From positions 1 through 42,696 of the IMG/VR virus record IMGVR_UViG_3300046005_001932: a stretch of DNA of 42,696 nt; one strand, 5' to 3'. The stretch comes from a virus. The position numbers and the translations under genes are program-made. Position 1 is the stretch's first letter. Every line of letters begins with the position of its first letter. Under the pieces are notes generated by a model. That model was not told the DNA's origin, searched no databases, and saw only the letters and a list, made by a program, of their open reading frames with translations. Below are positions 1 to 42,696 of the stretch, piece after piece.

Positions 1-367
1 TGACGCCATCGGAACCAGCGTCTCCGGGGCCAGCAAGGCGGGCTATATCAGCGAGTTCGGCACCCTGATCGCCTATTTCGAGGCGCAGACCGGCAGCGCG
101 ACCGGGCAGATGCCGATGCTGATTATCCGCACCGGCACCCGCAGCCCGAACAGCGGGGCCTATGTCGCCGCCTATCAGGACATCCGCGATGCTCAGGACA
201 CCTGCGTCCGGACTTACCCCGGCGCTTTCATGGCGTTCACCGGGGCGGTCAACTTCCTCACCCGCAACATGATGCAGGACACCTATCACTGGAACCAGAC
301 CGCCCAGAATGAGGTCGGCGTCTCAACGGCAATGGTCGCGGCGTCGGTCTGTGTCGGCCGCGCTTAG
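1..367 (+). CDS. Tail fibre/tip esterase, C-terminal part only (SGNH / sialate O-acetylesterase-like)
   Basis: This is the 3' end of a gene that starts before the window; the open frame runs from base 2 to a TAG stop at 365-367. It matches the last 121 residues of the phage B tail esterase (34921-36909) with few changes. It retains the final catalytic region, where a DTYHWNQT block would supply the Asp/His of an SGNH hydrolase. Such tail esterases probably deacetylate surface polysaccharide during adsorption. The first 180 bases are almost unchanged between A and B, and then differences become frequent. Confidence 0.85.
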   Translation, partial: DAIGTSVSGASKAGYISEFGTLIAYFEAQTGSATGQMPMLIIRTGTRSPNSGAYVAAYQDIRDAQDTCVRTYPGAFMAFTGAVNFLTRNMMQDTYHWNQTAQNEVGVSTAMVAASVCVGRA

Positions 368-402
368 CCCCACCCTCACGCTTCATAATCAGGAGACAGC
401 CC

Positions 403-651
403 GTGACGGCACAAGATCACATTGACGCTATCGGCTCGGCCCAGATTGAACTGGAAGAAAGTCTCGAGGAGCTCCTGGTGGCGTCTCGACTGGTCGAGAA
501 ACTGGCCGCCCGGGCCGCTCGCAAGGCGCGGCGCGTTCACGTCCTGCAGGACGCCGCCCAGCGCGCGTTCAAGGAAGCCTATCCGGAAGACAATATCGTG
601 CTGTTCTCGGGCGGCTCGAACAAGCCGGAGCCGCAGGAGCCGAAGCCGTGA
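403..651 (+). CDS. Small hypothetical protein, likely coiled coil
   Basis: This 82-residue protein starts at a GTG preceded by an AGGAGA ribosome site. Residues 5 to 60 are rich in Glu, Leu, Ala and Arg and look helical, with an amphipathic heptad-like pattern; the tail is Pro/Glu-rich. No catalytic motif is visible. It sits just after the tail esterase and overlaps the next membrane gene by four bases, so it belongs to the late/lysis operon. A chaperone or tail accessory role is possible but unsupported. Confidence 0.6.
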   Translation: MTAQDHIDAIGSAQIELEESLEELLVASRLVEKLAARAARKARRVHVLQDAAQRAFKEAYPEDNIVLFSGGSNKPEPQEPKP

Positions 652-1136
652 TCGCGATGCTGTTCGGGGTTGCAACCCTTCTGGTCTGGGCCGTCAGTCA
701 GTGGGCCGCGCATGACGACCGCCGCCATGTCGACGCGCTAGGCGTCAGCCTGATGTTCTGCGTCAGCTACCTGCTGACCAACGTCCTCGCGGTCACCCTC
801 GGTTGGCCGGACATGATTGCCTGGTTCCCGTTTCTGGATGGGGTTCTGTGCGCCATGATCTACTTTAACTGGCGCCGCCATCCCAAGGCCTGGAAGGCGG
901 TCGTGATGGCCGCTCTGGTCGCGCAGCTGGTGCTGCATTTCGCAGCCACCGTGTTGTGGAAGACCGACCAGCTGACGTTCAACGGCGCGTACCTGTACGC
1001 CACCCTCATCAACGGCGCTTTCGCCATTCAGCTACTTGCGATCGGGAGCGTCGGGGTTGGTCATGGTCTGGGTCGCTTGCTCGCTGGTCGGCGTCATCTT
1101 CGGCGGGTGGCTTCTGTCGCGGATGCTCGCCGATGA
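648..1136 (+). CDS. Multi-pass membrane protein, unknown
   Basis: This 162-residue protein starts with GTG inside the preceding stop (GTGA). Hydrophobic stretches at about residues 1-18, 30-52, 58-74, 84-104 and 112-138 suggest four or five membrane segments. The last 20 residues are Arg-rich. The position between tail and endolysin genes fits a lysis-cassette membrane protein, perhaps holin-related, but the family is not recognised. Its 3' end overlaps two short downstream frames, so the exact C-terminus matters for which of those is translated. Confidence 0.6.
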   Translation: MIAMLFGVATLLVWAVSQWAAHDDRRHVDALGVSLMFCVSYLLTNVLAVTLGWPDMIAWFPFLDGVLCAMIYFNWRRHPKAWKAVVMAALVAQLVLHFAATVLWKTDQLTFNGAYLYATLINGAFAIQLLAIGSVGVGHGLGRLLAGRRHLRRVASVADARR

Positions 1137-1194
1137 CCGGGGTGACCTTAGACCGCCTCGACGAAAGGACCGAGGCCCACGGACTGGCGATTGA
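1063..1194 (+). CDS. Possible 43-residue membrane peptide nested between genes
   Basis: An ATG at 1063 opens a frame with one strongly hydrophobic segment (about residues 2-20) followed by a very basic tail rich in Arg, Lys and Asp. It lies wholly within the end of the upstream membrane gene and the start of the downstream XhlA-like gene, in the third frame. Short membrane peptides with basic tails are common in lysis cassettes, but the ribosome site is weak and the overlap makes chance likely. Confidence 0.25.
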   Translation: MVWVACSLVGVIFGGWLLSRMLADDRGDLRPPRRKDRGPRTGD

Positions 1195-1321
1195 GGCCCT
1201 GAAGGTCGAGGTCAAGGGTCTGTGGCGCATCGTCTACTGGGGCAGCGGGGTGTGCTTCGGTTTCGGCGTGGTGGTCACCCTGCTGGTGCCGAAAATCTCC
1301 AAGCTGCTGGGGCTGTCATGA
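1133..1321 (+). CDS. XhlA-like haemolysin/holin accessory protein
   Basis: The likely start is the ATG at 1133, giving 62 residues. An N-terminal amphipathic helix containing LDRLDERTE is followed by one membrane segment (about residues 37-54), the layout of XhlA-type proteins that partner with holins. Phage B has an equivalent with the same RLDERT block at 36954-37187, but there the membrane segment comes first. The stop overlaps the next ATG by four bases (ATGA), suggesting translational coupling with the holin-like gene. Confidence 0.65.
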   Translation: MTGVTLDRLDERTEAHGLAIEALKVEVKGLWRIVYWGSGVCFGFGVVVTLLVPKISKLLGLS

Positions 1322-1596
1322 GCGTTCTGAAGCGCGACTATCAAACCTTGGATGCCATCGTGGTCGTCGGTGCCATGCTGATCGTGGGCGGCGGCATTGC
1401 TGGCCTCATGTTCCTGACCGTGCCGGGTGAGAACCTGGCCGTCGTGGCGGGGCTTCTCGGCGGCCTCTCGGGCACCGTGGTCGGGGGCTACGTGGGGTTC
1501 CGGTTCGGTGCCTCCCTGCCCGGCAAGGACAACCAGCCGGTGAAGGTCGTCATCACGCCCGCCGACCCCGTGCAGGTCGAAGAAACCCGGCCCTAA
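1318..1596 (+). CDS. Holin-like two-segment membrane protein
   Basis: The coupled ATG at 1318 gives a 92-residue protein with two hydrophobic segments, about residues 14-36 and 40-62, separated by a short PGEN turn, and a charged Pro/Val-rich C-terminal tail. This size and topology fit a class II-type holin, and it lies directly upstream of the endolysin. Holin families share little sequence, so the assignment rests on topology and position only. Confidence 0.6.
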   Translation: MSVLKRDYQTLDAIVVVGAMLIVGGGIAGLMFLTVPGENLAVVAGLLGGLSGTVVGGYVGFRFGASLPGKDNQPVKVVITPADPVQVEETRP

Positions 1597-1625
1597 GGCC
1601 CACCCCGACAATCTGGAGAGAGACC

Positions 1626-2048
1626 ATGCCTTACGCCCTCGGGCCGAAGTCGCGCGAGCGGCTGTCCGGCGTCCACCCCGATCTGGTCAAGGTGATCGAA
1701 CGGGCCATCCAACTGACGCAGCAGGACTTCATGGTGCTCGAGGGCGTCCGGACCCCTGCCCGACAGAAGCAACTCTACGCCCAGGGCCGGACCGCCCCCG
1801 GCCCCAAGGTGACGTGGACGCTGAACAGCAATCACTTCATCAACCCGAAGACCGGCTACGGCCATGCGGTGGATCTGGTGCCGTTCCCGGTCGACTGGTC
1901 ACACGCCAAGCTGGACGTGGTCTCGAAGGCCATGTTTGCGGCGGCGAAGGAACTCGGCGTCGCGATCCGGTGGGGTGCCGATTGGGATCGGGACGGCAAG
2001 CCTCGCGAGAAGGGCGAGACGGATTCGCCTCATTTCGAGCTCGCGTGA
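1626..2048 (+). CDS. Endolysin, M15 peptidase (VanY/L-Ala-D-Glu type)
   Basis: This 140-residue protein has the M15 zinc peptidase signature: a GVRTPARQ segment after the first third, an SNHF..GYGHAVDLVP block that supplies a His and Asp zinc ligand, and a C-terminal SPHFEL block with the third His. Such phage enzymes cut the peptide stems of peptidoglycan at the end of infection. There is no signal peptide, so holin-dependent release is expected. A GGAGAGA ribosome site precedes the ATG. Phage B carries a second, diverged member at 37792-38175. Confidence 0.9.
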   Translation: MPYALGPKSRERLSGVHPDLVKVIERAIQLTQQDFMVLEGVRTPARQKQLYAQGRTAPGPKVTWTLNSNHFINPKTGYGHAVDLVPFPVDWSHAKLDVVSKAMFAAAKELGVAIRWGADWDRDGKPREKGETDSPHFELA

Positions 2049-2377
2049 TGATCCCCCGCGAAGCTCGCATGGCCCTGTCCATGGCCGCCCTGATCGTCCT
2101 GCTGATCTTCATCGTGCTGGCCCTGTCGTGGTGCAGCGAGAGGGAACGGGCCGGCAAGGCAAGCAACGCCGCCACCATGGCCGAGGGCCGCACCACTTCC
2201 GCGGTCGAGGCCATCAATGAAACCGGCAAGCTCGCTGAGCGCGGGCAGGCCACAGACGCCACCGTGGAGGACTCCCAAGATGCAATCCGCCAAGCCGATC
2301 CTGCTGATCGCGACCGTGTCGCTCGCGCTCGCCTCTGCCGCCTGCAGCAGCGTACCGATTGCCACCGGGTGCAGTGA
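2048..2377 (+). CDS. i-spanin (Rz-like)
   Basis: The ATG at 2048 overlaps the endolysin stop. The 109-residue product has an N-terminal membrane anchor (about residues 9-29) and then a charged, Glu/Ala-rich helical region, as in Rz-type inner-membrane spanins. The o-spanin gene begins inside it at 2280 in another frame, which is the characteristic Rz/Rz1 arrangement. Together they would fuse the inner and outer membranes in the last step of lysis. The final residues are Arg-rich because that DNA also encodes the o-spanin. Confidence 0.75.
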   Translation: MIPREARMALSMAALIVLLIFIVLALSWCSERERAGKASNAATMAEGRTTSAVEAINETGKLAERGQATDATVEDSQDAIRQADPADRDRVARARLCRLQQRTDCHRVQ

Positions 2378-2606
2378 ACTCGCCCGGCCGATCCTGACGA
2401 CGGACACGCCCCACGCCGACCTCGGCAACACGGGCGACCCGGCGCTGGACTGGCAGCTCTACGGCGTCGGCGAGACGGGCCAGCTGAACAAGGCCAACGA
2501 TCGCGCCAAGACCGGGTTCGGGATCATCAACGCCTGCGAGGTCCGGGACAATACGATCAGGGCGCACATCGAGCGGCCCTGGTATCGGCGATTGCTGCCC
2601 GGGTAG
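2280..2606 (+). CDS. o-spanin (Rz1-like lipoprotein)
   Basis: The chosen ATG at 2280 gives a 108-residue protein with a lipoprotein signal: Lys near the N-terminus, a hydrophobic stretch, and an LASAAC lipobox, so Cys21 or so would be lipidated. It overlaps the i-spanin gene by 98 bases in a different frame. The mature protein is longer than classical Rz1 but similar in length to the phage B counterpart at 38553-38882. It would sit in the outer membrane and bind the i-spanin. Confidence 0.75.
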   Translation: MQSAKPILLIATVSLALASAACSSVPIATGCSELARPILTTDTPHADLGNTGDPALDWQLYGVGETGQLNKANDRAKTGFGIINACEVRDNTIRAHIERPWYRRLLPG

Positions 2607-2659
2607 GCGATCATCCCGGTGACGCCACCAACATGATCCCGCGCCCCTTGAGGCGTCTG

Positions 2660-2695
2660 AGGCCCTGCTGTCCTTCGGGATGGCGGGGCCTTTCT
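2660..2695 (+). terminator. Intrinsic terminator ending the phage A late operon
   Basis: AGGCCCTGC (2660-2668) pairs with GCGGGGCCT (2683-2691) with one G-T pair, and an inner TCC-TTCG-GGA hairpin forms the loop; a short T run follows. It lies 54 bases after the o-spanin stop, just before the attachment region. Confidence 0.75.
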
Positions 2696-2704
2696 GCTGT
2701 CTGA

Positions 2705-2888
2705 GGTTTTGCATCCCGCCCGCAACCGACTGAAATGCTTAGAGCCGGTTTCGCCCGGTTTTACAGTCATGGCCCTGAAATCCCGAATATAGGTCCAGCT
2801 TCCCAAGCTTTTCGTGCGGGTTCGATTCCCGCCGCCCGCTCCAATACTTAGCCGGATTGCGCCTGGCGGTTTTGCAAACTGTTTTGCA
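2705..2888. other. attP-like site with arm-type repeats around a tRNA-Gly core (A/B junction)
   Basis: The core is the tRNA-Gly 3' half. On its left, in phage A DNA, are GGTTTTGCA (2705-2713) and GGTTTTACA (2757-2765). On its right, next to the integrase, are GGTTTTGCA (2868-2876) and TGTTTTGCA (2880-2888), all in the same orientation. Repeats on both sides are expected of attP (or the middle junction of tandem prophages), whereas attL or attR would have host DNA on one side. Arm function is inferred from position and repetition. Confidence 0.6.
2799..2842 (+). pseudogene. tRNA-Gly(CCC) 3' fragment (attachment core)
   Basis: The sequence contains an anticodon loop TTCCCAA, a T arm GCGGG-TTCGATT-CCCGC, an acceptor strand CGCCCGC and encoded TCCA. 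The D arm and 5' acceptor strand are missing, and the 5' side of the anticodon stem pairs for only three bases, so identity with a real tRNA starts near the anticodon loop. This is the standard footprint of a tyrosine integrase that uses the 3' half of a tRNA gene. Confidence 0.85.
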
Positions 2889-2899
2889 GCCGCCGTTCC

Positions 2900-3910
2900 C
2901 TATCCCTTCCGGTTCAGCTTCGTAATCATGGCGCTGGCGATGGCTTTTCGCCCGACATACCGGCGGATAATCCGGTCGACCCGGTCCTCTTCCCACGCCA
3001 GCAGCTCGGCAATCTCGCGGTTCGACAGGCCGGCCAGGTGCGCCCGGGTGGCGAAGGTGCCTCGGAGGTCGTGGAAGTGCAGATCCCGGCCGGGCAGGGC
3101 CTCGGCTCGAGCGGTGCGGAAGCCGGTTCCGTTTGGACCGTCCTTCCATGGCCGCCCCTTCTCGTTGGTCAGGACGGTCGTGCTGCGGCGAGGGATGGCC
3201 TCCAGCACGGCCCGGAGGTCATCGTAGAGGGGAACGAAGGCCGACTTGCCGCCGCCGCTCTTGTTGGTCGGGATGACGATCTCGAACTCCCCGACGTGCG
3301 ACCACGACAGCCGGCGCAGGTCCTCGGCCCGGAACCCGGTGTGAGCGGCCAGCGTGACGCCGTGCCAGACCTCGGGTGAGGCGGCCTTGCGGAACGCGGC
3401 GAGGTCGTCGTCGGTCCAGACCACGTCGGACCTGTCGGTGCTGTAGAGGCTCTTGATCCCCTCGCAGGGGTTGGCGCTGATCCGGTCCAGATCGACGGCA
3501 TGGGATAGGACACGGGAAAGAACCTGAATGGCGTAGTCGGCGCTCCTGGGGCGGTCCGCCCACTGGTCGCGCCAGCGTTTGATCTGCGGCCTGATCTTTT
3601 CAGGATGATCGAACAGCCCGACCCGGTAGTCACCGAAGCGATCGACAACGCGATCCAGCCACGGCGCCCATATGCGCCGGGTCGTGTCGGCCAGGCCCGT
3701 GAAGGCCGGTGCTGCCCGGTATTGCGCGACCAGGCCCCTGATCTTGCCGTCGTCGCTCACCTTTCGGCTGGCCAGCGCATCGGCATAGGCGGCCATGAAC
3801 TCAGGCGATCCGGGATTGGCCGGCAGCCGAGGCCCGCCGCGCCATGCGTAGTGATAGGTCCGGCCCTTCGCCTTGACCGTGAAGACCCCTTTAAGGGCGA
3901 CCTTGACCAT
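2900..3910 (-). CDS. int: Tyrosine-recombinase integrase of phage B
   Basis: The likely start is the ATG at 3910 (product beginning MVKVALKGVF), giving 336 residues; a longer frame upstream only overlaps the preceding gene. The catalytic domain shows box I HTGFRAEDLRRL, box II HFHDLRGTFATR with the HxxR pair, and a C-terminal RRYVGR with the nucleophilic Tyr. An N-terminal SAM-like core-binding region spans about residues 70-180. It lies 58 bases from the tRNA-Gly core and its arm-like repeats. As the last gene of the PL operon it would be expressed after induction, with the small upstream gene as a possible excisionase. Confidence 0.92.
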   Translation of the reverse strand: MVKVALKGVFTVKAKGRTYHYAWRGGPRLPANPGSPEFMAAYADALASRKVSDDGKIRGLVAQYRAAPAFTGLADTTRRIWAPWLDRVVDRFGDYRVGLFDHPEKIRPQIKRWRDQWADRPRSADYAIQVLSRVLSHAVDLDRISANPCEGIKSLYSTDRSDVVWTDDDLAAFRKAASPEVWHGVTLAAHTGFRAEDLRRLSWSHVGEFEIVIPTNKSGGGKSAFVPLYDDLRAVLEAIPRRSTTVLTNEKGRPWKDGPNGTGFRTARAEALPGRDLHFHDLRGTFATRAHLAGLSNREIAELLAWEEDRVDRIIRRYVGRKAIASAMITKLNRKG

Positions 3911-4103
3911 GACGCGCCTCCAGACGCGCCAGCTCCAAGTCCAGCGCGTCGTCATTGGCCGCAGTCGGGTCGCCAAAGTCCAGAGTGAACCCGCCGTCGC
4001 CGGCCGCGCGCAGGGCCCGGACCTGCAGGCCATGCTCCGCGGCCCATGCGTAGGCGGTTTCCAGATCCCGGCGCCGCAGCCCTGGTCGTTTCGCTGCGGT
4101 CAT
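3891..4103 (-). CDS. Small pre-integrase protein, candidate excisionase
   Basis: The ATG at 4103 overlaps the upstream stop (ATGA) and gives 70 residues. The protein begins with a basic RRRDLETAYAWAAEHGL helix, has a strand ending DGGFTLDFG, and ends in an acidic/basic LELARLEARHG helix. Phage C has a protein of the same layout in the same place (42112-42309). A gene of this size that is translationally tied to int, at the end of the leftward operon, is a natural candidate for a recombination directionality factor. That function is inferred from position only. Confidence 0.6.
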   Translation of the reverse strand: MTAAKRPGLRRRDLETAYAWAAEHGLQVRALRAAGDGGFTLDFGDPTAANDDALDLELARLEARHGQGRP

Positions 4104-4516
4104 CCGTCCACCCCCTCCCGCGCAAGAAGGGCGAGACACTGGTCTGCCTTGTCGAGCGAGGGCGTCATGTCGCTGTGCTCCGCAACGGTAAGGCGCGCGT
4201 CATCTTCGTTCTTGCCGTCCAGCATTTGCAAATGAACGCAGGCGTCAAACTCTGCCCACTCTTGAGGCTCAAACAGTCGCGCCACCTTCTCCCGCAGCCC
4301 TACCATAGAGGGGGCTGGGGATGCGTAGGGAGGCTGATGCGCCTCATAGGTATGGCCGCAGACCGAACAGTCGCCCATCGCCATGATGTCGGGATGGTAG
4401 TCATGCGGATGAGTGCCCGGCCCACGCCAAGCCACCGGCGCGGAGGGAGAGACGGGGTCGGTGCTAACTTTCCAGTCGCCCAGTTTGTCGTAGAATGGGA
4501 GTATGCTCATACTCAT
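4100..4516 (-). CDS. Hypothetical protein with CxxCGH zinc-knuckle-like motif
   Basis: This 138-residue protein has a CSVCGHTYEAH segment at about residues 50-60, which could bind a metal. The C-terminal half is helical and acidic. Bases 4278-4381 are identical to the end of the window in phage C, while the following part of the gene is replaced there by an unrelated segment before similarity resumes at the ALLAREGV C-terminus. It is coupled to both neighbours by four-base overlaps. Function unknown. Confidence 0.65.
   Translation of the reverse strand: MSMSILPFYDKLGDWKVSTDPVSPSAPVAWRGPGTHPHDYHPDIMAMGDCSVCGHTYEAHQPPYASPAPSMVGLREKVARLFEPQEWAEFDACVHLQMLDGKNEDDARLTVAEHSDMTPSLDKADQCLALLAREGVDG
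4278..4381. repeat. 104-bp block identical to 42593-42696
   Basis: This stretch inside the CxxCGH gene is the same base for base as the last 104 bases of the window, in the same orientation. The copy in phage C may continue beyond the window. It marks recent exchange, or a shared parent, between phages B and C. Confidence 0.9.
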
Positions 4517-4929
4517 GCCCCTCCCTTCAGGCTTGCAAGGGCAGCTTGGGCGATGTCAGCCGCGTCGAGGCGCGCCGCTCTGGCTCCTCGGTCGAACTCA
4601 TCGACGGGGCCGACCGAAAGCGCGGGCAGGCCCTCAATCTCAGCCAACGCCACCCGCATCACCTCCCTATCAAGGGAGAGGGCGAGAAGGGTGTGGATGT
4701 CGCGCTGGGTGACCAAAACCCATCCGCTCCCGGCGTAACCAACGTGACCGACCTCTGTGGAGTTGACCGCGTCGGTCAGCCGTTCGATTGCCCCAGCCAC
4801 GTCCGAGGGGGCTGCGGGAATGGGAGAGGCAACCGCCTCCCACTTGTCGCCCTCCAGCTCACGCTCGATGAAGCGGTACTCCTTGCCGCCCATCATGCGG
4901 ACCTCGCCGGGAATGGGGCTGTCAGTCAT
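4513..4929 (-). CDS. Hypothetical early phage protein
   Basis: This 138-residue protein has a charged N-terminus containing GEVRMMGGKEYRFIE, a middle segment GSGWVLVTQRDIHTLL, and an Ala-rich helical C-terminus. It is coupled to the gene below by ATGA and its start overlaps the TM-peptide stop. I do not recognise the family. The Ala-rich tail with regular hydrophobic residues resembles other phage accessory proteins in this operon. Confidence 0.6.
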   Translation of the reverse strand: MTDSPIPGEVRMMGGKEYRFIERELEGDKWEAVASPIPAAPSDVAGAIERLTDAVNSTEVGHVGYAGSGWVLVTQRDIHTLLALSLDREVMRVALAEIEGLPALSVGPVDEFDRGARAARLDAADIAQAALASLKGGA

Positions 4930-5012
4930 TGGTCATCACCTTTCAGGTATTGGATGAAGGCCCCCACGAAGGCCAAGGTCAGCAGTGCGAGGAGAACAGC
5001 GCCCGCGATCAC
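4926..5012 (-). CDS. 28-residue membrane peptide
   Basis: A GTG at 5012 overlaps the upstream stop as GTGA and opens a frame of 28 residues that is nearly all one membrane segment (GAVLLALLTLAFVGAF) ending in a charged KGDDQ tail. The four-base overlap at both ends is the same pattern used throughout this operon, which supports translation. Function unknown. Confidence 0.5.
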   Translation of the reverse strand: MIAGAVLLALLTLAFVGAFIQYLKGDDQ

Positions 5013-5245
5013 GTCCCTGGTTCCTTCTCGGGAGATTGTTGGCGGGCAGCGGCGATCAGTTCCAGCACGGCGTTTCGGGCGGCTGCAATGAAGGCCGCGT
5101 CCTCGGCGGACAGATAGCTTGCCACCACACGTCCGCTCTCGTCCTCGATGCACGGGCACCCGGAAGCGCCCATCGTGTATTCCCACGGCTCTGGCGTCGC
5201 CTCGCCTGCCAGCCGTTCCAGTTCAGCCCATCTGTCCGCGCTCAT
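5009..5245 (-). CDS. Ea22-like accessory protein
   Basis: This 78-residue protein follows the pattern of Ead/Ea22-type phage proteins: an N-terminal ELERLAGEATPEPWE segment and a C-terminal AAFIAAARNAVLELIAAAR helix, with a short Cys pair (CPC) between. Proteins of this kind are widespread in early operons of temperate phages and their biochemical role is not known. It is coupled to both neighbours. Confidence 0.55.
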   Translation of the reverse strand: MSADRWAELERLAGEATPEPWEYTMGASGCPCIEDESGRVVASYLSAEDAAFIAAARNAVLELIAAARQQSPEKEPGT

Positions 5246-5646
5246 CCCTCGGCTCCTTCGGCTTTATGGGTGGTGCGGAGGATGGCGATGCACAGGGCGA
5301 GCGCGGGGGTGTTGCCATCCGTCATCACCCGTTCTGCGTTGAACGTTCCGGACCGCTGGACCATCGCCCAGCCGTTGCCGTCGAAGTCGCGCTCGACCAT
5401 GCAGCGACACCCCGGCAGCACCCGTTCCGCCAGAGCGAGGGCAGCGGTGACGCAGGTGGTGTAGCGAGGGGCGTCCCAGCCCGCACCGTTCGGCCCCATC
5501 GTGACCCGCCCGTCTTCCCAGCAGACCAAAAGGGACGTGTCTTTCGCCGCCCATGCCGGGCGCAGGTTCAGGGCACGGTCGATCAGGCTGTCAGATTGAC
5601 GGTCGCCCGCCTCGGCTACCGACAGCCGTGCTAGAAGATCAGTCAT
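5242..5646 (-). CDS. Phage ABA-sandwich-like accessory protein
   Basis: The start was set at the ATG for MTDLLARLSV, giving 134 residues. The pattern of an N-terminal helix, a central DGRVTMGPNGAGWDAPRYT strand region, a TAALALAERVLPG helix and a C-terminal TPALALCIAIL helix resembles phage ABA-sandwich proteins of early accessory regions. The role of this family is unknown. It slightly overlaps the upstream gp6-like gene. Confidence 0.5.
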   Translation of the reverse strand: MTDLLARLSVAEAGDRQSDSLIDRALNLRPAWAAKDTSLLVCWEDGRVTMGPNGAGWDAPRYTTCVTAALALAERVLPGCRCMVERDFDGNGWAMVQRSGTFNAERVMTDGNTPALALCIAILRTTHKAEGAEG

Positions 5647-6010
5647 GTGACGTTCCTTTGGGTTCATCGGCGGAAGGACCGCCGATACCTACAGCGCTTG
5701 CAGTTCTCGCCTTGCGATAGGGTGCGACCCACGCCTCCACGGGACTGAGCGTCATGGTATCGTCACCGCGTTCGTATGCGCGGAGACTGAGCATCAGAAC
5801 GGCGAGCCGAAGCGGCGCAGGCGATGTGCTTGTCAGCGACAAACCAATTTCTGCCTCAACGATGGCGCGTGCCTTGGCTACCAGCCGCTTGATTAGGCTG
5901 TCTTCGTCGCCCGTATGGACCCGAAGAAACAGCTTTGCTTCCGCCAGACTGACAGGCAACGTCTCCACCGCCGCAGGCTGGGTATGGAGCGAAGCGGAAT
6001 GCGCCCTCAT
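5639..6010 (-). CDS. Short gp6-like head-tail connector paralogue in the early operon
   Basis: This 123-residue protein contains VSLAEAKLFLRV followed by DEDSLIKRLVAKARAIVEAE, the helical core of gp6-type head-tail connectors. The phage B structural connector at 24966-25538 has the matching LTTADAKAHLRV and DDDTLIAANVAAARAHVEAR. The early copy lacks the strand-rich middle that follows in the structural protein and is about two thirds the length. Its place in the leftward early operon, coupled by ATGA to the gene above, is abnormal for a structural protein. It may be a domesticated fragment or an interference factor. Confidence 0.6.
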   Translation of the reverse strand: MRAHSASLHTQPAAVETLPVSLAEAKLFLRVHTGDEDSLIKRLVAKARAIVEAEIGLSLTSTSPAPLRLAVLMLSLRAYERGDDTMTLSPVEAWVAPYRKARTASAVGIGGPSADEPKGTSHD

Positions 6011-6357
6011 CCCTCATCTCCACTATTCCTGGTGGCGGTGGCGATGGCGACGCGGGCGCGTAGCCATGCTGCTTCTCGGGTTTTGGTGCCGGTGCCCCTG
6101 TCCAAGTAGTCGAGCGCCTTCGCGGCGACAGGGAGCGCCAGAAGGTCGGTCAACGCCTCCAGCAGTTCAGGAGCGGCGGCTATCAGGCGGGCGTTGGCGG
6201 CGTCGGTGATCGGGTTGTAGGTGGCCAGCCACATATTCTCGTAGCTGGCGCACGCGATAACCTGACGACCGCCCGGACCATAAAGGTCGAAGGTCGATTT
6301 GCCCGGCTCGTATCCCGGCCCGAAATCCCAAGGCCCCGGCGTATGTGCCCCGCTCAT
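6007..6357 (-). CDS. Ea22-like accessory protein
   Basis: The ATG at 6357 overlaps the upstream stop as ATGA and gives 116 residues. The N-terminal HTPGPWDFGPG and the later NARLIAAAPELLEAL segment are hallmarks of Ead/Ea22-type phage accessory proteins. A 16-base stretch encoding LLEA recurs in the neighbouring 440-residue gene, pointing to domain shuffling among these genes. Biochemical role unknown. Confidence 0.6.
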   Translation of the reverse strand: MSGAHTPGPWDFGPGYEPGKSTFDLYGPGGRQVIACASYENMWLATYNPITDAANARLIAAAPELLEALTDLLALPVAAKALDYLDRGTGTKTREAAWLRARVAIATATRNSGDEG

Positions 6358-7676
6358 TGTCCCCCCTCCAGAGCAGTAGCTTTGGCGATGGCGGCGTTGG
6401 CGGCGAGAACCCACGACGGAAGCTGGTCGCTGTCCTCAAGCCTCAAAACGGTATCACGCACAACCGCTTTCAGCGCCTCCAGCAGTTCAGCATTCACCGC
6501 CTCTACAGCCGCTTTTGGTTCACTCGCCTTGCGGCTCGTACCCATCGAGACTGAGGCTGCGGGATCGTCGCGATAATCCGCTGTCGGCCAGCCGTGATGC
6601 CAAGCGAACGCGCAGTAGGCCGCAACATCGAGGGGGTCGCCTTTCTGGACGTGCGCCGCCAAGTCGCGGACGAGGTCGGGATGCCAGTCGTCGGCAAGCC
6701 ATCCGTCGCTGTATCCGTACTTGGCCTCGGCCCGCTCCAGCTTCTCCTTCAGGGCTTTGGCGAACCTGTCGATCAGGTCGGCGGTAGCGGGGTGGAGCGT
6801 TCCGTGGCCCGGCCCGAACCGGGGCAGCGCGCCGCAAATCCGCACCCATCCCGCAAGGGCAGCGTCTCCGCCGTGTGTGTAAATCAGGTCGTTCACCAAC
6901 GCGAGGTCGGTGGCCAGAACACCCGTTCCGTGACCCTCGCCGGGGACGGAAGTAATGCGTTCAAGCACCGACGCCGCGTAGAGGACGTACTTGGCGTGGC
7001 CCTGATTAACTGAGCCGTCAGCGATCTTGGCGGCAATGCTGTCGAGTGTCTTGGCGACGCTGCTAAGATCAACACCGCCGGGAACGGAAGCCGAAGGCTT
7101 TAGTGCGTCCCATGCGGCGCTTGCCCACGACAGTTTCACACCGTCTTTGATGTCGGCCCAGTCGCGGTCGGGATAGGCAACGCGGAACAAGCGTTCGGCG
7201 GCCTCGTACAGCGTCTCACGCTCGGTAGGCATCACGTCAGCCGATGAACCCTTATCTGCTTCGACAAGGCGGAAGGCGATGATGTCGCGGTGGTGACCAA
7301 ACGCTCCAGACTTTTCGTGCTTCCACCAATCGCAGAACGCGGAATACTGGTGCGAGGGCGCGGGTCCGTGTTCCTTGCCGTCGCGATGGCGAGTATCCAC
7401 CACCCGCCCTGGCACCGGGTTCTCCCCTCCGCTCCATGAAATCCAGCCGTCATCACCGCGCTCGCCGACATAAGTCAGGTGTTCAAGCTTGAAGTTTCCG
7501 AGGCCCATAACGGGGTGATCGACGCCGACGCTGGTCGGTTGCATGGCGTCCAAAAAGGTCGCGAGGCCGTTCCAGCGGGTGCCGTCGAAATCCACCCGCA
7601 ACACACTCCGTCCCGCCGTAAGCAACGGCACAAGGTCCGCAGTCAGCGGTCCCGGCTTAACGTCTCTATTGGTCAT
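6354..7676 (-). CDS. 440-residue composite accessory protein
   Basis: This long protein looks assembled from several accessory domains. The N-terminal 130 residues have no clear match. About residues 150-190 contain an ETLYEAAERLFR segment. Residues 290-345 carry a YGYSDGWLADDWHPDL and KGDPLDVAAYCAFAWHHGW region seen in many phage early proteins. The C-terminus has an NAELLEALKAVV helix as in its Ea22-like neighbour. No enzyme signature is clear. It is coupled to the downstream gene and follows the HNH gene after 19 bases. Confidence 0.6.
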   Translation of the reverse strand: MTNRDVKPGPLTADLVPLLTAGRSVLRVDFDGTRWNGLATFLDAMQPTSVGVDHPVMGLGNFKLEHLTYVGERGDDGWISWSGGENPVPGRVVDTRHRDGKEHGPAPSHQYSAFCDWWKHEKSGAFGHHRDIIAFRLVEADKGSSADVMPTERETLYEAAERLFRVAYPDRDWADIKDGVKLSWASAAWDALKPSASVPGGVDLSSVAKTLDSIAAKIADGSVNQGHAKYVLYAASVLERITSVPGEGHGTGVLATDLALVNDLIYTHGGDAALAGWVRICGALPRFGPGHGTLHPATADLIDRFAKALKEKLERAEAKYGYSDGWLADDWHPDLVRDLAAHVQKGDPLDVAAYCAFAWHHGWPTADYRDDPAASVSMGTSRKASEPKAAVEAVNAELLEALKAVVRDTVLRLEDSDQLPSWVLAANAAIAKATALEGGQ

Positions 7677-7695
7677 TGGTCGGCTCCATCTTGGT

Positions 7696-8154
7696 TCATT
7701 CCGCCGACTTCATCGGCTCCATACCCACCGCTCCAGCTTCCCCGCCGGCGGCTTGTCCCTGGTACGCAGCAAAGTGAGCGGCGGCGGTGGCATAGGCGTC
7801 CTTGCCGAGCAGGGCCCAGAACGGCTTTTCACCGATGCGGTGCTGTTCGGCGTGATGGCCGGCGCACAGCGGGTTCCCGTGCCTGTCGTGGTTTTTCACG
7901 CTGCGGCCGAAGCTGTTCGGGATCCCGGCGACGCGGTAGCTGATGTGGGCGTGTTGGACCGGGCCGTCGCAGCCGCCCATGTGGCGGGCCTCGCAGGGCT
8001 GGCGGCGAACGAACTGGCAGAAGCCGTTGTCGCGTTCGCGCCCGCGGTCCGCCTTCGGGCTCTTCGGCCGGGCCCTGGTCGCGGCTTGACGGGCCTCGCG
8101 CTGGATGCGCTTGGCCTCGCTCACGATGGCGCGCTGTTCGGCGGAAAGGGTCAC
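7696..8154 (-). CDS. HNH-type nuclease-like protein (DUF968-like)
   Basis: This 152-residue protein has a basic N-terminal helix, then a Cys/His cluster: FCQF, CDGPVQHAHISYR, and PLCAGHHAEQH. The spacing of the Cys and His residues fits the zinc-bound HNH-like fold of phage DUF968-type proteins that sit beside Bet-type recombination genes, where they may process recombination intermediates. It overlaps the bet stop/start by four bases, so it belongs to the recombination module. Confidence 0.7.
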   Translation of the reverse strand: MTLSAEQRAIVSEAKRIQREARQAATRARPKSPKADRGRERDNGFCQFVRRQPCEARHMGGCDGPVQHAHISYRVAGIPNSFGRSVKNHDRHGNPLCAGHHAEQHRIGEKPFWALLGKDAYATAAAHFAAYQGQAAGGEAGAVGMEPMKSAE

Positions 8155-8900
8155 GCGGCGTCGCCCGGGAAGGCGTCATCGGCCGCAGCGACTTCCTCAA
8201 CCTCGACGGTCTCGGCCTCTTCGGTCGTGAAGGGATAGGCGTCTCCCGCTTCCACGTTGACCGCGGTGAAACCCTCGGCCGTCGCATCGGCTTCCTGCGG
8301 CGCCGCAAGACGAGCGGCCAGGTTCGGAGCCTCGCGCGCCGTCACATCCTGCACGGACATCTGGCGCTCGTATTCGTCCTGCTCGACGATGCCGGAGAAG
8401 CCAAAGGCATAGCGGGCGCACTGGATCATCGCCTTGTGGCGCAGCATCCGGCGCGGCCAAGTCTTCCACACCTCGGTGCCGCGCCGGCACTCGGCCATGT
8501 ATTCGGTGGCCTCAATCGAGCGGCTGCGGTCCTTTCGGTGCATCCGGCAGGTGATGGCGATGATCTCCTCACCCTCGCGCACGTCCTCAAAGTCCATGCC
8601 GTCGAACTGCGGATGGTCATTGATGATCCGGGCCCAGCCGTCGATCGACACGATGGGCTGGATGCCGCCGCCCTTAGCCGGGAAGGCGTAGAGCTCCTTC
8701 GTCATCGGATTCAGGCCGTATTCCTTCGCGACCAGCAGGAACGCGGCGAACTCTTCGCGGGAGACGTTGCCCTTGCAGACGGTGGCGCGAAGGGTCGCCT
8801 CGAAGGCGGCCGGCTCCATCCCATATCGGCCAGACATATCGACCAGGACGGAGCGCGGCTGGCGCTCGGGCAGGGTCACGACGACGGTTTGATCGGTCAT
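8151..8900 (-). CDS. bet: Single-strand annealing protein, Bet/RecT family
   Basis: This 249-residue protein matches Bet-type annealing proteins: KEYGLNPMTKELYAFP, IQPIVSIDGWARIINDHPQF, CRMHRKDRS and a WPRRMLRHKAMIQCARYAFG segment. It would anneal single strands made by the adjacent exonuclease during phage recombination. The last 45 residues are acidic and low-complexity, a common place for partner or SSB binding. The gene follows the exonuclease by two bases in the PL operon. Confidence 0.9.
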   Translation of the reverse strand: MTDQTVVVTLPERQPRSVLVDMSGRYGMEPAAFEATLRATVCKGNVSREEFAAFLLVAKEYGLNPMTKELYAFPAKGGGIQPIVSIDGWARIINDHPQFDGMDFEDVREGEEIIAITCRMHRKDRSRSIEATEYMAECRRGTEVWKTWPRRMLRHKAMIQCARYAFGFSGIVEQDEYERQMSVQDVTAREAPNLAARLAAPQEADATAEGFTAVNVEAGDAYPFTTEEAETVEVEEVAAADDAFPGDAA

Positions 8901-8902
8901 GG

Positions 8903-9841
8903 TCAGGCGGCTTTCCGGTGAGTGTTGTCGTTTGCCTCGGCGGCCTGCAGTTCGAGCTCGGTGTCGATCCGGTTGGCGGCGTATGCGGGGAGAGAGAGGT
9001 AGCTGGCGTCAGGACCGCCCGGCCCCGGCCAGACGCCGGAGTCGAGGCAGCGGGCCATGGTCCGCAGGGCGGCCCGGACCTGCCGGCGCCCGCGCTCGAT
9101 GTCGTCGGGGGTGACCTGGGTGACGCGAACGCAGAACGGATCGGCCTTCTCGACCCAGACAAGGGCGAAAGCTTCCATTTCGACGCCCAGCAAGGCCTCG
9201 GCGGCCATGCCGATGACGGCGCCCTGGATCTGATAGCCGAAGCTGGCCAGCGACTTGGCGAGCGCGTCGTCGGTGACGCTTGGTGTCGTCTTCAGGTCAG
9301 CCATGACGGCCGAGGCGTTCGGGATCACGTCCGGGCGGCTCTTGATCCAGATGCCGGTCTCAGCGTCCTTCCAGATCAGGGACCGCTCGACCTTGCCGTC
9401 GAGGATGCCAGCCTTGACCAGCGGGTGACGGGCGAGGCTTTCGGCCATGCCGGTGACGGTTTCGAGGTCTTCCTCGGTGATGACCGTGCGGCCGGCGAGC
9501 GTCTGTTCATCGCGCCAGGCCTTCGCCTCCTTCGTGCGCCAATCGGACCAGCACTCAGGGCGTACGGCAAACTCCTCGGCCAGCCCTTCCCTGCCCTCCA
9601 GCAGCAGCTTGTGCGCCAGACGGCCGACCGCAAACGCCGGGCTGTCGTCTTGGGGCTTGCGGTTCGGGTTCAGGCTGGACTTCGACCAGAAATGCGCCGG
9701 GCTTTCCGACCAGATCGTGCGCAGCCCGCTGGACGACACCGAGGGGCCGTCGCAAGGCTGGCCGTGATAGCGGTCCATCCCCATGCCGACGAAGATGCCG
9801 GGGGCCGTGATGGTGGCGCCTGTGTATTTGATCTCGATCAT
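8903..9841 (-). CDS. RecE/YqaJ-like exonuclease (PD-(D/E)XK)
   Basis: The product of 312 residues starts at the ATG at 9841, immediately after a possible GTG at 9844. It begins with a YHGQPCDGPSVSSSGLR block typical of RecE-like nucleases, has SRPDVIPNASAVMADLKTT with the Asp and Asp-x-Lys metal site, and GYQIQGA after it. It would degrade one strand of double-stranded ends and hand the other to Bet. The stop lies two bases before bet. Confidence is high because of the paired context. Confidence 0.88.
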   Translation of the reverse strand: MIEIKYTGATITAPGIFVGMGMDRYHGQPCDGPSVSSSGLRTIWSESPAHFWSKSSLNPNRKPQDDSPAFAVGRLAHKLLLEGREGLAEEFAVRPECWSDWRTKEAKAWRDEQTLAGRTVITEEDLETVTGMAESLARHPLVKAGILDGKVERSLIWKDAETGIWIKSRPDVIPNASAVMADLKTTPSVTDDALAKSLASFGYQIQGAVIGMAAEALLGVEMEAFALVWVEKADPFCVRVTQVTPDDIERGRRQVRAALRTMARCLDSGVWPGPGGPDASYLSLPAYAANRIDTELELQAAEANDNTHRKAA

Positions 9842-10050
9842 CACAGCGCCGCCGAAAACAGGCTCGCCGCGATGACGATGCAGCCCAGAATGGCCAGGGC
9901 GATGTGAAAGCCGGAAGGTTCCCGCTCCGGATCAGTGCGGCGGGCGCGCTCGGCCAAATACAGTTCAGCGCGGGCGGCCTCGGTCTTGCGCCATTCGGGG
10001 TTGTCGATCAGGCCGAGCGGGTGCGGGCGGTCAGGTGCAAAATCGGTCAT
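9841..10050 (-). CDS. Small protein with C-terminal membrane segment
   Basis: This 69-residue protein has a charged N-terminal helix (AARAELYLAERARR) and ends in a hydrophobic segment (about residues 48-68) that should anchor it in the membrane. Stop/start overlaps join it to the exonuclease and to the gene upstream. Position among recombination genes might suggest a role in protecting or tethering replication ends, but nothing in the sequence proves it. Confidence 0.55.
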   Translation of the reverse strand: MTDFAPDRPHPLGLIDNPEWRKTEAARAELYLAERARRTDPEREPSGFHIALAILGCIVIAASLFSAAL

Positions 10051-10292
10051 GCTGCGATCTCCTGCGGTGCGGTCGCCTCACGGATGGCAGCGGCCATTTC
10101 GTCAGCGAGGGATTGTTCGATCTTGGCCAGACCGAGACGCGCGGTGAGGCTGCGTTCGTCGTTCTGGCTGAGCTGGTAGGCCGCGTTCATCCGGTGGATG
10201 TTCTCGATCACGCGGGCCTTCAGGATGGTGATCGGCTGATGCTCACGGACGAACACGACGCCGCCCATGGCCAGATACATCGGGGCGCTCAC
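10047..10292 (-). CDS. Hypothetical early protein
   Basis: This 81-residue protein has a short hydrophobic N-terminus (PMYLAMGGVVFV) and then a helical, charged region containing ARVIENIHRMNAAYQLSQ. It overlaps the neighbours by four bases on each side and is the second gene of the PL operon. No family recognised. Confidence 0.55.
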   Translation of the reverse strand: MSAPMYLAMGGVVFVREHQPITILKARVIENIHRMNAAYQLSQNDERSLTARLGLAKIEQSLADEMAAAIREATAPQEIAA

Positions 10293-10585
10293 GCTGCGGC
10301 CCTCAGGCCAAGAGCGCGGGCAGCGCAGCGACGAAAGCGGGCCGCAGCCTCACGGTTTTCGGTGGCCTGAAACTCGCGGCCTTGGGTGTCGTAGTGAGCG
10401 GCCCAGCTTTCCAGACGCTCCGCGAACGCGATCATCTTGGCCGGGTCGGTTTCCTCGACCTCATCGGCGGCGGCCAGAACGGCGCGGAGTTCAGACTTGC
10501 GGGCTTCGGTGCCGACTTCGTTGCACCCGCGCAGCCAGTTGAGCTGGGCGCGGGCTTCGGCCGGAGTGATGTTGACGGCTTGCAT
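10289..10585 (-). CDS. Hypothetical protein, first gene of the PL operon
   Basis: This 98-residue, mainly helical protein is the first gene after promoter PL. A GGGAGAG ribosome site stands just before the ATG at 10585. Features include EARAQLNWLRG near the start and a basic AAARFRRCAARALGLR C-terminus. First position under PL is where lambda puts its antiterminator N, but this protein lacks an Arg-rich N-terminal RNA-binding motif, so I do not assign that role. Confidence 0.6.
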   Translation of the reverse strand: MQAVNITPAEARAQLNWLRGCNEVGTEARKSELRAVLAAADEVEETDPAKMIAFAERLESWAAHYDTQGREFQATENREAAARFRRCAARALGLRAAA

Positions 10586-10608
10586 AGGGCTCTCCCGTTG
10601 TTGGAAGA

Positions 10609-10637
10609 ACTTTATGGGGGAAACTTCCCCTCGTCAA
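10609..10637 (-). promoter_or_regulatory. Promoter PL
   Basis: On the minus strand TTGACG (10637-10632) is followed after 17 bases by TAAAGT (10614-10609). Operator OL1 lies entirely in the spacer, so repressor binding would block RNA polymerase. It drives the leftward recombination-integration operon. Confidence 0.7.
10617..10630. promoter_or_regulatory. Operator OL1
   Basis: GGGGAAACTTCCCC has inverted arms GGGGAA and TTCCCC around two central bases. The same 14-mer is at OL2 and its exact reverse complement is at the Cro-proximal operator, which identifies it as a repressor/Cro site. Confidence 0.8.
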
Positions 10638-10645
10638 CACCAAAA

Positions 10646-10659
10646 GGGGAAACTTCCCC
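10646..10659. promoter_or_regulatory. Operator OL2
   Basis: This is a second copy of the 14-mer GGGGAAACTTCCCC, 29 bases from OL1. It lies just upstream of the PL -35 element and between PL and the HIRAN gene, so it may also control rightward transcription of that gene. Confidence 0.8.
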
Positions 10660-10709
10660 CTGCCCTGTTTAGGGGTCAGCCTGTAGCGTGACGGCACAGG
10701 GAGGACGGT

Positions 10710-11168
10710 ATGAAGCACGGGACAGACCGGCACCGGCCCCAGGGCGACTGGGTGGGCTTCACCAACGCCACCAGCATCGTGGGTGTTTCGATGCGCCGGA
10801 AAGAGGCTGCGGCGTTTGCTGACGCAGTCAGCGAAGCCGAGAGGCATCGGCTGATTTACGGCGTGAATCTTCAGTACGAGCCGAACAACCCGCACGATCC
10901 AAATGCGCTAGCGGTGATCGGCACAGCAGAGTGCAGGGGGTTTTTTGGCGGCAGCAAGACGCGCGAGTGGAAGATCGGATACCTCCCCCGCGAAATCGCC
11001 GCCGAGGTTGTGGGCGAGCTCATCAAGCCCGGACTTCCTGTCGGGATCGAACTATTCTCTGTCTATCGCGGTTCTGGCGGGTACGTCGATTTTAAGGTGA
11101 TCGTCCTAGGGCCACCTGGACACAGTCATTCGGCTCGCCAAAAGCGCAATCCGTCGCAACAGACTTAG
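10710..11168 (+). CDS. HIRAN-domain protein
   Basis: This 152-residue protein is almost wholly a HIRAN domain: SIVGVSMRRKEAAAF, an EPNNPHDPNALAV core and WKIGYLPREIAAEVV. HIRAN domains bind 3' DNA ends or stalled forks and are usually fused to helicases or nucleases; here it is alone. A strong GGGAGGA ribosome site precedes the ATG. It is read divergently from PL across the OL operators and ends tail to tail with the SNase gene, overlapping it by four bases. Confidence 0.75.
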   Translation: MKHGTDRHRPQGDWVGFTNATSIVGVSMRRKEAAAFADAVSEAERHRLIYGVNLQYEPNNPHDPNALAVIGTAECRGFFGGSKTREWKIGYLPREIAAEVVGELIKPGLPVGIELFSVYRGSGGYVDFKVIVLGPPGHSHSARQKRNPSQQT

Positions 11169-11602
11169 CGCGCGCGCCAGACCCACGGATCCTCGAAGGC
11201 TCCCGCCCACACACCCAGCCGCGCCCGTTCGGCCTGTGATTGGTCCGCTGCATAAGCGCCGCCGCTGTACCGACGAAAATCGAGCCCGTGTCCGTTCCGC
11301 ACAAGCCACGACGCCATATCGACACTGCCAACCGCGCATCGCGCGACGATGCGGCGGTAACGGTCAGGCCTCCCTTGTGGCCGGCACGTCACTGTTCGTC
11401 CGCCAATCCAGTTGGACAGGGCGTTAGCAGCCTCGGCGCCACAGCGATACGACAGTCCCTGCCGCTCGCAGGTTTGGCGGCTCTCTGGAGCGTCGGCACC
11501 CCAGAGCCGGATGCGCTGGCCGTGTATCTCAAGAGTGTCGCCATCAATCACGGATGCCCGGCCGACAATAGCGGGGGGTTCCGGTGGCAAGGCTTCCATC
11601 AT
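11165..11602 (-). CDS. Staphylococcal nuclease-like (SNase) protein
   Basis: The ATG at 11602 overlaps the upstream stop and gives 145 residues. The SNase signature is clear: VIDGDTLEIHG, IRLWGADAPE with the catalytic Arg, Asp and Glu, and DRYRRIVARC with the second catalytic Arg; the end has RLGVWAGAF. There is no signal peptide, so it should act in the cytoplasm, unlike secreted nucleases. It is downstream of the repressor and the DUF4177-like gene on the same strand and is probably made in the lysogen. A role against incoming DNA or in host DNA breakdown is possible. Confidence 0.8.
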   Translation of the reverse strand: MMEALPPEPPAIVGRASVIDGDTLEIHGQRIRLWGADAPESRQTCERQGLSYRCGAEAANALSNWIGGRTVTCRPQGRPDRYRRIVARCAVGSVDMASWLVRNGHGLDFRRYSGGAYAADQSQAERARLGVWAGAFEDPWVWRAR

Positions 11603-11799
11603 GCGGCTGGACGGCGATCCCGCCGAAGATAAACGTGGTGGGCCATGCCGTTGAAGCTGGCGTTTATTACCTCCCAGCCGCTTGCTGCAAGTTGATTCAC
11701 GCCCTTGTTGAATGCGGCCTTCCCGACAAAGTCCTCGACCATGTACTCGTAACGCGCGTTCGACGGCGCACCGTCCGGTTCCTTTTTTCCGCCGAACAT
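11599..11799 (-). CDS. DUF4177-like small protein
   Basis: This 66-residue protein contains YEYMVEDF near the start and LAASGWEVINAS near the middle, the pattern of the small DUF4177 family of unknown function. It begins eight bases after the repressor stop and its own stop overlaps the SNase start as ATGA, so the three genes form one transcription unit read from PRM. Confidence 0.65.
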   Translation of the reverse strand: MFGGKKEPDGAPSNARYEYMVEDFVGKAAFNKGVNQLAASGWEVINASFNGMAHHVYLRRDRRPAA

Positions 11800-11807
11800 G
11801 AGCCCTC

Positions 11808-12485
11808 CTAGAACCTGGTGATCTTCGCGATAAGCAGGCCGGTGACTTCGACTTGTAAGTCCGATCCGCTGTCATCGTCCAATCGCACGGGATCCTTCCA
11901 GCGCGGGTTGTTAGACCGCGGCCACAGCACAAGTCCGTCGTCGGTCACCTCGACCTCCTTAAGGGTAATCTCCCGCAATGAGCCATCATCGCGGGCCCGC
12001 GTGACTTCAACGATCATGCCGCTGTTCAGGTTAACGCCAGAGCCAACAATCTCGACTATGTGCGCAAGGTCTCCGGGATAGATGTTGCGGGCGTTCATTG
12101 AGTCGCCCCTTACCTCCCGCAGCCACTGCCGGGCCTGCGGATAGCGCCGGTCTAGTGCGACAGCTATCATTTGCGGCTCATCCTGTCCGCTGTCGTCCAG
12201 GGCCAGCCAGGCGCCAGCTTGCACCGGGCCGACAAGTGGAAGTTCGGCCAGTTTTTCTCCGCCGACCGCGTCCGGCGTTTCGACGCCCGACATCAGCTCA
12301 CCAACCGCCACACCCAAGTGTTCGGCGATCTTCGCCATGGTGTCGCCGCGAGCGTTTTTGCTTTTCCCCGACAGAATATCTCGAACCAGCGTGTCATTGC
12401 TCCCAACGGCACGAGAGAGCGCGCGCGCGGTGGTTCCGCGCTCCTGAATGAGTTGCCGCAGCCGGTCTCGGTCGATCGAAATCAT
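11808..12485 (-). CDS. cI: CI/LexA-type repressor with S24 autopeptidase
   Basis: The start was set at the ATG at 12485 (MISIDRDRLR), giving 225 residues; the upstream extension would read through the operators. An N-terminal HTH spans residues 12-62 (ALSRAVGSNDTLVRDILSGK). An Ala90-Gly91 cleavage site lies in PVQAGAW, the catalytic Ser129 in RGDSMNARNIYPGD and the Lys176 in REITLKEV, so it should self-cleave with RecA during DNA damage. The gene lies beside three operators and likely maintains lysogeny by blocking PL and PR. No ribosome site precedes the ATG, which fits a leaderless message. Confidence 0.92.
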   Translation of the reverse strand: MISIDRDRLRQLIQERGTTARALSRAVGSNDTLVRDILSGKSKNARGDTMAKIAEHLGVAVGELMSGVETPDAVGGEKLAELPLVGPVQAGAWLALDDSGQDEPQMIAVALDRRYPQARQWLREVRGDSMNARNIYPGDLAHIVEIVGSGVNLNSGMIVEVTRARDDGSLREITLKEVEVTDDGLVLWPRSNNPRWKDPVRLDDDSGSDLQVEVTGLLIAKITRF

Positions 12486-12492
12486 GCTGCGG

Positions 12493-12521
12493 ATACTGCC
12501 GCAGGGGGTTATTTCCCCTAA
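12493..12521 (-). promoter_or_regulatory. Promoter PRM for the repressor (leaderless)
   Basis: On the minus strand TTAGGG (12521-12516) and CAGTAT (12498-12493) are 17 bases apart. The expected start of transcription falls at or within a base or two of the repressor ATG. The match to consensus is only moderate. Operator ORa lies in the spacer. Confidence 0.5.
12505..12518. promoter_or_regulatory. Operator ORa (repressor-proximal)
   Basis: GGGGTTATTTCCCC keeps the outer arms of the operator consensus but differs in the left inner bases. It is inside PRM, so binding here would switch off the repressor gene, as lambda OR3 does. Confidence 0.65.
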
Positions 12522-12535
12522 GAGGGATGTTCCCC
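12522..12535. promoter_or_regulatory. Operator ORb (central)
   Basis: GAGGGATGTTCCCC keeps the TTCCCC arm and a weaker left arm. It is between the -35 elements of PRM and PR, where a bound repressor could block PR and touch polymerase at PRM. Confidence 0.6.
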
Positions 12536-12565
12536 TTGACGGCGGGGGAAGTTTCCCCCTATCAA
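12536..12565 (+). promoter_or_regulatory. Promoter PR (leaderless cro)
   Basis: TTGACG (12536-12541) is followed after 18 bases by TATCAA (12560-12565). The transcription start would fall at about 12571-12572, at the Cro-like ATG. Operator ORc fills the spacer. It drives the rightward replication and late genes. Confidence 0.65.
12545..12558. promoter_or_regulatory. Operator ORc (Cro-proximal)
   Basis: GGGGAAGTTTCCCC is the exact reverse complement of OL1 and OL2 and lies inside PR, so it is probably the strongest repressor site of the right operator. Confidence 0.8.
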
Positions 12566-12570
12566 GTGGC

Positions 12571-12792
12571 ATGACCATTGAACAGTTCATTGCCAGGTGT
12601 GACCGCTACTGCAAGGCAGCGGGCGTCTCCCGTGTTTGGCTGTCGAAGCGGTTGTTCGCCGACACAAACCGGCTGTCGGACTTGTCAAGCGGATCGTCGG
12701 ACGTGGGCGTGAAACGCTTAGCGCGCGCCGCGGCTGATCTAGCGGCATTGGAAGCCGCTAACGACACCACACCCCATTCGGAGGCCGCATGA
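12571..12792 (+). CDS. Cro-like regulator
   Basis: This 73-residue protein is encoded divergently from the repressor, beginning right after PR. A helix-turn-helix is likely in [20 protein letters not shown], and a helical Ala-rich tail follows. Size and place fit Cro, the repressor of the lysogenic circuit. There is no ribosome site before the ATG because the promoter -10 element ends only five bases upstream, so it is probably translated from a leaderless message. The stop overlaps the next ATG. Confidence 0.7.
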
Positions 12793-12908
12793 AGCCTCTC
12801 ACCCCATCGCAGCGCGCCGTCCCCTTCCCCCTGCGCGCTGCGGGCCCGGCCGGATATGCCCCCCCGTTCGGTCGGGCCACCCACCCTTTTCACGGAGCCC
12901 GCCTGTGA
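12789..12908 (+). CDS. Possible 39-residue coupled peptide
   Basis: An ATG at 12789 overlaps the cro-like stop as ATGA, and its own stop overlaps the next GTG start as GTGA. The product is Pro/Ala/Gly-rich with a basic start and no recognisable motif. The chain of four-base overlaps argues for translation, at least as a coupling device for the HNH gene, which otherwise would lie 112 bases downstream. Confidence 0.45.
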
Positions 12909-13498
12909 CTGACCACTCCGCCGCGGAGCGTCTTTGCAGCGTCCCTGAATGTGGGGGGCGGCACAAAGGGCGCGGGCTCTGCCAAAGCCACCTGAAGAAG
13001 TTCAAGCGCGGGACTGCGACGGGCTTGCTGGTGCTGCCGTCGACTCACGGTCGCTCCGTCGCCGAAAGGCTGGCGAGCAAGTCCCGTCGAGCCGCTGATG
13101 GCTGTCTGATTTGGACCGGGGTGGTGAACCATCGCGGCTATGGCGGCATCGGCGTGGGGAGCGACAAGAAGCCCGCTCACCGCGTTGCCTACGAGCTCGC
13201 GTTTGGCGAAATCCCCGCTGGGATGCAGGTCTGTCATCGCTGTGATGTTCGTCGCTGCATCGAGCCCTCGCACCTGTTCCTTGGCACCCCAGCCCAGAAC
13301 TCTGCCGATATGGTTGCGAAGAAGCGGCACCCGCGTGGAAGCAGCCGCCCAAATGCCCGCCTGACCGAGGCTGAGGTCGCAGAGGCTAAGCGCCGCGTCA
13401 GAAATGGCGAGCGACCACACATCGTCGCCCGCGACTACGCCTCCGAGCACGGCGTGTTGTCGGCAATCCGTGGAGTTTCCTGGAGGCACGTTCAATGA
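12905..13498 (+). CDS. HNH endonuclease (homing-type)
   Basis: This 197-residue protein starts with GTG. An N-terminal CSVPECGG...[13 protein letters not shown] segment is a zinc-finger-like element. The HNH_3-type core is [16 protein letters not shown] then [19 protein letters not shown], with the expected Cys/His and Asn/His residues, and ends [15 protein letters not shown]-terminal HTH-like helix ([13 protein letters not shown]) is typical of free-standing homing enzymes. Such genes spread on their own and may be a passenger in this early operon. Confidence 0.85.
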
Positions 13499-13722
13499 CC
13501 CGTCACCAGCCGGAGGTGATTTCCACCGCGCATCGGTTGCTTCAAGTCGGCGCCTTTAGGGGCGCTGCAACCATCCTCTTCAATGCCGCTCTGCAGCGTC
13601 AGTCCGCAGAAGTGCGTGACCTGAAGGCTTGGTCGCCGAACGGACCCATGCCGCTGCGCGCCAGCCAGCCACATCTCCACGCCTCGAACGATCACGAACT
13701 CAACTCCCACTTTACCGCCTGA
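13495..13722 (+). CDS. Hypothetical protein
   Basis: This 75-residue protein overlaps the HNH stop by four bases. An N-terminal helical half ([24 protein letters not shown]) is followed by a polar tail. No family recognised. The 67 bases after it contain nothing obvious. Confidence 0.5.
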
Positions 13723-13789
13723 CTTTCGCCCGGCTGACGCCCGCCGTCACCCGGAACCCTAACGTGAACGTCCCCGGAACAAATCCACC

Positions 13790-14203
13790 ATGAACAGCCG
13801 CCGACACGCCCGTCTCGCCCACGACCTGATCGCCGCTTGCGGAGGGCTTGAGGAAGCTGCCCACGCCTGCCGGGTCGGGAAGTCCGCCCTGTCCGACTAT
13901 CAGAACGCCTGTCTGACCAGCTTTATGCCGGCCGACGTGATCTGCGATCTGGAGGCCTATTGCGGGGACGCACTTTACAGCCGCGCGATGACCGAGGCCC
14001 GGCCGTCTGAGCCGACCCGCGGCGATGTGATGGTCGAGACCCACGAAGCGGTGCAAGCCGCCGCTGCCCTTTTGCCCCTGGCTCTGGCCATGCAGCAGGG
14101 AAAGCCCGGCGCCCGCAAGGCGTTCGAGCAAGCTGTCGCCAACCTGCAGTCTGAGGTGGCCGACGTGGAGGCTCTGACCGCTCCCGTGCTGAGGGCTGTC
14201 TGA
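13790..14203 (+). CDS. CII-like phage regulatory protein (CP76 type)
   Basis: This 137-residue protein contains AACGGLEEAAHACRVGKSALSDYQN and FMPADVICDLEAYCGD in series, the pattern of the phage CII/CP76 family, where an HTH is followed by a segment on handling of target sites. It lies downstream of the cro-like gene, where a CII-type regulator belongs. The Ala-rich C-terminal half may form a helical oligomerisation region. It may drive the repressor or integrase gene when lysogeny is established. Confidence 0.65.
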   Translation: MNSRRHARLAHDLIAACGGLEEAAHACRVGKSALSDYQNACLTSFMPADVICDLEAYCGDALYSRAMTEARPSEPTRGDVMVETHEAVQAAAALLPLALAMQQGKPGARKAFEQAVANLQSEVADVEALTAPVLRAV

Positions 14204-14358
14204 TGGCCCTGTTTGCCCTTGCCTATCTGATCACGGGCGGCGCCATGGCCTATTTCTGCGGTGTCCGGTCGCCCCTCGCGGTCTTCATCACGGTGGTGGC
14301 CTGGCCGGTTGTTGCGGCCATCGTCCTTATCGACATCGCCACGGATCGGAACGCCTGA
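14203..14358 (+). CDS. 51-residue two-segment membrane protein
   Basis: The ATG at 14203 overlaps the regulator stop. The product has two hydrophobic segments (about residues 2-19 and 24-45) with almost no loop. Both ends overlap neighbours by TGATG/ATGA signals, so translation is likely. Function unknown. Confidence 0.6.
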   Translation: MALFALAYLITGGAMAYFCGVRSPLAVFITVVAWPVVAAIVLIDIATDRNA

Positions 14359-14549
14359 TGCTGGCCCTGATCCTTCGCCCCATTCGTCGGCGTCAAGCCA
14401 TCAAGGCGCTGTCCGCCCGCTCTGCTGCCGCCGACGAACTCCGCCGCGCCAAGGTGCGGGGCGACACCCGCCGCGCCCATGCCGCCCAGGTCCGTCTGAC
14501 GGCGGCCACGACGGAACTGCTGCGGGCTGAACTGGCGCTGAGCCGATGA
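14358..14549 (+). CDS. Basic helical hypothetical protein
   Basis: This 63-residue protein has a short hydrophobic start and then Arg/Ala-rich helix (AIKALSARSAAADELRRAK). It is coupled to both neighbours through ATGA overlaps. No family recognised; nucleic-acid or membrane association is possible from its charge. Confidence 0.55.
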   Translation: MLALILRPIRRRQAIKALSARSAAADELRRAKVRGDTRRAHAAQVRLTAATTELLRAELALSR

Positions 14550-14707
14550 AGGTCCGCGTCGACACCTGCACCCTTCGCCGGGACGGGCAGTGGCTTGTCA
14601 CCTATCGCGCCACGCCTGGCGCTGCGAGCGCGTCCGCCCTGTCGAGGGTCGAGGTTCCGGTTGGAAAAGACTGCGTCATCAAAGATGGAAAGGTCGTGAA
14701 GTCATGA
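14546..14707 (+). CDS. 53-residue hypothetical protein
   Basis: The ATG at 14546 overlaps the previous stop (ATGA) and the stop overlaps the next ATG. The product looks like a small beta-rich domain: VRVDTCTLRRDGQWLVTYRA and VEVPVGKDCVIKDGKVV. No family recognised. Confidence 0.55.
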   Translation: MKVRVDTCTLRRDGQWLVTYRATPGAASASALSRVEVPVGKDCVIKDGKVVKS

Positions 14708-15270
14708 GCCGCACCTGTCGCTCCGCCTCAGCCGAGGCCAACTTTTGCGGCCGGGCCGTGCATGGCGTGTCCAGTCTGTCGAGCGAGGATCGGCAACAAA
14801 TACTGGCGCACCGGGCACGGGACCGCCCGACGCCGTGGGCCCACCTTTCCGTTCGGTTCAATGTGAACGAGTTGGACTTGCGGGCCATGTTTGAACCCAA
14901 GAACGACAACGCACAGCCGACATCACTCCCGATTGCTGTCTCACGCGATGAAGCAGCCGCCATTAGAGAGGCCCGGTTCCGGGATATGTGGGAGACAGGC
15001 ATCTCGCGGGTAATCATCGCCACACGCCTCGGGCTCGACGTGCCGAGTGTCGACCGGATGCGCCAGCGGCTTGGGCTGACCAAGCGAGGGAGGTCGGCAA
15101 GTCGGTGGGATAGCTGGTCTCAAGCCGAGGACCAATACATCCGGCAGACCTACGGCGCCCGCAAGCAGACTGCCGCACAAGTCGGGGCCTATCTCGGCAG
15201 GACTGCTGCCGCGGTTATCGGACGTGCCCAGCGGGCCGGTCTGAACAGCGCGCAGCAGAGCCGCAAATGA
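14704..15270 (+). CDS. GcrA/SANT-like DNA-binding protein
   Basis: The chosen ATG at 14704 gives 188 residues. Two HTH units can be seen: residues 85-125 (FRDMWETGISRVIIATRLGL) and 137-185, where WSQAEDQYIRQTYG leads to TAAAVIGRAQRAGL. The last block strongly resembles the AVIGKVHRLGL end of the GcrA cell-cycle regulator DNA-binding domain. The C-terminal RNA-polymerase-binding part of GcrA is missing. The protein could steer host CcrM-linked promoters or act as a phage activator. An N-terminal region (residues 1-70) is another possible HTH. Confidence 0.6.
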   Translation: MSRTCRSASAEANFCGRAVHGVSSLSSEDRQQILAHRARDRPTPWAHLSVRFNVNELDLRAMFEPKNDNAQPTSLPIAVSRDEAAAIREARFRDMWETGISRVIIATRLGLDVPSVDRMRQRLGLTKRGRSASRWDSWSQAEDQYIRQTYGARKQTAAQVGAYLGRTAAAVIGRAQRAGLNSAQQSRK

Positions 15271-15620
15271 ACCGGCGCGAGGACTTTCTGGCCAGCAAGA
15301 TCGACCGGAGCCGCGAGGCGCCCAAGTCCAAGCTGGCCCGCGACGCCCGCCGGTCATTCCTGCGCGCCACGGCCCGCGAAAACATCGCCGCGATGATTGC
15401 CGACCTCGAGTCCCAGGATCGCGCCGCCATCCTTTGCGACACGCTGGACATGGTCGCGGAAAGCCTGCGCCTGTGTGTCTCCCCGTCTGACGCCATGACC
15501 GCCTTCTCAAGCCGGGCGGCTGACATCGGGGCCAGCCTGAAACTGCCGAGGGCCATCGCAAGCGCCCGGGCAGAGCAACTGTTTGCCCCAAAGGCTGCGA
15601 ATGATCGGGAGGACGCATAG
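15267..15620 (+). CDS. Hypothetical helical protein
   Basis: This 117-residue protein is Ala/Arg/Ser-rich and mostly helical: a basic N-terminus (RREDFLASKIDRSREAPK), a middle AAMIADLESQDRAAILCDTL helix and a C-terminal AIASARAEQLFAPK. It is coupled to the DnaA-like gene below. Position in the replication module suggests a replication or regulatory role, with no direct evidence. Confidence 0.55.
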   Translation: MNRREDFLASKIDRSREAPKSKLARDARRSFLRATARENIAAMIADLESQDRAAILCDTLDMVAESLRLCVSPSDAMTAFSSRAADIGASLKLPRAIASARAEQLFAPKAANDREDA

Positions 15621-15940
15621 TGTCCGACACCACTCCTACAGGTCAGACGCGGGAGATTATCCGCGAGGTTGCCGAGCGCCACGGCCTGACCGTTCGCTGC
15701 CTTGAGGGCCAGCGCAAGACCCACGCCTTCGCGGTGGTCCGACAGGCGGCATACGCCGAGGTTCGCGCCCGCCGGCCGCATCTTGCCCTCTGCGCCATTG
15801 GCAAGGCTTTCGGTGGCCGGGACCGCACCACGATCCTGCACGGCATTCGCACCCATGAAGCCCGCATGGCGTGGGCGGAGATCCTGATTGCTTTGGGGCA
15901 GGGCAGCTATCAGCCCGACCTCTTCGCGAGGGCCGCATGA
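15620..15940 (+). CDS. Stand-alone DnaA domain IV-like protein
   Basis: This 106-residue protein starts at a GTG overlapping the upstream TAG stop. It carries the DnaA C-terminal domain pattern: VAERHGLTVRCLEGQRKTH, VVRQAAYAEVRARRPHLAL, and IGKAFGGRDRTTILHGIR, the last being the DnaA-box recognition signature. The AAA+ part of DnaA is absent. It may bind DnaA boxes to help phage origin firing or to interfere with host initiation. It precedes the O-like replication gene by overlap. Confidence 0.8.
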   Translation: MSDTTPTGQTREIIREVAERHGLTVRCLEGQRKTHAFAVVRQAAYAEVRARRPHLALCAIGKAFGGRDRTTILHGIRTHEARMAWAEILIALGQGSYQPDLFARAA

Positions 15941-16620
15941 GCGCCGTCGCATTCATCCGGGGAATGATGGACGCCGGGTTTTCGGCCGACGAAGCCCTGC
16001 GCGCTGCCGAGGTCTTTGAGGCCACGGTTTCCGGCATGGCGCCGGTTGAGCCCGCTGCGTCAAAGGCGGCGCTTCGCACCCGGCGCTGGCGTGAGCGTCA
16101 AGCGTCACCGACCGTCACAGAACGTCACGAAACGTCACAGAACGTCACGGCGTCACAAAACCCGTCCCCCTCCCCGTCCCCCCCAGACCCCCCCTACCCC
16201 GCCCCCATCCGCGAAGAGATATATCCCACGCGCGAGGCGAAGCCGACGAACACCGAGATTGCCAGAGGTTTTCTGGCGTTCTGGTCGGCCTATCCCCGAA
16301 AGAAATCCAAGGATGCGGCGGCCAAGGCGTTTGCCTCGGCGATGAAGCGCATCCCCGACCCCGACCCGCTGGCGGTGATCCTGGCCGGACTGGAGCGGGC
16401 CATGCCCGGCTGGGACGAGCCAACCTTCATCCCCTACCCCGCCTCCTGGCTGAACGCCGGGGGCTGGGACGACGAGGCCCCATCACCCCGAACCGGAACC
16501 CGCCATGACCGCCCTGCAAACGACGCCCGAGCCGAAGCCCGATCCGTCTGGTCTGACATCATTGCCGACAGCGACGGCCCGCGAACTGGTCCGCCAGAAC
16601 CCCTCCGGCTTGCGGGCTGA
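15937..16620 (+). CDS. Phage replication initiator (O-like)
   Basis: The start at 15937 overlaps the previous stop and yields 227 residues. The N-terminal third is helical and ends in a basic RTRRWRERQ. A Pro-rich linker (about residues 70-95) is encoded by the iteron and C-rich tract. The C-terminal FWSAYPRKKSKDAAAKAFASA and FIPYPASWLNAGGWDDE are hallmarks of phage replication proteins that load the host helicase. The layout with iterons inside the gene copies lambda O and its origin. Confidence 0.75.
   Translation: MSAVAFIRGMMDAGFSADEALRAAEVFEATVSGMAPVEPAASKAALRTRRWRERQASPTVTERHETSQNVTASQNPSPSPSPPDPPYPAPIREEIYPTREAKPTNTEIARGFLAFWSAYPRKKSKDAAAKAFASAMKRIPDPDPLAVILAGLERAMPGWDEPTFIPYPASWLNAGGWDDEAPSPRTGTRHDRPANDARAEARSVWSDIIADSDGPRTGPPEPLRLAG
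16103..16156 (+). repeat. 10-bp CGTCAC iterons, candidate replication origin
   Basis: CGTCAC occurs at 16103, 16113, 16123, 16133 and 16143, exactly ten bases apart, and again at 16151. Several copies extend to RAACGTCAC. Ten is not a multiple of three, so the repeats pass through all three reading frames and the protein does not repeat. A pyrimidine-rich tract almost free of G follows to about 16206. Confidence 0.65.
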
Positions 16621-16978
16621 GTGCGCGGCGGCCCTGCGGATGGTCGAGCCGATCCGGCCCGAGGTGTTCGCGGTCGAGTTCGAGCGAATGTTGGTCCACT
16701 ACTGGCACGGGGCCCTGTCCGTGGCCGAGGGCCGGGTGCTGCGGGCCGATTGGCTGCGCCTGCTGGGCCACCTGCCGGCGGACCTGATGCGGGAGGGCGT
16801 GGACCGCTACCTGCTGTCCACCAACCGCCACAAGCCGACGCCGGGCGTGTTCCTCGAGTTGGTCGCGGCCGACTTGCGCTATCGGCAGGCCTTGGCCAAG
16901 CGGGCGAACGAAACGCTGGCCCTGCTGACCGCTGCCAACGACTCCCCTGCTCCTGCTCAGAGGGGAGCGGCAGCATGA
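16505..16978 (+). CDS. Hypothetical replication-module protein
   Basis: This 157-residue protein starts 116 bases before the end of the replication initiator gene, in another frame. The N-terminal 30 residues are Pro/Thr-rich; the remainder is helical and includes LRADWLRLLGHLPADLMREG and RYLLSTNRHKPTPGVFLELV. Position after an O-like gene matches helicase-loader genes such as lambda P, but I see no ATPase motif. A later internal Met (16640) would avoid most of the overlap and remains possible. Confidence 0.6.
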   Translation: MTALQTTPEPKPDPSGLTSLPTATARELVRQNPSGLRAECAAALRMVEPIRPEVFAVEFERMLVHYWHGALSVAEGRVLRADWLRLLGHLPADLMREGVDRYLLSTNRHKPTPGVFLELVAADLRYRQALAKRANETLALLTAANDSPAPAQRGAAA

Positions 16979-17652
16979 AGGTTCTCATCGGTTGTGAGTC
17001 TTCTGGCGTCGTGCGTCGCGCCTTCGCGGCCCGGGGGCACGATGCTTGGTCCTGCGACCTCCTGCCGTCCGAGGATGGTTCAAACCACCACATTCGCGGC
17101 GACATCCGCGACCACCTGAACGACGGATGGGACTTGCTCGCAGTGATGCACCCGCCCTGCACCCGGCTTTGCAATTCCGGAGTTCGGTGGCTTGCGGTTC
17201 CGCCTCCGGGGAAGACTGTCGAGCAGATGCAGGCCGACCTTGAGGCCGGAGCCGCTCTTTTCTCGGCCTGCTGGAACGCTCCGATTGACCGGATCGCCGT
17301 CGAAAACCCGGTAATGCACAAACACGCCAAGGCGCTGATCGAAAACTATCAGCCGGCGGTCCAGACCGTGCAGCCGTGGTGGTTCGGCGAGCCTGCGTTC
17401 AAGGGAACAGGGCTGTATCTCCGCGGGCTTCCTTCGCTGGTTCCCACAAACCGCCTGACGCCGCCGCGGCCGGGTACGCCAGAACACAAGTCGTGGTCGG
17501 CGATTCACCGCGCCCCGCCAGGCCCTAACCGGTGGTCAATCAGGTCCCGGACATTTCAGGGGATCGCTGACGCCATGGCAGATCAGTGGGGGCGCCCGCT
17601 CAGCCAAGCCGAAAGTGAAGAACAGCAAGACCTTTTTGGAGCCGCCGCATGA
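16975..17652 (+). CDS. Cytosine-C5 methyltransferase-like protein
   Basis: The start at 16975 gives 225 residues. A motif I-like segment (VLIGCESSGVVRRAF), an AWSCDLLPSE follow-up, a VMHPPCTRLCNSG loop with the catalytic Pro-Cys, and IAVENP resembling the ENV motif are seen in order. The protein is short and lacks the usual target-recognition domain and C-terminal motifs, so whether it methylates DNA alone is uncertain. It may guard phage DNA against host restriction. The gene overlaps both neighbours by four bases. Confidence 0.75.
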   Translation: MKVLIGCESSGVVRRAFAARGHDAWSCDLLPSEDGSNHHIRGDIRDHLNDGWDLLAVMHPPCTRLCNSGVRWLAVPPPGKTVEQMQADLEAGAALFSACWNAPIDRIAVENPVMHKHAKALIENYQPAVQTVQPWWFGEPAFKGTGLYLRGLPSLVPTNRLTPPRPGTPEHKSWSAIHRAPPGPNRWSIRSRTFQGIADAMADQWGRPLSQAESEEQQDLFGAAA

Positions 17653-18527
17653 CCAGCAAATCCGCCCGCCGCCGGAAACACGCCCGGCCCTCAATGCCGC
17701 GGATGATAGGGGCGAACGACAACGTCCCCGGTGCGAATGACAACGAGCTGGTGGTGGTTGGGGGCGTGACCCTGACTGCCCGCCTGAGCGCGGTGTTCCG
17801 CCGGGCGGAGAAGGACATCGCGGCTGTTTTGGTCGACAAGGCCGGCGAGCCGGTCAGGTTGGCGAACGGCGACCCGGCACCCAACACCGTCCGGCGTCGC
17901 GAGGGGCAACAGGCCCTCATGGAGATCGAGCTCGCAATCACTGAGGATCTGGACGCGAAGCGAATGCAGGCCGTCCGTACTGAGATCGCCCAGCTTGAGA
18001 AGCGTCGCGGCTACGAGATCACCGAGACCAGGCTCCGCGATCGGCCGGGACAGGAGGGAATCGAATACCGGATCAGGCGTGACGGCCTGTCGACGCTGGC
18101 CTCTGCCGGTGGTCTGGGCGATCCCGTCGAGACGAAGCGCCTGATGGCCGCGGCCCTCCGCTACCGTGCAGACCATGAGCGGATAGACCCGGAGAGCCGC
18201 CTGACCCCGCCTACCCTCATGCGTGAAGGCCGAGGCGGTGGTGGGGACGGATACGCCGACAAGGTCGCCCAAAGCTGGGACCGGGTTCGGGCCATCCACC
18301 TGATGATCGCTGGCGTGGAGCCGTCCCTGGACCCCACGCGTCGCCCGAATATGCCGAACCTGCCCGCCCGGCACCCCGCCATGCAGGCGATCTGGGTTCT
18401 GCAGGAGGTGGCTGGCAAGGGGGCGAACCTGCGGGAACTGTCGAACAGCGGTTCGGTGATTGACCGGATGTCGAAGCAGTTGGTTCAGGCGCTGGGTGTG
18501 GCCGCTGTCGTCTATGGACTCGACTGA
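17649..18527 (+). CDS. Late-position hypothetical protein (possible regulator)
   Basis: This 292-residue protein is basic and Pro-rich at the N-terminus (MTSKSARRRKHARPS), has a GANDN repeat, a helical coiled region (AVRTEIAQLEKRRGYEIT) and a C-terminal helical region containing AIHLMIAGVEPS. It is the last gene before the packaging module, where lambdoid phages encode late antiterminators. I do not recognise the family and see no RNA-polymerase or zinc motif. Confidence 0.55.
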   Translation: MTSKSARRRKHARPSMPRMIGANDNVPGANDNELVVVGGVTLTARLSAVFRRAEKDIAAVLVDKAGEPVRLANGDPAPNTVRRREGQQALMEIELAITEDLDAKRMQAVRTEIAQLEKRRGYEITETRLRDRPGQEGIEYRIRRDGLSTLASAGGLGDPVETKRLMAAALRYRADHERIDPESRLTPPTLMREGRGGGGDGYADKVAQSWDRVRAIHLMIAGVEPSLDPTRRPNMPNLPARHPAMQAIWVLQEVAGKGANLRELSNSGSVIDRMSKQLVQALGVAAVVYGLD

Positions 18528-18600
18528 ACAAAAGCCCCCTTGCGAAACGGAACGAACAAGGCGACACATCACTAACAGGGCGCTTCGCGTCCAAACCGGC

Positions 18601-18625
18601 CCGGCCCTCACACGGCGCGGGCCGG
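18601..18625 (+). other. GC-rich hairpin before the packaging genes
   Basis: CCGGCCC (18601-18607) pairs with GGGCCGG (18619-18625) with an 11-base loop. The T run after it is broken (TGTCGTTTC), so it is a weak terminator or a processing or packaging element. It is in the 136-base gap (18528-18663) before the HNH gene. Confidence 0.45.
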
Positions 18626-18663
18626 TGTCGTTTCTGCCCCGGACTGTGTCGGAGCCTACGGGT

Positions 18664-19050
18664 ATGGCCAGCACGGGGCGGCGAGACGATAGGAGCGCAG
18701 AGGCTGAAGCCTACCGCGCACTCTACCGAGACAGGCGCTGGCGCGGACCTCAAGGGGTCAGGACCAGACAGCTAGCCGAACACCCACTCTGCGCTATGTG
18801 CGCGGCAGCGGGCCGGACGACAGCGGCCACGGTCTGCGACCACATCGACCCGAAGAGCAAGGCGACCGAGGAAGGCTTCTTTGCCGGTCCCTTCCAGTCC
18901 CTGTGTGATGCCGCCCCATGGCGCTGTCACTCTAGGGTGAAGCAGAGCGAAGAGCGAAGAGCCGCGAAGGGCGTGTTGCCCCTGTCCCCATGTCGTGAGG
19001 ACGGGTGGCCGACCGACCCTCGCCACCCATGGAACGCCGCCTCTGTATAG
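18664..19050 (+). CDS. Terminase-linked HNH endonuclease
   Basis: The start at 18664 gives 128 residues. The pattern ALYRDRRWRG, HPLCAMCAAAGRTTAATVCDHIDP, FQSLCDAAPWRCHSRVKQ matches HNH nucleases encoded just before TerS in HK97-type phages. The two CxxC-like Cys groups bind a structural zinc and CDHIDP holds the catalytic His. In such phages it helps TerL cut cos DNA. An earlier Met at 18514 would extend through the hairpin region and is less likely. Confidence 0.85.
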   Translation: MASTGRRDDRSAEAEAYRALYRDRRWRGPQGVRTRQLAEHPLCAMCAAAGRTTAATVCDHIDPKSKATEEGFFAGPFQSLCDAAPWRCHSRVKQSEERRAAKGVLPLSPCREDGWPTDPRHPWNAASV

Positions 19051-19159
19051 GCGGGGGGTGGTCAAGTCGCTGGAGTCCGCAGCCAGTGGACCGGCGGGGG
19101 CCAACAAACTTATCGCTAATCCAGTTTTCTCGCGCAGGCGCGCGTGAGGCGGAGGTCAG
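19051..19159. other. Non-coding spacer before terS, candidate cos region
   Basis: This 109-base spacer between HNH and terS begins with a G run GGGGGGTGGTCAAG and holds an imperfect dyad (GTCC/GGAC around 19078-19095). Cos-type HK97 relatives place their packaging site here. No cut site can be proved from sequence. The final bases hold the GGAGG ribosome site of terS. Confidence 0.35.
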
Positions 19160-19633
19160 ATGGCCGGACGCAAGCAGCGCATCGACAGCACTACGGCGGC
19201 GGTCGAGGTTATGGTGAAGGCGGCGCGGGACATCCAGCCGCCGGCACACGCGCCGCTTGATGATGACGCCCTGCCCTTCTGGGATGACATCATTTCAGCC
19301 CGCGCGAAGTCGGAATGGTCGGGTCATGACCTGGCCTGCGCCTCGGATCTTGCGAACGCGATGGCGATGCTGGTCGAGCAGCGACGGATTCTCCGGAAAG
19401 ACGGGGTGACGACTGTCGGCCCGAAGGGCGCCTTGATGGCGCACCCGCGGGTCTCTGTCGTTCACGGCCTCCACGCCCAGATCAAGGCGGCGCGGCAGTC
19501 GCTGAACATCCACGGCCGGGCGGCTGGCGAGGCCCGCGATGTCGGAGCGCGTCGGGTTCAGGCCAAAGAGATCGAGGCGGGCTCTCCGCTGGCGGGTGAT
19601 GATCTGCTGGCGAGGCCCGAAGTTTACCAGTGA
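19160..19633 (+). CDS. terS: Terminase small subunit (P27-like)
   Basis: This 157-residue protein has ALPFWDDIISARAKSEWSGHD and LANAMAMLVEQRRIL, then DGVTTVGPKGALMAHPRVSV, features seen in P27-type small terminases. A GGAGG site precedes the ATG. It should bind the packaging site and recruit TerL, whose gene begins with an overlapping GTG. Confidence 0.8.
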   Translation: MAGRKQRIDSTTAAVEVMVKAARDIQPPAHAPLDDDALPFWDDIISARAKSEWSGHDLACASDLANAMAMLVEQRRILRKDGVTTVGPKGALMAHPRVSVVHGLHAQIKAARQSLNIHGRAAGEARDVGARRVQAKEIEAGSPLAGDDLLARPEVYQ

Positions 19634-21171
19634 GGGCGGCGACACGCGGCGAGCGGGTCATCGCGTTTATCGAGACCTACATCCGGGTGCCCGAGGGCAA
19701 GCACGTCGGCCAGCCGCTGAAGCTGGCGGAGTTCCAGCGCCGGTTCATCCTTGAGGTGTTCGACAATCCGAAGGCAGTCACCCGCCGGGCCTACCTGTCG
19801 ATGGCCAGGAAGAACGCCAAGACGGCGACCATCGCGGCGATTCTGCTGGCGTTTCTGGTCGGGCCGGAAGCGAAGCTGAACAGCCAGATCATCTCCGGCG
19901 CCAACGCGCGGGAACAAGCGGCTCTGGTATTCAAGCTGGCCTGCAAGATGATCGCGCTGAACCCGGCGCTGCGTCAGCTCACGCGGATCATCCCGTCGTC
20001 AAAGACGATCATTGGGCTGACCATGAACGTGGAATACCGGGCCATCGCGGCCGAGGGTTCCACAGCCCACGGACTATCACCACTGCTGGCAATCCTCGAT
20101 GAGGTCGGCCAGATCAGGGGAGACCACAGCGACTTTGTCGAGGCTATCGAGACCGGCCAGGGCGCGCACGAAGCGCCTCTGCTGATCGCGATCTCGACGC
20201 AGGCCCCCAGCGACGCGGACCTGTTTTCAATCTGGCTGGACGACGCTGAGCGCGGGAGGGAGCCCTCCATTGTCAGCCACGTCTATGCCGCGCCGGCCGA
20301 TGCCGACCTCGAGGACCCGAAGGCTTGGGAGGCAGCGAACCCGGCCTTGGGCTTGTTTCGCGATCTCGACGACGTTCGCCAACAGGCCGCCGCCGCCGCC
20401 GCCATGCCGTCCAAGGAAAACGGCTTCCGCAACCTGACACTCAATCAGAGAGTGACCCGGTTTACCCCGTTCGTCAGCCCCTCAGTCTGGAACGCCTGCG
20501 CCAGCCCTGTCGACGAGGCGGCTTTCTTCGAGGGCCCCGTCTATGGCGGGCTTGACCTGTCACGCACGACCGACCTGACCGCCCTGGTCCTTATTACGGA
20601 AAAGGACGGAATCTGGCACGTCAAGCCGGTGTTCTGGACCCCGGAGGCCACGCTGGCTGACCGGGCGAAGCGGGACCGGACGCCCTATGAGGCATGGGTT
20701 CGCGACGGCTTCATGAACGCCACGCCGGGCCCCGCGGTGGAATACGGATTTGTCGCGCGAGACATCGCGAAGATCACCGAGGGCATGGACGTTCGCAAGA
20801 TCGGCTTTGACCGGCACCGGATGGACATCCTGAAGGGCGAGCTCGACCGGATCGACGTGGTCCTTCCGTTTGAGCCGTTCGGCCAAGGCTTCGTCAGCAT
20901 GGCGCCGGCCATCGACACGGCCGAGATCCATTTCCTGCGCGGGCAGGTCCGCCACGGCGGCCACCCCGTGCTTCTGAACAATGCGGCCAACGCGGTCGTG
21001 ACATTCGACCCAGCAGGCAATCGCAAGCTGGACAAGGCTCGCTCGACCGGCCGCATCGACGGCATGGTCTCGCTGGTCATGGCCATGGGTGTCGCGGCGC
21101 AAGACGTGGCCACGCCTGAGGCTGCCTCGCCCTGGGACGACCCGACCTATAGCCTGATGGGGGCCGCATGA
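19630..21171 (+). CDS. terL: Terminase large subunit
   Basis: This 513-residue protein starts at GTG. The ATPase domain shows a Walker A-type LSMARKNAKTA at about residues 56-66 and a Walker B LLAILDEVGQ at about 150-160. The nuclease domain shows GGLDLSRTTDLTALV at about 305 and a late DGMVSLVMAMG Asp. It pumps DNA into the prohead and cuts it. Length is normal for the HK97/phiE125 type. Confidence 0.95.
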   Translation: MRAATRGERVIAFIETYIRVPEGKHVGQPLKLAEFQRRFILEVFDNPKAVTRRAYLSMARKNAKTATIAAILLAFLVGPEAKLNSQIISGANAREQAALVFKLACKMIALNPALRQLTRIIPSSKTIIGLTMNVEYRAIAAEGSTAHGLSPLLAILDEVGQIRGDHSDFVEAIETGQGAHEAPLLIAISTQAPSDADLFSIWLDDAERGREPSIVSHVYAAPADADLEDPKAWEAANPALGLFRDLDDVRQQAAAAAAMPSKENGFRNLTLNQRVTRFTPFVSPSVWNACASPVDEAAFFEGPVYGGLDLSRTTDLTALVLITEKDGIWHVKPVFWTPEATLADRAKRDRTPYEAWVRDGFMNATPGPAVEYGFVARDIAKITEGMDVRKIGFDRHRMDILKGELDRIDVVLPFEPFGQGFVSMAPAIDTAEIHFLRGQVRHGGHPVLLNNAANAVVTFDPAGNRKLDKARSTGRIDGMVSLVMAMGVAAQDVATPEAASPWDDPTYSLMGAA

Positions 21172-22412
21172 AGCTGTTTGGCCTGAACATCGGAAAGACT
21201 GAGACCCGCGCATCGCCGGAGGACCCTCGCGTCCCGGTGAGCGCGGCCAACTTCCTGCAGTTCTTCAACGTCCACACCAACGGCCTTCCTGCCGTGACGC
21301 TGGATTCCGCGCTGACCGTGCCAGCGGTTGCGGCCTCGGTGTCGTTCCTGTCCCGGTCGCTGGCCAACCTTCCGCTTCACGCCTACCGGGACGCGGGCGA
21401 GGCGGGTTCGGTTCGGGCCGGGGGCAAACTGCAGCGGGTTCTGAACGAGGCCCCGAACACCGAGTGGACCTCGTTCGGGATGCGCCAGTATTTCTGGCAG
21501 CAGGTGTTCACGGGCGGCCGCGGGCTGGCGTGGATCGAGCGCATCGGGCCGAACGCGGACGCAATCTGGCCCATCGACTCGACCCGCGCGACGGTCAAGC
21601 GCGTGGCCGGGCGCAAGATTTACACGTTCGAGGGCAAGGATTACCCGGCCGCCGATGTGATCGACGTGCCGTTCATGCTGAAGTCCGACCAGCTGGCGGT
21701 TCACTCGCCGCTGGTCATGGGTGCCAAGGCGATCAGCCTCGCGATTGCCATGGGCGACTATGCGTCCGGTTTCTTCGCTGGCGGCGGCGTTCCTCCCCTG
21801 GCGCTGACCGGCCCCATGCCCGCGGGTGCCGAAGCGGTCAAGCGGGCGCAAGCGGACATCAAGCGTTCGATTGACGCGGCCAAGGGCGGCGGCGAAGCGA
21901 TCTTCCCGATCCCGGCGGGCTATGAACTGAAGCCGGTCGGCTTCGATCCGGCCAAGGGCCAGATGACCGAGGCGCGTCGGCTCCAAATCGAGGAGATCGC
22001 GCGGCTGTTCAACCTTCCGCCCGTGTTCGTCCAGGATCTGACGCACGGCACCTTCTCGAACACCGAGCAGCAAGACCTCCACCTTGTGAAGCACCTGATC
22101 GCACAGTGGGCCAAGGCGCTGGAAGAGGAACTGAACCTCAAACTGTTCGGCGCCGCCAACAACCGGCGCTACGTCGAACACTCTCTGGACGCCATGATGC
22201 GCGGCGACTTTGCGACCCGGATGGCCGGCATGGCGCAGGGCATTCAGACAGCGATCCTGACGCCGAACGAAGCTCGCACCCTCGACAACCGCCCGGCGCT
22301 GCCGAACGGCGACGACCTCTACATTCAAGGGGCGACCGTTCGCCTCGGCAGTCAGCAGGACGGAGCAAACCCGCCCGCCGATAATGGAGGGTCCATTGAC
22401 CCAAGTGCGTGA
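21168..22412 (+). CDS. Portal protein (HK97 family)
   Basis: This 414-residue protein matches HK97-type portals: ALTVPAVAASVSFLSRSLANLPLH near the start, an RQYFWQQVFTGGRGLAWIER segment, and EARRLQIEEIARLFNLPPVF followed by NTEQQDLHLVKHLI. The portal forms the twelve-fold ring at one capsid vertex. The start overlaps the TerL stop and the end overlaps the protease gene. Confidence 0.95.
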   Translation: MKLFGLNIGKTETRASPEDPRVPVSAANFLQFFNVHTNGLPAVTLDSALTVPAVAASVSFLSRSLANLPLHAYRDAGEAGSVRAGGKLQRVLNEAPNTEWTSFGMRQYFWQQVFTGGRGLAWIERIGPNADAIWPIDSTRATVKRVAGRKIYTFEGKDYPAADVIDVPFMLKSDQLAVHSPLVMGAKAISLAIAMGDYASGFFAGGGVPPLALTGPMPAGAEAVKRAQADIKRSIDAAKGGGEAIFPIPAGYELKPVGFDPAKGQMTEARRLQIEEIARLFNLPPVFVQDLTHGTFSNTEQQDLHLVKHLIAQWAKALEEELNLKLFGAANNRRYVEHSLDAMMRGDFATRMAGMAQGIQTAILTPNEARTLDNRPALPNGDDLYIQGATVRLGSQQDGANPPADNGGSIDPSA

Positions 22413-22998
22413 GGCCGAGACCCGTTCGGTCAGCCTTCCCGTTGAGCAGCGGTCGGACACCATCGTCGGCTATGCGGCGGTATTCGGCGGCGAGGCTGAC
22501 ATCGGCGGTTCGTTCCGCGAGGTCATCGCGCCGGGCGCCTTTACCGAGACGCTGAAGACGGCGGACGTGCGGGCGTATTTCGACCACGACCGGGGCCGGG
22601 TTCTGGGCCGGTCCAAGGCCGGGACGCTGCGCCTGAAGGAAGACGCCAAGGGCCTGGCGGTCGAGATCGACCTGCCCGACACCTCGGACGGCCGGGATGT
22701 GCGCGCCCTGCTCGAGCGCGGCGACATTGACGGCATGAGTTTCGGCTTTGTCGTCACTCACGACGAATGGGACGAGACCGAAGACCCGCCGATGCGGACG
22801 ATTCACGCGGTTTCGCTGCGCGAGGTGTCCGTGGTTTCGGAGCCTGCCTATGGCGACACGTCCATTGCGCTGCGGGCGCTCGACGCCAAGCGCGAGATGA
22901 CCAAGGCGGAACGGGCCGAACATAACCGGCTGAAGGCCGAGGCTCGCATCGCTGAACGCAAGGCCGCTGCTGAGCAACGCTTCCGCCGCATCGGCTGA
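22384..22998 (+). CDS. Prohead protease (HK97, S78 type)
   Basis: This 204-residue protein has IVGYAAVFGG, the catalytic His in RAYFDHDRGRVLGR (His68) and the catalytic Ser in DGMSFGF (Ser119). It removes the scaffold domain of the capsid protein. The ATG at 22384 overlaps the portal end and lacks a good ribosome site; a TTG at 22396 is preceded by GGAGGG and may be the true start. A charged helical C-terminus (ERAEHNRLKAEARIAERKA) may be a self-cleaved or capsid-binding tail. Confidence 0.92.
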   Translation: MEGPLTQVREAETRSVSLPVEQRSDTIVGYAAVFGGEADIGGSFREVIAPGAFTETLKTADVRAYFDHDRGRVLGRSKAGTLRLKEDAKGLAVEIDLPDTSDGRDVRALLERGDIDGMSFGFVVTHDEWDETEDPPMRTIHAVSLREVSVVSEPAYGDTSIALRALDAKREMTKAERAEHNRLKAEARIAERKAAAEQRFRRIG

Positions 22999-23057
22999 CA
23001 CTATTTCCCGGCCGTCACAGGCCGGAGCCCATCATCCGCCCTTGGGAAAGGCATCGA

Positions 23058-23083
23058 GGCTCGCCATCCCGGCGGGCCTTTTT
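23058..23083 (+). terminator. Intrinsic terminator between protease and capsid genes
   Basis: GGCTCGCC (23058-23065) pairs with GGCGGGCC (23071-23078) with one G-T pair, loop ATCCC, followed by TTTTT. It would reduce upstream read-through unless antitermination is active. Confidence 0.7.
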
Positions 23084-23101
23084 GCTTGAAAGGCATCCCC
23101 A

Positions 23102-24361
23102 ATGTCCACCGAACTGCACGAAAAGCGTGGCCGTCTGGTCACCCAGGCCCGCGAGGCCCTCGAAGAAATCAAGACCAACACCGACGACAGCCGTGCTGCT
23201 GAACTGAACCAGCGCCACGACGCGATCATGGCCGACTTCGACAAGATCGACGGCCAGATCGAGCGCGAGGCCCGCGTCGCCGCTGCCGAAGACCGTGCCG
23301 CTGAAGCCCGCGCCAAGCTGCGTCCGATCCCGGGCGACAGCACCGCTCGCGCCGCTGACGAAGGCAAAGCCCCGGAATACCGCGACGCCTTCTACGCCAT
23401 GCTCCGTGCCGGCGGCAACGTGTCGGACCTGTCCGGCGAAGAGCGCGCCGCCCTGAAGGCCGGTGTCCAGCACGACGCCGAATTCCGCGCCCAGACGGTC
23501 GGCACCAACTCGGCCGGCGGCTTCGTCGTTCCCGTCACCCTGGCCGACATCATCGTCAAGTCGATGGCCGCCTGGGGCCCGATGTACGACGACGACATCT
23601 GCACCACCATCAACACCTCGACCGGCGAGCAGATCAACATCCCGACCGTCAACGACGTGTCGACGGCGGTCGCCAAGACCACGGAAGGCTCCGCGCTGAC
23701 CGATGACGGCGGCGTGGATGTCACCTTCGCCCAGAAGAACCTGAACGCCTTCCTGTTCGACACCGAGTTCGTCCGCTGGTCGCTCGCCCTGTCGCAGGAC
23801 TCCATCTTCAACATGGAGCAACTGCTGGGCGAACTGCTGGGCGAACGCCTCGGCCGCCGCGCCAACACCGAGCTGACGACCGGCGACGGCACGGGCGATC
23901 CGAACGGCATCGTGACCGCCTCGACCCTCGGCAAGACCGCCGCGGCTGCCGGCGCGATCACCGCCGACGAACTGATCGACCTGCAGCACTCGGTCGATCC
24001 GGCCTATCGCCAGTCGCCCAAGGCCCGCTTCATGTTCAACGACTCGACGCTGGCGGCCATCCGCAAGCTGAAGGGCGGCGACGGTCAGTACATCTGGCAG
24101 ATGGGCGACATCCGCTCGAGCGTCCCCGGCACCCTGCTGGGCTCGCCCTACTCGGTGAACCAGGCCGTGGCCTCGCTCGGCACCGGCAACAAGCCGGTCA
24201 TCTTCGGTGACTTCGGCAAGTATTACGTCCGCAAGGTGGGCTCGCCCATCATCGGCGTGATGCGCGAACGCTTCTGGCCGGATCTGGGCATCGCCGGCCT
24301 GATCCGCTTCGACGGTGAACTCGGCGACACCGCCGCCGTCAAGCACCTCATCAACGCCTGA
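23102..24361 (+). CDS. Major capsid protein (HK97 fold)
   Basis: This 419-residue protein has a charged helical N-terminal region (about residues 1-85) that should act as scaffold and be cut by the protease, then NSAGGFVVPVTLADIIVKSM, which begins the HK97 E-loop/N-arm region, and later SPKARFMFNDSTLAAIRKLKG and a C-terminal FWPDLGIAGLIRF. Codon use is highly biased to GC-ending codons, as expected for the most abundant phage protein. The gene is bracketed by two terminators. Confidence 0.95.
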   Translation: MSTELHEKRGRLVTQAREALEEIKTNTDDSRAAELNQRHDAIMADFDKIDGQIEREARVAAAEDRAAEARAKLRPIPGDSTARAADEGKAPEYRDAFYAMLRAGGNVSDLSGEERAALKAGVQHDAEFRAQTVGTNSAGGFVVPVTLADIIVKSMAAWGPMYDDDICTTINTSTGEQINIPTVNDVSTAVAKTTEGSALTDDGGVDVTFAQKNLNAFLFDTEFVRWSLALSQDSIFNMEQLLGELLGERLGRRANTELTTGDGTGDPNGIVTASTLGKTAAAAGAITADELIDLQHSVDPAYRQSPKARFMFNDSTLAAIRKLKGGDGQYIWQMGDIRSSVPGTLLGSPYSVNQAVASLGTGNKPVIFGDFGKYYVRKVGSPIIGVMRERFWPDLGIAGLIRFDGELGDTAAVKHLINA

Positions 24362-24369
24362 TCCCTCTG

Positions 24370-24404
24370 GGGGCGGTCCATCCCGGGCCGCCCCGCCCTC
24401 TTTT
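24370..24404 (+). terminator. Intrinsic terminator after the capsid gene
   Basis: GGGGCGG (24370-24376) pairs with CCGCCCC (24388-24394), followed by GCCCTCTTTT. It begins nine bases after the capsid stop, so part of the message would end here. Confidence 0.6.
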
Positions 24405-24415
24405 GGAGATAGGCG

Positions 24416-24787
24416 ATGTCCTACAATCAGATCGGCTACCGGAACGCGGACGGTGTCCTCGTTACCCAGGGCCAAACTGCGGTCACGCAGCTCACCAGCA
24501 TCAGCACCGGGGTCACCTGCTCGGCCTATTCCGGCGTCATCACGACCGTCTCCCAGACCGTCGCGGCCGGCGCGGATGCTGAGTTCACGGTCACCAACAC
24601 CAACGTGGCGGCAACCGACGTGGTCGTGGCCTGCATCAAGACGCACACCTCGGCCGGTGACTTCATCGTCGGCGTCTCGGCTGTGGCTGATGGTTCGTTC
24701 AAGCTGCGGCTGACCAACCTCCATGCCTCGACGGCCGGCAACAACGTGCTGGTCATCAACTTCATCGTGCTGAAGGCCGCGGCCTGA
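24416..24787 (+). CDS. Putative capsid accessory/decoration protein
   Basis: This 123-residue protein is rich in Thr, Val and Ala and looks all-beta: AVTQLTSISTGVT, VSQTVAAGADAEFTVTNT, and VVACIKTHTSAGDFIVGVSA. Small beta proteins coded straight after the capsid gene often decorate the capsid surface or stabilise hexamers. A TTTGGAGA ribosome site precedes the ATG. The function is inferred from position and composition. Confidence 0.55.
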   Translation: MSYNQIGYRNADGVLVTQGQTAVTQLTSISTGVTCSAYSGVITTVSQTVAAGADAEFTVTNTNVAATDVVVACIKTHTSAGDFIVGVSAVADGSFKLRLTNLHASTAGNNVLVINFIVLKAAA

Positions 24788-24966
24788 TGCGCATCCGGAT
24801 GGTGGTCGGGCTTTCGGGTCCGGCCACCAGCCTTTCCCCGGGCGATGAGGCGGAGTTCCCGCAGGCCGAGGCCTTGCGCCTGGTCGAGGCCGGTTATGCC
24901 GTGCCGGTGGCCGAGGCCAAGGTCGAGCGCGCCGTGAAGCCGACCCGCAAGGTGGAGGAGCGATAA
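24787..24966 (+). CDS. Small head protein, 59 residues
   Basis: The ATG at 24787 overlaps the previous stop, and the TAA overlaps the next ATG (TAATG). The product has VVGLSGPATSLSPGDEAEF and LRLVEAGYAVPVAEA, a pattern found in short proteins preceding gp6-type connectors in many HK97 relatives. It is likely a head completion or chaperone protein. Confidence 0.7.
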   Translation: MRIRMVVGLSGPATSLSPGDEAEFPQAEALRLVEAGYAVPVAEAKVERAVKPTRKVEER

Positions 24967-25538
24967 TGTGGCGATCCGTTGCGGTCACTGTTGCGCCCGC
25001 TGCAGAACCGCTGACCACGGCGGACGCAAAGGCGCACCTGCGCGTTGACCATTCCGACGATGACACCCTGATCGCCGCCAATGTCGCGGCGGCGCGGGCG
25101 CACGTCGAGGCCCGCACGGGGATCCGGCTCTACACGCAGACCGTCTCCATGAAGGCCGAAAGCTGGGACGATCTGGAAAGCCTGCCGATTGCCCCGGTGC
25201 AGTCGATCACGTCCGTCTCGTATGTCGACACGGGCGGCAGCACCCAGACCCTTTCGACCGACTATTACGATGCGCGCCTGTTCGGCCTGGAGCCGGGCAT
25301 TGCGCTCAAGTTCGGGCAGGCGTGGCCCTCCATGCAAGACCGCTCGCTTCTCACCGTGGTGGCTGTCGTCGGATACGGCGCCGCCGGAACGCAGCCGCCC
25401 GAGGCCATCCACGCGATCAAGCTGATCGTCGGGGATATGTACGAACACCGCGAGACGGTCGGCGCGGGCGCTATTTCTCTGCCGGTCGCCGCGACGGTCG
25501 ACGCCCTTCTCTGCAATCACACCAAGCACCTGATCTAA
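24966..25538 (+). CDS. Head-tail connector, gp6-like
   Basis: This 190-residue protein has the connector pattern LTTADAKAHLRVDHSDDDTLI, ARAHVEARTGIRLYTQTV, a strand region (LPIAPVQSITSVSYVDT) and a C-terminal IHAIKLIVGDMYEHRETVG helix. It forms a ring between portal and tail. A shortened relative occurs in the early operon at 5639-6010. Confidence 0.85.
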   Translation: MWRSVAVTVAPAAEPLTTADAKAHLRVDHSDDDTLIAANVAAARAHVEARTGIRLYTQTVSMKAESWDDLESLPIAPVQSITSVSYVDTGGSTQTLSTDYYDARLFGLEPGIALKFGQAWPSMQDRSLLTVVAVVGYGAAGTQPPEAIHAIKLIVGDMYEHRETVGAGAISLPVAATVDALLCNHTKHLI

Positions 25539-25873
25539 TGGCCATCGCTGCCGGAAAGCTGGACCGCAAGATCATCCTCCAGCGGTTCACCTCGACGCTC
25601 GACGACTACAACGAGCCGGTAAAGTCCTGGTCCACGCTGGCGACCCGCGCGGCATCTTATGAGCCGCTGTCGGACGGCGAGCGGTTCCGGGCCGGTGAGA
25701 CGGCGGCCAATGCCTCGGCGCGGTTCGTCATTCGGTACGGATCTACAGTTTCGGACCTCAATCCAAAGGACCGCCTGACGTTCGAGGGCGTGGTCCACGA
25801 CATCGTCAGGGTCAAAGAGATCGGGCGCCGCGAGGGGCTTGAGATCACGGCAAACGCCCGAGCCGATGGCTAA
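25538..25873 (+). CDS. Head closure / head-tail joining protein
   Basis: The start at 25538 overlaps the connector stop and gives 111 residues. The order LDRKIILQRF, WSTLATRAASYEPLSDGERF, VIRYGSTVSDLNPKDRLTF, IVRVKEIGRREGLEI is that of the SPP1 gp16-like family, which closes the portal channel after packaging. Confidence 0.85.
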   Translation: MAIAAGKLDRKIILQRFTSTLDDYNEPVKSWSTLATRAASYEPLSDGERFRAGETAANASARFVIRYGSTVSDLNPKDRLTFEGVVHDIVRVKEIGRREGLEITANARADG

Positions 25874-26342
25874 GGGCGCGACGGTAAGGATCGAAGGCCT
25901 GCGCGAGGTTGACGCGGCCCTTGGCGAGCTTGGAAAGACGACCGGCCGGAATGTCCTGCGTCGAGTAGCTATAGCCCGCCTTGAGCCGATGGCCGAGGAC
26001 GCCCGGCGACACGCCGCGGCAAACAACTGGTCTGGCGACCTGGCCGAAAGCATCGGCGTCTCAACGAAGCTGGCGGGCTACGCGAAAAGGTTGAACCGGC
26101 GGTCCAAAAGCGAGGTTGAGGCGCATATGGGACCCGGCGGTCGTGGGGGCACGAAAGCGCCTCCGCAGGGCTCGCTTCAAGAGTTCGGCACCCAGAACCA
26201 TCCGCCACAGCCCTCGATCCGGCCCGCATGGGACGCCGGCAAGGACCAACTGCCGGACGGCATTGGTGCAGACCTATGGGCCGAGATCAGCAAGGCCGCC
26301 GCGAGGCAGGCGAAGAAGGCCGCGAAACTGGCGAGAGGGTAG
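25866..26342 (+). CDS. HK97 gp10-like tail completion protein
   Basis: The ATG at 25866 gives 158 residues. The layout IEGLREVDAALGELGKTTGRNV, MAEDARRHAAANNWSGDLAESI and HMGPGGRGGTKAPPQGSLQEFGT followed by PAWDAGKDQLP matches gp10-type proteins, which help attach the tail to the head. It overlaps the end of the closure gene by eight bases. Confidence 0.85.
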   Translation: MAKGATVRIEGLREVDAALGELGKTTGRNVLRRVAIARLEPMAEDARRHAAANNWSGDLAESIGVSTKLAGYAKRLNRRSKSEVEAHMGPGGRGGTKAPPQGSLQEFGTQNHPPQPSIRPAWDAGKDQLPDGIGADLWAEISKAAARQAKKAAKLARG

Positions 26343-26345
26343 CAG

Positions 26346-26741
26346 ATGGAAGCCGCCCTGATCGCCAAGCTGCTGGCCTCGTCCGGCATCACCGCCCTGA
26401 CCTCAACCCGCATCAACTGGAGCCGCCGCCCTCAAGGCTCGGCGCTCCCCGCCATTGTCCTGCACCGGATCGACGGTCAGCCGGACTACCACCACGCCGG
26501 GGCCTCGGGCCTCGTCGTCAGCCGCGTTCAGGTCGATTGCTGGGGTGTGACCTACGGGTCAGCCAAGGCTGTCGCCCGCGCGGTTGAAGCTGCCGTCACG
26601 GCACAGACTTTCACCCAAGGGGCCATCCGGTTCGACGTGATCCTGATCGCGGACGAACGGGACAGCACCTTCGATGAAACGCCCGAGACCCTGTTCCGCA
26701 CCTCCCTGGACCTAATGGTTCACCACGCTTCAGCCTCCTAA
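26346..26741 (+). CDS. Tail terminator (DUF3168 type)
   Basis: This 131-residue protein has AKLLASSGITALTSTRINWS, ALPAIVLHRIDGQPDYH, VQVDCWGVTYGSAKAVARAV and FRTSLDLMVHH, the pattern of DUF3168 proteins, which cap the tail tube. It begins four bases after the gp10-like stop. Confidence 0.85.
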   Translation: MEAALIAKLLASSGITALTSTRINWSRRPQGSALPAIVLHRIDGQPDYHHAGASGLVVSRVQVDCWGVTYGSAKAVARAVEAAVTAQTFTQGAIRFDVILIADERDSTFDETPETLFRTSLDLMVHHASAS

Positions 26742-26756
26742 AGGAGAAGACCACCC

Positions 26757-27176
26757 ATGGCCGCTTCCGCCTCCGTCAATGGCTTCGGCACCACGTTCAG
26801 CTATCTGAGCACCGATCCCTCGACCTTTACCGCCCTCGCTGAGGTGCTGTCGGTCACCCCGCCCTCGATCTCGGTCGAGACCGTCGACGCGACCCACATG
26901 GGCTCCGATGACGGCTTCCGCGAGTTCATCGCCAGCCTGAAGGACGGCGGCGAGTGCACCGTGAACATGAACTACGTCGAGGCCAGCGCCACGCTGCTGC
27001 AGACGCTGGTCCTGGCCGGTGTGGAGACCTTCCGGGTGACCTTCCCCGGTTCCTCGACCTTCACCTTCTCGGGCATCCCGACCGCCTTTGCGTTCGACGA
27101 TGTCGTGATCGACGACAAGGTGGCCATGAGCCTGACCATCAAGGTCACCGGCAAACCCGTCTACGCGGCGGTCTAA
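26757..27176 (+). CDS. Major tail tube protein
   Basis: This 139-residue protein is beta-rich, with ALAEVLSVTPPSISVETVDATHM and SLTIKVTGKPVY at the end, typical of HK97/TP901-1-like tube proteins. A GGAGAAGA ribosome site precedes the ATG, suiting high expression. It polymerises around the tape measure to make the non-contractile tail. Confidence 0.88.
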   Translation: MAASASVNGFGTTFSYLSTDPSTFTALAEVLSVTPPSISVETVDATHMGSDDGFREFIASLKDGGECTVNMNYVEASATLLQTLVLAGVETFRVTFPGSSTFTFSGIPTAFAFDDVVIDDKVAMSLTIKVTGKPVYAAV

Positions 27177-27179
27177 GTC

Positions 27180-27500
27180 ATGACCGCGAACCGCCTTAAG
27201 GGCGAGGTGGCGTTCGAGGCTGACGGCAAGGGCTATGTCCTGCTGCTGGACTTCAACGCCCTGTGTGATCTGGAGGAAGACCTGCCCGGCCTGATGGACG
27301 GGACGGCGGAGATTAAGTCTCCCAAGGCGATCCGTCGGGTCTTTCATGCAGGCCTCGCAGAGCACCATCCGGCGCTCGATGTCCGGGCGGCCGGCGCTCT
27401 CGTTCAAGCCCTCGGGCTGGAGCGGGCGGCGGTGCTGATTAAGGAGTCGTTCGCGGCTTCCTTCCCGGCGGCGGAGGCCGAGGCTCCCGCCCGCCCTTAG
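27180..27500 (+). CDS. Tail assembly chaperone, GTA_gp10-like (gpG equivalent)
   Basis: This 106-residue protein has VLLLDFNALCDLEEDLPGLM and RRVFHAGLAEHHPALD, resembling the GTA_gp10 group that occurs between tube and tape-measure genes. It takes the place of lambda gpG. Translation is probably shifted near the 3' end into the next frame to make a longer G-T protein; the final residues before the stop are Glu/Ala/Pro-rich. Confidence 0.75.
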   Translation: MTANRLKGEVAFEADGKGYVLLLDFNALCDLEEDLPGLMDGTAEIKSPKAIRRVFHAGLAEHHPALDVRAAGALVQALGLERAAVLIKESFAASFPAAEAEAPARP

Positions 27501-27802
27501 ACGGCCCGCCCGAGGCGTGGAGCTGGGAGCGGGCAATAGGACAGTGGATCGAGGCGGGGTTTGACGAGGCGCGGTTCTGGAAACAGACACCGCGCCTTTT
27601 CCGTATCGCCCTCGATGCACGGGGAAGGGCTCTGGAGCGCGAGCAACAGGGCCGGGCGTGGCTGGCCTGGCATACGGCCGCCCTGCCCCGAATGAAGGAC
27701 TTCCCGTCGCTTGAAAAGCTGATGGGCGTAAAGCGCACAGCGCGCCGGCAGACTGCTTCCGAAATGGAGGCGATCTTCAAGGCGTGGGCCGCGAGAGGGT
27801 AA
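27443..27802 (+). CDS. Tail chaperone frameshift extension (gpT equivalent)
   Basis: A second open frame, offset by -1 from the chaperone, runs from just after a stop at 27440 to a TAA at 27802. It encodes AWSWERAIGQWIEAGFD, ARFWKQTPRLFRIAL and MKDFPSLEKLMGV, like chaperone extensions of the TAC type. It has no ATG, GTG, TTG or CTG start in its first half, so expression needs a shift from the upstream frame somewhere in 27443-27500. CTTCCCG (27461-27467) is the nearest thing to a slippery heptamer but is weak. Confidence 0.65.
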   Translation, partial: GVVRGFLPGGGGRGSRPPLDGPPEAWSWERAIGQWIEAGFDEARFWKQTPRLFRIALDARGRALEREQQGRAWLAWHTAALPRMKDFPSLEKLMGVKRTARRQTASEMEAIFKAWAARG

Positions 27803-27805
27803 ACG

Positions 27806-29890
27806 ATGTCGCAAGCCACCATCGGCGCCCTGCGCGTAACTCTCGGGCTTGACTCTGCCCAATTCACCGATGGCCTTAGCGCCGCACAAAAGGAGCTCCA
27901 AAGCGCCGTCCGCCGTCTGCAGTCCATCGGGACCGGCATGGCGGCGGTCGGGACTGGACTGACCGCGGCGATCACGGCGCCGCTGGTCGGCCTCGGTGCT
28001 ATGGCTGTCGCCGAAGCATCGGAGATGAGGGACGCGCTCGGCCAGGTGGACGCGGCCCTGACTTCGATGGGCGATGTCGGCGGCCGGTCGCTCGAGCAAC
28101 TGAAAACCCAAGCCGATGCGCTGGCGGCAACCTCCCTGTTCGAGGATGATCAGATCCTCCGGCAGGTCACGGCCAATATGCTGACCTTCGGCAACATTGC
28201 CGGGGAGTCGTTCGACCGGGCGCAGCAGGCGGCCGTCAATCTGTCGGCACGAATGGGAACCGACCTTCAAGCCTCGGCGCTGATGGTCGGCAAGGCGTTG
28301 AATGACCCCATCGCCGGACTTTCCGCGCTGCGCCGGGTTGGCATCCAGTTCACCGAGGAACAGCAGGCCCAGATCAAGGCCATGCAGGGCGTCGGCGACA
28401 CGGCGGGTGCCCAAGCCGTCATGCTGGCCGAGCTGGAGCGTCAGTTCGGCGGCTCGGCCGAGGCGGCGCGAAACGCTGCCAACCCCATGGAGCGGATGCG
28501 GCTGTCGCTTGCTGCCATGGCTGGAGACATCGGGACCATCCTGCTGCCGTTCGTCGACCGGATTGCTGTGGCGTTCTCTGGCCTGACTGAGAAATTCGGC
28601 AATCTGTCGCCCGGAATGCAACAGTTCGTCGTTGTGGCCGGCCTGGTTGCCGCCGCCCTTGGGCCGCTGCTGATTGCCGGCGGTGCCCTGGTCGCCTCGC
28701 TGGGGGTGCTGCTGCCTATCGTGGGCGCCATCGGTGCGCCTTTCCTCGCTGTGGCTGCTGCGGTCGCGGCGGTCGGCGTAGCCTTTTATGTCTTTCGCGA
28801 CGACATCATCCCCATCGTTCAGGGTTTTGCGACCTCGTTGCAGGAAAACCTCGGTCCGAAGATCGCTCCCCTGTGGGAGGCCATCAAGGGCGCGGTCGCG
28901 GCAGTCGGTGAGGTGTTCACGGCTATCCTGGGCGACGGTTCGCCAGGGAGCGCGGCCGAGACAATCAAGATCTTCGGCGAGGTCATCGCGCGGATTTTCG
29001 GCGGCGCCGTCGATCTGATCACGGGCGCGATCAATGTCATCACCAACATCATGCGAGCCCTCGGCGCGCTGCTGCGGGGCGATTTCAGCGCCATGTGGGG
29101 CTATCTCGGGGCAGCGGTGATGTCTGCGGTGCGCGGCATCGCCAACGCCTTCCAGACCCTGTTCCCCGAGGTGGTGGAGTGGGTTCGCCAGACCTACGAG
29201 GGCGTCAAGCAGTGGCTGCTAGACCGCTTCACGGCTGTCGTCCGCGGGATCGTGGAAAAGATCACGGCGGTCAAGGACGCCTTCTTCAACCTGTATGATG
29301 CCGTTGTCGGAAATTCCTACATTCCCGATCTGGTGATCGCGATCGCGGACTGGATGGGGCCTCGGCTTCAGGATGCCATGGTCGATCCGGCGCTGGCCGC
29401 CGTCGATCAAACGGCGACCGCGTTTGAAGGCATGACGGATCGGATCGGTGGCCAGATCGGCGACCTGTTCAAGTCCATCTCCAGCAAGGACTGGAAGGGC
29501 GCGCTGGGCACGGTCCTCGACATCTTCAGCCAGCAAGGCGGCAATGTCGGAAAATACGCCAAGATCGGCGCTGACATCCTGAGCAAGCTGCCCGGGTTCA
29601 AGACCGGCGGCTCGTTCAAGGTCGGCGGGTCTGGCGGGTCTGACAGCCAACTGATGCAGTTCCGCGCGACGCCGGGCGAGATGGTGGACATCCGCCGGCC
29701 CGGGCAGGACCAGGGCAGCGGCGCGATGGCGGTCCACGTCGTGCCCTCGCCCTACTTCGACGTTCAGGTCGAGAAGGTCTCTTCGCCGGGCGCGGCTCGC
29801 GCTGGGCTTCAGGCCGTTGGCGTTGCCCGCTCGCAGGTGCCCGCCGATGACGCCCGCCGCCGCCGCTTCAGTCTGACCGGGGGCCGTTAA
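27806..29890 (+). CDS. Tail tape measure protein
   Basis: This 694-residue protein has an N-terminal coiled region (FTDGLSAAQKELQSAVRRLQ), tape-measure repeats such as AVAEASEMRDALGQ and LKTQADALAATSLFEDDQ, and hydrophobic segments around residues 265-325 that may form a pore in the host membrane. A low-complexity Gly/Ser region occurs near residue 600. The length suggests a tail of roughly 100 nm by the usual residue-to-length relation. No lytic peptidase domain is seen. Confidence 0.92.
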   Translation: MSQATIGALRVTLGLDSAQFTDGLSAAQKELQSAVRRLQSIGTGMAAVGTGLTAAITAPLVGLGAMAVAEASEMRDALGQVDAALTSMGDVGGRSLEQLKTQADALAATSLFEDDQILRQVTANMLTFGNIAGESFDRAQQAAVNLSARMGTDLQASALMVGKALNDPIAGLSALRRVGIQFTEEQQAQIKAMQGVGDTAGAQAVMLAELERQFGGSAEAARNAANPMERMRLSLAAMAGDIGTILLPFVDRIAVAFSGLTEKFGNLSPGMQQFVVVAGLVAAALGPLLIAGGALVASLGVLLPIVGAIGAPFLAVAAAVAAVGVAFYVFRDDIIPIVQGFATSLQENLGPKIAPLWEAIKGAVAAVGEVFTAILGDGSPGSAAETIKIFGEVIARIFGGAVDLITGAINVITNIMRALGALLRGDFSAMWGYLGAAVMSAVRGIANAFQTLFPEVVEWVRQTYEGVKQWLLDRFTAVVRGIVEKITAVKDAFFNLYDAVVGNSYIPDLVIAIADWMGPRLQDAMVDPALAAVDQTATAFEGMTDRIGGQIGDLFKSISSKDWKGALGTVLDIFSQQGGNVGKYAKIGADILSKLPGFKTGGSFKVGGSGGSDSQLMQFRATPGEMVDIRRPGQDQGSGAMAVHVVPSPYFDVQVEKVSSPGAARAGLQAVGVARSQVPADDARRRRFSLTGGR

Positions 29891-30477
29891 TGGCGATTGA
29901 CCTTCCTTCGTGGCCGTATCCGGCAAAGCAGACGCCGCGCCTTGTCTCTGGCCGGGCTGAACTGCGGCCCGCGTTCGGTGGCGACATCCAGCGCCTGAAC
30001 CGCGCCGGGTCGAGGTACGCCATCGAATATGTCATGCCGGTGATGCGCTACGAGGACGCGCAGGACTGGTCGGACATCAATGACGAGACCTCGACCGTTC
30101 GGATGCGGATCGTGCAGCCGGGCCTCGATGTCGGAGCGCCGGGGATCACGCTGGTCAAAGGCGCGTCGCAGTCGGGGACCACCCTGATTATCGACGGCTT
30201 CACGCCCTACCACGTCCTGCGAAAGCACCAGTGGATCAGCGTCACGACCGGCGGCCGGCTCTATGCCTACCGGGTTAAGACCGAGGTTGCCGCGAACAGT
30301 TCCGGCGAGGCTTCGGTCGTGCTGACGACGATGCTCCGCGTGTCGCCCGCCGACAATGATCCGGTGGAGATTACCGAGCCGCTGATCGAGGGCTTTGCCA
30401 CGGTCCCGCACGACGCGTGGGCCACGGACACGGCGGGCCACGTGGCCCTGTCGTTCACGATTGAAGAGCGCGGCTAG
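29890..30477 (+). CDS. Distal tail-position protein
   Basis: This 195-residue protein begins with DLPSWPYPAKQTPRLVSG and is beta-rich (AIEYVMPVMRYED, VRMRIVQPGLDV, TLIIDGFTPYHVL). It sits where the distal tail (Dit) protein gene is found in siphophages, directly after the tape measure. No clear domain motif can be named, so the role is inferred from position. Confidence 0.6.
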   Translation: MAIDLPSWPYPAKQTPRLVSGRAELRPAFGGDIQRLNRAGSRYAIEYVMPVMRYEDAQDWSDINDETSTVRMRIVQPGLDVGAPGITLVKGASQSGTTLIIDGFTPYHVLRKHQWISVTTGGRLYAYRVKTEVAANSSGEASVVLTTMLRVSPADNDPVEITEPLIEGFATVPHDAWATDTAGHVALSFTIEERG

Positions 30478-31103
30478 TGGACGCGTCTCTGCTCACAGCC
30501 CTTCAGGGCGCCGCGCCGACCCTGGTGCATCTGGTGACGGTCACGCTCTCGGCCGCAACGGTGCGCTGGATGGACACCGGAGGCTCCGGCTTTGTGGTCT
30601 GGGGTGCGAACACCTATTCCGCAGAGGACGCCACCTACGGCGCTCTGGGGGCGATTGGGGCCATAGAGGACGGGTCGGACGGGCAGGCCACGGTCTGCGA
30701 GCTGACCATCCTGTGTGACAGCACCGCGATGGCCCTGTGGATCGCGCCGGAGCGTCAAGGGTCGCTGGTCACGGTTCACCTCGGCGCGGTCAATCCGTCG
30801 ACGGGGCTGCTGATCGGTGAGCCGGAGCTGCTGTTCCGCGGCGAACTGGACCAGCCGCGCATCGGCGTGGGTCAGGGGCAGTCGCTGGTGTTTGACTGCA
30901 TTACCGAAGAGGCCCGGATGCTTGAGCCGAACGAAGAACAGCGGCTGACGGACTCGTTTCATCAATCGGTCTGGCCCGGTGACCTGGGCTGCGAACACAT
31001 CACCGATGTCGAGCGGAAAATCTACTGGCGGGCTAATGACCCGACCAACGCGGTCAGGACCCCGGCCTTGGTAACGCGGTCGACCAGGTCGGCGTCCCTG
31101 TGA
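30477..31103 (+). CDS. Tail tip/hub protein
   Basis: This 208-residue protein starts at GTG overlapping the previous stop. The pattern LLTALQGAAPTLVHLVTVTL, FVVWGANTYSAEDA, ELLFRGELDQPRIGV, LVFDCITEEARMLEPNEEQR and SVWPGDLGCEHI is shared by a family of tail proteins encoded before an NlpC/P60-like gene. It is probably part of the tail tip or baseplate hub. Confidence 0.65.
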   Translation: MDASLLTALQGAAPTLVHLVTVTLSAATVRWMDTGGSGFVVWGANTYSAEDATYGALGAIGAIEDGSDGQATVCELTILCDSTAMALWIAPERQGSLVTVHLGAVNPSTGLLIGEPELLFRGELDQPRIGVGQGQSLVFDCITEEARMLEPNEEQRLTDSFHQSVWPGDLGCEHITDVERKIYWRANDPTNAVRTPALVTRSTRSASL

Positions 31104-31510
31104 GCGGCCGGAAAGCCAAGGCGGCTCAAGCCTGTTTTGATCGGTTTGCTGGCAAAGCGCGGCGCGAAGGCGCGAATGACTGCGCCCGGCTTGCCTGTCA
31201 CGCTCTGCACCATGCGGGCGTCCCCGTTGCGTTCCTCAAAGGGAAGCGGTGGAACAGTGAAGCGGCGGGGTTCCGGCTGCTGCGCTCGCTTGGCTTTGCA
31301 GATCTGATCGAGGCTGTCGACGCGGTTGGGCTGGAGCGCATCGCGCCCGCTCGCGCCGTGGCCGGCGACATCGTGGCCCTGCCCTGTGAGGACGAACGGT
31401 GGGGCTGCGCCCTCACGGTCGCTCTCGGGAATGGCCGGGTGATCGGATTTCTTGACGGCCGTGCCCAAGTCGTCCGGCCGCTGGCCTTTGTCACGGCGTG
31501 GAGGGTCTAG
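31100..31510 (+). CDS. NlpC/P60-like tail peptidase (DUF6950-like)
   Basis: This 136-residue protein starts at GTG overlapping the hub gene. It has NDCARLACHALHHAGVP with the expected catalytic Cys, a conserved VAGDIVALP, and ends VRPLAFVTAWRV, as in DUF6950 cysteine peptidase-like tail proteins. The usual catalytic His lies after a Gly in a weaker context (WGCALTVALGNG), so activity is uncertain. In lambda the equivalent is gpK. Confidence 0.7.
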   Translation: MSGRKAKAAQACFDRFAGKARREGANDCARLACHALHHAGVPVAFLKGKRWNSEAAGFRLLRSLGFADLIEAVDAVGLERIAPARAVAGDIVALPCEDERWGCALTVALGNGRVIGFLDGRAQVVRPLAFVTAWRV

Positions 31511-33376
31511 ATGCCCGATATGCTCGCCGCCGCCGCTTCGGCCATTGCAACCGGGCTAGAAACCGTTGGGCTTGATGCCGCGACCGCAGCAGCAATCGGT
31601 GAGGTTGTAGTCTCTACGGCGGTGGACGCCGCTACGGCCGCCGCCATTGCAGAGCTTTCCGGAGAACCGCGAGCCGAAGGATCGGCCACCGCCTTCCGGG
31701 CTGACACTGACGCCGGAATCCCGATTGCCTATGGCCGCGTCGGCTGCGCCGGGGTCATCAACTACCGCGTCGCCTATGACGCGACCAACCGATACCAGTC
31801 GCTGTTCTGCACAGTCTCGGCCGGCCCGATCCAGTCGTTCGTCAGCTTCGCGGCGGACGACATTGTCACCACCTTTGACGGGACGCTGAACAAGTCCGAC
31901 TCCGGCGATCACGTCGGCTTTATGTGGCTCAAGAAGAACCTCGGCGCGCAGCCGCAAACCGCCCTGACCTCCCCGACCGGAACCGGCGCAGGCATTGCGG
32001 CTCCCGATTGGGGCGTGAACCACAAGCTCAACGGACTGGCCAGCTACGTCCTGACCATGTTTGAGAACTCCAAGCTGTCGGAGTACCAGGGCGGCGTCGT
32101 CAAGCCGCTGCACGTCATCGAAGGCGTGTTCGGCTGGGACCCGCGGCTGGACAGCACCTATCCCGGCGGCTCGGGTTCCTGTCGGCTGCTGACGCCCTCG
32201 ACCTGGGTCTGGATTGATGAGGGCGCGATCGCTGCGCTGAACTGGTGCATCGGGCGCTGGGCCGGTGATTCCGGCGGCGGAACCTATGGCGTCCCGTATG
32301 CCTGTTCGCTGATCGGCGGCATCGGTTCCTCACTGGCCGGCATCGACGTGGCGGCCTTCGTCAACGCGGCCAATGTGGCGGACGCAAACGGTTGGAAGGT
32401 CGCGGCCTATCCGACGACGAAGGACGACAAATACACGGTCCTGACCAACCTGCTGCAAGCCTCGGGCGCGGTGCCGGCGCGCAAGGGCGGGCTTATCAGT
32501 TGCATCACGAACGGCGAAGATCAGGCGTCCGTCGTGACCATCACGGCGGCGGACACGGCGGGGCCGGTCGAGGTCTCGCTGGGCCAGTCGCGCCTCGAGC
32601 GGATCAACACCATCCTGCCCCGGTTCTGGTCGGAGGATCACCGCTGGGAGATGGTGCAGATCGCGCCGATCACCAACTCGACCTGGGTAACCGAGGACGG
32701 CAGCAAGAAGCGGACGCGCGGGGTGGACTATCCCTACGTCCCTGACGCCGATCAGGCCGCCCAGCTCGCCTATTACGACATCGCCAACGCCCGCGAGGCG
32801 GTGACGGGAACGGTCCCGTTCAAGCCGCACATGAGGCGGATCGAGCCGGGCGACTGCTTCACCTTCAACGAGCCGGGCTTCCTGCTAAGTGGCCTCAAGG
32901 TGAAGTGCCTGCGCCGGTCCTATGACCCCATGACGGGCGGGGTCCGCATCACCTTCCGGCAGGAGACGACGGCCAAACACGCGGCGGCTCTGGCCAAGAC
33001 GGGCACCGCGCCGGGCGACTCCACACCCTTCACGCCGCCGGCTGCGCCATCGGCCCCGACCATCACCAGCGTCACGGACAACTACGACACCAGCGGCCTG
33101 ATCGTCACGGCCAGCCTGAGCGTCCTCGCCAACGGCCCGGCAGAGGATGGGCTGGACTGGTCGCTGCGCTGGCGCGTGGCCTCCGGTGCGTGGGTTGAAA
33201 GCCTGCACACCGACCAACTGACGGACCCGACCCTGCAAAGCGGCCTGGTGCCTCTCGGTGAAACCCTCGACGTGCAGGTCGCCTATTTCGTCGGCGGCGT
33301 TCGCACGGCCTGGTCCTCGACAACGACCATCGCGATTGACGAGTCGGACGTGATTATCGACGGGAATGACCCATGA
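31511..33376 (+). CDS. Central tail tip protein (gpJ-like)
   Basis: This 621-residue protein starts with an Ala-rich helical segment, then IPIAYGRVGCAGVINYRVAY and other features of tip attachment proteins. Its middle has MFENSKLSEYQGGVVKPLHV, and the C-terminal 110 residues (PAAPSAPTITSVTDNYDTSG) begin a fibronectin type III-like domain. It is the baseplate hub that joins tail and fibres. Length is shorter than lambda J. Confidence 0.75.
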   Translation: MPDMLAAAASAIATGLETVGLDAATAAAIGEVVVSTAVDAATAAAIAELSGEPRAEGSATAFRADTDAGIPIAYGRVGCAGVINYRVAYDATNRYQSLFCTVSAGPIQSFVSFAADDIVTTFDGTLNKSDSGDHVGFMWLKKNLGAQPQTALTSPTGTGAGIAAPDWGVNHKLNGLASYVLTMFENSKLSEYQGGVVKPLHVIEGVFGWDPRLDSTYPGGSGSCRLLTPSTWVWIDEGAIAALNWCIGRWAGDSGGGTYGVPYACSLIGGIGSSLAGIDVAAFVNAANVADANGWKVAAYPTTKDDKYTVLTNLLQASGAVPARKGGLISCITNGEDQASVVTITAADTAGPVEVSLGQSRLERINTILPRFWSEDHRWEMVQIAPITNSTWVTEDGSKKRTRGVDYPYVPDADQAAQLAYYDIANAREAVTGTVPFKPHMRRIEPGDCFTFNEPGFLLSGLKVKCLRRSYDPMTGGVRITFRQETTAKHAAALAKTGTAPGDSTPFTPPAAPSAPTITSVTDNYDTSGLIVTASLSVLANGPAEDGLDWSLRWRVASGAWVESLHTDQLTDPTLQSGLVPLGETLDVQVAYFVGGVRTAWSSTTTIAIDESDVIIDGNDP

Positions 33377-34467
33377 CGACGACGGTCAACATCCGCCTGA
33401 AAATGCGGGGACGGCTGGCGGCGGATTGGACCTCGGGCAATGAGGTCCTGCTGGCCCGCGAGATGGGTCTGGAGACCGATACCCGAAAGTTCAAGTTCGG
33501 AGACGGCGCGACCGCTTGGAACTCTCTGCCCTATGCCGGAGGGCCAACCTTGGGCACAGGCGTCGAGACGTTCCTGGGAACGCCGACCTCTGCAAACCTG
33601 CGGGCAGCTATCACCGACGAGACGGGCACGGGATCGCTGGTGTTCGCCACTTCCCCGACGCTGGTGACGCCGGCCCTCGGAACCCCTGCGTCGGGCGTCC
33701 TGACGAACACAACGGGCCTGCCGATCAGTACCGGGGTCTCCGGCCTCGGCACGGGTGTCGCCACCTTCCTTGCCACCCCTTCATCGGCCAACCTGCTGTC
33801 GGCTGTCACGGACGAGACTGGCACCGGCAGTCTGGTGTTCGGGACTGCTCCCAGCATCTCTGCCCCGGTCATCACGGGCGGCGCGGCCATTACGGGCGCG
33901 GTGACCGTCTCCACGACCTTCTCTGCTTTGGCTGGAGCGTTCGGCGTCGACACGGACGGCGTGGTCACCTTCCCCCACGCTCTTGCCTCGGGCTTCGCCT
34001 ATCTTCGCGCGCCTACCTCGCGTGGCCTTCTGATTCAAAGTGGGACGACGACCCTCATCACCGTCCCCGCCAGCACGGCCTCTACCCTGGCTCTCGCTTA
34101 TGCGGGCCTTCAGATCGGCAACACGTCGGGCGGTGGAACCTCGATCTACCTCAACTCCATCGGCGCGTCAGACCTGAACCTGCGAGCCGGTGACGGCAAT
34201 GTCTCCCGCACCGCCGACGTGATCGTCTCGGTCAAGAACAACGTCGAAGTGGCCCGCTTCACCGATACCGCACGTCTCGGCATTGGAACCAACGACCCGC
34301 AAGTCGTCCTCGATGTGAACGACGACAGCATTCGTGTCCGTACCTCGGCCAGCCCCACATCAAGCGGAACTGGCATCGCCGGCGAGATCGCTTGGGATGC
34401 CAGCTACATCTACGTCTGCACGGCCACCAACACTTGGAAGCGCGTCGCCCTGACCGGCGGCTACTAG
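33373..34467 (+). CDS. Tail fibre with tropism-determinant-like N-domain
   Basis: This 364-residue protein opens with a tropism-determinant-type N-domain (RLAADWTSGNEVLLAREMGL, KFGDGATAWNSLPYAGG). A repeat unit containing TFLGTPTSANLRAAITDETG occurs twice, near residues 64-95 and 125-155, with TLVTPALGTPASGVLTNTTG between. The C-terminal half is Thr/Ser/Gly-rich beta. It is likely an adhesin fibre. Linkers of this sort recombine readily among phages. Confidence 0.75.
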   Translation: MTTTVNIRLKMRGRLAADWTSGNEVLLAREMGLETDTRKFKFGDGATAWNSLPYAGGPTLGTGVETFLGTPTSANLRAAITDETGTGSLVFATSPTLVTPALGTPASGVLTNTTGLPISTGVSGLGTGVATFLATPSSANLLSAVTDETGTGSLVFGTAPSISAPVITGGAAITGAVTVSTTFSALAGAFGVDTDGVVTFPHALASGFAYLRAPTSRGLLIQSGTTTLITVPASTASTLALAYAGLQIGNTSGGGTSIYLNSIGASDLNLRAGDGNVSRTADVIVSVKNNVEVARFTDTARLGIGTNDPQVVLDVNDDSIRVRTSASPTSSGTGIAGEIAWDASYIYVCTATNTWKRVALTGGY

Positions 34468-34522
34468 GCCCCCAACCCCACCCCGGACCACCCATGACCA
34501 AAGCCACGCGAGGGCCTGACGA

Positions 34523-34921
34523 ATGACGCCTGGAACCCTGCCGATCACCGTCTATCGGAACACGCCCTATGTGGAGTCAATCCGCTTTGTCGGCCTCGAC
34601 TTCACGGGCGGCACGTTCGCGCTGCAAGTCCGCGCCCTGCCCGGTACGGCCGGCTCGGCGCTGATCGGGCTAACCAACCAGACCGCCGGGACGCAGGGTC
34701 TGTCGGTGGCCGTGACGGAAGAAAGCGGCGTCGATGTTTCGACCCTGACCATCCAGATCGACGAGTCCACCATAGACGCCCTGCTGCCCGCCTCGACCAA
34801 CGGTCAAAAGGCCGGGACGGACGTGGTCCTCTACTACGACCTCATCATGACCGGGACCGGCCTGACGAAGGCCCGATACCTTGAAGGCACATTCACCATC
34901 GCAGAGGGAGTGACGGTCTGA
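34523..34921 (+). CDS. Fibre-associated beta protein
   Basis: This 132-residue protein is beta-rich: PITVYRNTPYVESIRFVGLDF, FALQVRALPGTAGSALIGL and GTDVVLYYDLIMTGTG. It is encoded between two fibre genes and its stop overlaps the esterase ATG. Proteins of this kind may be tail baseplate spacers; the family is not certain. Confidence 0.55.
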   Translation: MTPGTLPITVYRNTPYVESIRFVGLDFTGGTFALQVRALPGTAGSALIGLTNQTAGTQGLSVAVTEESGVDVSTLTIQIDESTIDALLPASTNGQKAGTDVVLYYDLIMTGTGLTKARYLEGTFTIAEGVTV

Positions 34922-36909
34922 TGGCTATCGCTGAAGTCACCGTCGTCAATAATGCCGTCACGGTCACGGTTGAAGGCGCCGCCCTGCTGGCCCCACTGGT
35001 CGCCTCGGCCACCGCCTCCGCCGCAACGGCCACGACCAAGGCGAGCGAGGCCGCGGCGTCGGCCGCCAGCGCCGCTGATGCCGTTGAGCAATCCACCGAT
35101 GTCATCAACCCGACCACGGTGACCCGCCGCTACGGCCCGCTCGCCCTGGGCACCAACATCGCGGACTTCGTGGAGAACTATTCCTGGCTGCTTTGGCAGG
35201 CCACGGAACGGACGACGATCACTGAAATCGGCCTGACCGTTGCGGCGGTTGGTTCGGGCGCTGCGTCTTTTTTCGTTGCGACGGGCGACCCTGAAAGCGG
35301 CAGCATGACCTTCGTGTCAGCGACCGCGCTCCCGACGATTGTCTCGACGGGCGCGCAGGTCTGGACGACGCCAACGCTGCCGGAAATCCAGCCGGGCCAG
35401 TGGGTCGGCCTGACCTTCCCGTCCGGTGGCCCGACTGTTCGACGCCGGTATGGGCGGACCTATCAAAGGTCACCTGCGTTCACGACCGGAACGGTTGCCT
35501 TCAGCGTCGCGCCCGGCCTTGATGCCTACTTCCTGACATCCGAGCCGTCTTACGCTGTTGAGATCGAGGCACTCTCGCCCGAGGTTCAGGCGGCGCTTTC
35601 GGTTGCCCCCGCCAGCGCGGAGACCCAGACCCTTTGGACCGGCTATCAAGGCGGTCTGACTGTCGCGACAACGGGGTATAGCGCGGGCAGCGTTATCTAT
35701 ATCGACGCTGCGAAATATGCGGCCAGCATCACCGGGCTGAAGTTCCGCGTGAACGCGGTCGGGAACGGTCTAGCGAACGTCATGGTCATGCGCGGCGACG
35801 TCGTGACCGGGCGTCCGACGGTTGTTTACGAAGAGGCGCTTCCGACGATTAGCGCAATCGGTGAGGCGAGCTTCACCGCGCCGACCGATTTCGCTCCGTA
35901 CTTCCTGCGGCGTGGAGACCTCGTTTGTGTTGTCTCGCAGGTCGGCGGCCCCACCCTTGGCACCATCGAAACGTCAACCGCCGACACGTTCTATTCAGTC
36001 TTCGGCAACCCTCTGTACCAGGGGAACAAGGCGGCATTCACCACGACAGCAAACCGCATCGCGGCGGCGCGCTTTAGCCAGTCGGTTCAGAACCTGAACC
36101 TGCCAGTGCCGACCACTCCGCTGATGTGGGATATGTTCCTGCTCGCCGGTCAATCGAACATGGTGGGCAAGGCGTCAGCCGGACAGACCCCGATCAAGGC
36201 GGGCATCGCGAAGCAGTATTACAGCAGCGCGCTGACCGACCTGACCGGCGACCCTGTCGGCGCTGCTGACACCGGCTCGATGTGCCCCGCCTTCGCCGCC
36301 GAGTATTACCGCCGCACCGGGCGCGGGGTGATCTTCGTCCCGGCTGCGGTTCTGGGTTCGGGCCTTCAGTCGGTGACGGGTGGCGGCGTGTCCAACACCT
36401 GGAGCGCGGCGGCCGGGACCGGCGGCGCGGCCTATCGTGTCGCGGCCATCACCGCGCTGAACGCGGCCAAAACGGCGGCGACGGCAGCGGGCTTGGCATG
36501 GCAGTTTGCTGGCGTCCTGTGGTGCCAAGGCGAGGCGGATGGTGACGCCATCGGAACCAGCGTCTCCGGGGCCAGCAAGGCGGGCTATATCAGCGAGTTC
36601 GGCACCCTGATCGCCTATTTCGAGACGCAGACCGGCAGCGCGACCGGGCAGATGCCGATGCTGATTATCCGCACCGGCACCCGCAGCCCGAACAGCGGGG
36701 CCTATGTCGCCGCCTATCAGGATATTCGCGATGCTCAGGACACCTGTGTTCGCACCTATCCCGGCGCGTACATGGCCTTCACCGGGGCGATCAATTTCCT
36801 CGGCCGGAACATGATGCAGGACACCTACCATTGGAACCAGACCGTCCAGAATGAGGTCGGTGTCTCGACGGCAATGGTCGCGGCTTCGGTCTGCGTCGGC
36901 CGCGCTTAA
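34921..36909 (+). CDS. Tail fibre with SGNH/sialate O-acetylesterase domain
   Basis: This 662-residue protein has an Ala/Thr-rich collagen-like or coiled N-terminus (residues 20-60), a long beta-rich spike region, then an SGNH hydrolase: DMFLLAGQSNMVGKASAG with the catalytic Ser (about residue 410), VLWCQGEADGDAIG with Gly/Asn-block residues, and DTYHWNQT with Asp and His near the end. It probably removes O-acetyl groups from surface polysaccharide. The last 121 residues recur in phage A at the window start. Confidence 0.9.
   Translation: MAIAEVTVVNNAVTVTVEGAALLAPLVASATASAATATTKASEAAASAASAADAVEQSTDVINPTTVTRRYGPLALGTNIADFVENYSWLLWQATERTTITEIGLTVAAVGSGAASFFVATGDPESGSMTFVSATALPTIVSTGAQVWTTPTLPEIQPGQWVGLTFPSGGPTVRRRYGRTYQRSPAFTTGTVAFSVAPGLDAYFLTSEPSYAVEIEALSPEVQAALSVAPASAETQTLWTGYQGGLTVATTGYSAGSVIYIDAAKYAASITGLKFRVNAVGNGLANVMVMRGDVVTGRPTVVYEEALPTISAIGEASFTAPTDFAPYFLRRGDLVCVVSQVGGPTLGTIETSTADTFYSVFGNPLYQGNKAAFTTTANRIAAARFSQSVQNLNLPVPTTPLMWDMFLLAGQSNMVGKASAGQTPIKAGIAKQYYSSALTDLTGDPVGAADTGSMCPAFAAEYYRRTGRGVIFVPAAVLGSGLQSVTGGGVSNTWSAAAGTGGAAYRVAAITALNAAKTAATAAGLAWQFAGVLWCQGEADGDAIGTSVSGASKAGYISEFGTLIAYFETQTGSATGQMPMLIIRTGTRSPNSGAYVAAYQDIRDAQDTCVRTYPGAYMAFTGAINFLGRNMMQDTYHWNQTVQNEVGVSTAMVAASVCVGRA
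36543..36909. repeat. Copy of the phage A esterase end (1-367)
   Basis: Base 1 of the window corresponds to 36543 and the two stops coincide (TAG in A, TAA in B). Only one difference is seen in the first 180 bases, after which substitutions become frequent. Sequence past the stop is unrelated in the two phages. Confidence 0.9.
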
Positions 36910-36953
36910 ACCAGCCCAAGCACCACCAATCTCTTAGAGCGAGTGACCCGCTA

Positions 36954-37187
36954 ATGACGTTGCATTCCGACGCCCGCAAGCTGAACTGGTCAATGATCGG
37001 GGTGATTATCGCCCTGATCGTTCAGGCTGCGGCGCTGATCTTCTGGGGCGGCGGGCTTAACCAGCGCGTGTCGAACCTGGAGCGCGTCGTTGCCCCTCTG
37101 GCCGATGGAACCCTCGCCCGTCTGGACGAGCGGACAAAGGCCATGAAGGAACAGCTCGACCGTATTGAGCGGGAAGCGGGCCGGTGA
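36954..37187 (+). CDS. XhlA-like holin accessory
   Basis: This 77-residue protein has an N-terminal membrane segment (SMIGVIIALIVQAAALIFW) followed by a coiled coil (QRVSNLERVVAPL, LDERTKAMKEQLDRIERE). The layout fits XhlA or a spanin-like accessory. It shares the RLDERT block with the phage A protein at 1133-1321. It starts 44 bases after the esterase gene and overlaps the next gene by four bases. Confidence 0.65.
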   Translation: MTLHSDARKLNWSMIGVIIALIVQAAALIFWGGGLNQRVSNLERVVAPLADGTLARLDERTKAMKEQLDRIEREAGR

Positions 37188-37477
37188 CCGACCTGCAAGA
37201 CCCGCTTCCGGAGGCCTCGTTCTTCTACCGCCGGCTGCTGACGTTCGGCTCGGTCGCGGCGTGCCTGCTGCTGGTCTGGCGGCTGACCTATGTCATCCCC
37301 GAGAATGACGCTCTGGGGCTTTGTCAGGCCCTTCTGCTGTTTTCGGCCCTGATGGTCGTCCTCTATGCGGCAGGGGCCTCAGCGGGCGAGATTTTCGGCC
37401 TGCTGGCGAACCTGAAGCTCAGGCTTCGTGGACCCCGTCCGGCAGAGCCTCCGACCGTGCAGACCGAGGGCGATTAG
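37184..37477 (+). CDS. Holin-like membrane protein
   Basis: The GTG at 37184 overlaps the previous stop. This 97-residue protein has two hydrophobic segments (about residues 20-38 and 45-65) and a charged C-terminal tail, fitting a holin in the lysis cassette. It does not look related to the phage A holin-like protein. Confidence 0.6.
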   Translation: MTDLQDPLPEASFFYRRLLTFGSVAACLLLVWRLTYVIPENDALGLCQALLLFSALMVVLYAAGASAGEIFGLLANLKLRLRGPRPAEPPTVQTEGD

Positions 37478-37697
37478 CGACTATCTGCGCCGACCGCACT
37501 CGCCTCCCGATATTGTACGGAAAGAGCGGATGCTGGTCCCAAGCCCAGAAGTCGCTTTGGCCGTAGAAAAAGCAGATGGGGCATTTGCCTGACCCCTCCG
37601 GCGAGGTTTCGTGAGGCTGGCGGCATCGGGTGCAGCGCGGCCAGCCCTGCGCCTGTCCGGTCGTAATCCAGGTACCGTCATCGCGGGCCAGTACCAT
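37419..37697 (-). CDS. Zinc-ribbon-like protein on the opposite strand
   Basis: A minus-strand frame starting at 37697 encodes 92 residues with PRCTRCRQPHETS and GKCPICFFYGQSDFW, two CxxC knuckles about 17 residues apart, which suggest a zinc ribbon. It fills most of the 314-base gap (37478-37791) between holin and endolysin that has no plus-strand gene, and overlaps the holin gene end by 59 bases. It has no clear ribosome site. It may be a lysogeny-expressed accessory gene. Confidence 0.45.
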   Translation of the reverse strand: MVLARDDGTWITTGQAQGWPRCTRCRQPHETSPEGSGKCPICFFYGQSDFWAWDQHPLFPYNIGRRVRSAQIVANRPRSARSEALPDGVHEA

Positions 37698-37791
37698 GAC
37701 TAGGCGTCCTGCGCGTCTGATTGCGCTCCAGCCGTTACCTGCGCGTCGCCTTCCCATCCCCAAAACCTAGCAGAATCCAACGGAGAAAGCC

Positions 37792-38175
37792 ATGGCCTAT
37801 GCCTTCGGCGCAACTTCAACCGCGCGTCTCGCTCAGGTGCATCCCGACCTCCAAAAGGTCGCGCATCTGGCCCTGTCCTACAGCCCTCACGACTTCACTA
37901 TCACCGAGGGCATCCGGTCACTGGCCCGGCAGAAGCAGCTTAAGGCCGCTGGCGCATCGCAGACCCTGAACAGCCGCCACATCACCGGCCACGCGCTCGA
38001 TTTCGCCGTGCTGGTCGCTGGCAAGGTCCGGTGGGATTGGCCGCTCTACCCGCCCGTGGCTGACGCCTTCAAGCGCGCGGCGAAGGAACTGAACATCCCG
38101 ATCATCTGGGGCGGCGACTGGAAGTCCCTGCGAGACGGTCCGCACATCGAACTCGACCGGAGGAAGTACCCGTGA
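37792..38175 (+). CDS. Endolysin, M15 peptidase
   Basis: This 127-residue M15 enzyme has EGIRSLARQKQL, the zinc site SRHITGHALDFAV and the final ligand block DGPHIEL, and no signal peptide. It cuts peptidoglycan peptide bonds to lyse the host. It is a shorter relative of the phage A enzyme at 1626-2048. A GGAGAAAG ribosome site precedes the ATG. Confidence 0.9.
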   Translation: MAYAFGATSTARLAQVHPDLQKVAHLALSYSPHDFTITEGIRSLARQKQLKAAGASQTLNSRHITGHALDFAVLVAGKVRWDWPLYPPVADAFKRAAKELNIPIIWGGDWKSLRDGPHIELDRRKYP

Positions 38176-38276
38176 TCTCCCTCCTCCTCGGCATCGCTAT
38201 CGGCTGGTTCTGCGGCATCGCCAGCGTGTTCATCGCTATCCTGTGGGCCTACCGGAAGGGCGTGGGCGGATGCTAG
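38172..38276 (+). CDS. 34-residue membrane peptide of the lysis cassette
   Basis: A GTG at 38172 overlaps the endolysin stop (GTGA). The product is one hydrophobic segment (LLLGIAIGWFCGIASVFIAI) with a small basic tail, ending at 38276 over the next ATG. Position and topology suggest a small holin, antiholin or pinholin. Confidence 0.55.
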   Translation: MISLLLGIAIGWFCGIASVFIAILWAYRKGVGGC

Positions 38277-38665
38277 CCCGCATCCCGTGGCGGCTGATCG
38301 GCTACGTCCTCGCTGCCGTGCTGGCCCTCGTAACTGTCGTGTCCTTCATCTCCGACCCGTTCGGCATCCGGTCGTTCTTCCGGGATCGGCAGGAAACCCG
38401 CGCGGAGACTGCGGAGAGCGATGCGTCTGCGCGTGGGCTTGAAGTCGAAGGCGAGCGCGCACTGTCAACCAGGGTTGACACCTATCACACCCAAGTTGTC
38501 GAGGTCCGGGACATGACAGCCCGCGCCGAGACCGAAGCACGGAGCGCCCCCGATGCCGCCCAACCCCTTGCGGCTGATCGCGCCGCTCGCCTTGCTCGTC
38601 ACGATGACGGCCTGTGCGACACCCGGCCCTCAGTCTGTGGAGCCGCCCCGGCTGAGCCTTCCTAA
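38270..38665 (+). CDS. i-spanin (Rz-like)
   Basis: The start at 38270 gives 131 residues with an N-terminal anchor (YVLAAVLALVTVVSFI) and a charged periplasmic helix (RAETEARSAPDAAQPLAADR). It overlaps the o-spanin gene by 113 bases in another frame, as in Rz/Rz1. The C-terminal residues include two Cys that might form dimers. Confidence 0.75.
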   Translation: MLARIPWRLIGYVLAAVLALVTVVSFISDPFGIRSFFRDRQETRAETAESDASARGLEVEGERALSTRVDTYHTQVVEVRDMTARAETEARSAPDAAQPLAADRAARLARHDDGLCDTRPSVCGAAPAEPS

Positions 38666-38882
38666 AGCGGCGGAAACGACCTGCACTCTCGACCGCCTGC
38701 CTCCCGCCCCCACGGAGGCCGATCTTGAGACGGGTTACGCCCGGCGCGGTGCCTCAATCGTCCTGTGTGACGCCGCCCGCGATCTAGCCGTCCAGACCCT
38801 GATCGCAGAGCGCGAGTTGCAGGACCGCTGGCGCGAACAACAAAACCCCCGCCCTTGGTGGCGCATCATCACGGGTGGCTGA
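38553..38882 (+). CDS. o-spanin (Rz1-like lipoprotein)
   Basis: This 109-residue protein has a lipoprotein signal with a VTMTAC lipobox (Cys21 or so). The mature part is Pro-rich (PPRLSLPKAA and RLPPAPTEADLE), a feature of Rz1 proteins. It should pair with the i-spanin across the periplasm. Confidence 0.75.
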   Translation: MPPNPLRLIAPLALLVTMTACATPGPQSVEPPRLSLPKAAETTCTLDRLPPAPTEADLETGYARRGASIVLCDAARDLAVQTLIAERELQDRWREQQNPRPWWRIITGG

Positions 38883-40069
38883 TGGCCCTGTCCTTCGTTC
38901 CAATCGAAGACGGCGAATATCCCGAATGGGTCACACCAACACAAGTCCGCTATCTGGAGGCGGTCAAGAAGTACGGCTCCAACGCAGAGGCAGAACGCCA
39001 ACTCGGTCTGTCCAAGGACGCGATTGGAAAGTCGCTCCGGGCCTATCTCCGGATGGCCGCGCTGAAGGGTCATGCGCCGGGGCATTTTGTCAGCGGCGTG
39101 GCTCCGGGATACCGCCAAGGCAAAGTAACCATCCAGAGGGCCGCTGACGGGTCCGTAGAGCGTACATGGGAACGACAGCACCCTGACGCGGAAGCCCAAG
39201 CCGAACGCCTACAGGCTATCAGGGATGGGCTTCTTGATAGCCTACAGCCTATCGCTCCGGTCGCGCCTCCGATCTATGCGGATGACGACCTGTTGACGGT
39301 CTATCCCGAGGGCGACGGACACGCTGGGCTGTATGCGTGGCGCGAGGAAACCGGGCAGGGCTTCGACCTGGTTGAGTACGAGCGGGTCAACAACGCCGCG
39401 ACCGACCGCCTTGTCGCCTCGGCCCCGCCGTCAGCTCATGCGCTGTACATTGACCTCGGGGACGCGCTCCACGCCGACAACAACGCCAGCCGCACGAAGT
39501 CCGGTCACCATCTGGACACGCATGGCCGTCACGCCGAAGTCGTCCGCGTGGTCATCCGCTGCAAGCGATACCGGGTGGCCCGGATGCTGGAGCGGCATCG
39601 TCACCTGACCGTCCGCATCAATCCGGGCAACCACGACGGCATAACCGCCCTGATGCTCGCTGAGATGATGGCGGCGATCTACGAGAACGAGCCGCGCGTC
39701 ACAGTCATTACCAGCCCGAACCCCTACTGGTTCCACGGCTTCGGTTCCAACCTGATCGGGACGACGCACGGCGACGGGGCAAAGGGTGCGAACCTTCCCC
39801 TGCTGATGGCGGTGGACTCGCCGGCCCTGTGGCTGGCCTCCGAACACGGCTCGCGGGTCTGGTTTGTCGGCCACGTCCACCACAAGGACATCAAGGACTA
39901 TCCGGGCGTCACGGTGGAATACTGCCGGACCCTCGCAGCCCCGGACATCTGGAGCCATGCGAGCGGGTATCGGTCGAAGCGGTCGATGGAGGCCGTGACC
40001 TATCACCGGCAGGACGGGGAGGTGGAACGGCACACCTGCTCACTGGCGAGGCTTGACCGTGCAGCCTGA
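38882..40069 (+). CDS. Metallophosphoesterase with N-terminal HTH
   Basis: The ATG at 38882 overlaps the o-spanin stop and gives 395 residues. An N-terminal HTH (residues 15-55: VKKYGSNAEAERQLGLSKDA) precedes a linker and a calcineurin-type phosphoesterase: YIDLGDALHADN, NPGNHDG, THGDGAKG and FVGHVHHKD supply the metal ligands. The pairing of DNA-binding HTH and phosphoesterase suggests a nuclease or DNA repair factor. It sits past the lysis genes at the end of the late operon, a common place for morons. Confidence 0.85.
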   Translation: MALSFVPIEDGEYPEWVTPTQVRYLEAVKKYGSNAEAERQLGLSKDAIGKSLRAYLRMAALKGHAPGHFVSGVAPGYRQGKVTIQRAADGSVERTWERQHPDAEAQAERLQAIRDGLLDSLQPIAPVAPPIYADDDLLTVYPEGDGHAGLYAWREETGQGFDLVEYERVNNAATDRLVASAPPSAHALYIDLGDALHADNNASRTKSGHHLDTHGRHAEVVRVVIRCKRYRVARMLERHRHLTVRINPGNHDGITALMLAEMMAAIYENEPRVTVITSPNPYWFHGFGSNLIGTTHGDGAKGANLPLLMAVDSPALWLASEHGSRVWFVGHVHHKDIKDYPGVTVEYCRTLAAPDIWSHASGYRSKRSMEAVTYHRQDGEVERHTCSLARLDRAA

Positions 40070-40244
40070 CCTGACACCCTTCGCCCGCCTCCTGTTCTGT
40101 GAGGCCAACAAGGCGATGAACCGTCGCGCATCTGCAAAGCGGGCAAGGTGGGCGACATACACCGGAAGGCCGTTCCCGCGCTCTGCGACAGACCGCCGGC
40201 CTGATCCTGGTACGCTGGACGACGGCGACCCGGAGATGGGCTAG
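40059..40244 (+). CDS. Small hypothetical protein ending the late operon
   Basis: A GTG at 40059 (or TTG at 40053) overlaps the phosphoesterase end and gives about 61 residues: PFARLLFCEANKAMNRRASAK and a basic, Pro-rich tail. Its stop overlaps the stop of a convergent gene by four bases. No family recognised. Confidence 0.5.
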   Translation: MQPDLTPFARLLFCEANKAMNRRASAKRARWATYTGRPFPRSATDRRPDPGTLDDGDPEMG

Positions 40245-40447
40245 GCGGCGAACAGGCCCAACGCTGCCAGATCATCCGCAATCGACGGGCGCTCGCTCAT
40301 AGGCGCACGGTGCCAGTCAGCGGCGGCAAGGGCAGCAGCCCGGCTGCGGTAGTTGCGCCCGCCACTGTGCCAAACACCATTGAGCGTCAGCGTGAAGCTC
40401 CAGCGGTCGCCGTCCTGCGTTAGCTCGGTGTGCCATGCGTCGGTCAT
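40241..40447 (-). CDS. Small hypothetical protein, last of the right-end operon
   Basis: The start at 40447 overlaps the HTH gene stop (ATGA) and gives 68 residues with DAWHTELTQDGDRWSFTLTL and SRAAALAAADWHRAP, a compact alpha/beta pattern. It may act with the HTH protein above. Function unknown. Confidence 0.55.
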   Translation of the reverse strand: MTDAWHTELTQDGDRWSFTLTLNGVWHSGGRNYRSRAAALAAADWHRAPMSERPSIADDLAALGLFAA

Positions 40448-40626
40448 GGGTTTGGTTGGCCAGTGAGAGATTCCCCGCGCAACAGCATCTGCACGGCATA
40501 GGGCACAGGAACCTCTCCTAGCGCCCATCGCCTGATTGTCCGGGGGTCTGTCCGCAGCGCCCTAGCCAACGATGACTGTGTGAAGCCAAGGCCGGTCAGG
40601 AGCGCGCGGAAAGTTTCTGGGGTCAC
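40444..40626 (-). CDS. XRE-type HTH protein
   Basis: A GTG at 40626 overlaps the upstream stop (GTGA) and gives 60 residues, nearly all one helix-turn-helix: RALLTGLGFTQSSLARALR and TDPRTIRRWALGEVPVPYAV. A single-domain HTH protein could repress its own operon or affect the late genes facing it. It belongs to the leftward three-gene unit at the right end. Confidence 0.7.
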   Translation of the reverse strand: MTPETFRALLTGLGFTQSSLARALRTDPRTIRRWALGEVPVPYAVQMLLRGESLTGQPNP

Positions 40627-40805
40627 TCGCCTTCGTCTCCCCAATCGTCCGCGATGCGCTTGCACATTTTGATGAGGCGCTGGGCGGCTTTGCGCTCGCT
40701 GTCGCTCTCAATGTCGCTGACCGAGTTGAGTTCGGAAAGTGCGTCGCGGCAGTCGCGCAGGTCTTCGAGGGTATTCTCGAACCGGCAGTACGACATGTTG
40801 GCCAT
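40623..40805 (-). CDS. MSYCRFENT-type phage protein
   Basis: The ATG at 40805 gives 60 residues starting MANMSYCRFENTLEDLRDC, a signature widespread in small phage proteins of unknown role, followed by an acidic/basic helix ending RIADDWGDEGE. A GGAGAAG ribosome site precedes it and a good promoter lies 40 to 70 bases upstream. Confidence 0.7.
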   Translation of the reverse strand: MANMSYCRFENTLEDLRDCRDALSELNSVSDIESDSERKAAQRLIKMCKRIADDWGDEGE

Positions 40806-40844
40806 CTGTCTTCTCCATCCGGGCTTCATGCCCCTGATAACGAC

Positions 40845-40873
40845 AATATGCCCTAGGGCGGAGAGTCCGTCAA
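40845..40873 (-). promoter_or_regulatory. Promoter of the right-end leftward operon
   Basis: On the minus strand TTGACG (40873-40868) and CATATT (40850-40845) are 17 bases apart. It is not flanked by the GGGGAA/TTCCCC operator, so this operon may be active in the lysogen. Confidence 0.6.
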
Positions 40874-40895
40874 CCCCGCTTAAAATAGCGTCGGT

Positions 40896-41086
40896 CGGTT
40901 TGCTCGCCTCCGGTAACCAACTGAATCTATTGGAGCCGGGAGGGGGCCGGTTTGTAGCTATGTGGTTGATTTTCTAGGGCGCGACTCTGATTAAAAGTCA
41001 GATGCTCTAACCAACTGAGCTAAGGGCGCGTACTTTAGTTTCAACGACTTAGCCGGTTTGCTCGGAACCGGTTTGTGACCGGTTTG
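40896..41086. other. attP-like site of Lys specificity (B/C junction)
   Basis: CCGGTTTG occurs at 40947-40954 on the phage B side and at 41053, 41068 and 41079 on the integrase side, with a partial copy at 40896. All have the same orientation. The core between them is the tRNA-Lys fragment. CTAGGGCGCG (40974-40983) and CTAAGGGCGCG (41020-41030) form a direct repeat around the core. The copies at 41053-41086 lie in the end of the integrase gene and encode its repeated QTG tail. Confidence 0.6.
40986..41029 (-). pseudogene. tRNA-Lys(TTT) 5' fragment (attachment core)
   Basis: Read on the minus strand: acceptor strand GCGCCCT, TA, a D arm GCTC-AGTTGGTTA-GAGC, and an anticodon arm TCTGA-CTTTTAA-TCAGA with anticodon TTT. 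After it there is no T arm or 3' acceptor; the sequence turns into phage DNA. It cannot fold into a working tRNA. The 5' half lies on the integrase side. Confidence 0.8.
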
Positions 41087-42188
41087 TCGTTGGCGGTTTC
41101 TGGTTCATTCGCGACAGTAGGTCAAGAGCCACCGCATCGCCTGAGCAATACTTTGTCAGAAGCTCTTCAACGGCCTCTTCTGACCATCCGAAAATCGTGG
41201 CCAGATCACGCTTCGGAGAGCCGGCAAGGAATAGCCGCGTGACGGCGGTTCCGCGAAGATCGTTCAGGCGCAGGCCGGTAATCTCGGCTGCAATGCGGGC
41301 CTTGCGGACCATGGTTTTTAATCCGCCTTGAGTCCAGGGCTTTCCGTGCGTGTTAGTCAGCACCACGGTCGATGTTTTCGGCATCGCTTTCAGCAGGGCC
41401 TTCGCGGCGGGCGTCAGCGGGATAACGGCCTGCCTGCCCCGCTTGCCTGTCCGCCAGACAATCCCATGCTCACCTACAGCGCCCCATGGGAGTTTGACCA
41501 GATCACCGAGGCGCAGGCCCGTTTCAGCCGACAGGCGGACGGCCCGGCCAACCGCCGGTCCTGCCTGTGCAAGTAGCCGGGTCAGGTCGCCATCGGTCCA
41601 GATAATATCTGACCGGTCGGCATCGTGAAGACGCTCAACGTCTTCCACAGGGCGAGCTGACGAAAGCCCCCTCGCCCTTGCCCATTTGAACAACCGTCCA
41701 ACCGATTGCAGGGCGTAATCGGCTGCACGGGGCCTGTCTGCCCAATCGTCGCGCCAGTCCAGAAGGTCGATCTTCGTCTCTGGATTGTTGAACAGCGAGA
41801 CCTTCCAGTCGCCAAACTCTTCGGCGAAGGAAGCCAGATAGTGTGTGTAGGCTGTCTGGCTGGATGCGCCGAGTTTCGCCCATTCTGGTGACGCCTTGAA
41901 GGCCGTTATCAGGCCATGGATGTACGCCCGGTCTTGGGTGACGCGGACAGGCTTGCGCGCCTTTTCCAGCCTCGTCAGCGTCTCTTGTAGGCCCAACACC
42001 TTCTCCAGCGCGGCGTTCGCGTTGGCCAGGTTCCGGCCTTCTGCGCGGGCGATCAAGTCGCCACCGCGCGAGGCGTAGGCGTAAACCGCCACACGGCCCC
42101 CGGAGAGCCTCTTAGTGGCCTTGTGCAGTCCTGATAAGCGAGCGCGCACGTCGGGCTTCCCGCATGGCTTCAAGGCCGTCATCTGCAC
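41049..42188 (-). CDS. int: Tyrosine-recombinase integrase of phage C
   Basis: This 379-residue protein has an N-terminal arm-binding region, a core-binding domain (SSQTAYTHYLASFAEEFGDW) and a catalytic domain with box I ETGLRLGDLVKLPW, a K-strand KRGRQAVIPLT, box II NDLRGTAVTRLF, and TKYCSGD with the Tyr. The usual first His of the HxxR box is Asn here. It differs greatly from the phage B enzyme. It overlaps the small upstream gene by 77 bases; a GTG at 42149 would shorten this. It should use the tRNA-Lys site. Confidence 0.9.
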   Translation of the reverse strand: MQMTALKPCGKPDVRARLSGLHKATKRLSGGRVAVYAYASRGGDLIARAEGRNLANANAALEKVLGLQETLTRLEKARKPVRVTQDRAYIHGLITAFKASPEWAKLGASSQTAYTHYLASFAEEFGDWKVSLFNNPETKIDLLDWRDDWADRPRAADYALQSVGRLFKWARARGLSSARPVEDVERLHDADRSDIIWTDGDLTRLLAQAGPAVGRAVRLSAETGLRLGDLVKLPWGAVGEHGIVWRTGKRGRQAVIPLTPAAKALLKAMPKTSTVVLTNTHGKPWTQGGLKTMVRKARIAAEITGLRLNDLRGTAVTRLFLAGSPKRDLATIFGWSEEAVEELLTKYCSGDAVALDLLSRMNQKPPTTNRSQTGSEQTG

Positions 42189-42309
42189 CCTCGTTTGCGG
42201 AAGAGGTCAAGACGCGAACCGTGCCGTCTGGCGCGATTTCAACTCCTGACACGGAAAGCCCGAGCTTTTGGAGGCCACGGACGGTTTTGGTGATCGAGGC
42301 CCGGCTCAC
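42112..42309 (-). CDS. Small pre-integrase protein, candidate excisionase
   Basis: This 65-residue protein has a basic helix (TKTVRGLQKLGLSV), a strand ending DGTVRVLTSS, and an acidic/basic tail (DDGLEAMREARRARSL). The same order occurs in the phage B protein at 3891-4103, although few residues are shared. Position next to two different integrases supports a directionality-factor role, not proven. Confidence 0.55.
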   Translation of the reverse strand: MSRASITKTVRGLQKLGLSVSGVEIAPDGTVRVLTSSANEGADDGLEAMREARRARSLIRTAQGH

Positions 42310-42470
42310 GGCTTCCCCCCGATCTTGACCGTGCCGGAGCGAAGGCCGTCCAGACCACCAATGCGGAGGGCGAGGGCGATAGATTGAAGCTCTGCGGCAA
42401 GGCGAGCGTTGCTGGTTGATGCCGGCGCGGTGGGTATGGAGGCGCTTGCGCCGGAATGAACCCTACTCAT
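42306..42470 (-). CDS. Hypothetical protein of phage C
   Basis: The start at 42470 gives 54 residues: a Ser/Ala/Pro-rich N-terminus, then ARLAAELQSIALALRIGGL and a short SGTVKIGG strand. It overlaps both neighbours. Phage B has no counterpart between its CxxCGH gene and the pre-integrase gene. Confidence 0.5.
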   Translation of the reverse strand: MSRVHSGASASIPTAPASTSNARLAAELQSIALALRIGGLDGLRSGTVKIGGKP

Positions 42471-42696
42471 TGCCCACCCCCTCCCGCGCAAGAAGGGCGA
42501 GGATGGCGTCGATTACATCGTCTGAGTTGGTCAGCCACGACGTGCAGGACACCGGGTCGAAGTCGATCTTGAGCGGCAGATCAGCCACCAGCCGCGCCAC
42601 CTTCTCCCGCAGCCCTACCATAGAGGGGGCTGGGGATGCGTAGGGAGGCTGATGCGCCTCATAGGTATGGCCGCAGACCGAACAGTCGCCCATCGC
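42463..42696 (-). CDS. CxxCGH hypothetical protein, partial
   Basis: The gene begins beyond the window. The visible part has CSVCGHTYEAH and SMVGLREKVARL, identical to the phage B protein at 4100-4516, then a different middle (LPLKIDFDPVSCTSWLTNSD) and a similar ALLAREGV end. This is a cassette exchange within one gene. Function unknown. Confidence 0.65.
   Translation of the reverse strand, partial: AMGDCSVCGHTYEAHQPPYASPAPSMVGLREKVARLVADLPLKIDFDPVSCTSWLTNSDDVIDAILALLAREGVGNE
42593..42696. repeat. 104-bp block identical to 4278-4381
   Basis: The same bases in the same orientation as in phage B. Short identity also occurs around 42477-42501 and 4114-4134, on the other side of the swapped segment. 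Confidence 0.9.

Follow-up and report, generated by a model that had tools for sequence, protein, structure and literature searches.

Gene content and organization of the record

We analysed the whole of IMG/VR record IMGVR_UViG_3300046005_001932, a viral sequence of 42,696 bp that is listed as linear (hereafter the window). As shown in Table 1, it contains a head and packaging module and early genes, together with two lysis cassettes, two tyrosine integrase genes and, beside each of these, a candidate phage attachment site (attP). Copies are labeled P1 or P2 according to the phage to which they are assigned below.

Table 1. Predicted features of the window
Feature	Position	Strand	Remarks
3′ end of tail gene (SASA-type esterase domain), P1 copy	1..367	+	1-366 is a second copy of 36543-36908, 94% identity; Pfam SASA in full-length copy
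P1 lysis cassette	403..2606	+	membrane ORFs; M15 endolysin 1626-2048 (PHROG 465); lipoprotein 2217-2606
attP-Gly	2705..2888	+	P arm sites 2707, ~2759; shared element ~2724; core 2794-2841; P′ arm sites 2870, 2882
int-Gly, tyrosine integrase	2900..4033	-	Pfam PF00589, PHROG 1; 83% to G001
Small ORF immediately upstream of int-Gly	3891..4139	-	65% identical in G001; no Pfam family
Early backbone start, P1 copy	4108..4381	-	second copy at 42474-42696
RecT/Bet-like annealing protein	8151..8900	-	Pfam RecT, PHROG 252
CI-like transcriptional repressor	11808..12590	-	PHROG 4
cos region, cut ~19101/19102	19092..19125	+	aligns with left end of HK022 genome
HK97-type head and packaging module (TerS, TerL, portal, protease, major head protein)	19160..24361	+	PHROG matches
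Tail gene with esterase domain, full copy	34921..36909	+	3′ end duplicated at 1-366
P2 lysis cassette	36954..38882	+	endolysin 37792-38175 (PHROG 465); spanin-like 38243-38665, 38553-38882; distinct from P1 cassette
SbcD-like exonuclease/phosphoesterase	38855..40069	+	PHROG 704; then attP-Lys and int-Lys, as in G005
attP-Lys	40896..41086	-	P arm sites 40896, 40948; core 40985-41025; P′ arm sites 41054, 41069, 41080
int-Lys, tyrosine integrase	41049..42188	-	PF00589; 36% to int-Gly; frame intact
Small ORF upstream of int-Lys	42112..42309	-	conserved in Lys-type phages, ~49-63% in G002-G005, G018; no Pfam family
Early backbone start, P2 copy, truncated by contig end	42474..42696	-	42589-42696 is a second copy of 4274-4381, 99% identity

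Both termini of the contig lie inside its own repeats, the left one in the 3′ end of the tail gene and the right one in the start of the early backbone. The outermost 82 bases at the left end and 104 bases at the right end match the interior exactly, and identity drops inward; between the two copies of the early backbone start the exact runs are 28 and 104 bases. As the repeats occur at both ends, the record is slightly longer than one genome unit. The cassettes that differ span ~367-4107 (P1) and ~36909-42473 (P2). If the backbone is wholly shared, the distances between repeat copies would correspond to genomes of ~36.5 kb (36,542 bp) for P1 and ~38.3 kb (38,315 bp) for P2. We also attempted to read an assembly k-mer size from the exact end overlaps, and no single k fits both values.

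The structural genes resemble those of HK97/HK022-like cos siphophages (Hendrixvirinae). TerL is 56.6% identical to that of HK022 over 98% of the query, the head proteins are of the HK97 type and the cos end is shared. At the same time, the window differs from HK97 and HK022 in its Alphaproteobacterial host range and in integration, tail tip and lysis genes, which are unrelated or distant; any assignment to the Hendrixvirinae is tentative. Three relative contigs (L009, L013, and L014) have their position 1 at the counterpart of the left HK022 terminus, and these contig starts are read as marking virion cos ends. Since the HK022 end alignment and the three contig starts agree, the predicted cut is placed at ~19,101/19,102. 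In cos phages of the HK97 type, sequences to the left and right of cos belong to different virions or to one intracellular molecule. Given the joined cos at ~19.1 kb and a length beyond one unit, the contig is predicted not to be one packaged virion genome.

The tail gene that is partly duplicated at the left end encodes a SASA-type carbohydrate esterase domain at residues 404–651, and its product is possibly a capsule-modifying tail enzyme. A scan of genome contigs with the terminase and a scan of viral contigs with the tail gene recovered no relative.

Two attachment sites with different tRNA targets

The core of the left site equals the 3′ part of tRNA-Gly(CCC) and is accompanied by arm sites of the TTTTGCA type, whose positions relative to the core start are -88, -36, +75, and +87. 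The P′ arm spacing differs by no more than one base in L073 and L082, both of them Brevundimonas prophages, and the attP-Gly spacing is kept in relatives adjoining intact tRNA-Gly(CCC). Relatives of int-Gly with 67 and 65% identity belong to prophages that adjoin intact tRNA-Gly(CCC) genes in Brevundimonas-type chromosomes. In prophages of other species the core within tRNA-Gly(CCC) shows 3–5 mismatches. The Gly-type phage G001 (IMG/VR 3300050202_000017) resembles the left module of the window closely, with an 83% identical integrase, an identical 48-bp core and the same arm-site spacing, whereas the remaining genome is almost unrelated.

The core of the right site equals the 5′ half of tRNA-Lys(TTT) on the minus strand. 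Relative to this core, CGGTTTG arm sites are found at -92, -40, +66, +81, and +92; five copies thus fall within 226 bp, whereas 3000 simulated stretches contained 0.04 copies on average and never more than 2. The arm spacing recurs to within one base in the attP of the phage G005, in attL and attR of the Lys-type prophage G003 and in attL of G018, and the exact core lies inside intact tRNA-Lys in G003 and G018. In Brevundimonas UBA986 (L069) a 69% identical relative of int-Lys adjoins an intact tRNA-Lys(TTT) with the exact 41-bp core. In G003 the tRNA-Lys gene is restored by attL, and the host flank past attR matches the sequence upstream of the empty tRNA-Lys in Brevundimonas L118. The exact tRNA half of the window is also present in several Brevundimonas genomes.

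As the Lys-type phage carries the tRNA 5′ half (window 40985-41025; compare L033:183-223 and L069:8985-9025), the DNA upstream of the restored tRNA after integration is phage DNA, probably including the promoter. In this respect attP-Lys resembles the islands that carry a 5′ tDNA fragment, a minority (159 of 3919) in the Islander database (PMC4383910).

Both sites have the properties of a lambda-type attP: an adjoining tyrosine recombinase gene, arm repeats on both sides at fixed spacing and a core matching a host tRNA gene. Judged from their sequences, the two junctions appear to be genuine and complete attP sites of different specificity, at which the integrases are predicted to bind the arms and recombine the core. 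The first-pass annotation had proposed two sites of different specificity, and the cores, the arm sites and the spacing kept in relatives bear this out. It had also pointed to host chromosome at a core, or an intact tRNA gene, as findings that would speak against its reading. Neither core was seen to adjoin host-like sequence, and ARAGORN detected no intact tRNA gene in the 42,696-bp window; with arm sites on both sides, a captured intact tRNA or a host boundary at the cores is ruled out.

Comparison of the two sites revealed that the interval between the P-arm sites is 52 bp in both types. Between these sites lies an element, AACC(A/G)ACTGAA, at -73 in Lys (three sequences) and at -71 in Gly (two sequences), corresponding to ~40915 and ~2724 in the window, which is possibly an accessory-factor site. 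Based on the common interval and element, the two attP sites are probably of common descent and differ in arm recognition and tRNA target. The loose alignment of the two arms, from which shared ancestry had been proposed earlier, is therefore real; the segments concerned (2715-2775 and 40905-40970) are, however, P arms, on the side away from int, and not P′ arms as then labeled. The small ORFs directly upstream of the two integrases look distantly alike, and each is conserved within its own type.

One feature of int-Lys deserves attention. In its HxxR box Asn replaces His (LNDLRGT vs. HDLRGT in four relatives), and this single-residue change could affect activity. It could be argued on this basis that the right module is inactive, being a captured tRNA fragment beside a decayed integrase, so that only the Gly module works. 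We regard this as highly improbable: the int-Lys frame is intact, the core and arm spacing are kept with relatives integrated at these tRNAs, and inactivity would leave the anatomy of the contig unchanged.

Assignment of the DNA to two phages

In a free phage genome the attP site lies inside the molecule. This is seen in G005 (IMG/VR 3300017716_002706, 37.1 kb), in which the order is spanins, exonuclease, attP-Lys, int-Lys and small ORF, and which has one integrase of these types. G005 shares this module order with P2, with ~70% identity in int-Lys, and differs from the window in its head and replication genes (phrog_156 portal, DnaB helicase) and in having a single integrase. The first-pass annotation had treated the two sites as the bounds of "phage B", here taken to lie between A and C. 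Since attP is internal to a free phage, as in G005, each site instead lies within a different phage genome. The A|B joint is then a normal junction of the late-attP-int-early type within a single Gly-type phage, P1 (A-late plus B-early), and the B|C joint is that of one Lys-type phage, P2 (B-late plus C-early). With the attP sites so placed, the sole switch from phage to phage must lie inside "phage B", between ~4.1 and 36.5 kb. A search for this breakpoint with the partial relatives L007 and L008 covered only 5 kb, where identity was fairly even and no breakpoint appeared. P1 and P2 are new phages, of a known kind, from Brevundimonas-like bacteria.

Another way to account for two modules is a single phage that stably bears two integration modules and two lysis cassettes as a result of internal duplication. 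In its favor, neither integrase frame is truncated or interrupted, and both retain conserved domains. On the other hand, the repeated flanks keep one order at either side and continue past both contig ends, a hallmark of a second copy of the genome, and two integrases occurred in no relative searched. We thus give this explanation very little probability.

Origin of the joined sequence

The two attP sites with their specificities, the duplicated flanks and the cos site are shown by the record and its relatives. To explain how they came to stand in one sequence, we favor, with some confidence, the view that two coexisting phages were assembled into one chimeric or consensus contig. According to this model, P1 and P2 would be temperate phages of the HK97-like, cos-packaging kind, closely related to each other and infecting Brevundimonas or near relatives, with a common backbone and exchangeable lysis-attP-integrase cassettes, which would direct P1 to tRNA-Gly(CCC) and P2 to the 5′ half of tRNA-Lys(TTT). 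Each integrase would bring its own core together with the corresponding tRNA gene, using its own arm sites as a guide. Both phages would have been present in one sample, and the assembler would have crossed over from P1 into P2 somewhere in the backbone they share (4.1–36.5 kb), yielding a contig slightly longer than one genome. Chimeric contigs from coexisting viruses that share similar regions have been documented (PMC5610896; PMC10563150).

The contig ends run into the contig's own interior with identity rising outward, the pattern to be expected were P1 and P2 to merge further out. Merging ends alone do not discriminate between an assembly switch and a tandem, as assembly of a true tandem would also stop there. 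The main alternative is a real cointegrate or tandem, in which a cell infected by both phages, or lysogenic for both, joined P1 and P2 by one homologous crossover in the backbone or through cos ends that are compatible. The first-pass annotation had proposed a cointegrate formed by homologous recombination, and the order on which it relied (Gly arm, int-Gly, mosaic genes, Lys arm, int-Lys) holds, and one crossover would produce precisely this arrangement. One sequence carries both attP sites and the duplicated flanks, the flanks of P1 and P2 match, and the unit encodes a RecT annealing protein and an exonuclease. Moreover, the contig is unbroken through cos, so that the cos ends are joined as in intracellular or prophage DNA. 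Yet a single P1/P2 crossover and an assembly switch yield the identical string, which sequence alone cannot separate, and we judge assembly from coexisting phages the simpler source. Against the cointegrate, host DNA was not noticed anywhere in the 42.7 kb, and two integrases were present in no relative record searched. Integrase searches in 131 Brevundimonas genomes yielded a Lys-type integrase in G018 alone and no Gly and Lys integrases in tandem. A single molecule of such length is also not packageable by a cos phage. We therefore consider a real cointegrate unlikely. The assembly switch is favored on the grounds that both ends merge into interior sequence, host DNA was not noticed, none of the relatives searched carries two integrases and the 131 genomes gave no Gly/Lys tandem.

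Several points count against an assembly switch. Fewer than 5% of contigs of at least 10 kb were chimeric in simulated viromes (PMC5610896). A short-read assembly would normally be expected to break at a backbone fully shared over 32 kb and not to cross it, and the end overlaps, being unequal, indicate no one k-mer size. In addition, exact-pattern scans at both cassette edges revealed no separate parent or sister contigs, although records very close to the window may be missing from the collection scanned.

A stronger version of the cointegrate may also be envisaged, in which two cos phages that differ in tRNA specificity are physically linked as a heterodimer and maintained in the cell, either in tandem as a prophage or as a concatemer. 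Such an element would possess two working integrases, enter and exit at either tRNA gene and release recombinants with swapped integration cassettes. We find this scenario rather improbable. On the favored assembly reading, a public viral record probably joins two phages, and counts of double-integrase phages or completeness estimates taken from it would mislead.

Exchange of lysis and integration modules

The record and its relatives show the lysis-attP-integrase cassette moving as a block, with a common attP geometry (the 52-bp interval and the element at -71/-73) and differing arm recognition and tRNA target. The Lys-type prophage G003 (IMG/VR 3300033052_000013) resembles P2 in its integrase (64% to int-Lys), in an identical 41-bp core and in attL and attR with host DNA. 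It also resembles P1, as a homologue of the P1 lysis lipoprotein adjoins its attR-Lys; it differs from the window in being a single chromosomal prophage with no exonuclease match. Overall, homologues of P1 lysis genes adjoin other att sites, including that of a Lys-type prophage, and in G007 and G009 a P1-type endolysin (86–88%) occurs together with a P2-type exonuclease (79%). The mixture of P1- and P2-type genes in G007, G009, and G003, along with Gly-type arms at other tRNA genes (L161), indicates that modules recombine freely among relatives.

The exonuclease-attP-Lys-int-Lys module is found in G005 (L058, L059) with another portal, head and helicase set. Because the head genes of this phage are unrelated to those of the window, the module crosses lineages.

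For the Gly type, the arm pair GTTTTGCA-N4-GTTTTGCA accompanies relatives of int-Gly (53 and 47% identity) at other tRNA genes in L161 and L202, so arm recognition seems to persist in these integrases while the core target changes.

Follow-up and report, generated by a model that had tools for sequence, protein, structure and literature searches.

For many temperate phages outside the enterobacteria, we know of no described operators. The appearance of a lambda-like arrangement around one repeated palindrome raises the question of what kind of switch this is and which protein reads the sites. The arrangement lies between positions 10,609 and 12,565 of a viral stretch of 42,696 nucleotides (IMG/VR record IMGVR_UViG_3300046005_001932, positions 1 to 42,696), called the window here. 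With high confidence, we read it as a temperate phage's immunity region of the lambda type, in which a dimer of a CI-like repressor acts at GGGGAA-N2-TTCCCC and so controls the PL, PR, and PRM promoters. The evidence comprises the sites, their overlap with the promoters, the domain make-up of the repressor, and the conservation of the sites together with the DNA-binding domain. Judged by sequence comparison, this is a familiar kind of control circuit with what appears to be a new operator specificity, and it is unusually well supported by that comparison.

Operators and promoters

The exact palindrome GGGGAANNTTCCCC is present in three copies in the window (at 10617 to 10630, 10646 to 10659, and 12545 to 12558) and nowhere else in it, compared with none of 300 dinucleotide shuffles. 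Sixteen perfect 6-2-6 palindromes occur in the window, among which GGGGAA is the only half-site used more than once, and only 1 of 200 shuffles contained a triple of any 6-2-6 half-site. The first two copies, OL1 (10617 to 10630) and OL2 (10646 to 10659), are exact matches to GGGGAAACTTCCCC and lie 29 bp apart, OL1 within the PL spacer and OL2 upstream of the PL -35 element, while ORc (12545 to 12558) is the exact reverse complement, GGGGAAGTTTCCCC, and lies within the PR spacer. The two remaining sites have two mismatches each. The degenerate ORa (12505 to 12518; GGGGTTATTTCCCC) spans the PRM spacer and part of its -35 element, and ORb (12522 to 12535; GAGGGATGTTCCCC) abuts that -35 element, fits a 2-bp center imperfectly, and is centered 43.5 bp upstream of the first base of the repressor start codon. 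As a scan of the window allowing up to three mismatches gave 26 matches versus 27 expected, ORa and ORb taken alone do not stand out from chance; they are supported because the relatives described below have sites at those two places. Our motif scan located all five operator-like sites of the first-pass annotation, two at PL and three between the repressor and cro-like genes, with its 14-mer exact at both OL sites and in reverse complement at ORc.

The PL promoter (10609 to 10637, minus strand; TTGACG-17-TAAAGT) was the only promoter-like match in a consensus scan of positions 9800 to 13900, and it places OL1 inside its spacer, as had been claimed. PR and PRM, whose hexamers fall below the criterion of that scan, were read by eye. 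PR (12536 to 12565, plus strand) consists of TTGACG at 12536 to 12541, 18 bp, and TATCAA at 12560 to 12565, and both its TTGAC and the site in its spacer are kept in the relatives. PRM (12493 to 12521, minus strand) has a weak -35 element (TTAGGG, 12521 to 12516) and a -10 element, CAGTAT, at 12498 to 12493. This reading agrees with the earlier placement of ORc within PR, ORa within PRM, and ORb between them, so that palindromic sites of one type overlap all three promoters (by eye for PR and PRM). The PRM -10 element is separated from the repressor ATG by 7 nt in every case (7/7, the window plus the six relatives), and the cro-like ATG lies 5 nt past the PR -10 element. These short gaps suggest that the PRM and PR transcripts would be leaderless or nearly so, and the one from PRM is probably leaderless.

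On the PL side, the first gene of the operon (10289 to 10585, minus strand) codes for a 98-amino-acid protein without a Pfam or PHROG match, and a gene for an exonuclease VIII-like protein (DUF3799) is found at 8903 to 9844. The distance between OL and OR is 1.9 kb in the window and down to 0.79 kb in the relatives; it varies because the genes between the repressor and PL differ or are missing altogether.

The repressor and the Cro-like protein

The CI-like repressor (11808 to 12485, minus strand; 225 amino acids) is divergent from the Cro-like gene, combines an HTH_26 domain (residues 8 to 66) with a Peptidase_S24 domain, and matches PHROG 4, transcriptional repressor. Residues A90, G91, S129, and K176 are invariant in the repressors of the window and the six relatives (7/7); we take A90-G91 to be the cleavage pair and S129/K176 the catalytic pair expected for this family. 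A profile search of PDB sequences gave no match, and a fold search was used instead. The structure model (pLDDT 81) matched LexA (Z 14.5) and the lambda repressor, the latter with a Z of 14.3 for the C-terminal domain and of 10.1 for the full chain (rmsd 7.3 over 188 residues). In the model, the recognition helix comprises residues 33 to 39, with SNDTLVRDI at 29 to 37. The combination of HTH and S24 domains fits a self-cleaving repressor, and cleavage is predicted.

The first gene of the PR operon (12571 to 12792, plus strand) codes for a 73-amino-acid protein for which Pfam, PHROG, and a sequence search of the phage collection gave no match. Its four modeled helices (residues 3 to 17, 21 to 29, 34 to 40, and 47 to 66) run in the order of HTH proteins, and its structural matches, weak as they are (best Z 7.6; best Foldseek E value 0.35), are to XRE-type proteins, including the N-terminal domains of lambda CI and P22 c2. 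Given its place and its modeled fold, this small HTH-like protein probably acts as Cro.

Proposed regulation

By analogy with the family, we infer repressor binding, an order of affinities, PRM activation, cooperativity or looping, and SOS cleavage. Repressor bound at OL1 and ORc would sit between the -35 and -10 elements of PL and PR, shutting both early operons. At ORb, which adjoins the weak -35 element of PRM, it would be well positioned to switch on its own promoter. ORa is the most degenerate site, and repressor bound there would shut PRM once its concentration is high. After DNA damage, the repressor would cleave itself at A90-G91 under stimulation by RecA, leading to induction, and the protein made from PR would probably take the role of Cro.

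The same layout could follow another logic, with repression only, no PRM activation, cooperativity, or looping, and a small HTH protein that is not Cro; we consider this possible, if doubtful. What argues against it is the position of ORb, which adjoins the PRM -35 element, is occupied by a site in the relatives too, and is near the place of lambda OR2 (-42). Pointing the other way are a PRM identified by eye, the finding of just two OL sites, and the irregularity of ORb, together with the 933W repressor, a reported case of binding without cooperativity (PMC3317979).

Conservation of operators with the DNA-binding domain

We compared 61 loci, 60 from profile searches of viral contigs and 1 from a Brevundimonas genome; three of them are duplicates of others (L014 of L018, L015 of L026, and L016 of L045). 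An N-terminal domain like that of the window was found in six (L018, L019, L020, L021, L026, and L037), with 41 to 50 of 65 to 66 residues identical in the HTH, and a search of viral contigs by N-domain alignment returned the same six and no further ones. Absence of the palindrome beside close homologs had been set beforehand as an observation that would count against the switch; all six relatives, which are distinct, keep the sites in place. Each has an operator pair at PL spaced by 29 bp, with OL1 in the same position, and further sites in the divergent intergenic region, which measures 87 to 88 bp (85 bp in the window). The Cro-like protein is also retained beside the sites, at 47 to 77% identity to that of the window. 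In most cases the site in the relatives extends to 16 bp (GGGGGAANNTTCCCCC); at ORb the center is often a single base pair (GGGGAA-N-TTCCCC), and ORa is again the most degenerate site. The exact motif is found in L019, L020, L021, and L026, and variants are found in L018 (operator GGGGA-C(A/G)C(A/G)-TCCCC, helix TNETLIRD) and L037 (operator GGTGAA-N2-TTCACC, helix GNDHLVRD).

A second set of 15 loci codes for repressors with a C-terminal score of >500, about as near as those of the relatives, and with a different N terminus. None of the 15 has GGGGAA-N2-TTCCCC with at most two mismatches upstream or at most one downstream of the repressor. The N-domain is of the type ALAKKAGVAPTTITRPLND or near it in 13 of these loci, and another palindrome, GTGCA-N4-TGCAC, stands in the matching places in 13/15, versus none of the six relatives with a similar HTH. 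All 13 have an exact copy upstream of the repressor and, downstream, an exact copy and one with a single mismatch, 25 bp apart, and none of them has GGGGAA-N2-TTCCCC with one mismatch or fewer. The 13 correspond to about 11 distinct loci (L017 and L028 look like one prophage, and L032 is nearly a copy of L033), and in the remaining two, L023 and L031, neither operator type was found. Since the operator is present with the N-domain and is absent or of another type with the C-domain alone, these sequences indicate that operator type tracks the DNA-binding domain and not the rest of the repressor, as in a natural domain swap. Single sites were seen in two loci with distant HTHs, one with one mismatch downstream (L042) and one with two mismatches upstream (L050).

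Other searches covered genomes and bare DNA. A repressor search of genome contigs gave no relatives among 43 stretches, and a second genome search gave one among 119, in Brevundimonas viscosa (L017), whose N-domain and operator are both those of the GTGCA-N4-TGCAC group. N-domain alignment found none in 398 genomes of the order of Brevundimonas, an empty result that is uninformative, with at most 15 candidates scored per genome in the rows listed. No match was obtained by megablast of positions 1 to 20000 of the window against phages. A DNA-only search for motif doublets yielded 10 stretches from other viruses; in the four examined (L002, L003, L007, and L010), no such repressor was seen beside the sites, and they were treated as unrelated.

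A wider repressor group and the residue 35 rule

Two further scans brought the total to 120 distinct repressors, of which 27 have a related helix (14 identified by pattern and 13 by eye from a looser listing). Searching for repeated palindromes with no preset motif, at a score cut-off of 7 that was our own choice, we found an operator family above the cut-off beside 25 of the 27. The core is mostly GGGA-N4-TCCC, with GGGA at half-site positions 3 to 6 in 20/25 and GGA at positions 4 to 6 in 23/25. Control scans of the same contigs (716) gave 130 finds, none with GGA or GGGA at those positions, and the 93 other repressors gave 21 finds, with GGA in one (L120) and GGGA in none. Of 540 random places, 136 also meet the cut-off on score, which makes any single distant locus weak evidence; we rejected the score alone as proof for such loci and gave weight to the common sequence.

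The two related-helix repressors for which no operator was found (L135 and L205) were excluded from the comparison of residues with bases. In the others, half-site position 3 is G wherever residue 35 is Arg (21/21) and T or C wherever it is His or Asn (4/4). This is the strongest of 63 residue-by-base pairs, reached in none of 2,000 permutations and with a Fisher P value of 8e-5, which overstates the case because the sequences are treated as independent. On the repressor tree, residues other than Arg35 need two changes, both forced by well-supported branches, and the rule therefore rests on two independent events. L125, with Asn and GTTGGA, makes the neatest near pair with L126 and L166, which have Arg and GTGGGA/ATGGGA. 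We also considered whether Thr32 to His in L037 explains the change of G to T at position 4 and rejected it, as this is one case and L042 has T with Thr32.

From this covariation, the repressor of the window very probably binds GGGGAA-N2-TTCCCC. With low probability, the palindromes may instead serve another regulator, be it a host factor or the Cro-like protein alone, with the repressor acting elsewhere. The Cro-like protein, being conserved beside the sites, could be the true ligand. The sites, however, change with the recognition helix of the repressor (residue 35 versus position 3) and vanish where its N-domain is replaced, and a host factor is not expected to track a phage repressor. As for Cro alone, residues 31 to 35 of the Cro-like helix of L018 are identical to those of the window although the L018 operator differs. 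A by-eye comparison of Cro-like helices with operator changes gave no clear covariation. It is very improbable that the palindromes act chiefly as RNA hairpins, whether terminators or attenuators, or are chance G/C runs: the OL2 palindrome is listed as terminator-like and the window has a GC content of 61 to 67%, but OL1 and ORc are flanked by -35 and -10 elements, ahead of where the transcript of the promoter concerned begins, the shuffles lack the exact site, and spacing and sequence are kept in 6/6 relatives.

Returning to the repressor as the reader of the sites, we lean toward a broader reading, in which this CI-like group, mostly from uncultured phage contigs, nearly all recognizes GGGA-N4-TCCC, with Arg35 specifying G at position 3 and His or Asn leading to T or C. 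Immunity types would also arise by a swap of the N-domain together with all operators, the rest of the switch staying. Comparison by itself already yields candidate operators for about 25 distinct phages, and the residue-to-base rule, with the two operator types linked to N-domains, predicts immunity groups of mutual exclusion among these phages. We found no published description of the operators of this group; nor did any title or visible abstract in our search, which mostly left aside the subscription literature, describe a GGGGAA-N2-TTCCCC operator.

Comparison with known phage switches

The window resembles lambda in its gene order, its divergent repressor and small HTH genes, the operators inside PL and PR, the weak site over PRM, and the self-cleaving type of repressor. 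The motif is another matter, as the lambda-type operator consensus has no match in the window with up to three mismatches; the earlier view of a site order that mirrors lambda with an unrelated motif holds on both counts. Lambda carries three operators on each side, with about 2.3 kb between the two sets (PMC5880393), compared with about 1.9 kb in the window. The window departs from lambda in that two OL sites were located, where lambda has three, and in the irregular spacing of ORb; only the fold links its repressor to lambda CI.

Among alphaproteobacterial phages, operators of the 16-3 type are ACAA-N4-TTGT, for which the window has no exact match. The C repressor of Rhizobium phage 16-3 has operators oL1, oL2, oR1, and oR2 (PMC12429752), which makes it, like the window, a temperate phage switch with several operators on both sides. 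The same source, a recent survey of Sinorhizobium prophages, came upon no operators of either lambda or 16-3 and did not settle the matter (PMC12429752).

The best match of the repressor to a named phage is the CI of Sinorhizobium phage phi3LM21 (35.7% identity over 94%). As in the window, this annotated CI repressor adjoins a Cro-like protein, but its HTH differs, and GGGA-N4-TCCC is absent from the 7.7 kb examined. No operator family was identified next to the repressors of phi3LM21, RHph_N28_2, Mae-JY35, or plasmid pPR6, the HTHs of which differ. The RHph_N28_2 stretch has one GGGA-N4-TCCC, located away from the repressor.

Hall, Lefevre, and Cordes reportedly correlated recognition helices with operators in lambdoid Cro proteins. 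Reasoning like ours has been applied to the LacI family, where recognition helix and operator were correlated (PMC2978694). Those covariations belong to other families, and the pairing of Arg35 with G at position 3 is the one found here for this repressor group.

Predicted structured leader of the PL transcript. At the predicted start of the PL transcript, five of the six relatives whose repressors have an N-terminal HTH similar to that of the window would carry a structured leader (L019, 6738-6860; L020, 6727-6850; L021, 7018-7140; L026, 7691-7805; L037, 7453-7565), which is absent from L018 and from the window itself. Its inner stretch is enclosed by a long stem, GTCCGCACCGG/CCGGTGCGGAC, which is followed by a conserved GAGCGT ahead of the first ATG. 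The consensus fold obtained with RNAalifold has 17 paired positions, with two-sided changes at 3 of them, and the leader had no match in Rfam. We consider that the leader of these five relatives is perhaps a nut/put-like antitermination element.

Other operator-like repeats. A second, candidate operator family, GTGCA-N4-TGCAC, accompanies the 'ALAKKAGVAPTTITRPLND' HTH in repressors with a C-terminal domain like that of the window repressor and a different N-terminal domain (L017, L022, L024, L025, L027-L030, and L032-L036). The downstream pair of this family is spaced 25 bp, and one member comes from Brevundimonas viscosa. Other viruses contain TTGGGGAATATTCCCCAA-like doublets with a spacing of exactly 27 bp (L001, L004, L005, and L007, and also L006, L008, and L009). 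The first four loci belong to IMGVR_UViG_3300021958_000157, with eight doublets in the stretches fetched, and those of L007 are mostly located in gaps separating longer ORFs. The doublets look like a repeated control element of an unrelated virus.

Gene content of the window. The interval between the repressor and PL (10660-11807) is a variable cargo stretch, with a HIRAN-domain gene (10710-11168, plus strand), an ORF with a Staphylococcal-nuclease domain (11165-11932, minus strand), and a 66-aa ORF (11599-11799, minus strand). In L019 and L020, the operators come after the repressor gene, at a distance of no more than about 10 bp. The repressor and the Cro-like protein are without a close relative in named phages, unlike the terminase large subunit (19630-21171), which has ca. 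57% identity to its counterparts in coliphages HK022 and HK542. On the downstream side of PR there is a small protein with a DnaA C-terminal HTH domain (Bac_DnaA_C; 15620-15940), and two tyrosine integrase genes, both on the minus strand, are found close to opposite ends of the window (2900-4033 and 41049-42188).
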